Positions 1-64,000 of a stretch of 64,000 nt of DNA are shown piece after piece; the stretch's first letter is position 1; each line of letters opens with the position of its first letter. This DNA is from Ricinus communis. Its lineage: Eukaryota > Streptophyta > Magnoliopsida > Malpighiales > Euphorbiaceae. The notes beneath the pieces were generated by a model. The model did no database searches, was not told where the DNA came from, and was given only the letters and a program-made list of their open reading frames with translations. The stretch is taken from assembly GCF_019578655.1 (NCBI RefSeq), contig NC_063264.1, forward strand, positions 26,621,688-26,685,687, in the 5' to 3' direction. The position numbers and the translations under genes are program-made.

Positions 1-1489
1 AAAACTATATGCTAAAGGCAATATTTAGCCTAACCATTTACTTAGTAATCTCTTTATTTTATTTTAAACATAGATCTAATGAATGAGATGGTGATGTGTC
101 TGTTTCTTTAACCACTCAAACTAATAATGTAACTAAAGTTTTTTTTACCAATATAGATTGAAGCAAAGATGGTGTCTCTAATACTTAAAATAAGTCTATT
201 TAATAGATAAGACTATAGGTTTCATTATCTCCACAAAAAAATATTATCCTACCATAATTTTTAATATAAATCCTAATAATAATACAATATGACTAAAATG
301 CCCTCCTTGGCCCTTGTATAATTCGGCTAGTACAACAAATAACATATCCACACGTCTTAATCTTGGGCCTTTGACATCAGCAGTTCTATTTAAGCTCTTT
401 TGATATCATAAATATATATACATAATTTGGACCTATCATTTAGCTTTAGTTTTTATTACAATTTAATCACCTTACAAATAAGAAATTGATATGTCTCATT
501 TTTTCTAATTCTAGTAGCTTTTGAAAGTTTATCCCATATAAACTAAGGGTGACTGAAAAAATTAAATTCTATTAGAATTGAATATTAGTAGCTTTGATCA
601 ATAGAAAGTAAATTATAAAAATATTTAATAAATAAAACATAAAAAAATTAAATTTTAATGTGAAACTTAAAGAGCTTAAATTTGATAATATTTATGTCCC
701 TAAATAAATTATTTTAAGCTCACACAAGTATTAAAAAATATACAATATTAAATTGTTTCAATTATAATAAAAATAGTTTTATGAGTAAAATATCAATTTA
801 TTAAAATATATAAAATTCTTTTTTCACTTTAGTGAATTACTTTATTTTCCTACTCCATTAATACTTTCTCTCACAATGAATAAAGATAAAATTAGAAAAG
901 AAGTAATTTCCTTTTGAGAAGAAAAGAAGTAACTAATACTCCATTAGTTGCTGAAAATAATAATTCTTTTAAACGATACTTATTTCAGAATGGAGAAAGT
1001 GATATACTATAATTTATAAAGAAAATGAATAGTTAAGTAGTTTAATTAAATTCATCAAATTTTAGTTTAAAAATAAATAAAAATATGAAAATAAAGAAAT
1101 TTGTTGTACGAAGTTTCTTTGAATGAAAATTATCGTGTTTGTCATTCATAGAAATGAACAGGTATATCTTGACACATAATTATATCATAATAAAAATAAT
1201 TAAAAAATATAAAAATAAAAAAGATAAAAGATTTCCACCAATTTTTTTTTTAGTCTCGTATGCTTCTTTTTATAAATTTAATGCAATAATATAAAAATAA
1301 AGCATTGAAATGCTAATATATCAAGAAGCTACAAAAAAAAGCTTTATTAGAGAGAAAGTGATGCAAATAAAATTGTAGGCACAAAATTGAGAGAACTAAA
1401 AAAATTATGTTGATTACATTTATTTATAATAATAAAAAAATTAAAATAATTCATCAAAGTTGAATATTAATAATAATAGAACTAAAATT

Positions 1490-1528
<39 letters not shown>
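1490..1528. repeat. (TAA)n microsatellite
   Basis: Uninterrupted TAA/AAT triplets. The same microsatellite recurs at the equivalent place near 22406 and 42434 with different lengths. Confidence 0.9.
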
Positions 1529-1691
1529 TATAATATAATATATTTAAAAAAATTATTAAATAATTAAATTAACACTAATTAGATAAATAGATGAGTAAAA
1601 ATTTATAGAGATGATATAAATTCAAGTATTTATATAAACTTTAAATGAGTTATATATGAATAAATTGATTATAATAGAATCCTTAATCGTG

Positions 1692-1729
1692 GCCCATGCA
1701 TTGCATTATTTCATGGGCCTGATGCACCC
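1692..1729 (+). pseudogene. U2 snRNA 3'-end relic
   Basis: Only the last stem-loop of U2 remains: GCCCATG, a TTGCATTATT loop, CATGGGC, then CTGATGCACCC, which matches plant U2 stem-loop IV and the 3' tail. The DNA just downstream (CTATTAACTTTTCTTGAT and CACAAATCTAC) also follows the U2 pseudogene at 4905 and the plus-strand U2 region. This is therefore a true U2 3' flank and not a chance match. The 5' half of the RNA gene is absent. Confidence 0.6.
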
Positions 1730-1935
1730 TAACCAAATATGCTATTAACTTTTCTTGATTCTGAAGAGGCAAGCCGCACAAATCTACTAAAGATTTCTGT
1801 AAGTTAGAATCAACATTTTAATATATAATGCTGGAGCATTTTGTGATTGATCAACTGAATGGTTATTTTCTGATTTCAATATAATTATTTTCAGCAAGTT
1901 CTTTTAAAAAGGGCATCGAAATGGGATATTATATT

Positions 1936-3148
1936 GGGAAAAGGTGCAAATAAGCCCTTAATATTTGAAGTAAGGAGCAGATAAGCCTCTAATATATTTT
2001 TTAGTGCAAATAAATACATAAAAATATTTTTGCTGTATTCTAAGCCCCTTGAATAGACGGAGACTCAATTGCAAATAAGATCGTTGTCCAATAACATTTT
2101 CAAAATCAATTCTAATTTTTAATCTTAAGAAATTTGTAACTTTGATATTTTTTTTAAAAGAAAAATTAAAAGGTCATCACTTCCACCACCTACAACCCAT
2201 CTCCACCACTATTATGCCATCACCACTACAACTGAGAGCTTCGACCAATAAAAGATCTCTATTACTATAGGGAAGACTATGAACCACAACTACCATTACA
2301 TCTTCATGATTCCTCACTACACCAATATCAATATGGCTAATATATGAAAAATACAATACCATCAACTTGTTAAGAATCTAACAGAAGGTTTTACCTAGTG
2401 AGCAACATTCTAGCCCAACCATTATCATAATCAAAGTAACCAACATCCCAACCATATGCTTAATTTCTTTGAAAAATCAAATATCCAAAATTTACTATCT
2501 CAATTTTTATTTCTTTCTCATTATTAATATAGATATAATCTTTCAAATACCTAAACGCAAACATTTAAATCAATAATTCCAAATTGACAATTTATCTCAC
2601 ATCTTCAAAATTTCATTTTATCAACAAGAAGCATTAGAGTAGAGGAATTACAAGAAGAATAAGTGGAAGTGGATAAAGAAGCTAAAGGAGGAAGAAAAGA
2701 TTAGTTGGAAGAATGCCAAAGGTTGGAGCACGAGAGGACGGTGCTGCTACCTTTATCATCGTTACAATCACGATTTCGATTTTACTCAGAAATCTTAATT
2801 TCCAATTCGTGGTTTTTGGTAAAAAAATTCTTGACCGGTGTGCTAAGAGAAGGAGATGGAATGAATTTTCTAGTTGTGGTGATAGGTGTGCTCGAAAAAA
2901 GGAATGAGTTTTGATTTTAATTTCTTATTTTAATAATAAAGTTAAATATATTAAAAATTTATAATTATTAAATAAAATATATTGTTTATTCTCCTTTTTT
3001 AGTATGTTAAACAAAAGTTTTTTTTTTAAAAAGAATTTCCATCTGATAGGGGCAAACATTTTTACGTATTTATTTGTGCCAGAAAAAAAGATTAGAGGCT
3101 TATTTGTTCCTCACTCCAAAAGTTAAGGGCATATTTGCACTTTTTTCC
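1936..3148. mobile_element. Non-autonomous Mutator-like element (MULE)
   Basis: The two ends form long terminal inverted repeats of over 100 bp. The left starts GGGAAAAGGTGCAAATAAG; the right, reverse-complemented, starts GGAAAAAAGTGCAAATATG, and both continue through GCCCTTAA and AAATAAATAC. Candidate 9-bp flanks are TATTATATT (left) and TCTCATGTT (right); the copy at 23062 shows a closer pair, TTTCATATT and TCTCATGTT. Long TIRs with 9-bp duplications are the Mutator signature. The interior has ACC-rich and GAGGAAGAAAAG tracts but no transposase. A host fragment could be present; I cannot identify one. Confidence 0.7.
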
Positions 3149-3241
3149 TCTCATGTTTGGGCATAGAGCAGTTGATGTGGAAACCATTCTTTTATTTTAT
3201 TCTACTCTTTTAGGCCTAAAAGACTCTTCTTTTCTTTAAAG

Positions 3242-3338
3242 TTACAAGTATTTTTCGTTAATTGCATATAGAAGTGGATAACAAGATCATTACAAGTATT
3301 TTTCGTTAGTTGCATATTGAAGAGGATAACGAGATCAT
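3242..3338. repeat. 48-bp tandem duplication
   Basis: Two head-to-tail copies of a segment beginning TTACAAGTATTTTTCGTTA. The same pair recurs at about 24401-24500 and 44410-44510, and a single copy lies near 4043. No function is evident. Confidence 0.75.
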
Positions 3339-3379
3339 TAAAAATCAAACAGATAAAAGTGCCCTTAACGTTGGTTAAG

Positions 3380-4010
3380 GATATGTTTATACGTGAATTT
3401 TAGGATTATACACTCGAATAGCAATCTGAAGAAAAATTAACAGAAAGTTTAGTGAAAGCATAGTGGATCGGGTCCTACATACTTGGTGAGTGGATAAACC
3501 AATATAATCGTATCTTTCAATAATATATTATTTATATTTAAATTCTCATAAATTGTTGAAATGTTTCTTTTAGAAGTTAGTTATTTTAAATGCATTTGAA
3601 CTTCATTATTTGGTATAGAAGTTGGGAACAAAAAATTACATTTTTTACTTTACTTTATATGTGATTATGGTTTTACATAACTGGATAAATGATTATGTGA
3701 CCTATGAGTTCACACGTTGAACATTAGGTGTTATCGGAATATACTGTCTTTGTGATAGCGCTTAGTATACACATCGCTTTTAGGGCATATGCTAAAAGGT
3801 GCTTTTTAGGGCTTATTGTTTGCACGCGTATGACTATGATTTGCACTTGGATTGCATGGTTGAGATGTCTGAGCTCAAAGTTAATAGGGATTAGTAGTGC
3901 ACATCTATAAGTGTATATTGGTTTCTATTAAATTATTGATTTTATTTAATGTTATTTTACTTGACCTCAAATGAGAAAATGTATTACAGTTCCACATACA
4001 TATTGAAGAG
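3380..4010. repeat. Fragment of the long unassigned repeat
   Basis: About 630 bp match 8990-9665 and the equivalent parts of copies B and C, including AACAGAAAGTTTAGTGAAAG, GGTCCTACATACT and the CACGCGTATGACT region. Here the fragment replaces the position where the minus-strand U5 gene lies in copies A and B. A solo-LTR origin is possible but no ends are recognisable. Confidence 0.6.
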
Positions 4011-4089
4011 ATGCTTTATCTAAAAGGCTCTTCTTTTTTTTAATGTTACAAGTATTTTTCGTTAGTTGCATATTGAAGTAGATAACAAG

Positions 4090-4850
4090 CAATATCAAAA
4101 ATTCATAAACATTAAAAACAAGAAATAAAAAATACTTGAATTAAAGAAAAAAATTCTGTTAAGTACAAAGCCTCACAAATTCACAATTGGAATTTATTCA
4201 CTTTTGAATCAGAAATTAAAAGTTTAGCCACACATGGTGGAGTAAAAATTCACAAGAGTTATAAAGAATAGAGGAAGAAAATAAAAAATATAAAAATCAA
4301 AAGTCGTCCCTTTTGTAAAACTAGCCTCCTTATATAGGAAATCAAATCTAAATCCTAATAAAATAATCCCTATCTAAAAGAAAATAAACTTCCTATATAA
4401 TTCTAATCCCTAACGAACGCTAAAATAAAGGGAAATCTAAACAAATAAAGTCCTAAATAATATAAGAGATAGTTTTCTTTATCCAGCACTTTCAAAATAA
4501 AGAAAATAACATAAAAGTGGGCCTACCACAAATTTGACTTAAAAAATTTAAAATTTTCTTCAACAGATTTCAGCAGTTCATAGATTGTAGGGGAATGGTC
4601 AGGTCTTGTTGAAAATGACATTCTACATAAATTTTCACTCTTCCTAAAAAATGCTTGATTTTTAACAATTGATATTTTAAAATATGTCTTTAAGCTGAAT
4701 TTCACTCAATCCTTGATATTTCACCACCTAGATAAGAACAAACACAATTTGCATAATTAAGCACAATATTCAATCAAAATATAAGAAAATTAAACACAAT
4801 AAATATAACTATTTATGATCTATTATAGAGCTGTGAGGATTGAGGCAAAA
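4090..4850. other. AT-rich segment unique within the window
   Basis: I find no second copy elsewhere in the window, no credible reading frame and no RNA motif. It separates the rearranged left flank from the first complete 20-kb unit. Confidence 0.5.
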
Positions 4851-4904
4851 GAAGGATGCAAGACAGAGGGATTATAGAAGGAAAGTGAAGTTATTTATAA
4901 AAGC

Positions 4905-4994
4905 ATACTCTTGACCAAGACTAGTGTAGTACCTGTTCTGATTTATATTGGAGTCCTCAAGCGTGTTGCACTATTACACGGACCTGGCGCACCC
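4905..4994 (+). pseudogene. U2 snRNA pseudogene with internal deletion
   Basis: The 5' part (ATACTCTTGACCAAGACTAG, then TGTAGTACCTGTTCT) matches U2 stem-loop I and the branch-site recognition region with several substitutions. It then jumps directly to TATTGGAGTCCT and the stem-loop IV/3' tail ending GACCTGGCGCACCC. Stem-loops IIa/IIb and the Sm site are missing, so no stable U2 particle is expected. The upstream AAGTGAAGTT-ATTTATAAAAGC resembles the sequence in front of the other U2 genes. Confidence 0.75.
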
Positions 4995-5100
4995 TTACCA
5001 AAGCTACTTTTAACTTTTCTTAATCCCCGAGCTTCAGACAAGAAGCACAAATCTACCAAGGATTTCTGTTTGTTAGCATGAGGATTTTAAAATCCACTCG

Positions 5101-5967
5101 TTACCTTCTCCTTTGCTTTCGAGTGGGAAACAATTCAAAACCAAATGGAATCAACTAAATCATTATTTCCTCATGTCAACAAAATCATTTTCATCCTCGG
5201 CATGACAAGTTTTAATAATGGTGAAATTAAGTACTTTAAAATTTTGATCCCAATAGTAACGAAGAACTGTACTAAAGTTGGTCTTCTGAAATGGGAAATC
5301 AAACTGTTGTAATCATTAAAAAGAAAAAAAAAAAGAAAGAAAAGGAAGTGTTTGTCATAGGGCAGATGCAGTGGAAACCATTTCTAATTATATTGTTTTA
5401 GGCTTAAAAGGCTCTTTTTTTCCATTAATTATGTCTCAAAAAAGAATAAACATTTAACTGCAATGATACCTCCACGACAGTATCAGTATGAAACTACCAA
5501 ACACTAGATAAAAGCTTGCATAGGCAAAGTATTGATAAAGGTCGAATGTTAAAGGTAAAATTGAAAGGATTGAACTTGGATTGATGAAGAGCCCTTCCAA
5601 AAATTGTTAGAGAATAATTAACTATTTTATCAGGTATATACACAAAGGAAACCTGTACCTATACCAGAGTTAACTATTAGAGTATAATTGAATGCAAGAA
5701 CCAGTTCACTAACTTACCAAAGATAAGCAACAGTTCCTCAGAACTAACTAAGCAAATTGCCAGTGTTCAAATGCAAGAGATCTCAAATGGACATAAGTAT
5801 AGCTGTTCTTGGTATTGTGCACTAAGCTAAGATTTCAAGAGTGACTTACCTTGACTTTAAGATGAAGGAAATGAACATCTGTACGAATTTTAAATGAAGA
5901 AAAGAAAAAGGAGCACTGCACATAACAACCAAAATATATTGGACTATGTCATTGCTATAAAAATCTT
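5101..5967. other. U1 upstream region, no gene seen
   Basis: Conserved in all three copies (25305-26171 and 45238-46104). It includes an A-rich run near 5320 and no sustained reading frame. The stretch CCCTTCCAAAAATTG near 5590 resembles the Sm-site region of a minus-strand U5 gene, but nothing else of U5 is present. Confidence 0.5.
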
Positions 5968-6020
5968 ATCCCACACGGAATAAGTATAACGGAGAAGTAT
6001 TAAACATGGAATATAAATAG
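5968..6020 (+). promoter_or_regulatory. U1 snRNA promoter, USE + TATA (copy A)
   Basis: The upstream sequence element ATCCCACACGG (5968-5978) is followed 33 nt later by TATAAATAG (6012-6020), which lies 32 bp before the RNA start. In plants this spacing of USE and TATA specifies RNA polymerase II; Pol III genes have about 10 bp less. Confidence 0.85.
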
Positions 6021-6043
6021 AAAGCAAATAGCATCAAGCAAAC

Positions 6044-6206
6044 ATACTTACCTGGACGGGGTCAATGGGCGATCAAGAAGGTTCATGGCCTAGGTAGTTG
6101 GTCTCCATTGCACTTAGGAGATGCACCTGCCTAAGGTCTCCCCAAGTGGGAGAGCCTACGTCATAATTTGTGATAGTGGGGGCCTGCGTTCGCGCGGCCC
6201 CTTTCC
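6044..6206 (+). ncRNA. U1 spliceosomal snRNA (copy A)
   Basis: U1 pairs with the 5' splice site at the start of spliceosome assembly. The 5' end ATACTTACCTG is the invariant splice-site recognition sequence. Stem-loop I follows with loop GATCAAGAAGG (U1-70K site), then stem-loop II with ATTGCACTT (U1A site), stem-loop III CTCCCCAAGTGGGAG, an Sm site ATAATTTGTG (6163-6172) and the GC-rich terminal hairpin GGGGCCTGCG/CGCGGCCCC. The length of about 163 nt fits plant U1. The 3' end is set by the hairpin; a weak 3'-box-like ATTCTAA follows. It is well supported by its promoter and looks functional. Confidence 0.95.
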
Positions 6207-6476
6207 ATGCCAATTCTAAACTTGCCACTAATTCCGGGAAACCTATGAAACTAAAGACATGTCTGGTGAAAAATTTAAAGCAGCTTCATTTTGAGGGATG
6301 AGTCCTATCAACGTGTATAAGTAGTCCTTTCAGAACTGTGAATTACTGATCCTACTGATATTGAATTTACAATAGCTTGTGACTGGGTTGAGCTACTAAG
6401 CCCTGCAAAATCTAGCTGATACTCTTACTAGCAGACTCTTACTGCAACTGGTGTTGTTTAGTCAGACAGTTAGAAG
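6207..6476. other. U1 downstream spacer
   Basis: Spacer between U1 and the duplicated U2 promoter segment, preserved in all three units. No gene or RNA motif recognised beyond the weak U1 3' element. Confidence 0.5.
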
Positions 6477-6662
6477 AATCATTCCTTAATTTCTTTTCTT
6501 TTGTACACGGATGGAATATCCAAATTCGCACAGTAGAAACAAAGCTGAACATATTGGCAAGATATATTCTCTTTTAACATAACAATCTTAAAAACCAGCA
6601 ATTCAATTGCTACAAAGAGCCAATGTTTCAATGTTTATACAGTCTTGGAACACTAACATTTC

Positions 6663-6673
6663 AGCCCACATCG
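6663..6673 (+). promoter_or_regulatory. Orphan U2 USE
   Basis: AGCCCACATCG differs from the plant USE consensus at one position, yet no TATA box or U2 RNA follows because the LTR starts 20 bp downstream. It is a promoter remnant. Confidence 0.65.
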
Positions 6674-6692
6674 ACGAGGCAAAAGAAGAATG

Positions 6693-6940
6693 TGTTGGTA
6701 AGCTAGAACTGAAAGTATTTTTAAGAATTTGAATAAATCATATTGTTCATTGAATAGCTAAGCCCTATTTATACAGCAAGATTTTAAAATTAAAATTTAG
6801 AAAAATCTGCTACAAATCAAGAAAATCTAAACTGATTATTGACTACCTTATTTGCCTTAAAATAAGGAATGATATTTTATTTGCCTAAAGACTAAGAACA
6901 AAATATAACTAATGCAGCTTCAAAAATCATAAAGTTAACA
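6693..6940 (-). mobile_element. Ty1/copia LTR (copy A)
   Basis: The 248-bp segment begins TGTTGGTAAGC and ends GTTAACA. It is the same sequence that adjoins the copia pol 3' end at 55930-56176, which fixes its identity and minus orientation. It lies between a U2 USE and where the TATA box should be. The 30 bp to its right are copia internal DNA, so it is not a simple solo LTR. Confidence 0.8.
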
Positions 6941-7158
6941 CTCCTTGATGTTGGAGCTGCAAACTCCAAGAATCATTCCTTAATTTCTTTTCTTGTGCTT
7001 GATTTGTTCACGGATCCAAATTCGCACAGTAGAAACAAAGCTGAACATATTGGCAAGATATATTCTCTTTTAACATAACAATCTTAAAAACCAGCAATTC
7101 AATTGCTACAAGGAGCCAATGTTTCAATGTTTATACAGTCTTCTAACACTAACATTTC

Positions 7159-7210
7159 AGCCCACATCAACGAAGCAAAAGAAGAATGTGAGAGAAAGGG
7201 ATAATAAAAG
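7159..7210 (+). promoter_or_regulatory. Plus-strand U2 promoter (copy A)
   Basis: The USE-like AGCCCACATCA (7159-7169) is followed by TAATAAAAG (7202-7210), 33 bp before the RNA start. The TATA element is weaker than in the minus-strand array (TATAAAAGG). Confidence 0.65.
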
Positions 7211-7234
7211 GGAAGTGAAGGTATTGAGAAAAGC

Positions 7235-7404
7235 ATACCTTTCTCGGCTTTTTGGCTAAGATCAAGTGTAGTATCTGTTCTTATCAGTTTAATATCTAAT
7301 ATGTGGATCATTGATTCACATGATATTAAATTAAATTTTTTAATGGGAGGGTTAACTACAGTGGCTTGCTACCGAAATCCTCATGCATGGGCTGGCGCAA
7401 CCCA
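7235..7404 (+). ncRNA. U2 snRNA variant with shortened 3' domain (copy A)
   Basis: The first 60 nt match U2 closely: ATACCTTTCTCGG, stem-loop I, and AAGTGTAGTATCTGTTC, the sequence that pairs with U6 and the intron branch site. Stem-loop IIb (GTGGATCATTGATTCAC) is a good hairpin. Departures: CTAAT weakens stem IIa; the Sm region reads AAATTTTTTAATGGG; stem-loop III is altered; and stem-loop IV is cut to CATGCATGGGCTGGCGC. The total of about 170 nt compares with about 195 for plant U2. It has its own promoter, so it could be transcribed, but loss of stem-loop IV (the U2A'/U2B'' site) suggests a pseudogene or unstable variant. Confidence 0.75.
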
Positions 7405-7507
7405 ACCAAATCTACCGTTTAATTTTGTCATACTTCTGAATTTATAAATATTTAATTGATTAAAATTATACCTCTTATAAAATTGATTATATTTATTATT
7501 CATGCAC

Positions 7508-7659
7508 GACCTAGTAAAATAAAGAATATATTTAATTAGTTAATTGTCAACTGCTCTTTTGATGACAAGCTTCCTCATCACAAGACCTAGTAAAATAAAG
7601 AATATATTTCATTAGTTAATTGTCAACTGCTCTTTCGATGACAAGCTTCCTGATCACAA
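7508..7659. repeat. 76-bp tandem duplication (copy A)
   Basis: Two copies of a segment starting GACCTAGTAAAATAAAG. Copy C also has two (47645-47796), whereas copy B has one (27711 onward). Confidence 0.85.
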
Positions 7660-8604
7660 GGTTTCCGATAACACCAATTTCGTGGTAATTGGACTCTTTT
7701 GAAAAATTAATGGTTGAAAATTGTTCGGTGTATTTTGAGATGATCGGGGATTAGATCAAAGAATTATATGCTGGACTCATTCTTTAAGCATCATTTTGAG
7801 TTCATGGACACATTCAGATTGTCTATCGGACTTCGACGGCTAGAGGTTAGCCAACTGCCTTATCTCACATCTGATTAAATTATTTAGCCTAATAATTTTA
7901 AAATTGTTGATTAAAAATACATTGGTATTAATTTGAGAAAAATGATTTAGTGTATCTATGAATGTATCTTTGGAAAATTAAAATGTATTATTAAATTTAG
8001 TAAAGTTAAGCGATATGATAATCTTACAAAGACTCTATTACTAGTTGCTTTACACATATTTAAAAAGTGAAGTTAATTAACTAGAAAATAAGATTTAGCG
8101 GAACTTAAAATCTTAGCCAGAAATCTGCAATAATAAATTAATTATATATAATTGAGATTTTAATTAAGTGATTAATCAATAATTAAATTCGATTATGTTA
8201 TTAGTAAATAATTGACATAATTACAGGAAGAATATTATAATTTTTAGAATAAATAAATATAGTAAAATTTACACTTAAGTGATTAGAAAATAAATAGAAT
8301 TAATATTAGCTATATGATAAATAATATTGTTGGCATGAAATAAGTAGATCGGATGTGATGCTTGATTTGTGGGGTAGATCAATTTTTATTTTTATACTCA
8401 GGGTTAATTAAAATAGTCGGCAAATAAATATTAATGTTAGAAAATAAATAAATAGGAGTAATAATTAGTATTAATCTAGTTATTAATCGGTATAGAGGAA
8501 AATAATTACAATGGAATTTCATGTGCTGGAAAATATTTCGACAAGCTAAAAATAATTATTAGACAATTGTGAATGATGAATGATTTTGTTCATGATAGAT
8601 TAAA

Positions 8605-8795
8605 TTCAAGAAACTTTGGAGGTCTCGGATGAAAAAATATTATGAGATACATTATGTTTACTTTCTTACAGGTTGTGGACTCCTTTTACTAGGGAAGAAA
8701 TTCAAGAAACTTTGGAGGTCTCGGATGAAAAAATATTATGAGATACATTATGTTTACTTTCTTACAGGTTGTGGACTCCTTTTACTAGGGAAGCT
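8605..8795. repeat. 96-bp tandem duplication, copy A only
   Basis: The segment from TTCAAGAAACTTTGGAGG to TTTTACTAGGGAAG occurs twice at 96-bp spacing. Copies B and C have a single version. The duplication creates a short open frame that is repetitive and not a gene. Confidence 0.88.
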
Positions 8796-10089
8796 AGTTC
8801 ATTTTATAGGGAGGTGCTGTCAGATTTTCGGTAGAATTAATTAATCAAAATGAAAAGGAAATTAATAGGATTAAGCTAAAATAAGATCAAAATTAAAAAG
8901 TTGGAATTAGATTTTAGATATAGGATAATAAACATTGGTTAAGAATAGAGATATATTTTACATTCCAGATGAGCTATAATTGGAGATGTTTATCGGTGAA
9001 TTTTAGGATTGTATGCCCGAATAGCAGTCTGGAGAAAATTAACAGAAAGTTTAGTGAAAGCATAGTGGGTCAGGTCCTACATACTAGGTGAGTGGATAAA
9101 CTAATAATATCGTATCTTTGAGTAGTATATTATTTATATTTATATTCTCATGAATTGTTGAAATGTTTCTTTTAAAAGTTAGTTAATTTAAATGTATTTG
9201 AACTTCATTATTTGGTATAGAAATTGAGAATAGAGAATTATATTTTTGGCTTTATTTTATATGTGATTATGATTTTACATAACTGGATAAATGATTATAT
9301 GACTTATGAGATCACACATTGGACATTAGATGTTATCAGAATATACTGTTTTTGTGACAACGCTTAGTATACACATTGTTTTTATGGCAAATGCTAGGAG
9401 GTGCTTTTTAGGGGCTTATTGTTTTCACGCGTATGACTAGAATTTGCGCTTTGGGCTGCATGGTTAAGATGTCTGAGCGCCCAAAGTTGCCAGGAATTAG
9501 TAAGGTACATCTATGAGTGTATACTGGTTTCTACTAAATTATTGATTTTATTTGATGTTATTTTACTTGACATGATCTCAGATCTTAAACTATTACCGAC
9601 ATTGTTTTGAAATGAGCTGAGAATATGTTGACCTCAGATGAGAAAATGTATTGCAGTTCCACATACATAATGAAGATATTATTTATCTATTTAGTTAATA
9701 AAATTTCATTTGTGCAGTTAGAATGCCTTTGATCAAATATTTATTTTCAAAATAATAGTAGTATTTTCTTTAGTAGAAAAGTATTTATAAATAGTATAAT
9801 AATATATATGTTTATTTCAATCATTGTCTGTTTCCATTTGTTATTTGTTTATCCTCTTTCTAAATTTGACTCACCCATTTTTCTACCCACCAGTGTTATA
9901 CATGATGTGTAAAAGTAGCAATACATTGTCGGTTAAGAGACATATATAATCAATATCATTATATCCTTAAATTTCGTTGTTAATTAGTTGATCAAGTAGC
10001 TCTTTCTAAGGTTTTATCCACCCAAAACACAAAACACTTGGTTGATCAAGATGCAAGAAACATAAAACAGTTCTTCTCTGTGGACAAAT

Positions 10090-10786
10090 ATGGCAATTGG
10101 GTTAAGATTTTGTCCACCTGAGAAAGAGTTGGTAACTTATTATCTATACATAAGGAACAATGGCAGATTTTCATCTATTGAAAACTAGCTTCCTATGAAA
10201 TATTGTGATTTCTACAGTAAAGAAGATCCTTGAAAAATATGGAAGAAGTCTGGTAGAGACAAGTTGAGCAATCATAAAGGTCTTTACTTCTTCACAATAT
10301 TAAAGAAGATAACCCCTGGTCGGGACCATAATATCAATCGCAGGATTGTCTCCACCGCAAGGACTTGGCATAGTGAGACTTTAGGTAATAGCTCAAAACT
10401 TCATCATAATGGGGTTACAACATATATGAAGCGATTTAATTATAAGAGCCCATCAAAATTAGACCAAGATCATTGTTGGAACATGCTTGAGTATAGTTTG
10501 GAGGGTGGAGAATCTCGTTATGCTCTTTGTCAACTCAAAAATAGCAGAGAACAATCTAGAAAAAAAGAAGAGACAAATTATTAATGATAACTTTGTGGAG
10601 GCTTTTAAACCTATAAAGAGCTTAAGGGTTAAGCAAGAATTGCTAAATTTGATTATAGAAAAGCCTAAGGCGGTTGATGTAGTACCTGCTATACAAGAAC
10701 AAGATGTAGGCAAAATGCATAAACGATACTATTATTATAACTATTATATCCATTTAATATCTCGACTCAATAATCACAAAAAATAA
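10090..10786 (+). pseudogene. NAC-domain transcription factor pseudogene (copy A)
   Basis: From ATG at 10090 the frame reads like NAC subdomain A (MAIGLRFCPPEKELVTYYL). A stop follows at 10186 (TAG), then subdomain B-like text, a TGA at 10231 where Trp would be expected, and then GLYFFT, matching the conserved YFF segment. FNYKSPSKLDQDHCWNMLEY resembles subdomain D, followed by YALCQLKNSRE (subdomain E). The frame ends at 10584, and a +1 shift continues it to about 10786 with an acidic Glu/Gln-rich tail. Two stops plus a frameshift, shared by all three copies, mean it was broken before the 20-kb unit amplified. NAC proteins are plant DNA-binding transcription factors; this copy should not make one. 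Confidence 0.7.
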
Positions 10787-12408
10787 TACCCTAGTTAACC
10801 AACAATAAATCATGTAACATTATTTTTTATTATTATGTAATAATATGGCAGCCAGATTCTCCCACTAACTACTACATCACCTCCTATTTGGACACAACTA
10901 ATCCTGGTTAGTTGTTGAACATTCTCTCAGCTCCCCTACCTTGAACTCTTACCTTGCAATTGCATTTGGGAATTAAGAATTTTAAGCTTACTAGGATTAA
11001 TTATGTACAGGTGAGTGGTGACGTGGAAGCTAGAGAAATAATCTAGCGACCACATCAACACAAAAATGGTTGGAACTATGAGATGTAATTTAGTCATAAA
11101 ATTGTAATTTTTTTTTTCAATCGTTCAATGATGTGTCTAATTTAGTACTCACAAGTACACGAACCGTTCTTTTCGTAAAGCGGTAAATTCACCTCGATGT
11201 CAATCTCTCAAGAAATTATGATGTCACTTATTATATAGTCTAATTATCAACATAAAATAATAAAAATAAATTTAAACACTCTAAACTAGTATTCTCAGAA
11301 AGTAGGATATTCATAAAATAAATAAAATAAATTATAAAGTGAATATGCAATGCAAAAGCAAATGCTTGTAATTTAAAACTATGTGCTAAAGGCAGTATTT
11401 AGCCTAGCCATTTACTTAGTAATCTCTTTATTTCACTTTAAGCCTATATTTAATGAATGAGATAGTGATGTGCCTTTTTCTTTAACCACTCAAACAATAA
11501 TGTAACTAAAGTTTTTTTTATCAACATAGATTGAAACAAAGATGGTGTCTCTAATACACAATATAAGTCTATCTAATATATAAGACTAGAGGTATCATTA
11601 TCTCCATCAAATATTATCCTACAATAACTCTTAATATAAATCCTAATAATAATACAATGATTAAAACGCCCTCCTTGGGCCTTTTATAATTCGGCTAGCA
11701 TAGCAAATAGCAGATCCACACGTCTTAATCTTGGGCCTTTGAAATCAGCAGTTCTATTTAAGCTCATTTTTTGAGTATTTTTCTCCATATTTTCCTCTTT
11801 TGGTTAATATTATAAGAAAATAGACAATTAAGCTTACATGAGGTAAAAGTATATATTATTCTCATATTATATATATAAAACATACTATTAAAGCACTAAA
11901 ACATCCTAAATATAAATACATAATTTGGACCTATCATTCAGCTTTAGTTTTGATTGCAATTTAATCACCTTACAAATAAGAAATCAATATGTCATATTTT
12001 TTCTAATTCTAGTAGCTTTTGAAAAATTTATCCCATAAAACTAAGGGTGAGCAAAAAAATCAAATCGATCAGAATTGAATATCAGTAGCTTCGATCAATA
12101 GAAACTAAATTTTAAAAATATTTAATAAACAAAACATATAAAGTTTAAATTTCAATGTGAAACTTAAAAAGTTTCAGTTTGACAATATTTATGTCCTTAA
12201 ATAAGTCATTTTAAGCTCACACACAGGAATTAAGAAATATAGAATATTAAATTGTCTCAATTATAATAAAAATAGTTTTATGGGTAAAATATCAATTTAT
12301 TAAAATATATAAAATTTCTATAAAATTCTTTTCACTTTAGTGAATTACTTTTTTCCTACTTCATTAATACTTTCTCTTACATTGAATAACGATAAAACTA
12401 GAAAAAAA

Positions 12409-12477
12409 GTAATTTCCTTTCCAAAAGAAAAGAAGTAACTAATTTAGTTACTTCTTTTCTTTTCGAAAGGAAATTAC
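12409..12477. repeat. 34-bp-arm near-perfect palindrome
   Basis: The arms GTAATTTCCTTTCC...AAGTAACTAA (12409-12442) and TTAGTTACTTC...GGAAATTAC (12444-12477) are inverted copies separated by one base, with a few mismatches. The homologous site at 21789-21822 has only one arm, so the second arm arose by inverted duplication. Confidence 0.85.
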
Positions 12478-12850
12478 CATTAGTTGCTGAAAATAACATT
12501 TAATTTAAAATAATATTTTTTAAAACTATATTTATTCAGAATAGAGAAAGTAATATACCATAATTTATAAAGAAAATGAATAGTTAAGTAGTTTAATTAA
12601 ATTCGTCAAATTTTAGTTTAAAAGTAAATTAAAATATGAAAATAAGAGAACAAAATTTCTTTAAATGGAAATTATCATGTTTGTCATTCATAAAATAAAA
12701 CAAGTACATCTTGACATATAATTATATCTAATTAAATTAACACTAATCAGATAAATAAATGGATAAGGGTTTATATGAATCATATAAATTCAAGTACCCA
12801 TATAAACTTTAAATAGGTCATATATAAATAAATGAGTCATATATAAATAC

Positions 12851-12891
12851 TGGAATCCTCGTTGCATTATTCCATGGGCCTGATGCACCCC
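12851..12891 (+). pseudogene. U2 snRNA 3'-end relic (copy A, L1)
   Basis: TGGAATCCTCGTTGCATTAT followed by TCCATGGGCCTGATGCACCC corresponds to the end of U2 stem-loop III joined to stem-loop IV and the 3' tail. The downstream flank matches that of the other U2 relics. No 5' portion is present. Confidence 0.6.
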
Positions 12892-13169
12892 AACCAAATA
12901 TGCTATTAACTTTTCTTGATTCTGAAGAGGCAAGCTGCACAAATCTACTAAAGATTTCTGTAAATTAGAATCAACATTTTAATATATAATGCTGCAGTGT
13001 TACCTTCTTGCTTTCGTAACCAATCTTATGAAAAATGAAAGATCTAAGGATATATTAAAAGATAATTTTGTGATTCATCAACTAAATGATTGTTTTCTCA
13101 TTTCAATATAATTATTCTCAGGGGAAGCAAGTTCTTTAAAAAAAGGGCTTTGAAATAGGATATCATATT

Positions 13170-15234
13170 AGAAAAAGATGCAAATAAGCTCTTAACGTTT
13201 GAAACAAGGAGCAGATAAGCCCTTAATCTATTTTTTAGTACAAATAAATACACAAAAATATTTTACTGTATTCTAAACTCCCTGAATAGACGGAGACTCA
13301 ATTGCAAATAACATCGTTATCCAATAACATTTTCAATATCAATTCTAATTTTTAATTTTAAGAAACCTGTAACTTTGATTTTTTTAAAAAGAGAACATCA
13401 CCTTCACCACCTACGACCCTTCTCCATCATTATTATCCTCATCACCATCACAACTGAGAGCTTCAGCCAATAAAGGATCTCCATTACTATAGAGAAGACT
13501 ATGTGTAACTACCTGGAACCATATTACATGAGGTATTGTCTGCTTTGGCCCTCAAAGGCCTCACGATTTTATCCTTTTGGCGGGTTCGAGAACTTCTCAT
13601 GAGGTCTCCCATCTTGGAATTTTTCTGAACTAAGCACGTTTAATTTTGGATTTCCTACAACTCTACAGCCAAAAAGCTAAAAAGTGCCTCATGTGATTAT
13701 TTCAAACTCTTTACATATATGTTATCAACCATTCCTCGCTCATTTTAATGTATAATTCAATTCATTCATGTACCCCCGTACCTTAGAGTGTTGTCATCCT
13801 AGAAGCTTGCCAGTAGCCGCTCCTTATCCAGGCATCCTATCTTTGCCCCGGCGTCCACTTTCCGCCCTTATCGGACCGCTCTCTAAGTCAGGTTATCACA
13901 TGTCCACCAGCTTCTGCCTAGTTCATCCTCGAACCACACATCTATTAGAGGGGTCCTACTTTGATAGCATTTGTAATGACTCAGAACCAGATTACATGAG
14001 ATATTGTTCGCTTTGGCCCCCACTGGCCTCACGGTTTTGTCCTTTTAGCGGGTTCGAGAACTTCACAGGAGGTCCCCCATCCTGGAATTTCTTTGAACCA
14101 AGTACGTTTAACTTTGATGTTCCTACAACTCCATAGCCAAACAACCAAAAAGCACCTTATGTTATTAGTTCCAACTCTTTACATATATATTATCAACCAT
14201 TCCCCCCACCCCTCATTTCAATATGCAATTCGATTCATTTATGTACCCCCGCACCTTAGAGTGCTGCCATCCTAGAAGCCTGCCAATAGTTGCTCCTTGT
14301 CCAGACATCCTATCTTTGCCTCAGCATCCACTTTTCGCCCTCATCAGACCACTCTCTAGGTCAAGCTGTCACATGCCCACCAGCTTCTGCCTGGTTCGTT
14401 CTCGAACCACACATCTACTAGAGGGGTCTTGCTCTGATACCATTTGTAAAGTCCCGGAACCAGATCACACGAGATATTTTTCTCTTTGGTCCCCACTGGC
14501 CTCACGATTTTGTCCTTTGGTGGATTAGAGAACTTCACAAGAGTCCCCCCATCCTGGAATTTCTCTGAACCAATTTTGGAGTTCCTACAACTCCACATCC
14601 AAACAGCCAAAAAGTGCCTCATGTTATTAGTTCTAACTCTTTACATATATATTATCAACCATTCCCCGCCCCATTTCAATATGCAATTCAATTCATTCAT
14701 GTACCCCCGTACCTTAGAGTGCTGCCATTCTAAAAGCCTGCCAGTAGCCGCTCCTTATCCAGGCATCCTATCTTTGCCCCGGCGCCCACTACCCGTCCTC
14801 ATCGGACCACTCTCTAGGTCAGGCTGTCACACCATGTGCTTAATTTCTTTGAAAAATCAAATACCCAAAATTTACTATCCCAATTTTATTTCTTTTTCAT
14901 TATTAATATAGATATAATCTTTCAAATACCTAAAAGCAATCATCAATAATATCAAAGCAAACACTTTAAATCAATAATATCAAATTTGACAATTTATCTC
15001 ACATCTTCAAAATTTCATTTTGTAAACAAGAAGCATTAAAGCAGAGGAATTACAAGAAGAATAAGTGGAGGTGGATAAAGAAGCTAAAGGAGGAAGAAAA
15101 GATTAGTTGGAAGAATACCAAAAGTTGGAGCGTGAGGAAACAGTGCTGCTACCTTCATCATCGGCACAATCTCAATCTCAATTTCACTCCGAAATCTTAA
15201 TTTCCAATTCGTGGTTTTTGGTAATTAAATTCTT
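13170..15234. mobile_element. Truncated Mutator-like element hosting Cassandra (copy A)
   Basis: The left TIR (GAAAAAGATGCAAATAAG) and the interior match the complete element at 23062-24302. A Cassandra element is inserted at 13504-14831. Homology stops at 15234 (AATTAAATTCTT), where the U2 array flank begins, so the right TIR has been lost. About 190 bp of MULE interior are missing around the Cassandra insertion. Confidence 0.7.
13504..14831 (-). mobile_element. Cassandra-type TRIM, three LTRs in tandem (copy A)
   Basis: Three similar segments (13504-13900, 13972-14373, 14445-14831) run TGTAA...TGTCACA on the plus strand, i.e. TGTGACA...TTACA on the minus strand. The two spacers of about 70 bp each carry a primer-binding site complementary to initiator tRNA-Met; 14431-14444 reads AATGGTATCAGAGC on the minus strand. 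Each LTR holds a 5S rRNA-like stretch: minus-strand GTTAAACGTACTTGG resembles 5S box A, and AGGATGGGGGACCTCC resembles box C. TRIMs lack coding capacity and move in trans. LTR-spacer-LTR-spacer-LTR is the expected product of LTR-LTR recombination between two elements. The flanking CTATG/CCATG is a poor candidate target duplication. Confidence 0.88.
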
Positions 15235-15573
15235 TTTTCTTTCTTTTTTTACAAATATAATATCTATTTTATACTATTTTTACCATTGCTGTCACTTCTT
15301 TTTTTTTTTGTTTCTTTTTATTTCCTCCAACAATGAAGAAGGTGTGCTATTTTAATAAATAATCACTTGCTTCTTTTACTTTTTCACTAAAATGAGAAAT
15401 AATAAAAAATCTAATACATGGGCAAAAGAAAATAAATCGAATATCAAATAAAATTATGCAGTAACCAGTTGGAGAACTAGTCGTTTAAAGTATTGTCATA
15501 TCCAAACTCAATTAATTTCACTCACCTCTTTCAACTCAACTTATTGTCTCTTAGAACAAAAAAAAAGACATAA

Positions 15574-15588
15574 TTGAACTAGATTTGG
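15574..15588 (-). terminator. snRNA 3' box of U2-1
   Basis: On the minus strand CAAATCTAGTTCAA directly follows the RNA. This fits the plant snRNA 3'-end element CA(N)3-10AGTNNAA exactly. The same element follows the other minus-strand U2 copies. Confidence 0.75.
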
Positions 15589-15589
15589 A

Positions 15590-15783
15590 GGGTTGCACCA
15601 GGCCTGTGCTATAGTGCAACACACAGGCAATGCTCAAGGACTCCAATAGCAAGCTATTGTGATGAGTCCTCTCCCTAAAAAAATAAATTTAATATCATGT
15701 GAATCAATGATTCACGTATCAGATATTAAACTGATAAGAACAGATACTACACTTGATCTTAGCCAAAAGGCCGAGAAAGGTAT
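15590..15783 (-). ncRNA. U2 spliceosomal snRNA, array copy 1 (unit A)
   Basis: U2 base-pairs with the intron branch site and with U6. The 194-nt RNA starts ATACCTTTCTCGGCCTTTTG and contains GTGTAGTATCTGTTC (branch-site and U6 pairing), stem IIa ATCAG/CTGAT, stem-loop IIb GTGAATCATTGATTCAC, an Sm site in AAATTTATTTTTTTAGGG, stem-loop III and stem-loop IV GCCTGTG/CACAGGC. All helices close. A USE, TATA and 3' box are in place. With copy 2, this is the best candidate for a functional U2 gene in the unit. Confidence 0.95.
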
Positions 15784-15806
15784 GCTTTATTTGTTAACTT
15801 CACTTT

Positions 15807-15858
15807 CCTTTTATACTTGTTCCTTTAGCAGTTTTTCTTTGGCTTCTCAATGTGGGAT
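15807..15858 (-). promoter_or_regulatory. U2-1 promoter (unit A)
   Basis: On the minus strand: USE ATCCCACATTG (15848-15858), a 32-nt gap, TATAAAAGG (15807-15815), then 32 bp to the RNA start. This is the plant Pol II snRNA layout. Confidence 0.9.
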
Positions 15859-16375
15859 ATATACTTTTGTCATGAGTTCACAGTTTCATAATACATTTGC
15901 CAGTTTTATTTTTTTTATTTCTTTCAACTAAGAGTGTAGGGTGAAATTTAAATATTTTAGAGAGAAAATTACATAAAATATTGTATTTTGAAAAAAATAT
16001 TTTATTTTACTTTACTTTTTTTCTTTCTTTTTTACTAATATAATATCTGTTTTATACTATTTTTACCATCGCTGTCACTTCTTTTTCTTGTTTCTTTTTA
16101 TTTCCTCCAACAATGAAAAAGGTGGACTATTTTAATAAATAATCACTTCCTCCTTTTACTTTTTCACCAAAATGAAAAAAAATAAAAAAATTGAATACAT
16201 GGGTGAAAGAAAATAAATCGAACATCAAATAAAATTATGCATTAGCCAGTCCGAGAACTAATCGTTTAAAGTATTGTCATATCCAAATTCAATTAATTTC
16301 ACTCACCTTCTCTTTCAACTCAACTTATTGTCTCTTACAATAAAAAAAAAGACACATAATTGAACTAGATTTGGA

Positions 16376-16569
16376 GGGTTGCACAAGGCCTGTGCTATAG
16401 TGCAACACACAGGCAACGCTCAAGGACTCTAATAGCAAGCTATTGTGATGAGCCCTCTCCCTAAAAAAATAAATTTAATATCATGTGAATCAATGATTCA
16501 CGTATCAGATATTAAACTGATAAGAACAGATACTACACTTGATCTTAGCCAAAAGGCCGAGAAAGGTAT
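16376..16569 (-). ncRNA. U2 spliceosomal snRNA, array copy 2 (unit A)
   Basis: The 194-nt RNA has the same 5' domain as copy 1, with intact stem-loops I, IIa and IIb, branch-site pairing sequence and Sm site. It differs in the 3' domain (GGGCTCATC in stem III; TTGTGCAACCC at the end), changes that leave the helices plausible. The 3' box is present at 16360-16374. It is likely functional. Confidence 0.93.
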
Positions 16570-16592
16570 GCTTTGTCTGTTAACTTCACTTT

Positions 16593-16644
16593 CCTTTTAT
16601 ACTTGTTCCTCTAGCAATTTTGTTTTGGCTTATCAATGTGGGAT
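16593..16644 (-). promoter_or_regulatory. U2-2 promoter (unit A)
   Basis: USE ATCCCACATTG (16634-16644) and TATAAAAGG (16593-16601) on the minus strand, with the same spacing as U2-1. Confidence 0.9.
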
Positions 16645-17160
16645 ATATACTTTTATCATAAGTTCACAGTTTCATAATACATTTGCCAGTTTTGTTTTCC
16701 TATTTCTTTCAACTAAGAGTGTATGATGAAGTTTAAATATTTTAGAGAGAAAATTACATAAAATATTGTATTTTTTAAAAAAAATATTATTTTTACTTTA
16801 TTTTTTCTATCATTTTTTACTAATATAATATGTATTTTATACTAATTTTTTTTACCATTGATGTCACTTTTTTTTGTTTCTTTTTATTTCCTCCAACAAT
16901 GAAGAAGGTGGGCTATTTTAATAAATAATCACTTGCTCCTTTTAATTTTTCACCAAAATGAGAAATAATAAAAAATCTAATACATGGGTGAAAGAAAATA
17001 AATCGAATATCAAATAAAATTATGCATTAACTAGTGAGAGAACTAGTCATTTAAAGTATTGTCATATCTAAACTCAATTAATTTCACTCACCTTCTCTTT
17101 CAACTCAACTGATTGTCTCTTATAATAAAAAAAAGGACATATAATTGAACTAGATTTGGA

Positions 17161-17364
17161 GGGTTGCACCAGGCCTGCGCTATAGTGCAACACACAAGCA
17201 ACACTCAAGGACTCCAATAGCAAGCTATTGTGATGAGCCCTCTCCCTAAAAAATTAAACTTAATATCATGTGAATCAATGATTCACGTATCAGATATTAA
17301 ACGATATTAAACTGATAAGAACATATACTACACTTGATCTTAGCCAAAAGGCCGAGAAAGGTAT
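17161..17364 (-). ncRNA. U2 snRNA, array copy 3, altered loop IIa (unit A)
   Basis: The RNA is 204 nt because of a 10-bp duplication (GATATTAAAC, plus strand) that lengthens loop IIa. The segment after GTAGTA reads TATATG instead of TATCTG. The promoter and 5' end ATACCTTTC are intact, so it should be transcribed. Loop IIa contacts SF3-type factors and participates in IIa/IIc switching, so function is doubtful. Both changes are also in copy B, so they predate the 20-kb duplication. Confidence 0.85.
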
Positions 17365-17387
17365 GCTTTGTTTGTTAACTTCACTTC

Positions 17388-17439
17388 CCTTTTATACTTG
17401 TTCTTCTAGCAGTTTTCTTTTGGCTTCTCAATGTGGGAT
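17388..17439 (-). promoter_or_regulatory. U2-3 promoter (unit A)
   Basis: USE ATCCCACATTG (17429-17439) and TATAAAAGG (17388-17396), minus strand, normal spacing. Confidence 0.87.
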
Positions 17440-17939
17440 ATATACTTTTGTCATGAGTTCACAGTTTCATAATACATTTGCAAGTTTTGTTTTCCTATTT
17501 CTTTCAACTAAGAGTGTATGGTGAAATTTAAATATTTTAGAGAGAAAATTACATAAAATATTATATTTTTTAATAAATATTATTCTACCTTTACTTTTTT
17601 TTTTTCTTTTTTACTAATATAATATTTATTTTATACTAATTTTTTTACCATTGTTGTCACTTCTTTTTATTATTTTTCTTTATTTCCTTCAACAACGTAG
17701 AAGGTGGGCTATTTTAATAAATAATCGCTTGGTCCTTTTAAGTTTTCACCTAAATGAAAAATAATAAAAAGTCTAATATATGGGTGAAAGAAAATAAATC
17801 GAATATCAAATAAAATTATGTATTAACGAGTGAGTGAATTAGTCGTTTAAAGTATTGTCATATAAAAACTCAATTAATTTCTCTCATCTATCTCTTAAAA
17901 TAATAAAAAAAAAGAACACACAATTGAACTAGATTTGGA

Positions 17940-18134
17940 GGGTTGCACCAGGCCTGTGCTATAATGCAACACACAAGCAACACTCAAGGACTCCAATAGC
18001 AAGCTATTGTGATGAGCCCTCTCCCTAAAAAAATAAATTTGATATCATATGAATCAATGACTCACGTATCAGATATTAAACTGATAAGAACAGATACTAC
18101 ATTTGATCTTAGCCAAAAAGGCCGAGAAACGTAT
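17940..18134 (-). pseudogene. U2 snRNA, array copy 4, decaying (unit A)
   Basis: The 5' end reads ATACGTTTC rather than ATACCTTTC. Stem-loop I has an extra base (CCTTTTTGG), and GATCAAGT, part of the U2/U6 pairing region, reads GATCAAAT. Stem IIa is kept, but IIb has a mismatch (GTGAGTCATTGATTCAT). A promoter is still present. Probably a pseudogene, though transcription cannot be excluded. Confidence 0.7.
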
Positions 18135-18157
18135 GCTTTGTTTGTTAACTTCACTTT

Positions 18158-18210
18158 CCTTTTATACTTGTTCCTCTAGCATTTTTTTTTTTGGCTTCTG
18201 AATGTGGGAT
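18158..18210 (-). promoter_or_regulatory. U2-4 promoter (unit A)
   Basis: USE ATCCCACATTC (18200-18210) and TATAAAAGG (18158-18166) on the minus strand. A longer T run in the spacer changes the spacing by one base. Confidence 0.75.
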
Positions 18211-18726
18211 ATATACTTTTGTCATGAGTTCACAGTTTCATAATACATTTGTCGGTCTTATTTTTTTATTTCTTTCTAACTAAGAGTGTAGGGTGAAATT
18301 TAAATATGTTAGAGAGAAAATTACATAAAATATTGTATTTTGAAAAAAAATATTATTTTTACTTTACTTGTTTCTTTTTTTTTTATTAATATAATATCTA
18401 TTTTATACTATTTTTACCATTGTTGTCACTTCTTTTTCTTGTTTCTTTTTATTTCCTCAAACAAAGAAGAAGGTGGAATATTTTAATAAATAATCACTTG
18501 CTCCTTTTACTTTTTCACTGAAATGAAAAAAATAAAAAATCTAATATGTGGGTGAAAGAAAACAAATTGAGTATCAAATAAAATTATGTATTAACTAGTG
18601 GGGGAAGTAGTTGTTTAAAATATTGTCATATCTAAACTCAATTAATTTCACTCATCTCCTCTTTCAACTCAATTTATTGTCTCTTAGAACAAAGAACAAA
18701 GGACATATAATTGAACTAGATTTGGA

Positions 18727-18921
18727 GGGATGCACTAGGCCTGTGCTATAGTGCATCACACAGGCAACGCTCAAGGACTCCAATAGCAAGCTGTTGTGAT
18801 GAGCCCTCTCCCTAAAAAAGTAAATTTAATATCATGTGAATCAATGATTCACGTATCAGATATTAAACTAATAAGGACAGATACTACACTTTAATCTTAG
18901 CTAAAAGGCCGAGAAAAGTAT
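18727..18921 (-). pseudogene. U2 snRNA pseudogene, array copy 5 (unit A)
   Basis: U2 text is continuous over 195 nt but carries substitutions in stem-loop I (TTTTAGCTAAG), the U6-pairing region (GATTAAAGTG) and stem IIa (TTAGT/CTGAT). Unit homology ends about 20 bp upstream at AACTTCAC, before TATA and USE, so it has no promoter. Confidence 0.85.
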
Positions 18922-18942
18922 GCTTTGTTTGTTAACTTCACA

Positions 18943-19250
18943 GATAACAACAAGCATTTCTCACATTCTCAAAATCTTAGTTTTTACGGATAATTTTCAA
19001 TTGCCAATGTTCTGCTGTTTCCCAATCGACTTTCTTGAGATGTAATAATGTTGGAATAACGGAAATTATGAAACTGTCATGTTATTGGCTTAGCTTAGTA
19101 GATCATGGTACAAATATGAAAGACATTTGCAAATATAAACTTTCAAAAGCCACCTGTAAAAGTGGTAGCCGGTGTAATTTCCTATTTAACAGAAGGGAAC
19201 ATGTAATATGCTTCTTATTTGCAAGGTTATGTTGTTAATAGAATGCCAAA
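18943..19250. other. U5 upstream region
   Basis: Starts where U2-array homology ends. Parts of it are inverted relatives of the sequence upstream of the minus-strand U5 gene (24844-25000; for example TGTTGGAATAACG and TTGCAAGGTTATG). A 67-codon open frame here overlaps this flank and has no family resemblance. Confidence 0.5.
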
Positions 19251-19302
19251 ATCCCACATTGTTTTAAAGATATAACCCATGACTCAAGCCTGCAGATATA
19301 GG
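19251..19302 (+). promoter_or_regulatory. Plus-strand U5 promoter (unit A)
   Basis: USE ATCCCACATTG (19251-19261) is followed after about 34 nt by GATATAGG (19295-19302), about 30 bp before the proposed RNA start. Confidence 0.8.
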
Positions 19303-19325
19303 CGAAGGCAATTACTGTTTACAAG

Positions 19326-19456
19326 ATATGGAGCCATGCAGTAAGCACAAAGCGAACTATTCTTTCGCCTTTTACTAAAGAATACCGTGTGCTTGCTGTT
19401 TACAGTGGCATACAATGATTTTTGGAAGGGCCCTATTCTTATTAGAGTTGAGCCCT
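19326..19456 (+). ncRNA. U5 spliceosomal snRNA (unit A, plus strand)
   Basis: U5 holds exon ends together through its loop I. That loop and its flanks, CTTTCGCCTTTTACTAAAG, are present at about 19362-19380 and exactly match the invariant U5 sequence. AGTAAGCAC before and GTGCTTGCT after form the supporting stem; GCCAT/GTGGC closes the base. An Sm-like site (GATTTTTGG) and terminal hairpin GGGC...GCCC follow. The 5' end is placed at ATATGGAGCC from the TATA distance and is uncertain by about 6 nt. A 3'-box-like GGTTCAA follows. It looks functional. Confidence 0.92.
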
Positions 19457-19688
19457 TTATTATTCCCGGTTCAACCTTTTCAATCTTATTGAATAAGATA
19501 TAACATTTGTCTCTGTAAATTATATATCGGTTCCTTTCTTTGAAACACTTTGCTGGTGCTCTTGTATCCGAATCCATAAATCAGAGGTCCACAGTTCGAA
19601 TACATATAAGCAATTATATAGTCAATGAATCTTGAAACGAAACATGTACCAAAGCAAACAATGAATTTGACAAGTGCTCGGGGGTTGA
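19457..19688. other. U5 downstream spacer
   Basis: No gene recognised. An antisense frame of 97 codons spans U5 and this spacer, but it is a consequence of the RNA gene sequence and not a protein gene. Confidence 0.5.
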
Positions 19689-19970
19689 AGAAGAATTACC
19701 AATGAATATAGACAAGAATCAAGAGGATGCGATGTTGCGAAAGAACAAGAATTGCAGAAGAACTATCGGGAAAATCGACAGGCACTGGATTATATGGAAC
19801 TTGCCATTGAAGAACAAGAATTGAATTTTTAAGAAAATCAAGGGGTGGCAGTTGATATAGTACTGGCGCCTATGGAAAAGCATGATATCCTGGCTCTGGC
19901 AGCTTCCATGCGTTGGCCTTCTGATCTTGAGGACTCAATTATTCTTGATGATGACATGGATACTACATGA
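19689..19970 (+). pseudogene. Acidic C-terminal gene fragment, NAC-tail-like (unit A)
   Basis: A frame rich in Glu/Gln (KEQELQKNYRENRQALDYME) runs to a TAA at 19830, continues in the same frame through AVDIVLAPMEKHDILALAAS, and ends with an acidic tail (ILDDDMDTT) at TGA 19968. The AVDIVLA..E text resembles AVDVVLAMQEQD at the end of the NAC-like pseudogene near 10690, so it may be the last exon of a related gene. No NAC domain is present here and I cannot name the family with certainty. Confidence 0.45.
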
Positions 19971-20469
19971 AAAGGAAAAGAAAAGAAGAAAAACAAAAAA
20001 GAGAAGCTGACATAGCAATCAAAATATGTTGGACTATGTCATCGCCATAAAAATACTTAACATGCTATCTTAGATATTTTTTAAGTCTCACTTATTTATT
20101 AAATTAAAATTCTAAATAAATATCTTTTTAATTTAAAATATTAAATTATATAGTAATCGAGACACATTTAAAAAAAAAAAATTAATGAATCACATATGTT
20201 TAGATCATCATACTTATTCATTTATGTTACTCTCAAGATTTATTATTTGAATTTTTTCTATTATTTTTTTTTCTTTTCAATAGAATTATTTTTTTTACTT
20301 TCAAAACTATGTTCATTTATAAATTTATATTTATAATTATTCTAAATTTTTCTTTATATTATTAACAAATAAATGTGCTTCTTTTTATAAAGTATTAAAT
20401 TTGAAATCTTAAATTTTTGAAGGGATAATAATATAAATGGTCACTAAACCTTGCACTTAGTTTCATTTT
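19971..20469. other. AT-rich spacer
   Basis: A- and T-rich runs, no gene or RNA motif seen. The equivalent in copy B (40002-40500) is nearly identical. Confidence 0.5.
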
Positions 20470-22405
20470 GGTCATAAAATTGTAATTTTTTTTTCAATCA
20501 TTCAATTATGTATCTAATTTAGTACTCGCAAGTTCATGAATCATTCTTTTAGTAAAACGGTAAATTCATCTCGATGTCGATCTCCCAAGAAATTATGAGG
20601 CCACTTATTATATAGACTAATTATCAACACAAAACAATAAAATTAAATTTAAACACTCTAAACTAGTATTATGAGAAAGTAGAATATTCATACAATAAAT
20701 AAAATAAACTATAAAGTAAATATGCAATGCAAAAGCAAATGCTTATAATTTAAAACTATATATTAAAGACAGTATTTAGCCTAGCCATTTATTTAGTAAT
20801 CTCCTTATTTTACTTTAAGCCTAGATCTAATGAATGAGATAATGATGTGCCTTTTTCTTTAGCCACTCAAACTAATAATGTAACTAAAGTTTTTTTACCA
20901 ATATAGATTGAAACAAAGATGGCATCTCTAATACCGAATATAAGTTTATCTAATAGATAAGACTATAGGTATCATTATCTCCACCAAATATTATCTCACA
21001 ATAACTCTTAATATAAATCATATTAATAATATATTATGACTAAAATGCCCTCCTTGGCTTTGTATAATTCAGCTAGCACAGCAAATAACAGATCCACACG
21101 TTTTAATCTTGGACATTTGAAATCAACAGTTCTATTTAAGCTCATTTTTTGAGTATTTTTCTCTATATTTTTCTCTTTTGGCTAATATTACAAGAAAATA
21201 GATAATTAAGCTTACATGAGGTACAAGTATATTTTTTTTTTCATATTTTATATATAAAGCATACTATTGGAGCACTAAAACATCCTAAATATATATATAT
21301 ATAATTTGGACCTATCATTCAACTTTAATTTTGATTGTACTTTAGTCACCTTAAAAATAAGAAATTGACATGTCATATTTTTTCTAATTCTAGTAGCTTT
21401 TAAAAAATTTATCCCATATAACTAAAGGTGAGCGAAAAAATCAAATCGATCGTAATTGAATATTAGTAGCTTCGATCAATAGAAACTAAATTATAAAAAT
21501 ATTTAATAAATAAAACATATAAAGTTTTAAATTTCAATGTGAAACTTAAAAAGTTTCAGTTTGACAATATTTATATCCCCAATTAAATCATTTTAAGCTC
21601 ACACATAAGAATTAAGAAATATATAATATTAAATTGTCTTAATTATAATAAAAATAGTTTTATGAGTAAAATATCAATTTATTAGAATATATAAAACTTA
21701 TATAATTTTTTTTCACTTTAGTGAATTACTTTTTTTCCTACTCCATTAATACTTTCTCTTACAATAAATAAAGATAAAATTAGAAAAGAAGTAATTTCCT
21801 TTCGAAAAGAAAAGAAGTAACTAATACTCTATTAGTTGCTGGAAATAACATTTAATTTAAAATAATAATTTTTTAAACGATACTTATTTCAGAATGGAGA
21901 AAGTAATATACTATAATTTATAAAGAAAATGAATAGTAAAGTAATTTAATTTAATTCGTCAAATTTTAGTTTAAAAATAAATAAAAATATGAAAATAAAA
22001 GAACGAAGTTTCTTTAAATGGAAATTATCATGATTGTAATTTATAGAAATAAACAGGTACATCTTGATACATAATTATATCACAATAAAATTCATTAAAA
22101 ATATATAAAAAAAGATAAAAGATAAAAGATTTCCACAAAAAGTTTTTTTTGAATCTCGTATGCTTCTTATTAATAAATTTAATGCAAAAACATAAAACAA
22201 AGAATTAAAATGCTAATATATCAAGAAGCTTAAAAAAGAACTTTATTATAGAGAAAGTGATGCTAATAAAATTGTAGAGACAAAATTGAGAGAACTAAAA
22301 AAATTATGCTAGTTAAATTTATTTATAATAATAATAATAATGATAAAATTAAAATAATTTACCAAATTTAAATACTAATAATAAGAATAATAGAAACTAA
22401 AATCT

Positions 22406-22426
22406 ATAATAATAATAATAATAATA

Positions 22427-22464
<38 letters not shown>
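22406..22464. repeat. (TAA)n microsatellite
   Basis: TAA triplets with one interruption. The equivalent at 42434-42476 is shorter. Confidence 0.9.
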
Positions 22465-22466
<2 letters not shown>

Positions 22467-22590
22467 TATTTAAAAAATTTATTAAAAATAATAAAATTAA
22501 TACTAATTAGATAAATAGATGGATAAAAATTTATATGGATTATATAAGTTAAAGTATACATATAAACTTTAAATGGTTGATATTTAAATA

Positions 22591-22628
22591 CTAGAATCCT
22601 CGTTTCCCATTATTCCATGGGCCTGATA
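22591..22628 (+). pseudogene. U2 snRNA 3'-end relic (copy A, L2)
   Basis: CTAGAATCCTCGTTTCCCAT and TATTCCATGGGCCTGATA match the relic at 12851 but have lost the final GCACCC. It is the most eroded of the U2 relics. Confidence 0.45.
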
Positions 22629-23061
22629 CTGTTTTTTGATTCTGAAGAGTCAAGCAGCACAAATCTACTAATATTTGAGGTTAATGAGCATACTATTTCA
22701 GTTTTCTACCTCGTGTGAAATAAAAAATATAGACTTATCGCTCGCGTCCTTCCTTTCTTTTGTGTTCTTGTCTACCCTAGTGTCTAAATCAATTCGATTT
22801 GATCCTTACGCTCAGCCGTACGGAGAAGAACAAATAACTTGTGATCTCCTGTGTACCTCTTTTTCTAATATTTGTTTAGTATGATGGTTTGGCCGGTGGC
22901 ATTGATGCTTTACTTGATCATCAAGTGGGATGAGACATAAATCCACGCTCGAAAGGGAGAAATCATATTGTTTTCTCATTTCAATATAATTATTTTCAGC
23001 TAGTGTTGAGAACGGGGAAGCAAGTTCTTTAAAAAAGGGCTTTGAAATGGGATTTCATATT

Positions 23062-24302
23062 GGGAAAAGATACAAATAAGCCCTTAATGTTTGAAGCAAA
23101 GAGCAGATGAGCTCCTAATCTATTTTTTAGTGCAAATAAATACATAAAAATATTTTTACTGTATTCTAAGCCCCCTGAATAGACGGAGACTCAATTGCTA
23201 ATAATATTGTTGTCCAATAACATTTTCAAATCAATTCTAATTTTAAATCTTAAGAAACCTATAACTTTGATTTCTTTTTAAAAGAAAAATTAAAAAGCCA
23301 TCACTTCCACCACCTACAACCCATCTCCACCACTATTATCCCCATCACCACTACAACTGAGAGCTTCGGTCAATAAAGAATCTCCATTACTATAGAGAAC
23401 CGCAGCTACCATTACACCTTCATGATTCCTCATTATACCACCAATACCAATATGGCCAACATATGAAAAATATAACACTATCAACATTTTAAGAATCTAA
23501 CAGAAGGTTTTACCTAGTGAGCAACATTCCAGTCCAACCATTATCATCAGCAAAATAACCAAAAGCCCAACCATGTGCTTAATTTCTTTGAAAAATCAAA
23601 TACCCAAAATTTACTATCTCAATTTTTATTTCTTTCTCATTCTTAATATAAATATAAACTTTCAAATACCTAAAAAAAACACATCAATAAGATCAAAGCA
23701 AACGCACTTTAAATCAATAATTCCAAATTTGACAATTTATCTCACATCTTCAAAATTTTATTTTGTCAACAAGAAGCATTAGAGCAAAGGAATTACAAGA
23801 AGAATAAGTGGAAGTGGATAAAGAAGCTAAAGGAGGAAGAAAAGATTAGTTGGAAGAATGCCAAAGGTTGGAGCGCAAGAAGACAGTGCTGCTACCTTCA
23901 TCATCAGCACAATCTCGATCTCGATTTCACTCCAAAATCTTAAGTTCCAATTCGTGGTTTTTGATAATTAAATTCTTGGTTGGTGTGATAAGAGAAGGAG
24001 ATGGAATGAATTATGCAGTTGTGATGGTAGATGTGCTCGAAAAAAGGAATGGGTTTTGATTTTGATTTTTTATTTTAATAATAAAGTTAAGTATATTAAA
24101 ATTTATAATTATTAAATAAAATATATTGTTTATTCTCCTTTCTCAGTGTGTTAAACAAAAGTTTGTTTCAAAAAGAATTTCCGTCTGATAGAGGCTTAGA
24201 ATAGAGTAAACATTTTTACGTATTTATTTGTGCTAGAAAAAAAGAGTAGAGGCTTATCTGTTCCTCACTCCAAAAGTTAAGGGCTTATTTGCACCTTTTT
24301 CC
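23062..24302. mobile_element. Mutator-like element, both TIRs present (copy A)
   Basis: The left TIR starts GGGAAAAGATACAAATAAG and the right end reads TTGCACCTTTTTCC, the inverse of the left with few changes. It is flanked by TTTCATATT (23053-23061) and TCTCATGTT (24303-24311), a 7/9 match consistent with an aged 9-bp target duplication. There is no transposase. The interior contains short frames without family resemblance. Confidence 0.75.
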
Positions 24303-24634
24303 TCTCATGTTTGGGCATAGAGCAGTTGATGTGGAAACCATTTCTCTTATTTTATTCTACTCTTTTAGGCCTAAAAGCCTCTTCCTTTTTTTTAACGTTA
24401 CAAGTGTTTTTCGTTAGTTGCATATGGAAGTGGAAAATAAGATCGTTACAAGTATTTTTCGTTAATTGCATATTGAAGTGGATAAAAAGATCATTAGAAA
24501 TGAAGTGCCAACCCAAAAATAAACAACGTAAAGATACCCTATGCATGTGATAAGAGCTATCAAACACTATATCAAAGTTTGAACAATGGGTACTTTAATT
24601 TATTGAAAAAAGTATAAAGAAATTGAATTGATAA
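24303..24634. other. Spacer with 48-bp duplication
   Basis: Contains the direct repeat TTACAAG(T/C)(A/G)TTTTTCGTTA twice and the self-complementary TTTTAGGCCTAAAA. No gene. Confidence 0.5.
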
Positions 24635-24766
24635 AAGGCTCAACCCTAACAAGAGAAGACCCCTTCCAAAAATTACTGTATGCCAACTCAAAGCAACAAG
24701 CACACGGTATTCTTTAGTAAAAGGCGAAAGAATAGTTCGCTATGTGCTTATTGCGTGGCTCCATAT
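24635..24766 (-). ncRNA. U5 spliceosomal snRNA (unit A, minus strand)
   Basis: Read on the minus strand: ATATGGAGCC, stem AATAAGCAC, invariant loop region CTTTCGCCTTTTACTAAAG, GTGTGCTTGTT, the Sm-like AATTTTTGG, and a terminal hairpin that differs from the plus-strand U5 (GGGGTCTTCTCTTGTTAGGG). USE and TATA are both present at normal spacing. The end positions are set by the TATA distance and the hairpin and are approximate. It appears to be an inverted duplicate of the gene at 19326 and is probably functional. Confidence 0.88.
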
Positions 24767-24791
24767 CTCTCATCCTGCAATTGCGTTACTG

Positions 24792-24843
24792 CTATATTTG
24801 CGGGTCCTCAGTCATGGCTGATAGCTTTAAACCCATGTGGGAT
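24792..24843 (-). promoter_or_regulatory. Minus-strand U5 promoter (unit A)
   Basis: USE ATCCCACATGG (24833-24843) and AATATAGC (about 24792-24799) on the minus strand, separated by about 33 nt. Confidence 0.78.
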
Positions 24844-25296
24844 TGCATCATATAACCTAGCAAATTTCTTGCATATTTGTACCACATAACATGGGAGCAT
24901 CCTGCCAGTTTTCACAGTTAGTTAATTTCTGTTATTCCAACAATATCATGTTTTAAACGATATTTCAGTTGTATTTAAAGCAATATTTTCTTTATTACGT
25001 GAAGAAAATAAAGAGTGCAACTATTTTTAAAATCTTCAACAAGAGTTTCCTCTATGATTGCAAGAACTTATACTAAAGTCTATTATTTCTTCTTAAATAG
25101 TTTTAACTTATTTTCTTCTTCATCTCAAGTTCTGCTTCAAACCTATCATTCACTTTATTACGTGAGCTTTATCCTTTCCAAATCTACTTTTAACTTTCCT
25201 TAATCCTGGAGCTTCACCCTGGCTTCCGAGTTTAGACAAGAAGCACATTTCTACTGAGGATTTCTGCCTGTTAGCATCAGGATTTTAAAATAATGC
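24844..25296. other. Unit junction region A/B
   Basis: Begins with U5 upstream flank. It contains the U2 3'-flank landmark AAATCTACTTTTAACTTTCC and GAAGCACATTTCTACTGAGG without any U2 RNA sequence. The B/C junction lacks about 110 bp of this region. Confidence 0.55.
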
Positions 25297-25304
25297 TCCA
25301 CTCG

Positions 25305-26171
25305 TTACCTTCTCCTTTGCTTTCGAGTGGGAAACAATTCAAAACCAAATCGAATCAACTAAATCATTATTTCCTCATGTCAACAAAATCATTTTCATCC
25401 TCGGCATGACAAGTTTTAATAATGGTGAAATTAAGTACTTCAAAATTTTGATCCCAATAGTAACGAAGAACTGTACTAAAGTTGGTCTTCTGAAATGGGA
25501 AATCAAACTGTTGTAATCATTAAAAAGAAAAAAAAAAAGAAAGAAAAGGAAGTGTTTGTCATAGGGCAGATGCAGTGGAAACCATTTCTAATTATATTGT
25601 TTTAGGCTTAAAAGGCTCTTTTTTTCCATTAATTATGTCTCAAAAAAGAATAAACATTTAACTGCAATGATACCTCCACGACAGTATCAGTATGAAACTA
25701 CCAAACACTAGATAAAAGCTTGCATAGGCAAAGTATTGATAAAGGTCGAATGTTAAAGGTAAAATTGAAAGGATTGAACTTGGATTGATGAAGAGCCCTT
25801 CCAAAAATTGTTAGAGAATAATTAACTATTTTATCAGGTATATACACAAAGGAAACCTGTACCTATACCAGAGTTAACTATTAGAGTATAATTGAATGCA
25901 AGAACCAGTTCACTAACTTACCAAAGATAAGCAACGGTTCCTCAGAACTAACTAAGCAAATTGCCAGTGTTCAAATGCAAGAGATCTCAAATGGACATAA
26001 ATATAGCTGTTCTTGGTATTGTGCACTAAGCTAAGATTTCAAGAGTGACTTACCTTGACTTTAAGATGAAGGAAATGAACATCTGTACGAATTTTAAATG
26101 AAGAAAAGAAAATGGAGCACTGCACATAACAACCAAAATATATTGGACTATGTCATTGCTATAAAAATCTT
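25305..26171. other. U1 upstream region (copy B)
   Basis: Nearly identical to 5101-5967. No gene seen. Confidence 0.5.
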
Positions 26172-26224
26172 ATCCCACACGGAATAAGTATTACGGAGAA
26201 GTATTAAACATGGAATATAAATAG
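26172..26224 (+). promoter_or_regulatory. U1 promoter (copy B)
   Basis: USE ATCCCACACGG and TATAAATAG, identical in sequence and spacing to copy A; one substitution lies in between. Confidence 0.85.
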
Positions 26225-26247
26225 AAAGCAAATAGCATCAAGCAAAC

Positions 26248-26410
26248 ATACTTACCTGGACGGGGTCAATGGGCGATCAAGAAAGTTCATGGCCTAGGTA
26301 GTTGGTCTCCATTGCACTTAGGAGATGCACCTGCCTAAGGTCTCCCCAAGTGGGAGAGCCTACGTCATAATTTGTGATAGTGGGGGCCTGCGTTCGCGCG
26401 GCCCCTTTCC
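26248..26410 (+). ncRNA. U1 spliceosomal snRNA (copy B)
   Basis: Identical to the copy A gene as far as I can read, except that the U1-70K loop segment GAAGG reads GAAAG. The 5' ATACTTACCTG, U1A loop, Sm site and terminal hairpin are unchanged. Confidence 0.94.
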
Positions 26411-26680
26411 ATGCCAATTCTAAACTTGCCACTAACTCCGGGAAACCTATGAAACTAGAGACATGTCTGGTGAAAAATTTAAAGCAGCTTCATTTTGAGG
26501 GATGAGTCCTATCAACGTGTATAAGTAGTCCTTTCAGAACTGTGAATTACTGATCCTACTGATATTGAATTTACAATAGCTTGTGACTGGGTTGAGCTAC
26601 TAAGCCCTGCAAAATCTAGCTGATACTCTTACTAGCAGACTCTTACTGCAACTGGTGTTGTTTAGTCAGACAGTTAGAAG

Positions 26681-27174
26681 AATCATTCCTTAATTTCTTT
26701 TCTTTCGTACACGGATGGAATATCCAAATTCGCACAGTAGAAACAAAGCTGAACATATTGGCAAGATATATTCTCTTTTAACATAACAATCTTAAAAACC
26801 AGCAATTCAATTGCTACAAAGAGCCAATGTTTCAATGTTTATACAGTCTTAGAACACTAACATTTCAGCCCACATTGACGAGGCAAAAGAAGAATGTGTT
26901 GGTAAGCAAGAACTGAAAGTATTTTTAAGAATTTGCATAAATCATATTGTTCATTGAATAGCTAAGCCCTATTTATACAGCAAGATTTTAAAATTAAAAT
27001 TCAGAAAAGTCTGCTACAAATCAAGAAAATCTAAACTGATTATTGACTACCTTATTTGCCTTAAAATAAGGAATGATATTTTATTTGCCTAAAGACTAAG
27101 AACAAAATATAACTAATGCAGCTTCAAAAATCATAAAGTTAACACTCCTTGATGTTGGAGCTGCAAACTCCAAG
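26681..27174. repeat. U2-promoter segment fused to copia LTR (copy B)
   Basis: Same structure as 6477-6970: a U2 upstream region with orphan USE-like CCCACATTGAC, LTR, 30 bp of copia internal DNA, then restart of the U2 upstream region. Confidence 0.78.
26897..27144 (-). mobile_element. Ty1/copia LTR (copy B)
   Basis: TGTTGGTAAGC...GTTAACA, near-identical to 6693-6940. Confidence 0.8.
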
Positions 27175-27362
27175 AATCATTCCTTAATTTCTTTTCTTGT
27201 ACTTGATTTGTTCATGGATCTAAATTCTCACAGTAGAAACAAAGCTGAACATATTGGCAAGATATATTCTCTTTTAACATAACAATCTTAAAAACCAGCA
27301 ATTCAATTGCTACAAGGAGCCAATGTTTCAATGTTTATACAGTCTTCGAACACTAACATTTC

Positions 27363-27414
27363 AGCCCACATCAACGAAGCAAAAGAAGAATGTGAGAGAA
27401 AGGGATAATAAAAG
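27363..27414 (+). promoter_or_regulatory. Plus-strand U2 promoter (copy B)
   Basis: AGCCCACATCA and TAATAAAAG at the same spacing as copy A. Confidence 0.65.
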
Positions 27415-27438
27415 GGAAGTGAAGGTATTGAGAAAAGC

Positions 27439-27608
27439 ATACCTTTCTCGGCTTTTTGGCTAAGATCAAGTGTAGTATCTGTTCTTATCAGTTTAATATC
27501 TAATATGTGGATCATTGATTCACATGATATTAAATTAAATTTTTTAATGGGAGGGTTAACTACAGTGGCTTGCTACCGGAATCCTCATGCATGGGCTGGT
27601 GCAACCCA
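27439..27608 (+). ncRNA. U2 snRNA variant with shortened 3' domain (copy B)
   Basis: Same as 7235-7404 apart from substitutions in the 3' domain (CTACCGGAATCC and GGCTGGTGCAACCC). The 5' domain is unchanged, and stem-loop IV is again truncated. Confidence 0.75.
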
Positions 27609-30122
27609 ACCAAATCTACCGTTTAATTTTGTCATACTTCTGAATTTATAAATATTTAATTGATTAAAATTATACCTCTTATAAAATTGATTATATTTAT
27701 TATTCATGCACGACCTAGTAAAATAAAGAATATATTTAATTAGTTAATTGTCAACTGCTCTTTCGATGACAAGCTTCCTCATCACAAGCTTTCCGATAAC
27801 ACCAATATCGTGGTAATTGGACTCTTTTGAAAAATTAATGGTTGAAAATTGTTCGGTGCATTTTGAGATGATCGGGGATTAGATTAGAGAATTATATGCT
27901 GGACTCATTCTTTAAGCATCATTTTGAGTTCATGGACACATTCAGATTGTCTATCGGACTTCGACGGCTAGAGGTGAGCCAACTGCCTTATCTCGCATCT
28001 GATTAAATTATTTAGCCTAATAATTTTAAAATTGTTGATTAAAAATACATTGGTATTAATTTGAGAAAAATGATTTAGTGTATCTATGAATGTATCTTTG
28101 GAAAATTAAAATGTATTATTAAATTTAGTAAAGTTGAGCGATATGATAATCTTACAAAGACTCTATTACTAGTTGCTTTACACATATTTAAAAAGTGAAG
28201 TTAATTAACTAGAAAATAAGATTTATCGGAACTTAAAATCTTAGCCAGAAATCTGCAATAATAAATTAATTATATATAATTGAGATTTTAATTAAGTGAT
28301 TAATCAATAATTAAATTCGATTATGTTATTAGTAAATAATTGACATAATTACAGAAGAATATTATAGTTTTTTAGAATAAATAAATATAGTAAAATTTAC
28401 ACTTAAGTGATTAGAAAAATAAATAGAATTAATATTAGCTATATGATAAATAATATTGTTGGCATGAAATAAGTAGATCGGATGTGATGCTTGATTTGTG
28501 GGGTAGATCAATTTTTATTTTTATACTCAGGGTTAATTAAAATAGTCGGCAAATAAATATTAATGTTAGAAAATAAATAAATAGGAGTAATAATTAGTAT
28601 TAATCTAGTTATTAATCGGTATAGAGGAAAATAATTACAATGGAATTTCATGTGCTGGAAAATATTTAGACAAGCTAAAAATAATTATTAGACAATTGTG
28701 AATGATGAATGATTTTGTTCATGATAGATTAAATTCAATAAACTTTGGAGGTCTCGGATGAAAAAATATTATGAGATACATTATGTTTACTTTCTTACAG
28801 GTTGTGAACTCCTTTTACTAGGGAAACTAGTTCATTTTATAGGGAGGTGCTGTCAGATTTTCGGTAGAATTAATTAATCAAAATGAAAAGGAAATTAATA
28901 GGATTAAGCTAAAATAAGATCAAAATTAAAAAGTTAGAATTATATTTTAGATATAGGATAATAAACATTGGTTAAGAATAGAGATATATTTTACATTCCA
29001 GATGAGCTATAATTGGAGATGTTTATCGGTGAATTTTAGGATTGTATGCTCGAATAGCAATCTGGAGAAAATTAACAGAAAGTTTAGTGAAAGCATAGTG
29101 GGTCAGGCCCTACATACTAGGTGAGTGGATAAACTAATAATATCGTATCTTTGAGTAGTATATTATTTATATTTATATTCTCATGAATTGTTGAAATGTT
29201 TCTTTTAGAAGTTAGTTAATTTAAATGTATTTGAACTTCATTATTTGGTATAGAAATTGAGAATAGAGAATTATATTTTTGGCTTTATTTTATATGTGAT
29301 TATGATTTTACATAACTGGATAAATGATTATATGACTTATGAGATCACACATTGGACATTAAATGTTATCACAATATATTGTCTTTGTGACAACGCTTAG
29401 TATACACATTGTTTTTATGGCATATGCTAGGAGGTGCTTTTTAGGGGCTTATTGTTTGCACGCGTATGACTAGAATTTCCGCTTTGGGCTGCATGGTTAA
29501 GATGTCTGAGTGCCCAAAGTTGCCAGGAATTAGTAAGGTACATCTATGAGTGTATACTGGTTTCTACTAAATTATTGATTTTATTTGATGTTATTTTACT
29601 TGACATGATCTCAGATCTTAAACTATTACCGACATTGTTTTAAAATGAGCTGAGAATATGTTGACCTCAGATGAGAAAATGTATTGCAGTTCCACATACA
29701 TAATGAAGAGATTATTTATCTATTTAGTTAATAAAATTTCATTTGTGCAGTTAGAATGCCTTTGATCAAATATTTATTTTCAAAATAATAGTAGTATTTT
29801 CTTCAGTAGAAAAGTATTTATAAATAGTATAATAATATATATGTTTATTTCAATCATTGTCTGTTTCCATTTGTTATTTGTTTATCCTCTTTCTAAATTT
29901 GACTCACCCATTTTTCTACCCACCAGTGTTATACAGGATGTGTAAAAGTAGCAATACATTGTCGGTTAAGAGACATATATAATCAATATCATTATATCCT
30001 TAAATTTCGTTGTTAATTAGTTGATCAAGTAGCTCTTTCTAAGGTTTTATCCACCCAAAACACAAAACACTTGGTTGATCAAGATGCAAGAAACATAAAA
30101 CAGTTCTTCTCCATGGACAAAT
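27609..30122. repeat. Long AT-rich repeat, unassigned (copy B)
   Basis: Counterpart of 7405-10089 without the two tandem duplications. No gene seen. Confidence 0.5.
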
Positions 30123-30818
30123 ATGGCAATTGGGTTAAGATTTTGTCCACTTGAGAAAGAGTTGGTAACTTATTATCTATACATAAGGAACAATGGCAGA
30201 TTTTCATCTATTGAAAACTAGCTTCCTATGAAATATTGTGATTTCTACAGTAAAGAAGATCCTTGAAAAATATGGAAGAAGTCTGGTAGAGACAAGTTGG
30301 GCAATCATAAAGGTCTTTACTTCTTCACAATATTAAAGAAGATAACCCCTGGTCGGGACCATAATATCAATCGCAGGATTGTCTCCACCGCAAGGACTTG
30401 GCATAGTGAGATTAGGTAATAGCTCAAAACTTCATCATAATGGGGTTACAACATATATGAAGCGATTTAATTATAAGAGCCCATCAAAATTAGACCAAGA
30501 TCATTGTTGGAACATGCTTGAGTATAGTTTGGAGGGTGGAGAATCTCGTTATGCTCTTTATCAACTCAAAAATAGCAGAGAACAATCTAGAAAAAAAGAA
30601 GAGACAAATTATTAATGATAACTTTGTGGAGGCTTTTAAACCTATATAGAGCTTAAGGGTTGAGCAAGAATTGCTAAATTTGATTATAGAAAAGCCTAAG
30701 GCGGTTGATGTAGTACCTGCTATGCAAGAACAAGATGTAGGCAAAATGCATAAACGATACTATTATTATAACTATTATATCCATTTAATATCTCGACTCA
30801 ATAATCACAAAAAATAAT
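30123..30818 (+). pseudogene. NAC-domain pseudogene (copy B)
   Basis: Same two in-frame stops as copy A. In addition, a 2-bp loss at GAGATTAGG (about 30410) breaks the frame inside the NAC domain, and TATATAGAG near 30646 adds a stop in the C-terminal tail. It is the most damaged of the three. Confidence 0.7.
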
Positions 30819-32435
30819 ACCCTAGTTAACCAACAATAAATCATGTAACATTATTTTTTATTATTATGTAATAATATGACAGCCAGATTCTCCCACTAAC
30901 TACTACATCACCTCCTATTTGGACACAACTAATCCTGGTTAGTTGTTGAACATTCTCTCAGCTCCCCTACCTTGAACTCATACCTTGCAATTGCACTTGG
31001 GAATTAAGATTTTTAAGCTTACTAGGATTAATTATGTACAGGTGAGTGGTGACGTGGAAGCTAGAGAAATAATCTACCGACCACATCAACACAAAAATGG
31101 TTGGAACTATGAGATGTAATTTAGTCATAAAATTGTAATTTTTTTTTTTCAATCGTTCAATGATATGTCTAATTTAGTACTCACAAGTGCACGAACCGTT
31201 CTTTTTGTAAAGCGATAAATTCACCTCGATGTCAATCTCTCAAGGAATTATTATGTCACTTATTATATAGTCTAATTATCAACATAAAATAATAAAAATA
31301 AATTTAAACACTCTAAACTAGTATTCTCAGAAAGTAGGATATTTATAAAATAAATAAAATAAATTATAAAGTAAATATGCAATGCAAAAGCAAATGCTTG
31401 TAATTTAAAACTATGTGCTAAAGGCAGTATTTAGCCTAGCCATTTACTTAGTAATCTCTTTATTTTAAGCCTAGATTTAATGAATGAGATAGTGATGTGC
31501 CTTTTTCTTTAACCACTCAAACAATAATGTAACTAAAGTTTTTTTTATCAACATAGATTGAAACAAAGATGGTGTCTCTAATACACAATATAAGTCTATC
31601 TAATATATAAGACTAGAGGTATCATTATCTCCATCAAATATTATCCTACAATAACTCTTAATATAAATCCTAATAATAATACAATGACTAAAACGCCCTC
31701 CTTGGGCCTTTTATAATTCGGCTAGCATAGCAAATAGCAGATCCACACGTCTTAATCTTGGGCCTTTGAAATCAGCAGTTCTATTTAAGCTCATTTTTTG
31801 AGTATTTTTCTTCATATTTTCCTCTTTTGGCTAATATTATAAGAAAATAGACAATTAAGCTTACATGAGGTAAAAGTATATATTATTCTCATATTATATA
31901 TATAAAACATACTATTAAAGCACTAAAACATCCTAAATATAAATACATAATTTGGACCTATCATTCAACTTTAGTTTTGATTGCAATTTAATCACCTTAC
32001 AAATAAGAAATCAATATGTCATATTTTTTCTAATTCTAGTAGCTTTTGAAAAATTTATCCCATAAAACTAAGGGTGAGCAAAAAAATCAAATCGATCAGA
32101 ATTGAATATCAGTAGCTTCGATCAATAGAAACTAAATTTTAAAAATATTTAATAAACAAAACATATAAAGTTTAAATTTCAATGTGAAACTTAAAAAGTT
32201 TCAATTTGACAATATTTATGTCCTTAAATAAGTCATTTTAAGCTCACACACAAGAATTAAGAAATATAGAATATTAAATTGTCTCAATTATAATAAAAAT
32301 AGTTTTATGGGTAAAATATCAATTTATTAAAATATATAAAATTTCTATAAAATTCTTTTCACTTTAGTGAATTACTTTTTTCCTACTTCATTAATACTTT
32401 CTCTTACATTGAATAACGATAAAACTAGAAAAAAA

Positions 32436-32504
32436 GTAATTTCCTATCCAAAAGAAAAGAAGTAACTAATTTAGTTACTTCTTTTCTTTTCGAAAGGAAA
32501 TTAC
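32436..32504. repeat. 34-bp-arm palindrome (copy B)
   Basis: Same inverted repeat as 12409-12477 with one extra mismatch (TTCCTATCC). Confidence 0.85.
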
Positions 32505-32878
32505 CATTAGTTGCTGAAAATAACATTTAATTTAAAATAATATTTTTTAAAACTATATTTATTTCATAATAGAGAAAGTAATATACCATAATTTATAAAG
32601 AAAATGAATAGTTAAGTAGTTTAATTAAATTCGTCAAATTTTAGTTTAAAAGTAAATTAAAATATGAAAATAAGAGAACAAAATTTCTTTAAATGGAAAT
32701 TATCATGTTTGTCATTCATAAAATAAAACAAGTACATCTTGACATATAATTATATCTAATTAAATTAACACTAATCAGATAAATAAATGGATAAGGGTTT
32801 ATATGAATTATATAAATTCAAGTACCCATATAAACTTTAAATAGGTCATATATAAATAAATGAGTCATATATAAATAC

Positions 32879-32919
32879 TGGAATCCTCGTTGCATTATTC
32901 CATGGGCCTGATGCACCCC
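32879..32919 (+). pseudogene. U2 snRNA 3'-end relic (copy B, L1)
   Basis: Identical by eye to 12851-12891. Confidence 0.6.
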
Positions 32920-33197
32920 AACCAAATATGCTATTAACTTTTCTTGATTTTGAAGAGGCAAGCTGCACAAATCTACTAAAGATTTCTGTAAATTAGAATC
33001 AACATTTTAATATATAATGCTGCAGTGTTACCTTCTTGCTCTCGTAACCAATCTTATGAAAAATGAAAGATCTAAGGATATATTAAAAGATAATTTTGTG
33101 ATTCATCAACTAAATGATTGTTTTCTCATTTCAATATAATTATTCTCAAGGGAAACAAGTTCTTTAAAAAAAGGGCTTTGAAATAGGATATCATATT

Positions 33198-35264
33198 GGA
33201 AAAAGATGCAAATAAGCTCTTAACGTTTGAAGCAAGGAGCAGATAAGCCCTTAATCTATTTTTTAGTGCAAATAAATACATAAAAATATTTTAACTGTAT
33301 TCTAAACTCCCTGAATAGACGGAGACTCAATTGCAAATAACATCGTTATCCAATAACATTTTCAATATCAATTCTAATTTTTAATTTTAAGAAACCTGTA
33401 ACTTTGATTTTTTTAAAAAGAGAACATCACCTTCACCACCTACGACCCTTCTCCATCATTATTATCCTCATCACCATCACAACTGAGAGCTTCAGCCAAT
33501 AAAGGATCTCCATTACTATAGAGAAGACTATGTGTAATTACCTGGAACCATATTACATGAGGTATTGTCTGCTTTGGCCCTCAAAGGCCTCACGATTTTG
33601 TCCTTTTGGCGGGTTCGAGAACTTCTCAGGAGGTCTCCCATCTTGAAATTTTTCTGAACTAAGCATGTTTAATTTTTGATTTCCTACAACTCTACAGCTA
33701 AAAAACCAAAAAGTGCCTCATGTGATTATTTCAAACTCTTTACATATATGTTATCAACCATTTCTCGCTCCATTTTAATGTGTAATTCGATTCATTCATG
33801 TACCCCCGTACCTTAGAGTGTTGTCATCCTAGAAGCTTGCCAGTAGCCGCTCCTTATCCAGGCATCCTATGTTTGCCCCGGCATCCACTTCCCGCCCTTA
33901 TCGGACCGCTCTCTAAGTCAGGTTGTCACATATCCATCAGCTTCTGCCTAGTTCATCCTCGAACCACACATCTACTAGAGGGGTCCTACTTTGATAGCAT
34001 TTGTAATGACTCAGAACCAGATCACATGAGATATTGTTCGCTTTGGCCCCCACTGGCCTCACGGTTTTGTCCTTATAGCGGGTTCGAGAACTTCACAGGA
34101 GGTCCCCCATCCTGGAATTTCTTTGAACCAAGTACGTTTAACTTTGAAGTTCCTACAACTCCATAGCCAAACAACCAAAAAGCACCTCATGTTATTAGTT
34201 CCAACTCTTTACATATATATTATCAACCATTCCCCCCACCCCTCATTTCAATATGCAATTCGATTCATTTATGTACCCCCGCACCTTAGAGTGCTGGCAT
34301 CCTAGGAGCCTGCCAATAGTCGCTCCTTGTCCAGACATCCTATCTTTGCCTCAGCATCCACTTTCCGCCCTCATCAGACCACTCTCTAGGTCAAGCTGTC
34401 ACATGCCCACCAGCTTCTGCCTGGTTTGTCCTCAAACCACACATCTACTAGAGGGGTCTTGCTCTGATACCATTTGTAAAGTCCCGGAACCAGATCACAC
34501 GAGATATTGTTCTCTTTGGTCCCCACTGGCCTCACGATTTTGTCCTTTGGTGGATTCGAGAACTTCACAAGAGGCCCCCCATCCTGGAATTTCTCTGAAC
34601 CAATTTTGGAGTTCCTACAACTCCACATCCAAACAGCCAAAAAGTGCCTCATGTTATTAGTTCTAACTCTTTACATATATATTATCAACCATTCCCCGCC
34701 CCATTTCAATGTGCAATTCGATTCATTCATATACCCCCGTACCTTAGAGTGCTGCCATTCTAAAAGCCTGCTAGTAGCCGCTCCTTATCCAGACATCCTA
34801 TCTTTGCCCCGGCGTCCACTACCCGTCCTCATCGGACCACTCTCTAGGTCAGGCTGTCACACCATGTGCTTAATTTCTTTGAAAAATCAAATACCCAAAA
34901 TTTACTATCTCAATTTTATTTCTTTTTCATTATTAATATAGATATAATCTTTCAAATACCTAAAAGCAAACATCAATAATATCAAAGCAAACACTTTAAA
35001 TCAATAATATCAAATTTGACAATTTATCTCACATCTTCAAAATTTCATTTTGTAAACAAGAAGCATTAAAGCAGAGGAATTACAAGAAGAATAAGTGGAA
35101 GTGGATAAAGAAGCTAAAGGAGGAAGAAAAGATTAGTTGGAAGAATACCAAAAGTTGGAGCGTGAGGAAACAGTGCTGCTACCTTCATCATCGGCACAAT
35201 CTCGATCTCGATTTCACTCCGAAATCTTAATTTCCAATTCGTGGTTTTTGGTAATTAAATTCTT
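33198..35264. mobile_element. Truncated Mutator-like element hosting Cassandra (copy B)
   Basis: Same truncation point against the U2 array as copy A, so the truncation predates the 20-kb duplication. Confidence 0.7.
33533..34861 (-). mobile_element. Cassandra-type TRIM, three LTRs (copy B)
   Basis: LTRs at 33533-33930, 34002-34403 and 34475-34861, with the two primer-binding spacers as in copy A. The middle LTR retains the clearest 5S-like box A/box C pair. Confidence 0.88.
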
Positions 35265-35619
35265 TTTTCTTTCTTTTTTTACAAATATAATATCTATTTT
35301 ATACTATTTTTACCATTCTTTGTCACTTCTTTTTTTTTTGTTTCTTTTTATTTCCTCCAACAATGAAGAAGGTGTGCTATTTTAATAAATAATCACTTGC
35401 TTCTTTTACTTTTTCACTAAAATGAGAAATAATAAAAAATCTAATACATGGGCAAAAGAAAATAAATCGAATATCAAATAAAATTATGCAGTAACCAGTT
35501 GGAGAACTAGTCGTTTAAAGTATTGTCATATCCAAACTCAATTAATTTCACTCACCTCTTTCAACTCAACTTATTGTCTCTTAGAACAAAAAAAAAGACA
35601 TAATTGAACTAGATTTGGA

Positions 35620-35814
35620 GGGTTGCACCAGGCCTGTGCTATAGTGCCAACACACAGGCAATGCTCAAGGACTCCAATAGCAAGCTATTGTGATGAGCCC
35701 TCTCCCTAAAAAAATAAATTTAATATCATGTGAATCAATGATTCACGTATCAGATATTAAACTGATAAGAACAGATACTACACTTGATCTTAGCCAAAAG
35801 GCCGAGAAAGGTAT
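35620..35814 (-). ncRNA. U2 snRNA, array copy 1 (unit B)
   Basis: As copy A, except for one inserted base (GTGCCAACAC, plus strand) in the loop of stem-loop IV and a reversion of stem III (GAGCCC instead of GAGTCC). Stem IV and all 5' elements are intact, and the 3' box is present. Confidence 0.93.
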
Positions 35815-35837
35815 GCTTTATTTGTTAACTTCACTTT

Positions 35838-35889
35838 CCTTTTATACTTGTTCCTTTAGCAGTTTTTCTTTGGCTTCTCAATGTGGGAT
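35838..35889 (-). promoter_or_regulatory. U2-1 promoter (unit B)
   Basis: TATAAAAGG (35838-35846) and USE ATCCCACATTG (35879-35889), minus strand. Confidence 0.9.
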
Positions 35890-36406
35890 ATATACTTTTG
35901 TCATGAGTTCACAGTTTCATAATACATTTGCCAGTTTTGTTTTTTTTATTTCTTTCAACTAAGAGTGTAGGGTGAAATTTAAATATTTTAGAGAGAAAAT
36001 TACATAAAATATTGTATTTTGAAAAAAATATTTTATTTTACTTTACTTTTTTTCTTTCTTTTTTACTAATATAATATCTGTTTTATACTATTTTTACCAT
36101 TGCTGTCACTTCTTTTTCTTGTTTCTTTTTATTTCCTCCAACAATGACGAAGGTGGGCTATTTTAATAAATAATCACTTCCTCCTTTTACTTTTTCACCA
36201 AAATGAGAAAAAATAAAAAATTGAATACATGGGTGAAAGAAAATAAATCGAATATCAAATAAAATTATGCATTAGCCAGTCCGAGAACTAGTCGTTTAAA
36301 GTATTGTCATATCCAAATTCAATTAATTTCACTCACCTTCTCTTTCAACTCAACTTATTGTCTCTTACAATAAAAAAAAAAGACACATAATTGAACTAGA
36401 TTTGGA

Positions 36407-36600
36407 GGGTTGCACAAGGCCTGTGCTATAGTGCAACACACAGGCAACGCTCAAGGACTCTAATAGCAAGCTATTGTGATGAGCCCTCTCCCTAAAAAAA
36501 TAAATTTAATATCATGTGAATCAATGATTCACGTATCAGATATTAAACTGATAAGAACAGATACTACACTTGATCTTAGCCAAAAGGCCGAGAAAGGTAT
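36407..36600 (-). ncRNA. U2 snRNA, array copy 2 (unit B)
   Basis: Same 194-nt RNA as 16376-16569 by eye. Likely functional. Confidence 0.93.
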
Positions 36601-36623
36601 GCTTTGTTTTTTAACTTCACTTT

Positions 36624-36675
36624 CCTTTTATACTTGTTCCTCTAGCAATTTTGTTTTGGCTTATCAATGTGGGAT
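36624..36675 (-). promoter_or_regulatory. U2-2 promoter (unit B)
   Basis: TATAAAAGG (36624-36632) and ATCCCACATTG (36665-36675), minus strand. Confidence 0.9.
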
Positions 36676-37193
36676 ATATACTTTTATCATAAGTTCACAG
36701 TTTCATAATACATTTGCCAGTTTTGTTTTCCTATTTCTTTCAACTAAGAGTGTATGATGAAGTTTAAATATTTTAGAGAGAAAATTACATAAAATATTGT
36801 ATTTTTTAAAAAAATATTATTTTTACTTTATTTTTTCTATCATTTTTTACTAATATAATATGTATTTTATACTAATTTTTTTTACCATTGATGTCACTTC
36901 TTTTTCTTGTTTCTTTTTATTTCCTCCAACAATGAAGAAGGTGGGCTATTTTAATAAATAATCACTTGCTCCTTTTAATTTTTCACCAAAATGAGAAATA
37001 ATAAAAAATCTAATACATGGGTGAAAGAAAATAAATCGAATATCAAATAAAATTATGCATTAACTAGTGAGCGAACTAGTCATTTAAAGTATTGTCATAT
37101 CTAAACTCAATTAATTTCACTCACCTTCTCTTTCAACTCAACTTATTGTCTCTTATAATAAAAAAAAGGACATATAATTGAACTAGATTTGGA

Positions 37194-37397
37194 GGGTTGC
37201 ACCAGGCCTGTGCTATAGTGCAACACACAAGCAACACTCAAGGACTCCAATAGCAAGCTATTGTGATGAGCCGTCTCCCTAAAAAAATAAATTTAATATC
37301 ATGTGAATCAATGATTCACGTATTAGATATTAAACGATATTAAACTGATAAGAACATATACTACACTTGATCTTAGCCAAAAGGCCGAGAAAGGTAT
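37194..37397 (-). ncRNA. U2 snRNA, array copy 3, altered loop IIa (unit B)
   Basis: Carries the same 10-nt loop IIa duplication and TATATG change as unit A, plus a C-to-T change in stem IIa (CTAATACG) and GACGGCTC in place of GAGGGCTC near stem III. Confidence 0.83.
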
Positions 37398-37420
37398 GCT
37401 TTGTTTGTTAACTTCACTTC

Positions 37421-37472
37421 CCTTTTATACTTGTTCTTCTAGCAGTTTTCTTTTGGCTTCTCAATGTGGGAT
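37421..37472 (-). promoter_or_regulatory. U2-3 promoter (unit B)
   Basis: TATAAAAGG and ATCCCACATTG on the minus strand at the normal spacing. Confidence 0.85.
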
Positions 37473-37970
37473 ATATACTTTTGTCATGAGTTCACAGTTT
37501 CATAATACATTTGCAAGTTTTGTTTTCCTATTTCTTTCAACTAAAAGTGTATGGTGAAATTTAAATATTTTACAGAGAAAATTACATAAAATATTATATT
37601 TTTTAATAAATATTATTTTACCTTTACTTTTTTTTTCTTTTTTACTAATATAATATTTATTTTATACTAATTTTTTTACCATTGTTGTCACTTCTTTTTA
37701 TTATTTTTCTTTATTTCCTTCAACAACGTAGAAGGTGGGCTATTTTAATAAATAATCGCTTGGTCCTTTTAAGTTTTCACCTAATGAAAAATAATAAAAA
37801 GTCTAATATATGGGTGAAAGAAAATAAATCGAATATCAAATAAAATTATGTATTAACGAGTGAGTGAATTAGTCGTTTAAAGTATTGTCATATAAAAACT
37901 CAATTAATTTCACTCATCTATCTCTTAAAATAATAAAAAAAAAAGAACACATAATTGAACTAGATTTGGA

Positions 37971-38165
37971 GGGTTGCACCAGGCCTGTGCTATAATGCAA
38001 CACACAAGCAACACTCAAGGACTCCAATAGCAAGCTATTGTGATGAGCCCTCTCTCTAAAAAAATAAATTTAATATCATATGAATCAATGATTCACGTAT
38101 CAGATATTAAACTGATAAGAACAGATACTACATTTGATCTTAGCCAAAAAGGCCGAGAAACATAT
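37971..38165 (-). pseudogene. U2 snRNA, array copy 4, decaying (unit B)
   Basis: Shares the extra base in stem-loop I and GATCAAAT with unit A. Its 5' end has drifted further (ATATGTTTC). Confidence 0.75.
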
Positions 38166-38188
38166 GCTTTGTTTGTTAACTTCACTTT

Positions 38189-38243
38189 CCTTTTGTACTT
38201 GTTCCTCTAGCATTTTTTTTTTTTTGGCTTCTCAATGTGGGAT
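38189..38243 (-). promoter_or_regulatory. U2-4 promoter with mutated TATA (unit B)
   Basis: The TATA box reads TACAAAAGG (38189-38197), whereas unit A has TATAAAAGG. The USE ATCCCACATTG (38233-38243) is intact, and the spacer is longer by a few T residues. Expected to be weak. Confidence 0.7.
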
Positions 38244-38757
38244 ATATACTTTTGTCATGAGTTCACAGTTTCATAATACATTTGTCGGTTTTATTTTTTT
38301 ATTTCTTTCTAACTAAGAGTGTAGGGTGAAATTTAAATATGTTAGAGAGAAAATTACATAAAATATTGTATTTTGAAAGAAAATATTATTTTTACTTTAC
38401 TTGTTTCTTTTTTTTATTAATATAATATCTATTTTATACTATTTTTACCATTGTTGTCACTTCTTTTTCTTGTTTCTTTTTATTTCCTCAAACAAAGAAG
38501 AAGGTGAAATATTTTAATAAATAATCACTTGCTCCTTTTACTTTTTCACTGAAATGAAAAAAATAAAAAATCTAATATGTGGGTGAAAGAAAACAAATCG
38601 AGTATCAAATAAAATTATGTATTAACTAGTGGGGGTAGTAGTTGTTTAAAATATTGTCATATCTAAACTCAATTAATTTCACTCATCTCCTCTTTCAACT
38701 CAATTTATTGTCTCTTAGAACAAAGAACAAAGGACATATAATTGAACTAGATTTGGA

Positions 38758-38952
38758 GGGATGCACTAGGCCTGTGCTATAGTGCATCACACAGGCAACG
38801 CTCAAGGACTCCAATAGCAAGCTGTTGTGATGAGCCCTCTCCCTAAAAAAGTAAATTTAATATCATGTGAATCAATGATTCACGTATCAGATATTAAACT
38901 AATAAGGACAGATACTACACTTTAATCTTAGCTAAAAGGCCGAGAAAAGTAT
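38758..38952 (-). pseudogene. U2 snRNA pseudogene, array copy 5 (unit B)
   Basis: Promoterless, as in unit A, with the same substitutions. Confidence 0.85.
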
Positions 38953-38973
38953 GCTTTGTTTGTTAACTTCACA

Positions 38974-39281
38974 GATAACAACAAGCATTTCTCACATTCT
39001 CAAAATCTTAGTTTTTACGGATAATTTTCAATTGCCAATGTTCTGCTGTTTCCCAATCGACTTTCTTGAGATGTAATAATGTTGGAATAACGGAAATTAT
39101 GAAACTGTCATGTTATTGGCTTAGCTTAGTAGATCATGGTACAAATATGAAAGACATTTGCAAATATAAACTTTCAAAAGCCACCTGTAAAAGTGGTAGC
39201 CGGTGTAATTTCCTATTTAACAGAAGGGAACATGTAATATGCTTCTTATTTGCAAGGTTATGTTGTTAATAGAATGCCAAA
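38974..39281. other. U5 upstream region (copy B)
   Basis: Same as 18943-19250. No gene recognised. Confidence 0.5.
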
Positions 39282-39333
39282 ATCCCACATTGTTTTAAAG
39301 ATATAACCCATGACTCAAGCCTGCAGATATAGG
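39282..39333 (+). promoter_or_regulatory. Plus-strand U5 promoter (unit B)
   Basis: ATCCCACATTG and GATATAGG, identical to unit A. Confidence 0.8.
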
Positions 39334-39356
39334 CGAAGGCAATTACTGTTTACAAG

Positions 39357-39487
39357 ATATGGAGCCATGCAGTAAGCACAAAGCGAACTATTCTTTCGCC
39401 TTTTACTAAAGAATACCGTGTGCTTGCTGTTTACAGTGGCATACAATGATTTTTGGAAGGGCCCTATTCTTATTAGAGTTGAGCCCT
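39357..39487 (+). ncRNA. U5 spliceosomal snRNA (unit B, plus strand)
   Basis: No difference from 19326-19456 noticed: invariant loop I, supporting stem, Sm-like site and terminal hairpin are all present. Confidence 0.92.
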
Positions 39488-39719
39488 TTATTATTCCCGG
39501 TTCAACCTTTTCAATCTTATTGAATAAGATATAACATTTGTCTCTGTAAATTATATATCGGTTCCTTTCTTTGAAACACTTTGCTGGTGCTCTTGTATCC
39601 GAATCCATAAATCAGAGGTCCACAGTTCGAATACATATAAGCAATTATATAGTCAATGAATCTTGAAACGAAACATGTACCAAAGCAAACAATGAATTTG
39701 ACAAGTGCTCGGGGGTTGA

Positions 39720-40001
39720 AGAAGAATTACCAATGAATATAGACAAGAATCAAGAGGATGCGATGTTGCGAAAGAACAAGAATTGCAGAAGAACTATCGG
39801 GAAAATCGACAGGCACTGGATTATATGGAACTTGCCATTGAAGAACAAGAATTGAATTTTTAAGAAAATCAAGGGGTGGCAGTTGATATAGTACTGGCGC
39901 CTATGGAAAAGCATGATATCCTGGCTCTGGCAGCTTCCATGCGTTGGCCTTCTGATCTTGAGGACTCAATTATTCTTGATGATGACATGGATACTACATG
40001 A
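39720..40001 (+). pseudogene. Acidic C-terminal gene fragment, NAC-tail-like (unit B)
   Basis: Same frame and same single internal TAA as 19689-19970. Confidence 0.45.
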
Positions 40002-40500
40002 AAAGGAAAAGAAAAGAAGAAAAACAAAAAAGAGAAGCTGACATAGCAATCAAAATATGTTGGACTATGTCATCGCCATAAAAATACTTAACATGCTATC
40101 TTAGATATTTTTTAAGTCTCACTTATTTATTAAATTAAAATTCTAAATAAATATCTTTTAATTTAAAATATTAAATTATATAGTAATCGAGACACATTTA
40201 AAAAAAAAAAATTAATGAATCACATATGTTTAGATCATCATACTTATTCATTTATGTTACTCTCAAGATTTATTATTTGAATTTTTTCTATTATTTTTTT
40301 TTCTTTTCAATAGAATTATTTTTTTTACTTTCAAAACTATGTTCATTTATAAATTTATATTTATAATTATTCTAAATTTTTCTTTATATTATTAGCAAAT
40401 AAATGTGCTTCTTTTTATAAAGTATTAAATTTGAAATCTTAAATTTTTTAAGGGATAATAATATAAATGGTCACTAAACCTTGCACTTAGTTTCATTTTG

Positions 40501-43071
40501 GTCATAAAATTGTAATTTTTTTTTTCAATCATTCAATTATGTATCTAATTTAGTACTCGCAAGTTCATGAATCATTCTTTTAGTAAAACGGTAAATTCAC
40601 CTCGATGTCGATCTCCCAAGGAATTATGAGGCCACTTATTATATAGACTAATTATCAATACAAAACAATAAAATTAAATTTAAACACTCTAAACTAGTAT
40701 TATGAGAAAGTAGAATATTCATACAATAAATAAAATAAACTATAAAGTAAATATGCAATGCAAAAGCAAATGCTTATAATTTAAAACTATATATTAAAGA
40801 CAGTATTTAGCCTAGCCATTTATTTAGTAATCTCCTTATTTTACTTTAAGCCTAGATCTAATGAATGAGATAATGATGTGCCTTTTTCTTTAGCCACTCA
40901 AACTAATAATGTAACTAAAGTTTTTTTACCAATATAGATTCAAACAAAGATGGCATCTCTAATACCGAATATAAGTTTATCTAATAGATAAGACTATAGG
41001 TATCATTATCTCCACTAAATATTATCTCACAATAACTCTTAATATAAATCATAATAATAATATATTATGACTAAAATGCCCTCCTTGGCCTTATATAATT
41101 CAGCTAGCACAGCAAATAGCAGATATTTAATCTTGGACATTTGAAATCAACAGTTCTATTTAAGCTCATTTTTTGAGTATTTTTCTCTATATTTTTCTCT
41201 TTTGGCTAATATTACAAGAAAATAGATAATTAAGCTTACATGAGGTACAAGTATATTTTATTTTCATATTTTATATATAAAGCATACTATTGGAGCACTA
41301 AAACATCCTAAATATATATATATATATAATTTGGACCTATCATTCAGCTTTAATTTTGATTGCACTTTAGTCACCTTAAAAATAAGAAATTGACATATCA
41401 TATTTTTTCTAATTCTAGTAGCTTTTAAAAAATTTATCCCATATAACTAAAGGTGAGCGAAAAAATCAAATCGATCGTAATTGAATATCAGTAGCTTCGA
41501 TCAATAGAAACTAAATTATAAAAATATTTAATAAATAAAACATATAAAGTTTTAAATTTCAATGTGAAACTTAAAAAGTTTCAGTTTGACAATATTTATA
41601 TCCACAATTAAATCATTTTAAGCTCACACATAAGAATTAAGAAATATATAATATTAAATTGTCTTAATTATAATAAAAATAGTTTTATGAGTAAAATATC
41701 AATTTATTAGAATATATAAAACTTATATAATTTTTTTTCACTTTAGTGAATTACTTTTTTTCCTACTCCATTAATACTTTCTCTTACAATAAATAAAGAT
41801 AAAATTAGAAAAGAAGTAATTTCCTTTCGAAAGAAAAGAAGTAACTAATACTCTATTAGTTGCTGGAAATAACATTTAATTTAAAATAATAATTTTTTAA
41901 ACGATACTTATTTCAGAATGGAGAAAGTAATATACTATAATTTATAAAGAAAATGAATAGTAAAGTAATTTAATTTAATTCGTCAAATTTTAGTTTAAAA
42001 ATAAATAAAAATATGAAAATAAAAGAACGAAGTTTCTTTAAATGGAAATTATCATGATTGTAATTTATAGAAATAAACAGGTACATCTTGATACATAATT
42101 ATATCACAATAAAATTGATTAAAAATATATAAAAAAAGATAAAAGATAAAAGATTTCCACAAAAAGTTTTTTTTGGAATCTCGTATGCTTCTTATTAATA
42201 AATTTAATGCAATAACATAAAACAAAGAATTAAAATGCTAATATATCAAGAAGCTTAAAAAAGAACTTTATTATAGAGAAAGTGATGCTAATAAAATTGT
42301 AAAGACAAAATTGAGAGAATTAAAAAAATTATGCTGGTTAAATTTATTTATAATAATAATAATAATGATAAAATTAAAATAATTTACCAAATTTAAATAC
42401 TAATAATAAGAATAATAGAAACTAAAATCTATATTAATAATAATAATAATAATAATAAATAATAATAATAATAATATATTTAAAAAATTTATTAAAAATA
42501 ATAAAATTAATACTAATTAGATAAATAGATGGATAAAAATTTATATGGATTATATAAGTTAAAGTATACATATAAACTTTAAATGGTTGATATTTAAATA
42601 CTAGAATCCTCGTTTCCCATTATTCCATGGGCCTGATACTTTTTTTTGATTCTGAAGAGTCAAGCTGCACAAATCTACTAATATTTGAGGTTAATGAGCA
42701 TACTATTTCAGTTTTCTACCTTGTGTGAAATAAAAAATATAGACTTATCGCTCGCGTTCTTTCTTTCTTTTGTGTTCTTGTCTACCCTAGTGTCTAAATC
42801 AATTCGATTTGATCCTTACGCTCAGCCGTACGGAGAAGAACAAATAACTTGTGATTTCCTCTATACCTCTTTTTCTAATATTTGTTTAGTATGATGGTTT
42901 GGCCGGTAGCATTGATGCTTTACTTGATCATCAAGTGGGATGAGACATAAATCCACGCTCGAAAGGGAGAAATCATATTGTTTTCTCATTTCAATATAAT
43001 TATTTTTAGCTAGTGTTGAGAACGGGGAAGCAAGTTCTTTAAAAAAGGGCTTTGAAATGGGATTTCATATT
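40501..43071. repeat. AT-rich block L2 (copy B)
   Basis: Counterpart of 20470-23061 with a shorter microsatellite (42434-42476) and a small loss near 41125. No gene seen. Confidence 0.72.
42601..42638 (+). pseudogene. U2 snRNA 3'-end relic (copy B, L2)
   Basis: Same eroded relic as 22591-22628. Confidence 0.45.
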
Positions 43072-44313
43072 GGGAAAAGATACAAATAAGCACTTAATGT
43101 TTGAAGCAAAGAGCACATGAGCTCCTAATCTATTTTTTAGTGCAAATAAATACATAAAAATATTTTTACTGTATTCTAAGCCCCCTGAATAGACGGAGAC
43201 TCAATTGCTAATAATATTGTTGTCCAATAACATTTTCAAATCAATTCTAATTTTAAATCTTAAGAAACCTATAACTTTGATTTCTTTTTAAAAGAAAATT
43301 AAAAAGCCATCACTTCCACCACCTACAACCCATCTCCACCACTATTATCCCCATCACCACTACAACTGAGAGCTTCGGTCAATACAGAATCTCCATTACT
43401 ATAGAGAACCGCAGCTACCATTACACCTTCATGATTCCTCATTATACCACCAATACCAATATGGCCAACATATGAAAAATATAACACTATCAACATTTTA
43501 AGAATCTAACAGAAGGTGGTTTTACCTAGTGAGCAACATTCCAGCCCAACCATTATCATCAGCAAAATAACCAACAGCCCAACCATGTGCTTAATTTCTT
43601 TGAAAAATCAAATACCCAAAATTTACTATCTCAATTTTTATTTCTTTCTCATTCTTAATATAGATATAAACTTTCAAATACCTAAAAAAAAACATCAATA
43701 AGATCAAAGCAAACCCACTTTAAATCAATAATTCCAAATTTGACAATTTATCTCACATCTTCAAAATTTTATTTTGTCAACAAGAAGCATTAGAGCAAAG
43801 GAATTACAAGAAGAATAAGTGGAAGTGGATAAAGAAGCTAAAGGAGGAAGAAAAGATTAGTTGGAAGAATGCCAAAGGTTGGAGCGCAAGAAGACAGTGC
43901 TGCTACCTTCATCATCAGCACAATCTCGATCTCGATTTCACTCCAAAATCTTAATTTCCAATTCGTGGTTTTTGATAATTAAATTCTTGGTTGGTGTGAT
44001 AAGAGAAGGAGATGGAATGAATTATGCAGTTGTGATGGTAGATGTGCTCGAAAAAAGGAATGGGTTTTGATTTTGATTTTTTATTTTAATAATAAAGTTA
44101 AATATATTAAAATTTATAATTATTAAATAAAATATATTGTTTATTCTCCTTTCTCAGTGTGTTAAACAAAAGTTTGTTTCAAAAAGAATTTCCGTCTGAT
44201 AGGGGCATAGAATAGAGTAAAAATTTTTACGTACTTATTTGTGCTAGAAAAAAAGAATAGGGGCTTATCTGTTCCTCACTCCAAAAGTTAAGGGCTTATT
44301 TGCACCTTTTTCC
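43072..44313. mobile_element. Mutator-like element, both TIRs present (copy B)
   Basis: Counterpart of 23062-24302, with the same TTTCATATT and TCTCATGTT flanks. Confidence 0.75.
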
Positions 44314-44647
44314 TCTCATGTTTGGGCATAGAGCAGTTAATGTGGAAACCATTTCTTTTATTTTATTCTACTCTTTTAGGCCTAAAAGCCTCTTCCTTTT
44401 TTTTTAACGTTACGAGTGTTTTTCGTTAGTTGCATATGGAAGTGGAAAATAAGATCGTTACAAGTATTTTTCGTTAATTGCATATTGAAGTGGATAACAA
44501 GATCATTAGAAATGAAGTGCCAACCCAAAAATAAACAACGTAAAGATACCCTATGCATGGGATAAGAGCTATCAAACACTATATGAAAGTTTGAACAATG
44601 GGTACTTTAATTTATTGAAAAAAAATATAAAGAAATTGAATTGATAA

Positions 44648-44779
44648 AAGGCTCAACCCTAACAAGAGAAGACCCCTTCCAAAAATTACTGTATGCCAAC
44701 TCAAAGCAACAAGCACACGGTATTCTTTAGTAAAAGGCGAAAGAATAGTTCGCTATGTGCTTACTGCGTGGCTCCATAT
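44648..44779 (-). ncRNA. U5 spliceosomal snRNA (unit B, minus strand)
   Basis: As 24635-24766, with one change in the 5' stem (AGTAAGCAC instead of AATAAGCAC, minus strand) that improves similarity to the plus-strand gene. Loop I is intact. Confidence 0.88.
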
Positions 44780-44804
44780 CTCTCATCCTGCAATTGCGTT
44801 ACTG

Positions 44805-44856
44805 CTATATTTGCGGGTCCTCAGTGATGGCTGATAGCTTTAAACCCATGTGGGAT
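44805..44856 (-). promoter_or_regulatory. Minus-strand U5 promoter (unit B)
   Basis: ATCCCACATGG (44846-44856) and AATATAGC, minus strand, same spacing as unit A. Confidence 0.78.
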
Positions 44857-45229
44857 TGCATCATATAACCTAGCAAATTTCTTGCATATTTGTACCATGA
44901 TTTACTAACCACATAACATGGAGTTAATTACGTGAAGAAAATAAAGAGTGCAACTATTTTTAAAATCTTCAACAAGAGTTTCCTCTATGATTGCAAGAAC
45001 TTATACTAAAGTCTATTATTTCTTCTTAAATAGTTTTAACTTATTTTCTTCTTCATCTCAAGTTCTGCTTCAAACCTATCATTCACTTTATTACGTGAGC
45101 TTTATCCTTGCCAAATCTACTTTTAACTTTCCTTAATCCTGGAGCTTCATCCTGGCTTCCGAGTTTAGACAAGAAGCACATTTCTACTGAGGATTTCTGT
45201 CTGTTAGCATCAGGATTTTAAAATAATGC
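44857..45229. other. Unit junction region B/C
   Basis: About 110 bp shorter than the A/B junction, with a short private sequence (TGATTTACTAACC) at the break. No gene. Confidence 0.5.
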
Positions 45230-46104
45230 TCCACTCGTTACCTTCTCCTTTGCTTTCGAGTGGGAAACAATTCAAAACCAAATGGAATCAACTAAATCAT
45301 TATTTCCTCATGTCAACAAAATCATTTTCATCCTCGGCATGACAAGTTTTAATAATGGTGAAATTAAGTACTTTAAAATTTTGATCCCAATAGTAACGAA
45401 GAACTGTACTAAAGTTGGTCTTCTGAAATGGGAAATCAAACTGTTGTAATCATTAAAAAGAAAAAAAAAAAGAAAGAACAGGAAATGTTTGTCATAGGGC
45501 AGATGCAGTGGAAACCATTTCTAATTATATTGTTTTAGGCTTAAAAGGCTCTTTTTTTCCATTAATTATGTCTCAAAAAAGAATAAACATTTAACTGCAA
45601 TGATACCTCCACGACAGTATCAGTATGAAACTACCAAACACTAGATAAAAGCTTGCATAGGCAAAGTATTGATAAAGGTCGAATGTTAAAGGTAAAATTG
45701 AAAGGATTGAACTTGGATTGATGAAGAGCCCTTCCAAAAATTGTTAGAGAATAATTAACTATTTTATCAGGTATATACACAAAGGAAACCTGTACCTATA
45801 CCAGAGTTAACTATTAGAGTATAATTGAATGCAAGAACCAGTTCACTAACTTACCAAAGATAAGCAACAGTTCCTCAGAACTAACTAAGCAAATTGCCAG
45901 TGTTCAAATGCAAGAGATATCAAATGGACATAAATATAGCTGTTCTTGGTATTGTGCACTAAGCTAAGATTTCAAGAGTGACTTACCTTGACTTTAAGAT
46001 GAAGGAAATGAACATCTGTACGAATTTTAAATGAAGAAAAGAAAATGGAGCACTGCACATAACAACCAAAATATATTGGACTATGTCATTGCTATAAAAA
46101 TCTT

Positions 46105-46157
46105 ATCCCACACGGAATAAGTATAACGGAGAAGTATTAAACATGGAATATAAATAG
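46105..46157 (+). promoter_or_regulatory. U1 promoter (copy C)
   Basis: ATCCCACACGG and TATAAATAG as in the other units. Confidence 0.85.
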
Positions 46158-46180
46158 AAAGCAAATAGCATCAAGCAAAC

Positions 46181-46343
46181 ATACTTACCTGGACGGGGTC
46201 AATGGGCGATCAAGAAAGTTCATGGCCTAGGTAGTTGGTCTCCATTGCACTTAGGAGATGCACCTGCCTAAGGTCTCCCCAAGTGGGAGAGCCTACGTCA
46301 TAATTTGTGATAGTGGGGGCCTGCGTTCGCGCGGCCCCTTTCC
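46181..46343 (+). ncRNA. U1 spliceosomal snRNA (copy C)
   Basis: Matches copy B, including the GAAAG loop variant. All other functional motifs are intact. Confidence 0.94.
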
Positions 46344-46613
46344 ATGCCAATTCTAAACTTGCCACTAACTCCGGGAAACCTATGAAACTAAAGACATGTC
46401 TGGTGAAAAATTTAAAGCAGCTTCATTTTGAGGGATGAGTCCTATCAACGTGTATAAGTAGTCCTTTCAGAACTGTGAATTACTGATCCTACTGATATTG
46501 AATTTACAATAGCTTGTGACTGGGTTGAGCTACTAAGCCCTGCAAAATCTAGCTGATACTCTTACTAGCAGACTCTTACTGCAACTGGTGTTGTTTAGTC
46601 AGACAGTTAGAAG

Positions 46614-47107
46614 AATCATTCCTTAATTTCTTTTCTTTTGTACACGGATGGAATATCCAAATTCGCACAGTAGAAACAAAGCTGAACATATTGGCAAGAT
46701 ATATTCTCTTTTAACATAACAATCTTAAAAACCAGCAATTCAATTGCTACAAAGAGCCAATGTTTCAATGTTTATACAGTCTTGGAACACTAACATTTCA
46801 GCCCACATCGACAAGGCAAAAGAAGAATGTGTTGGTAAGCTAGAACTGAAAGTATTTTTAAGAATTTGCATAAATCATATTGTTCAGTGAATAGCTAAGC
46901 CCTATTTATACAGCAAGATTTTAAAATTAAAATTCAGAAAAGTCTGCTACAAATCAAGAAAATCTAAACTGATTATTCACTACCTTATTTGCCTTAAAAT
47001 AAGGAATGATATTTTATTTGCCTAAAGACTAAGAACAAAATATAACTAATGCAGCTTCAAAAATCATAAAGTTAACACTCCTTGATGTTGGAGCTGCAAA
47101 CTCCAAG
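46614..47107. repeat. U2-promoter segment fused to copia LTR (copy C)
   Basis: Same arrangement as in A and B; the orphan USE-like element reads AGCCCACATCG. Confidence 0.78.
46830..47077 (-). mobile_element. Ty1/copia LTR (copy C)
   Basis: TGTTGGTAAGC...GTTAACA, near-identical to the other LTR copies. Confidence 0.8.
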
Positions 47108-47295
47108 AATCATTCCTTAATTTCTTTTCTTGTGCTTGATTTGTTCATGGATCTAAATTCGCACAGTAGAAACAAAGCTGAACATATTGGCAAGATATAT
47201 TCTCTTTTAACATAACAATCTTAAAAACCAGCAATTCAATTGCTACAAGGAGCCAATGTTTCAATGTTTATACAGTCTTCGAACACTAACATTTC

Positions 47296-47347
47296 AGCCC
47301 ACATCAACCAAGCAAAAGAAGAATGTGAGAGAAAGGGATAATAAAAG
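47296..47347 (+). promoter_or_regulatory. Plus-strand U2 promoter (copy C)
   Basis: AGCCCACATCA and TAATAAAAG, unchanged. Confidence 0.65.
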
Positions 47348-47371
47348 GGAAGTGAAGGTATTGAGAAAAGC

Positions 47372-47541
47372 ATACCTTTCTCGGCTTTTTGGCTAAGATC
47401 AAGTGTAGTATCTGTTCTTATCAGTTTAATATCTAATATGTGGATCATTGATTCACATGATATTAAATTAAATTTTTTAATGGGAGGGTTAACTACAGTG
47501 GCTTGCTACCGGAATCCTCATGCATGGGCTGGCGCAACCCA
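47372..47541 (+). ncRNA. U2 snRNA variant with shortened 3' domain (copy C)
   Basis: Same as copy A in the 5' domain, with CTACCGGAATCC in stem III as in copy B. Stem-loop IV is truncated in all three, so the loss is ancestral. Confidence 0.75.
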
Positions 47542-50131
47542 ACCAAATCTACCGTTTAATTTTGTCATACTTCGGAATTTATAAATATTTAATTGATTAA
47601 AATTATACCTCTTATAAAATTGATTATATTTATTATTCATGCACGACCTAGTAAAATAAAGAATATATTTAATTAGTTAATTGTCAACTGCACTTTCGAT
47701 GACAAGCTTCCTCATCACAAGACCTAGTAAAATAAAGAATATATTTAATTAGTTAATTGTCAACTGCTCTTTCGATGACAAGCTTTCTCATCACAAGCTT
47801 TCCGATAACACCAATTTCGTGGTAATTGGACTCTTTTGAAAAATTAATGGTTGAAAATTGTTCGGTGTATTTGGAGATGATCGGGGATTAGATCAGAGAA
47901 TTATATGTTGGACTCATTCTTTAAGCATCATTTTGAGTTCATGGACACATTCAGATTGTCTATCGGACTTCGACGGCTAGAGGTGAGCCAACTGCCTTAT
48001 CTCGCATCTGATTAAATTATTTAGCCTAATAATTTTAAAATTGTTGATTAAAAATACATTGGTATTAATTTGAGAAAAATGATTTAGTGTATCTATGAAT
48101 GTATCTTTGGAAAATTAAAATGTATTATTAAATTTAGTAAAGTTGAGCGATATGATAATCTTACAAAGACTCTATTACTAGTTGCTTTACACATATTTAA
48201 AAAGTGAAGTTAATTAACTAGAAAATAAGATTTAGCGGAACTTAAAATCTTAGCCAGAAATCTGCAATAATAAATTAATTATATATAATTGAGATTTTAA
48301 TTAAGTGATTAATCAATAATTAAATTCGATTATGTTATTAGTAAATAATTGACATAATTACAGAAGAATATTATAATTTTTTAGAATAAATAAATATAGT
48401 AAAATTTACACTTAAGTGATTAGAAAAATAAATAGAATTAATATTAGCTATATGATAAATAATATTGTTGGCATGAAATAAGTAGATCGGATGTGATGCT
48501 TGATTTGTGGGGTAGATCAATTTTTATTTTTATACTCAGGGTTAATTAAAATAGTCGGCAAATAAATATTAATGTTAGAAAATAAATAAATAGGAGTAAT
48601 AATTAGTATTAATCTAGTTATTAATCGGTATAGAGGAAAATAATTACAATGGAATTTCATGTGCTGGAAAATATTTAGACAAGCTAAAAATAATTATTAG
48701 ACAATTGTGAATGATGAATGATTTTGTTCATGATAGATTAAATTCAATAAACTTTGGAGGTCTCGGATGAAAAAATATTATGAGATACATTATGTTTACT
48801 TTCTTACAGGTTGTGGACTCCTTTTACTAGGGAAACTAGTTCATTTTATAGGGAGGTGCTGTCAGATTTTCGGTAGAATTAATTAATCAAAATGAAAAGG
48901 AAATTAATAGGATTAAGCTAAAATAAGATCAAAATTATAAAGTTAGAATTAGATTTTAGATATAGGATAATAAACATTGGTTAAGAATAGAGATATATTT
49001 TACATTCCAGATGAGCTATAATTGGAGATGTTTATCGGTGAATTTTAGGATTGTATGCTCGAATAGCAGTCTGGAGAAAATTAACAGAAAGTTTAGTGAA
49101 AGCATAGTGGGTCAGGCCCTACATACTAGGTGAGTGGATAAACTAATAATATCGTATCTTTGAGTAGTATATTATTTATATTTATATTCTCATGAATTAT
49201 TGAAATGTTTCTTTTAGAAGTTAGTTAATTTAAATGTATTTGAACTTCATTATTTGGTATAGAAATTGAGAATAGAGAATTATATTTTTGGCTTTATTTT
49301 ATATGTGATTATGATTTTACATAACTCGATAAATGATTATATGACTTATGAGATCACACATTGGACATTAGATGTTATCAAAATATACTGTCTTTGTGAC
49401 AACGCTTAGTATACACATTGTTTTTATGGCATATGCTAGGAGGTGCTTTTTAGGGGCTTATTGTTTGCACGCGTATGACTAGAATTTGCGCTTTGGGCTG
49501 CATGGTTAAGATGTCTGAGCGCCCAAAGTTGCCAGGAATTAGTAAGGTACATCTATGAGTGTATACTGGTTTCTACTAAATTATTGATTTTATTTGATGT
49601 TATTTTACTTGACATGATCTCGGATCTTAAACTATTACCGACATTGTTTTGAAATGAGCTGAGAATATGTTGACCTCAGATGAGAAAATGTATTGCAGTT
49701 CCACATACATAATGAAGAGATTATTTATCTATTTAGTTAATAAAATTTCATTTGTGCAGTTATAATGCCTTTGATCAAATATTTATTTTCAAAATAATAG
49801 TAGTATTTTCTTCAGTAGAAAAGTATTTATAAATAGTATAATAATATATATGTTTATTTCAATCATTGTCTGTTTCCATTTGTTATTTGTTTATCCTCTT
49901 TCTAAATTTGACTCACCCATTTTTCTACCCACCAGTGTTATACAGGATGTGTAAAAGTAGCAATACATTGTCGGTTAAGAGACATATATAATCAATATCA
50001 TTATATCCTTAAATTTCGTTGTTAATTAGTTGATCAAGTAGCTCTATCTAAGGTTTTATCCACCCAAAACACAAAACACTTGGTTGATCAAGATGCAAGA
50101 AACATAAAACAGTTCTTCTCCGTGGACAAAT
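47542..50131. repeat. Long AT-rich repeat, unassigned (copy C)
   Basis: Counterpart of 7405-10089. It has the 76-bp tandem duplication (47645-47796) but not the 96-bp one. Confidence 0.5.
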
Positions 50132-50828
50132 ATGGCAATTGCGTTAAGATTTTGTCCACCTGAGAAAGAGTTGGTAACTTATTATCTATACATAAGGAAC
50201 AATGGCAGATTTTCATCTATTGAAAACTAGCTTCCTATGAAATATTGTGATTTCTACAGTAAAGAAGATCCTTGAAAAATATGGAAGAAGTCTGGTAGAG
50301 ACAAGTTGAGCAATCATAAAGGTCTTTACTTCTTCACAATATTAAAGAAGATAACCCCTGGTCGGGACCATAATATCAATCGCAGGATTGTCTCCACCAC
50401 AAGGACTTGGCATAGTGAGACTTTAGGTAATAGCTCAAAACTTCATCATAATGGGGTTACAACATATATGAAGCGATTTAATTATAAGAGCCCATCAAAA
50501 TTAGACCAAGATCATTGTTGGAACATGCTTGAGTATAGTTTGGAGGGTGGAGAATCTCGTTATGCTCTTTGTCAACTCAAAAATAGCAGAGAACAATCTA
50601 GAAAAAAAGAAGAGACAAATTATTAATGATAACTTTGTGGAGGCTTTTAAACCTATAAAGAGCTTAAGGGTTGAGCAAGAATTGCTAAATTTGATTATAG
50701 AAAAGCCTAAGGCGGTTGATGTAGTACTTGCTATGCAAGAACAAGATATAGGCAAAATGCATAAACGATACTATTATTATAACTATTATATCCATTTAAT
50801 ATCTCGACTCAATAATCACAAAAAATAA
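50132..50828 (+). pseudogene. NAC-domain pseudogene (copy C)
   Basis: Same two stops and downstream frameshift as copy A. Minor substitutions (MAIAL at the start; AMQEQDIG near the end). Confidence 0.7.
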
Positions 50829-51129
50829 TACCCTAGTTAACCAACAATAAATCATGTAACATTATTTTTTATTATTATGTAATAATGTGGCAGCCAGATT
50901 CTCCCACTAACTACTACATCACCTCCTATTTGGACACAACTAATCCTGGTTAGTTGTTGAACATTCTCTCAGCTCCTCTACCTTGAACTCATACCTTGCA
51001 ATTGCACTTGGGAATTAAGATTTTTAAGCTTACTAGGATTAATTATGTACCGGTCAGTGGTGACGTGGAAGCTAGAGAAATAATCTAGCGACCACATCAA
51101 CACAAAAATGGTAGGAACTATGAGATGTA

Positions 51130-53019
51130 ATTTAGTCATAAAATTGTAATTTATTTTTTTTCAATCGTTCAATGATGTGTCTAATTTAGTACTCATAAGT
51201 GCACGAACCGTTCTTATCGTAAAGCGGTAAATTCACCTCGATGTCAATCTCTCAAAGAACTATGATGCCACTTATTATATAGTCTAATTATCAACATAAA
51301 ATAATAAAAATAAATTTAAATACTCTAAACTAGTATTCTCAGAAAGTAGGATATTCATAAAATAAATAAAATAAACTATAAAGTAAATATGCAATGCAAA
51401 AGCAAATGCTTGTAATTTAAAACTATGTGCTAAAGGTAGTATTTAGCCTAGCCATTTACTTAGTAATCTCTTTATTTCACTTTAAGCCTAGATTTAATGA
51501 ATGAGATAGTGATGTGTCTTTTTCTTTAACCACTCAAACAATAATATAACTAAAGTTTTTTTTATCAACATAGATTGAAACAAAGATGGTGTCTCTAATA
51601 CACAATATAAGTCTATCTAATATATAAGACTAGAGGTATCATTATCTCCATCAAATATTATCCTACAATAACTCTTAATATAAATTCTAATAATAATACA
51701 ATGACTAAAACGCCCTCCTTGGGCCTTTTATAATTCGGCTAGCATAGCAAATAGCAGATCCACACGTCTTAATCTTGGGCCTTTGAAATCAGCAGTTCTA
51801 TTTAAGCTCATTTTTTGAGTATTTTTCTCCATATTTTCCTCTTTTGGCTAATATTATAAGAAAATAGACAATTAAGTTTACATGAGGTAAAAGTATATAT
51901 TATTTTCATATTATATATATAAAACATATTATTAAAGCACTAAAACATCCTAAATATAAATACATAATTTGGACCTATCATTCAGCTTTAGTTTTGATTG
52001 CAATTTAGTCACCTTACAAATAAGAAATTAATATGTCATATTTTTTCTAATTCTAGTAGTTTTTGAAAAATTTATCCCATAAAACTAAGGATGAGCAAAA
52101 AAATCAAATCGATCAGAATTGAATATCAGTAGCTTCGATCAATAGAAACTAAATTTTAAAAATATTTAATAAACAAAACATATAAAGTTTAAATTTCAAT
52201 GTGAAACTTAAAAAGTTTCAGTTTGACAATATTTATGTCCTTAAATAAGTCATTTTAAGCTCACACACAGGAATTAAGAAATATAGAATATTAAATTGTC
52301 TCAATTATAATAAAAATAGTTTTATGGGTAAAATATCAATTTATTAAAATATATAAAATTTCTATAAAATTCTTTTCACTTTAGTGAATTACTTTTTTCC
52401 TACTTCATTAATACTTTCTCTTACATTGAATAGTTAAGTAGTTTAATTAAATTCGTCAAATTTTAGTTTAAAAGTAAATTAAAATATGAAAAAAAGAGAA
52501 CAAAACTTCTTTAAATGGAAATTATCATGTTTGTCATTCATAAAATAAAACAAGTACATCTTGACATATAATTATATCTAATTAAATTAACACTAATCAG
52601 ATAAATAAATGGATAAGGGTTTATATGAATTATATAAATTCAAGTACCCATATAAACTTTAAATAGGTCATATATAAATAAATGAGTCATATATAAATAC
52701 TGGAATCCTCGTTGCATTATTCCATGGGCCTGATGCACCCCAACCAAATATGCTATTAACTTTTCTTGATTCTGAAGAGGCAAGCTGCACAAATCTACTA
52801 AAGATTTCTGTAAATTAGAATCAACATTTTAATATATAATGCTGCAGTGTTACCTTCTTGCTCTCGTAACCAATCTTATGAAAAATGAAAGATCTAAGGA
52901 TATATTAAAAGATAATTTTGTGATTCATCAACTAAATGATTGTTTTCTCATTTCAATATAATTATTCTCAAGGGAAGCAAGTTCTTTAAAAAAAGGGCTT
53001 TGAAATAGGATATCATATT
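51130..53019. repeat. AT-rich block L1 (copy C), with deletion
   Basis: Counterpart of 11093-13169 but about 194 bp shorter. The deletion junction TGAATA lies at 52427-52432, and the palindrome of A and B is gone. Confidence 0.75.
52701..52741 (+). pseudogene. U2 snRNA 3'-end relic (copy C)
   Basis: Identical by eye to 12851-12891. Confidence 0.6.
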
Positions 53020-55084
53020 CGAAAAAGATGCAAATAAGCTCTTAACGTTTGAAGCAAGGAGCAGATAAGCCCTTAATCTATTTTTTAGTGCAAATAAATA
53101 CATAAAAATATTTTACTGTATTCTAAACTCCCTGAATAGACGGAGACTCAATTGCAAATAACATCGTTATCCAATAACATTTTCAAAATCAATTCTAATT
53201 TTTAATTTTAAGAAACCTGTAACTTTGATTTTTTTAAAAAGAGAACATCACCTTCACCACCTACGACCCTTCTCCACCATTATTATCCTCATCACCATCA
53301 CAACTGAGAGCTTCAGCCAATAAAGGATCTCCATTACTATAGAGAAGACTATGTGTAACTACCTGGAACCATATTACATGAGGTATTGTCTGCTTTGGCC
53401 CTCAAAGGCCTCACGATTTTGTCCTTTTGGCGGGTTCGAGAACTTCTCAAGAGGTCTCCCATCTTGAAATTTTTCTGAACTAAGCACGTTTAATTTTGGA
53501 GTTCCTACAACTCTACAGCCAAACAACCAAAAAGTGCCTCATGTGATTATTTCAAACTCTTTACATATATGTTATCAACCATTCCTCGCTCGATTTTAAT
53601 GTGTAATTCGATTCATTCATGTATCCCCGTACCTTAGAGTGTTGTCATCCTAGAAACTTGCCAGTAGCCGCTCCTTATCCAGGCATCCTATCTTTGCCCC
53701 GGCGTCCACTTCCCGCCCTTATCGGACCGCTCTCTAAGTCAGGTTGTCACATGTCCACCAGCTTCTGCCTAGTTCATCCTCGAACCACACATCTACTAGA
53801 GGGGTCCTACTTTGATACCATTTGTAATGACCCAGAACCAGATCACATGAGATATTGTTCGCTTTGGCTCCCACTGGCCTCACGGTTTTATCCTTTCAGC
53901 GGGTTCGAGAACTTCACAGGAGGTCCCCCATCCTGGAATTTCTTTGAACCAAGTACGTTTAACTTTGAAGTTCCTACAACTCCATAGCCAAATAACCAAA
54001 AAGCACCTCATGTTATTAGTTCCAACTCTTTACATATATGTTATCAACCATTCCCCCCACCCCTCATTTCAATATGCAATTCGATTCATTTATGTACCCC
54101 TGCACCTTAGAGTGCTGCCATCCTAGAAGCCTGCCAATAGTCACTCCTTGTCCAGACATCCTATCTTTGTCTCAGCATCCACTTTCCGCCCTCATTAGAC
54201 CACTCTTTAGGTCAAGCTGTCACATGCCCACCAGCTTCTGCCTGGTTCGTCCTCGAACCACACATCTACTAGAGTGGTCTTACTCTGATACCATTTGTAA
54301 CGTCTCGGAACCAGATCACACGAGATATTGTTCTCTTTGGTCCTCACTCGCCTCACGATTTTGTCCTTTGGTGGATTCGAGAACTTCACAAGAGGCCCCC
54401 CATCCTGGAATTTCTCTGAACCAATTTTGGAGTTCCTACAACTCCACATCCAAACAGCCAAAAAGCGCCTCATGTTATTAATTCTAACTCTTTACATATA
54501 TATTATCAATCATTCCCCGCCCCATTTCAATGTGCAATTTGATTCATTCATGTACCCCCGTACCTTAGAGTGCTGCCATTCTAAAAGCCTGCCAGTAGCC
54601 GCTCCTTATCCAGGCATCCTATCTTTGCCCCGGCGTCCACTTCCCGCCCTTATCGGACCGCTCTCTAGGTCAGGCTGTCACACCATGTGCTTAATTTCTT
54701 TGAAAAATCAAATACCCAAAATTTACTATCTCAAATTTATTTCTTTTTCATTATTAATATAGATATAATCTTTCAAATACCTAAAAGCAAACATCAATAA
54801 TATCAAAGCAAACACTTTAAATCAATAATATCAAATTTGACAATTTATCTCACATCTTCAAAATTTCATTTTGTAAACAAGAAGCATTAAAGCAGAGGAA
54901 TTACAAGAAGAATAAGTGGAAGTGGATAAAGAAGCTAAAGGAGGAAGAAAAGATTAGTTGGAAGAATACCAAAAGTTGGAGCGTGAGGAAATAGTGCTGC
55001 TACCTTCATCATCGGCACAATCTCGATCTCGATTTCACTCCGAAATCTTAATTTCCAATTCGTGATTTTTGGTAATTAAATTCT
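53020..55084. mobile_element. Truncated Mutator-like element hosting Cassandra (copy C)
   Basis: Left TIR GAAAAAGATGCAAATAAG, same loss of the right end at AATTAAATTCTT. Confidence 0.7.
53354..54682 (-). mobile_element. Cassandra-type TRIM, three LTRs (copy C)
   Basis: LTRs at 53354-53751, 53823-54224 and 54296-54682. The first spacer here keeps a better primer-binding complement (TTTGATACCATT) than in A and B (TTTGATAGCATT). Confidence 0.88.
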
Positions 55085-55441
55085 TTTTTCTTTCTTTTTT
55101 TACAAATATAATATCTATTTTATACTATTTTTACCATTCCTGTCACTTCTTTTTTTTTGTTTCTTTTTATTTCCTCCAACAATGAAGAAGGTGTGCTATT
55201 TTAATAAATAATCACTTGCTTCTTTTACTTTTTTCACTAAAATGAGAAATAATAAAAAATCTAATACATGGGTAAAAGAAAATAAATCGAATATCAAATA
55301 AAATTATGCAGTAACCAGTTGGAGAACTAGTCGTTTAAATTATTGTCATATCCAAACTCAATTAATTTCACTCACCTCTTTCAACTCAACTTATTGTCTC
55401 TTAGAACAAAAAAAAAGAGACATAATTGAACTAGATTTGGA

Positions 55442-55579
55442 GGGTTGCACCAGGCCTGTGCTATAGTGCAACACACAGGCAATGCTCAAGGACTCCAATA
55501 GCAAGCTATTGTGATGAGCCCTCTCCCTAAAAAAATAAATTTAATATCATGTGAATCAATGATTCACGTATCAGATATT
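55442..55579 (-). pseudogene. U2 snRNA truncated at the 5' side (copy C)
   Basis: The 3' two-thirds of array copy 1 is present (stem-loops IIb, III, IV, Sm site and 3' box). The sequence breaks at CAGATATT, where LTR sequence takes over. The promoter, stem-loop I and the branch-site pairing region are lost. Confidence 0.9.
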
Positions 55580-55681
55580 GACTACCTTATTTGCCTTAAA
55601 AAATAAGGAATGATATTTTATTTGCCTAAAGACTAAGAACAAAATATAACTAATGCAGCTTCAAAAATCATAAAGTTAACA
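55576..55681 (-). mobile_element. Partial copia LTR at the breakpoint
   Basis: Begins mid-LTR at TTGACTACCTTATTTGCC and ends GTTAACA, followed by copia internal DNA to AACTCCAAG (55711). It matches the right part of the LTR at 55930. Confidence 0.8.
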
Positions 55682-55711
55682 TTCCTTGTTGTTGGAGCTG
55701 CAAACTCCAAG

Positions 55712-55929
55712 AATCATTCCTTAATTTCTTTTCTTGTACTTGATTTGTTCACGGATCCAAATTCGCACAGTAGAAACAAAGCTGAACATATTGGCAAGAT
55801 AGATTCTCTTTTAACATAACAATCTTAAAAACCAGCAATTCAATTGCTACAAAGAGCCAATGTTTCAATGTTTATACAGACTTGGAACACTAACATTTCA
55901 GCCCACATCGACGAGGCAAAAGAAGAATG
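55712..55929 (+). promoter_or_regulatory. Orphan U2 upstream region
   Basis: U2 upstream sequence from AATCATTCC, with USE AGCCCACATCG (55900-55910), interrupted by the copia LTR before any TATA box. No U2 RNA follows. Confidence 0.7.
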
Positions 55930-56176
55930 TGTTGGTAAGCTAGAACTGAAAGTATTTTTAAGAATTTGCATAAATCATATTGTTCATTGAATAGCTAAGC
56001 CCTATTTATACAGCAAGATTTTAAAATTAAAATCCAGAAAAATCTGCTACAAATCAAGAAAATCTAAACTGATTATTGACTACCTTAATTGCCTTAAAAC
56101 AAGGAATGATATTTTATTTGCCTAAAGACTAGAACAAAATATAACTAATGCAGCTTCAAAAATCATAAAGTTAACA
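55930..56176 (-). mobile_element. 3' LTR of copia element 1
   Basis: 247 bp, TGTTGGTAAGC...GTTAACA on the plus strand. Read on the minus strand it begins TGTTAAC immediately after the pol stop codon and an AAGGAG purine tract, as expected of a 3' LTR. No matching 5' LTR is found to the right. Confidence 0.82.
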
Positions 56177-58196
56177 CTCCTTGATGTTGGAGCTGCAAAC
56201 TCCAAGCTTTTGCCTCAAGAACTGAAATCTGGCTTTAGGCAATGCCTTTGTGAAAATGTCAGCATATTGGTTTTCTGTACTGCAATAAAGTAGCTGCACT
56301 TCTCCTTCCTTTTGAACATCATGAAGAAAATAGAATTTTATTTTGAAGTGTTTTGTTCTGCCATGGAACACCGGATTGTTAGCTATTGATATTGCAGCTT
56401 GGTTGTCTACAAATATCTGTGTGCTTTCCTCTTGCTCTATATGCAAATCTGTCAAAAGTTTTCTGATCCAGAGTGCTTGATTTGCAGCAGCATTAGCTGC
56501 CGCATATTCTGCTTTTGCTGTGGATTGTGCAATGATTTATTGTTTCTTCGAACACCAGGAAAAAATTCTAGAACCAAGACTAAAACAGTAACCTGAGGTA
56601 CTACGCATATCATCAGCACATCCAGCCCAATCGCTATCCGAATAACCATGGAGACTGAAATTTTCAACTTGATTGAACTTTATGCGATAATCAACGGTGC
56701 CTTTTACATATCTCAGAATTCTTTTGCTGCTTGTAAATGAATTTCACTAGCACAGTTCATGTATCTTGATAACAAACTCACAGCATGAATGATGTCTGGC
56801 CTGGTTGCTGTCAAGTACATCAAACAACCAATTAAACTTCTATACAGTTTGTCATCAACTTTTTTAGCTCTATCTTCTTTTGAAAACTTTTCCTTTTGAT
56901 TCATTGGAGTTGCAACCAGCTTTCATGCTTCCATGTTAAATTTGTTGAGGACTTCTTTTGCATATTTTTTGCTGGCTCACAAATTTTTTTTTATTGTACC
57001 TGCATACCAAGAAAAAATGTCATTTCTCTAAGATTTGTCATTTCAAAGACCTCTTTCATCTCCTCTTTAAACTTGCCAATAAGCTCCAGTCTACTTCCTA
57101 TTACAAGCAAGTCATCAACATAAAGAGACACCACAAGTATTTCGTCACCACTCCTTTTGATATACAAAGTAAATTCACTTAAGTATTTTTCAAAACCTAA
57201 GTCCAACATGTATGTATCAATTCCGCTATACCAAGACCTTGGCGCCTGTTTTAAGCCATACAGGGCCTTTTTTAGCCGATAGACCTTCTCCTCTTCTCCT
57301 TGAATAACAAAACCTTGTGGTTGTTCAATAAATATTTCTTCCTCTAGATACCCATTTAAAAATGTTGATTTAATATCCATTTGATGTACAAGCCAATCTT
57401 TTTGTGCAGCAAGGGCCAATAACATCCGTACAGTATCCATCCTAGCAATCGGAGTAAAAGTCTCTGAAAAATCTACCCCAAACATTTGAGCATACCTCTT
57501 GACGACCACCCTCGCCTTGTACTTGTTTACAGAACCATCAGGAACGAGTTTGGTTCTATAAACCCATTTCACTCCTATAGCTTTCTTATGATTTGGCATG
57601 TCCACCAATTCTCATGTTTGATCCTATTCAATCATGCTAAGCTCCTCCTTCATTGCAGCCATCCATTTTTTATCAGATGCTGCTTTTTCATACCCTGCAG
57701 GCTCCATCACAGCAACATTTCACCTTTGATAGATGTTAGAAAGTGATCGGGTTCCTCTAACAGGTTCATGATCTATGTTATCATCTTCCTCATGAAGCTC
57801 AATCTTTTTTTCAGCATCACAGCTCCAGCTATCTAACTCATGAATTTGGACATCTCTGCTAATTATGACTTTATTGTAGTGTGGCAAGTAGATTCTATAG
57901 GCCTTTGAAGATGAGCTGTAGCCTACAAAAATTTCAGGTTCTACTTTTTTGTCCAATTTGTCTCTCTTAACCTAATGAATGTAAGAGAAACACAAACAAC
58001 TAAAAGCTTTCAAATTAACAAATTCTAGTTTGTAGCCATACCATGCTTCAAATGGGGTTCTTATATGCAAAGCTTTAGTTGGAAGTCTATTCTGCAGATA
58101 AACCACTGTGTTTACCGCCTCTGCCCAAAATTTCTTTGATAGCCCTTTGTCATGAATTAAGCACCTTGCCATCTCCATAATTATTCTATTTTTAAG
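56177..58196 (-). pseudogene. Ty1/copia pol remnant (integrase end, RT, RNase H)
   Basis: Read right to left: the integrase C-terminal part with KKFWAEAVNTVVYLQNRLPT (about 58140-58070) and GYSSSSKAYRIY; reverse transcriptase (57608-56991) with WVYRTK, GLKQAPRSWY and the catalytic motif YVDDLLV; the RT/RNase H connection with RSLIGCLMYLTATRPDI (about 56850); and the RNase H end with KHFKIKF and ADIFTKALPKA, stopping at 56174. Frameshifts and stops separate the parts. The integrase N-terminus, protease and gag of this element are missing, so it cannot be autonomous. Confidence 0.92.
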
Positions 58197-58203
58197 AATC
58201 AGA

Positions 58204-59508
58204 TGTAATAATAATATTAATATTAAAAATAACAGTAAATATAATAGCAACAATAATGGTTATAATATTAATAATGATATCGATAATAACGAAAATAAAA
58301 TTTATAATAATAAATAATTATTATTAATCAATTAACAGTGCGTTTAACTTCGACATGACATAGAATCAGTTGATTATATGATTTTAACTTATAGTTTTGC
58401 AGTATGCTCTTACACCTCGGGTGGAGCTAGCTGGACGGACGAATTATCTATTTACAAAAATACTCAGTTAATAAGATATTTTTAATTTTTTATAGGCCTA
58501 GACTTCTAGATTAGAATGTCTAAGAAGATTCAGATTTGAAAATTCTACCAAAAATTCAATAAAATCTCCACTAAAATATGGACGTTTACTCTCCATATAA
58601 GGAGTCTATAACCTTATGGAGTCCAGAACCTTCAAATACTTCACAATCAATTAACGGAAGTCGGGCCACCAAAACTGTATTATTTTTTTGACTTCACAAC
58701 ACACTACATATCACAATTAATTACAAACAGTCCGACATAATATTTATTTCACAACTACATCTACCACAAAACAGAGCAATAATTAATCATACTAATTAAC
58801 TTGTAATATTTATATTTAAGTTATAATTAATTAAATATAATTAAATTAAATTATCTATAATTAATAATTAATAGCAATAATACTTTCTAAAATTATAAGA
58901 TAATTTTTATAGTCCAAAAAAAATTATATCAAGGCAAAAATTTGAAATCCTCCGCATCGGAAAACCATAGGAGGCCAAAAGCCGGTACGGCCAACGGTGT
59001 CGGATTTTAAATCCAGAAGTGCCTACGCGAAATTTGAGTTGCAGGATTCCGAAAATGCAAATGTTCTGGCCGGAAGCTCGCCGGAAGCCACCGGATTGAG
59101 GCTGGAAATTCTCTGATCTGGCGAGGCTGAACACTGCTGCCGGCGGGGAAAAACCAGCGGAGGAAGGTCAGCTCAGGAGTTTTCGATAGCGGGGAGCTCG
59201 ATTCCGGTGTCAGATTGGTGAAAGGACAGCGGCAAGTGGGTGGTTCGGCGGCGGCAACTCCTCTTTCCTACGCTTAACGTCGGCAGCAAGGGGGGAAAGG
59301 GAGGAAGGAGAGCAGCGTTGGCGAGGGAGGGAAAAGGAGGAGCGATGGCGGCTGGAGGGGTGCAGGCGGCGGAAGGAGGGAGGGAAAAAAGAAAGGAAGA
59401 AGAAGGAGAAGAAGAAGAAGAAAAAGAGGGGGAGGGAAAGAAAAATTTCATTTTTTATTATTATTCTTTATTTAATATTTATTTATTTATTTTAATTAGG
59501 ATATTACA
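58204..59508 (-). mobile_element. Candidate LTR inserted among copia pieces
   Basis: On the minus strand the segment runs TGTAATATCC...ATTATTACA, a TG...CA arrangement of about 1.3 kb. It includes a GC- and purine-rich stretch (59040-59440) quite unlike its neighbours and AAT-rich tracts at the left. It interrupts the copia frame right after the codons for WHRL. I see no convincing target duplication (TCAGA versus GTCTA), and the left boundary is the weakest part of the call. A 90-codon Ser/Pro-rich minus-strand frame inside is compositional. Confidence 0.4.
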
Positions 59509-61060
59509 GTCTATGCCATAGCATAGAAGAAACCTTGGTTGTGAGAAAAGTCTGAGGTGATGGAGTAGGACTGGAATTTTGAGACAACGGATAAAGAGAA
59601 CCTTGAGCATTGTAACAGCGAAGAATTTTCTGTGTTGTTGGTTCCTTCATAGATAAACCAAAAGAGTTAAAATTGACATCACACGTATTATCACGTGTAA
59701 AACAATGAATAGAAACGAGATTTCGAGTGATAAAAGGAACAATAAGAACATTGTCAAGTAAAATTTTTGATTTAGAGTCCGAAATTATTTTTTGTCCAAT
59801 GTGTAATAGGAAGTTAATAACCATCCTAAATCTTAACAATATCAAAACCAGTGAATGAGGAAATGAATCTAGACTACTTGTGGAATGGGTCATGTGATGA
59901 GTTGCGCTAGTGTTTGCAAGCCATGTTAAATCAGAAGAATTTGATTTTTGTAGAGGTATACCAGCATATGGCTATCCTCTAGAAGATACCGAAGCATCAC
60001 TAGGTTGAGTAAAGAGTGAATTACAAGGACAATTATTTGCAAAATGATAAAAACCATCACATAATTGGCATTGAATAAGAGTTTCACCCAAAATGGAGCT
60101 AGCCGAAGAAGGATGTGATGTGTCATAAGAAACTTGTGAAGCAGTAGTCCATAGTTGGCATGGGAACTAATAATCTCGATTGCGAAATTAGGAACCAAAG
60201 TTACCACGTCCACTAGAAGAGAATGGAGATAGTTGCTACCATAATTGTTAGTTCGACCCCTAAAAGAGTTGTTTCTCCATCCCCCTTGTCTTCCACCTCT
60301 GAAAGAATCACTTAACCATCCACCTCAGTTAGAAAAACCTTTGCCTCTTGATGCAAGAAAAGCTTGTGATTAATTAATAGAATTGTTACTTTGAGTTTGT
60401 TGAATTTAATTTTCGTGAGCAAACAAAAAGGAATGCAATTTAAGGAAGCTTGGAAAGTGTCACACATATAAAACTGTGATCACATCAAAATAATCAGAAG
60501 GGAGACCATCAAGGATTTGAAGAATAATATCACTTTCATCAATATCATGACCAACAAAAGCAAGAAAATTAAAAAATAGACTTCACATGATTCAAGTAAT
60601 TAACCATTGAGCGATTGTCTTTTAATGCTTGATTGAAATTGAGTTTCAGTTGAAGGTATTTTGCATTAACATGATAATGAAAGAGAGTTTTAATCTGACA
60701 CCATGTCTCAAAAGCAGTTAAAGATTCACTAGGTCGTAGTACTTGTTTAAGAATATCGAAAGAAACTGTGGCATGAAGCTAAGAAAGGACAAAATAATCA
60801 ACTTGTTTCCATAGAAGATATGTCGAATTAGCTGAAACAACTCCATTAGAATCTGTGAATATTGAGAGAAGACAGCATGAAGAGCTGTTAATATGTTTAT
60901 AAACTCGACGGCAATGAAAAATGTTGTTGAATAAGGGCTTCCAAACAAGATAGTTGGAAAAATCAAGAATTTCTGGAATATGATTTTTAAAGTTATTAAC
61001 ATTAAAAACCGAGGAAGAAAGCAACGAAGAATTTAGTTATTTGTAAGTGTTGTGGTCATT
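59509..61060 (-). pseudogene. Ty1/copia gag and gag-pre-integrase remnant
   Basis: Near the right end a gag N-terminal-like segment (DFSNYLVWKPLF, about 60980-60940) is followed by degenerate gag text. A zinc knuckle of CX2CX4HX4C form lies at 60027-60073. The gag-pre-integrase region (59893-59504) has the NLVSIH and LWHRL motifs. Several frames are needed, so the gene is broken. Whether it belongs to the same element as the pol remnant to the left is unclear: roughly 150 residues of integrase are absent between them. Confidence 0.75.
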
Positions 61061-61136
61061 AAGGAAGAAGAAGAAGAGGAGGAAGAAGAAGAAAATAAAG
61101 AGGAGAATAAGGTTTGTTGAATTTCTTTTTGTTAAA

Positions 61137-61145
61137 GCTCTGATA
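61137..61145 (-). other. Possible primer-binding site of copia gag element
   Basis: The minus strand reads TATCAGAGC, the core of the initiator tRNA-Met complement used by plant copia elements, about 80 bp upstream of the gag remnant. The preceding LTR end is not recognisable. Confidence 0.4.
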
Positions 61146-61474
61146 TTTTACTATAAGGTTCAATTATTTTAATTTTCTTATATATATATAAATATTTTTT
61201 AAATTCAATAATTTGATTTGCATATTTTACAAAAAAATAAAGTATATTTATCTTAGTTTTAGACTATCTTAGTATTTTTTTTAAATATCGAGATATAGAG
61301 CAGGTGGTGAGAATTAAATTCAATACTAAAATTATATTAATTAAGAAACTGTCAAAGCGATGCTTAAAATGTTGCAAGTTTAATGTTTATATTAAAAGGA
61401 AATGAAGGTGGTGGAGAATTTCGAAACTCTGATGCCATATGAAAAATATATATAATTTGAGATTTTTAGAATGT

Positions 61475-61505
<31 letters not shown>

Positions 61506-64000
61506 ACCATAACAATCTTTTTAGAATGAGGTTTAATTTGAGTTTTAAATTTGCAGTTAAGCTCAATTTAATTCTATTTTTATTTTTATAGCTAGTTTAG
61601 CCCCTATATTCAACTTGACCTTTTTTAAGAGAATAAGTTGCATGTGTTGTAGAACCTAATTTGGCCATCCAAAATGCGACTCAATTTTGCCATTTAATTT
61701 TTTATGTATGCTCCATTTCATCCTTTTAAAAATTACTTTATTATAAATTATTTAATTAATAATTGAATTTATATATAAATTTTTTCTTATATAATTTAGA
61801 TTTTAAAATAGTTGGTTGAGTAAAAAAAAAGTTAACGGTGTTGTGGTTTTGATGTTGATGTTGACAATAACTTGGATTTTTTAAATTGTGTTCATTCCCT
61901 TATAGTGATGGATTAATAGGATATGAATGGGCTAGCACAAGAAAAGCTTGAAGATGATGGCTTGATGAGGAGCATGCAAGGATGCTAAAGATGAGCTCAG
62001 TTTATCATAAGGCTTAATAACAAGATCTAGAGCCAAGAAGTTGCAATAAGCCTTAAATGGCTATATATAAGATTGGGCTATGAAGGAAAGTCTATTTGAA
62101 AATCTAAGATCCACAGCTATAAAGAAGCATCAAGAATGTGCTTTCTTCACTCTCTTGGAGGTCCAAGTCCATGACAAACTAATTAAGACTGAATTATGCT
62201 TATAAGTCTTGGTTTAGTTAAACATTAAGTTTACTTAGTCTTTTTCCTAATAGCTTTCTTTTAGGGTTTGTTTGAAGTATATTTAATTTGAATCAAGCCA
62301 TATGTTACATTCAATTTTGATATTTAATGATATTTCATTGTTCTAGCAATCTTTGAGTGAATTTTTATATTCTTGTTGAATGCATTTAGTACTTATCAAA
62401 GATTTGATATCTCTGTGGCGTGCTAGGATTATGATTTAGAGGACTTAATTTTCTTTAGGTTCTACTTCTATTGATCAACTTTATAATCTGATTTAGAGTG
62501 ATTCTATGATTTGATTCAATTTGTTAGTGGATTTTTAGATTAATGATATACGGGTTCATAACTATTAGAGTTCATATATTCTATTCCTAAAGATTCTTAA
62601 TATAATGTGTTTATGGGTGTTGATGGTGATTGTCCGGATATCAATTTTTTAATGGAATAATAACAAGTATTATTTAAGCTCAATTTCATCTTATTTTTAT
62701 GCTTCTATTTTACCATATCCAACTAATCGCTCAAGAAAGAGGTAGATTGAACGTATTTAAAAAATTAATGGATTAAATTGGTTGTAAAAATAAAAAGCTA
62801 AAATTAAGCATGACTATAAAATTTGAAAATCAAATTGAACTTTATTCCAATTCTTTTCTATTATGATTATCTATTCTGATATACTTTCCTACTTTTTATA
62901 ATAATATTCACCAATGATTATAATGTTTTATATTATAATTGTAAGCACACTAGTTATGTTCTTTTTCAAATATATATTTCCTACTTATAATAATGTTCCT
63001 AATATTTTCTTGTTCAAAATGATACTTTTTAATATACTCTAATAAAGTGTGGTAGGGGCAATGTGTTTATAGGCTGACTAAAAAAACTTATATAAGTATT
63101 TTTTTTTTTTTTTCCATATGCAGGGGAGTGGTAAATACTTCACAAGTGTAGAATTTATTTTGGAGAAATCACTATTTTTTTTTTATTTCAAGAATTTATA
63201 GTAATAAGAATTTATTATAAAAATGAAACAAAAAAGTTCTTATTTCGGGAAGGAGAGTTTTATTTGGATTAAATTTTGGAGATTTTTAAGAAATATAAAA
63301 ACTCAATAAAAAATATTATTTAAGAAAATAATTTTTTTAAATTTTTTAAATTTATAGTGTTGTTGTTTTTTTATTAATTTTTATCGTTTTATCCCAAAAA
63401 ACTAAAAAAATAAATATCAATAAAAATCATAAATTTAGAAAGAATCAGAAAAAAATAATATTTTTGACATTTTAAAAATAAAAAAAAACTGTTAATTTGA
63501 CAAAAAACAAAAATTAGGTATTTATGATATTTTTCTTTAACTCTTGGGCTTTTCTCCGACAGTAAATTATATTAAATACTTATGTGTATACAGTATTATG
63601 GGCTTATGATTAAAAAATATATACAAAAGAGAATATTCAGTTTGGGGACCACGACTTTTTCAAGTTCTTTATTTTAGCTTCTTTATTAATATTTAAAAGT
63701 TGAAAATTATTGACGTACACTTCTCCGTGAATATTAACTATTTAATTTATGATTATTTAAAAAATAAAATGATATATTATTTTAAATTTAGTATTGTAAA
63801 TATTTCTATAATAGAATATTATAATAATAAAAAATTTGTTTATATATAAATTAATATATGATAAAATTTATACTAATTATTTTTATAACTAGCAATAAAT
63901 AAATTTAATATATAAATTAATAAAATTGAAGATTTATTTATATTGTAAAAGTATATTAATTTAATGAAATAGTATGATAATATTGAAAATTAATATTTCT
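61146..64000. other. AT-rich right flank, no gene seen
   Basis: Very A/T-rich with many stops. A somewhat less AT-rich stretch near 61900-62250 (CTCTTGGAGGTCCAAGTCCA) could be repeat-derived, but it has no partner in the window. No snRNA motif, USE or credible reading frame found. Confidence 0.5.
61478..61505. repeat. (TA)n microsatellite
   Basis: About 14 TA dinucleotides in a row. Confidence 0.9.

Follow-up and report, generated by a model that had tools for sequence, protein, structure and literature searches.

A mixed U1, U2 and U5 snRNA gene cluster in Ricinus communis contains a tandemly repeated 20-kb unit

Closest described systems

The human RNU2 array is a tandem snRNA repeat, as is the array described here, but contains a single snRNA type, with many near-identical units held uniform by concerted evolution. 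In Arabidopsis, seven U1–U4 clusters and one U2–U5 cluster are described, and U2 and U5 have each undergone one tandem duplication; members of the U1–U4 pairs lie 180–300 nt apart and those of the U2–U5 pair <200 nt apart (PMC545797). U1 and U2 units are also linked in the European hake, where they are repeated enough for FISH (PMC4696792), and several spliceosomal snRNA types share one cluster in Symbiodinium minutum (PMC4083563). Both differ from the present plant cluster, the hake being a fish for which the evidence is from PCR and FISH and S. minutum a dinoflagellate with all five snRNAs including U6, and the relevant passages of these accounts describe no 20-kb unit in the former and no 20-kb tandem unit in the latter.

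The Ricinus communis (castor) cluster, analysed here in a 64-kb window (the whole stretch of DNA under study, 64,000 nucleotides) and its flanks, is like Arabidopsis in the tight linkage of different Pol II snRNA genes in a plant, and unlike the gene pairs described there in carrying three snRNA types per 20-kb unit, with tandem and inverted copies over ~92 kb (PMC545797). Mixed snRNA clusters are known in plants; the size and repetition of this one are unusual. Elsewhere in the genome, clusters with U1, U2, U4 and U5 genes span no more than 7 kb on C7 and 34 kb on C8, so the mixing of snRNA types is not special to this locus. U1–U4 linkage was observed on C7, C8 and C9, and further U1, U2 and U5 genes sit elsewhere in the genome.

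Gene content and repeat structure

Rfam covariance models RF00003 (U1), RF00004 (U2) and RF00020 (U5), applied at family gathering thresholds, gave 21 matches in the window (3 U1, 14 U2 and 4 U5), in line with the identities given to these loci in a preliminary description of the sequence. The flanks add 8 Rfam-scored snRNA genes, and the whole cluster of ~92 kb comprises 5 U1, 17 U2 and 7 U5 genes. Self-BLAST and unit alignment resolved two full units of ~20 kb, A (4993..25172) and B (25173..45105), and one half unit, C (45106..55579), which ends within a U2 gene; all are on the plus strand, giving the ~2.5 copies originally proposed. The proposed content of a full unit, one U1 gene, one plus-strand U2 variant, five minus-strand U2 copies and an inverted pair of U5 genes, was likewise recovered by Rfam. 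These data support a higher-order repeat that co-amplifies U1, U2 and U5 genes. The preliminary span of 5093..55579 holds as a repeat block and keeps its right end, with the left edge now at 4993; it does not hold as the whole cluster, which runs past both window ends and has positions 4993–55579 as its middle.

No U4 or U6 match exceeded the Rfam cut-off in the window or 120 kb of flank, and relaxing the search to E-values up to 1 brought up neither of them in the window. U6, being transcribed by Pol III, is not expected in such a cluster. The absence of U4 and U6 noted previously is upheld for this locus; lack of U4 is not supported as a trait that distinguishes such clusters, as U4 joins those on C7 and C8 and is absent only from the present one.

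U1 and U5 genes and their promoters

The three U1 genes of the window (unit A, 6044..6204, 143.9 bits; unit B, 26248..26408, 142 bits; unit C, 46181..46341, 142 bits; all plus strand) score well above the RF00003 cut-off of 69.5 bits, and the right flank holds two further U1 genes (141.7 and 136 bits). The 5' splice-site pairing sequence ACUUACCUG is found in all five copies, and in unit A few U1 model pairs are broken. In an alignment of 18 U1 copies, 6 of 50 predicted pairs are changed on both sides with pairing kept (a count without a shuffled control), and a compensated CG to UA change in stem-loop II is common to the four aligned copies from this cluster; the RNAalifold structure of U1 has three 5'-end pairs absent from the Rfam model. 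The four U5 genes (unit A, 19332..19449, plus strand, 90.5 bits, and 24642..24760, minus strand, 84.1 bits; unit B, 39363..39480, plus strand, 90.5 bits, and 44655..44773, minus strand, 82.5 bits) compare with a RF00020 cut-off of 40 bits, and all have the loop I sequence CGCCUUUUACU. The nearest U2–U5 distance in unit A is ~410 bp, compared with <200 nt in the Arabidopsis pair (PMC545797).

In the layout of Pol II snRNA promoters, USE-like and TATA-like elements separated by 32–36 bp (33 bp for U1 of unit A) lie upstream of 18 of the 21 window genes, which agrees with the earlier statement that most genes carry such promoters. These 18 match the USE at 9–10 of 11 positions and the TATA-like box at 4–6 of 6, the U5 genes scoring 4 of 6 for the latter. 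USE and TATA-like elements were not found at three of the 21 genes, namely the fifth minus-strand U2 copy (m5) of units A and B and a chimeric U2. As a check on chance occurrence, 37 window sites match the USE at 9 or more of 11 positions, 18 of them 60–95 bp upstream of an snRNA gene, and for sites with 10 of 11 matches the proportion is 11 of 14. The scoring used the plant USE consensus letters and the Pol II spacing rule. In the Arabidopsis account, the USE is printed one letter shorter than the consensus scored here (PMC545797). The published Pol II termination motif CAN3-10AGTNNAA follows all 11 minus-strand U2 genes in exact form and is matched at 6 of 7 positions in the three U1 and three short U2 genes, while the four U5 genes reach at best 4–5 of 7 positions, which is no match.

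U2 genes, variants and relics

All 14 U2 matches in the window exceed the RF00004 cut-off, and the branch-site sequence GUAGUA is present in 13, being absent from the chimeric copy. Ten are full-length minus-strand copies, five per full unit (15588–18921 and 35618–38952), here numbered m1 to m5. In unit A, m1 (15588..15783, 172.8 bits) has no model pair marked broken and m2 (16374..16569, 167.2 bits) has one broken in stem-loop IV, both with promoters kept; their counterparts in unit B are m1 (35618..35814, 162.9 bits), with a one-base insertion in stem-loop IV, and m2 (36405..36600, 167.2 bits). Copy m3 of unit A (17159..17364, 141.9 bits) carries a 10-nt duplication in the stem-loop IIa region, and m4 (17938..18134, 145.6 bits) has an extra T in stem-loop I with base changes near the 5' end; their counterparts in unit B are at 37192..37397 (136.5 bits) and 37969..38165 (148 bits). 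We regard m3 and m4 as damaged-looking from these suspicious changes; this is a judgement, as together with m5 they do not differ from the spacer in divergence, and in unit A both keep their promoters and have no model pair marked broken. The promoterless m5 (18725..18921 in unit A, with two model pairs broken, and 38756..38952 in unit B) scores 140.7 bits in both units.

The three plus-strand copies (7235..7405, 27439..27609 and 47372..47542 in units A, B and C; 130.1, 132.8 and 129.9 bits) lack stem-loop IV, the U2A'/U2B'' site, which is present in all ten full-length minus-strand copies, and are classed here as U2-derived variants rather than complete U2. They are paralleled by Arabidopsis U2-17, a member of the U2–U5 cluster described as lacking 20 nt and having a much shorter 3' stem-loop with transcription signals kept (PMC545797). 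The chimeric copy at the end of unit C (55440..55647, minus strand, 66.8 bits) is U2-like only over 55440–55579, the 3' part, with the rest LTR-like. Two plus-strand relics to the left fall below the Rfam threshold. One, at 1575..1730, resembles the 3' part of a U2 gene, with a local alignment score of 72, whereas 60 shuffles reached no more than 53. The other, at 4843..4995 where unit A begins, is a U2 relic that keeps the promoter region and both gene ends but not the middle, its 3' part being assigned by eye from the letters.

Flanking units and retrotransposon sequences

To the left, positions 1..3348 (plus strand) form an older partial unit with 82–88% identity to pieces of 20752–24504, which extends ~2.2 kb beyond the window and past a U5 gene, and to the right of the window lie older units in inverted orientation. 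Copia and LTR-like pieces are present within the units as well as at the break. A piece between U1 and the short U2 (6474..7190), which we read as a probable LTR with a duplicated U2 upstream region, resembles sequence at the right break of the array, where LTR-like and U2-upstream sequence (55576..56206) is fused to the truncated U2 in which unit C ends. Adjoining the array is a minus-strand Ty1/copia remnant (56171..58259; PF07727, RVT_2, E = 3.8e-73), of which only 56994–57611 exceeds the Pfam cut-off, the outer edges being read from open frames.

The copia pieces at breaks, the two relics and, in each unit, one promoterless U2, two U2 copies with suspicious changes and a short U2 could together indicate a locus of mostly snRNA pseudogenes spread by transposon-driven duplication, with no role in splicing. 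We consider this unlikely, given that U1, U2 m1 and m2 and U5 keep their promoters, that in unit A the broken model pairs number none in m1, one in m2 and few in U1, and that the cluster's aligned U1 copies share the compensated stem-loop II change.

Divergence among units and sub-repeats

Across the entire unit, A and B differ by 266 substitutions in 19,886 sites (1.34%). Over the stretch present in all three units (A up to 15587), to which the three-way comparison is limited, pairwise divergence is 1.55–1.71% (A–B 161/10,415; A–C 176/10,272; B–C 158/10,217), with the units roughly equidistant and having 85 (A), 69 (B) and 84 (C) private differences. Such divergence could be heterozygosity in a sequence known from a single assembly, with haplotypes or repeat copies, for example, placed end to end. 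This artefact is highly improbable, as two haplotypes would not give three near-equidistant copies each with private differences, the window contains no N, the A/B and B/C junctions are preceded by differing sequences, and the older diverged and inverted neighbours point to duplication repeated over time.

One tract of A (18606–20364), covering U2 m5 and a U5 gene, has no substitution relative to B over 1,758 sites and one indel column, which is unlikely under uniform divergence. Within one unit the 785-bp U2 sub-repeats are ~89% alike (~11% apart), compared with ~98% for matching stretches across units, and in unit A the U2 genes m2 to m5 are 94–98% identical to m1, a likeness above that of the whole sub-repeats that may reflect conversion or selection. 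Between A and B, the group of U1, U2 m1, U2 m2 and both U5 genes shows 3 substitutions over 790 sites compared with 252/18,325 outside genes (one-sided p = 0.006), or 5/961 (p = 0.010) with the short U2 added, for gene groups picked post hoc after the data were seen; pooling all nine genes gives 14/1,561 (p = 0.066). Copies m3, m4 and m5 together (9/600) are indistinguishable from spacer (p = 0.72), and the unchanged m5 (0/197) is no sign of function because it sits in the identical tract. Selection likely acts on some of the genes, judging from these sequence comparisons.

The near-identical units and homogenised neighbours of a concerted array were not found, the 1.76-kb tract and the 94–98% identity of the U2 genes being exceptions, and the rDNA-like homogenisation proposed in the preliminary description accords poorly with near-equidistant units and with sub-repeats less alike than units. 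A very improbable reading, an array like rDNA in which concerted evolution keeps tandem units in step and jointly raises U1, U2 and U5 dosage, would suit the direct repeats and these two exceptions, but is opposed by the divergence of units and of neighbouring sub-repeats, by copy-specific changes that A and B both retain at the corresponding copy (for example the m3 duplication and the promoterless m5) and, as regards the suggested joint increase in dosage, by U2 copies with no promoter or with suspicious changes and by the U1, U2 and U5 genes outside the cluster.

Origin of the cluster

We consider it probable that this is a Pol II-type snRNA cluster grown by nested duplication, with singly transcribed genes of which intact copies feed the snRNA pool and others decay. 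The nested divergence of sub-repeats and units, the inverted right units, the older left partial unit and the copia and LTR-like pieces are consistent with nested duplication. The weak termination-motif and TATA-like matches of the U5 genes count against this reading. In the order of events that we infer, one U2 gene would first have multiplied into 785-bp sub-repeats, and a ~20-kb U1/U2/U5 block would later have been duplicated in both orientations, presumably through unequal exchange and rearrangements that involved repeated snRNA genes and pieces of retrotransposons. Units A, B and C would be the youngest products, with older and inverted copies to either side. Each gene is most likely transcribed individually by Pol II from its own USE and TATA promoter; intact copies would contribute to a pool of U1, U2 and U5 genes scattered over the genome, and the remaining copies would decay by birth and death.

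Implications for plant snRNA clusters

Mixed snRNA clusters in plants can outgrow the gene pairs of Arabidopsis, with three types forming one 20-kb block and U2 multiplied within it. The other mixed clusters of this genome, two of them with U1, U2, U4 and U5, make clustering itself, beyond this array, something that needs explaining. That the mixed Pol II clusters of C7, C8 and C9 are kept because closeness aids transcription or assembly, with the C9 cluster as a recently co-amplified hub feeding U1, U2 and U5 variants jointly into splicing, is improbable; a shared nuclear body is one example of how closeness of snRNA genes could help. Because sequence differences separate the copies, RNA reads specific to each variant could show whether linked snRNA genes are co-expressed, and also whether co-amplification shifts the balance of the splicing machinery.

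Structure and extent of the cluster

An Rfam scan of the window returned 21 snRNA matches above the curated cut-offs (3 U1, 14 U2 and 4 U5), and self-comparison resolved a directly oriented repeat of ~20 kb into two full units, A (4993–25172) and B (25173–45105), and a half unit, C (45106–55579). Each full unit carries, per Rfam, one U1 gene and one short U2 gene on the plus strand, five U2 genes on the minus strand (m1–m5 in coordinate order; 15588–18921 in unit A) and a pair of oppositely oriented U5 genes, in agreement with the preliminary description. The repeated U1-U2-U5 cluster of the preliminary description is therefore real, and it extends further than was described. Scanning 50 kb of left and 70 kb of right flank with Rfam revealed eight further snRNA genes (one U5 on the left; two U1, three U2 and two U5 on the right), so that the whole cluster spans approximately C9:26619796–26712240 (C7–C10 denote contigs of the Ricinus communis genome), a region of ~92 kb with 5 U1, 17 U2 and 7 U5 genes. 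BLAST located two more partial U2 genes in the right flank, adjoining stretches that read N. An older partial unit lies to the left of the full units, and an inverted unit to the right shares large blocks with unit B, mostly at 93–95% identity (258 substitutions in ~9,138 aligned bases, or 2.8%, over the five largest blocks; 634 in 12,915, or 4.9%, over all 12 blocks, a total that includes paralogous blocks). A second inverted piece further right is ~90% identical. A partial large-subunit rRNA match (RF02543, 173.9 bits) lies ~27 kb left of the window (L011:2657–3218, L-numbers denoting stretches fetched outside it).

No U4 or U6 match reached the gathering threshold in the window or the 120 kb of flank, and none appeared in the window at looser E-values up to 1. 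When single-gene queries were locally aligned to 1–4990 and 55940–64000, each against 60 shuffles, a U2 relic at ~1575–1730 was the sole hit above the shuffles; no decayed U5 or U1 emerged in 1–4990 and no snRNA gene in 55940–64000. A U5-with-flanks query also beat its shuffles in 1–4990, its best stretch lying within a neighbouring repeat and outside the gene. Another U2 relic, at 4843–4995, was detected by BLAST and visual inspection and not by the shuffled-query alignment. Small-RNA matches below gathering scores comprised weak mir-3119 family matches at 12408–12478 (A) and 32439–32501 (B), a weak microRNA-family match at 1113–1155 from a separate scan, and a snoRNA match at 57797–57859.

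The edges of the units coincide with particular sequences. Unit A starts on its left where a U2 relic has its 3' end, and unit C breaks off within a U2 gene at 55579, leaving a chimeric gene (55440–55647, minus strand) of which only 55440–55579 is U2-like. The sequence joined to this broken U2 recurs between the U1 and short U2 genes of each unit (6474–7190 in A) and adjoins a copia remnant; a copia piece resembling this remnant is present in inverted orientation on the right (94%). From the position of these breaks we infer that the exchanges probably took place at the ends of snRNA genes and at pieces of transposons. Among ten open frames scanned against Pfam, one matched RVT_2 above the cut-off, two gave sub-threshold matches (NAM and Pol_BBD, one each) and seven had no match. 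NAC-domain-like open frame fragments lie at 10234–10786 (A, the copy with the sub-threshold NAM match) and 50276–50828 (C). The units also contain ~2.8 tandem copies each of a 473-bp element (13516–14831 in A, 33545–34861 in B and 53354–54682 in C), one consensus of which starts TGTAACGACCC, resembling the start of an LTR.

Gene anatomy and U2 variants

Activity of the snRNA genes is inferred here from their anatomy. Upstream of 18 of the 21 window genes lies a USE-like element matching 9 or 10 of 11 positions, with a TATA-like box (4–6 of 6) 32–36 bp further on; the exceptions are m5 of A, m5 of B and the chimeric U2. Of 37 USE-like sites in the window matching at least 9 of 11 positions, 18 precede an snRNA gene on the same strand by 60–95 bp, as do 11 of the 14 sites reaching 10 of 11. 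The published Pol II termination motif (PMC545797) is exact 3' of all 11 minus-strand U2 genes and matches at 6 of its 7 positions after the U1 and short U2 genes; the match is poor after U5.

The U2 copies of unit A differ in integrity. None of the model pairs of m1 was flagged as broken and one was in m2, in SL IV. A 10-nt duplication sits in the SL IIa region of m3, and m4 shows altered bases close to its 5' end plus one additional base in SL I; promoter and model pairs are retained in both. The m5 copy is without its promoter, and two of its pairs are broken. The plus-strand U2 variants (7235–7405, 27439–27609 and 47372–47542 in A, B and C) are 171 nt long and lack SL IV, with broken pairs that include one in SL IIa. 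Their relative in the inverted unit also lacks SL IV; that in the second inverted piece of the right flank (L016:1257–1450) retains it, so the loss is probably secondary. The shortening is similar to that of Arabidopsis U2-17, whose functionality its authors leave in doubt (PMC545797).

Divergence, age and homogenisation

Across their whole length, units A and B are separated by 266 substitutions in 19,886 sites, and at plant substitution rates their split would date to ~0.5–1 million years ago. In the part shared by all three units (A up to 15587), differences number 161/10,415 for A–B, 176/10,272 for A–C and 158/10,217 for B–C, with 85, 69 and 84 private to A, B and C. An assembly artefact, which would make the tandem copies spurious, appears unlikely given three roughly equidistant copies, a window containing zero N, and diverged or inverted copies adjoining the array.

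The preliminary description envisaged rDNA-like homogenisation of snRNA dosage, and the comparisons of units and sub-repeats do not support it. The 785-bp U2 sub-repeats are ~11% apart inside a unit, while matching stretches across units are ~2% apart, so whole sub-repeats have escaped homogenisation from the time the 20-kb block was duplicated. There are two exceptions. First, A 18606–20364 (1,758 sites), spanning U2 m5 and a U5 gene, has zero A/B substitutions, which is unlikely if divergence is uniform, and may be a conversion tract. Second, the U2 genes are more alike than the whole sub-repeats: m2–m5 of unit A are 94–98% identical to m1, against ~89% for whole sub-repeats. A joint dosage and homogenisation reading is possible, but the divergence pattern lends it little support.

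Constraint on the genes was assessed by pooling A/B substitutions, in gene groups picked after the data were seen. U1, m1, m2 and both U5 genes together carry 3 substitutions in 790 sites, compared with 252 in 18,325 non-genic sites (one-sided p = 0.006). With the short U2 included the count is 5/961 (p = 0.010), and with promoterless m5 included too it is 5/1,158 (p = 0.002); all nine genes pooled give 14/1,561 (p = 0.066), and m3, m4 and m5 pooled (9/600) are indistinguishable from spacer (p = 0.72). Since the groups were post hoc and promoterless m5 is unchanged by virtue of lying inside the identical tract, the low divergence is no more than suggestive of constraint. A U1 alignment was built from 18 of the 22 U1 matches found in the genome, leaving out the unit C copy (which matches that of unit B exactly), the two lowest-scoring matches and one C10 copy. 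Of its 50 predicted pairs, 6 have both sides changed with pairing kept, and the same holds for 3 of 29 in the 3' parts of 11 U2 genes, both being raw counts. A CG to UA pair change in SL II of U1 is common to the four aligned copies of the C9 cluster.

Other snRNA clusters in the genome

The 315.5-Mb genome contains at least 22 U1 matches (5 in the C9 cluster), at least 26 U2 matches (25 above cut-off, 13 in the C9 cluster, in a list that omits m1 and m2 of A and B, parts of which perhaps read N in the searched copy) and at least 6 U4 matches, with zero in the C9 cluster. Two further mixed clusters were found. One on C7 holds U2, U5, U4, U1 and U5 within ~7 kb (C7:23947001–23957000, L029); the other, on C8, holds six U1, four U5, one U4 and U2 matches at three places over ~34 kb (C8:9371447–9405312; L021, L022, L024 and L025), including a recent duplication of a 2.1-kb U5+U1 block (99.4% identity). 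The C7 and C8 clusters have spacer sequence in common; at the sensitivity of the comparison used, their similarity to the C9 unit is confined almost entirely to genes and adjacent flanks. Three of the six U4 genes have a U1 no more than 5 kb away, a count that none of 20,000 randomised placements reached when ten chromosomes of 31.5 Mb each were assumed; the remaining three have no nearby U1. Of the 13 U2 matches outside the C9 cluster, four have a U1 within 5 kb and a fifth has one at 5.3 kb, the other eight being >100 kb from a U1 match or on a contig without one. On C10, U1 and U2 matches lie 5.3 kb apart (11574567 and 11579910).

Based on the C7 and C8 clusters and the proximity of U4 and U2 to U1, mixed Pol II snRNA clusters recur in the R. 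communis genome, alongside lone genes. Published accounts describe seven clusters of U1 with U4 and one of U2 with U5 in Arabidopsis (PMC545797), linked U1 and U2 arrays in hake (PMC4696792) and one cluster with all five snRNAs in Symbiodinium (PMC4083563). Among titles and abstract openings, with subscription journals thinly covered, we found no repeated U1-U2-U5 unit in a plant. Clustering of plant snRNA genes is already known, and the amplification of the C9 unit is a new form of it.
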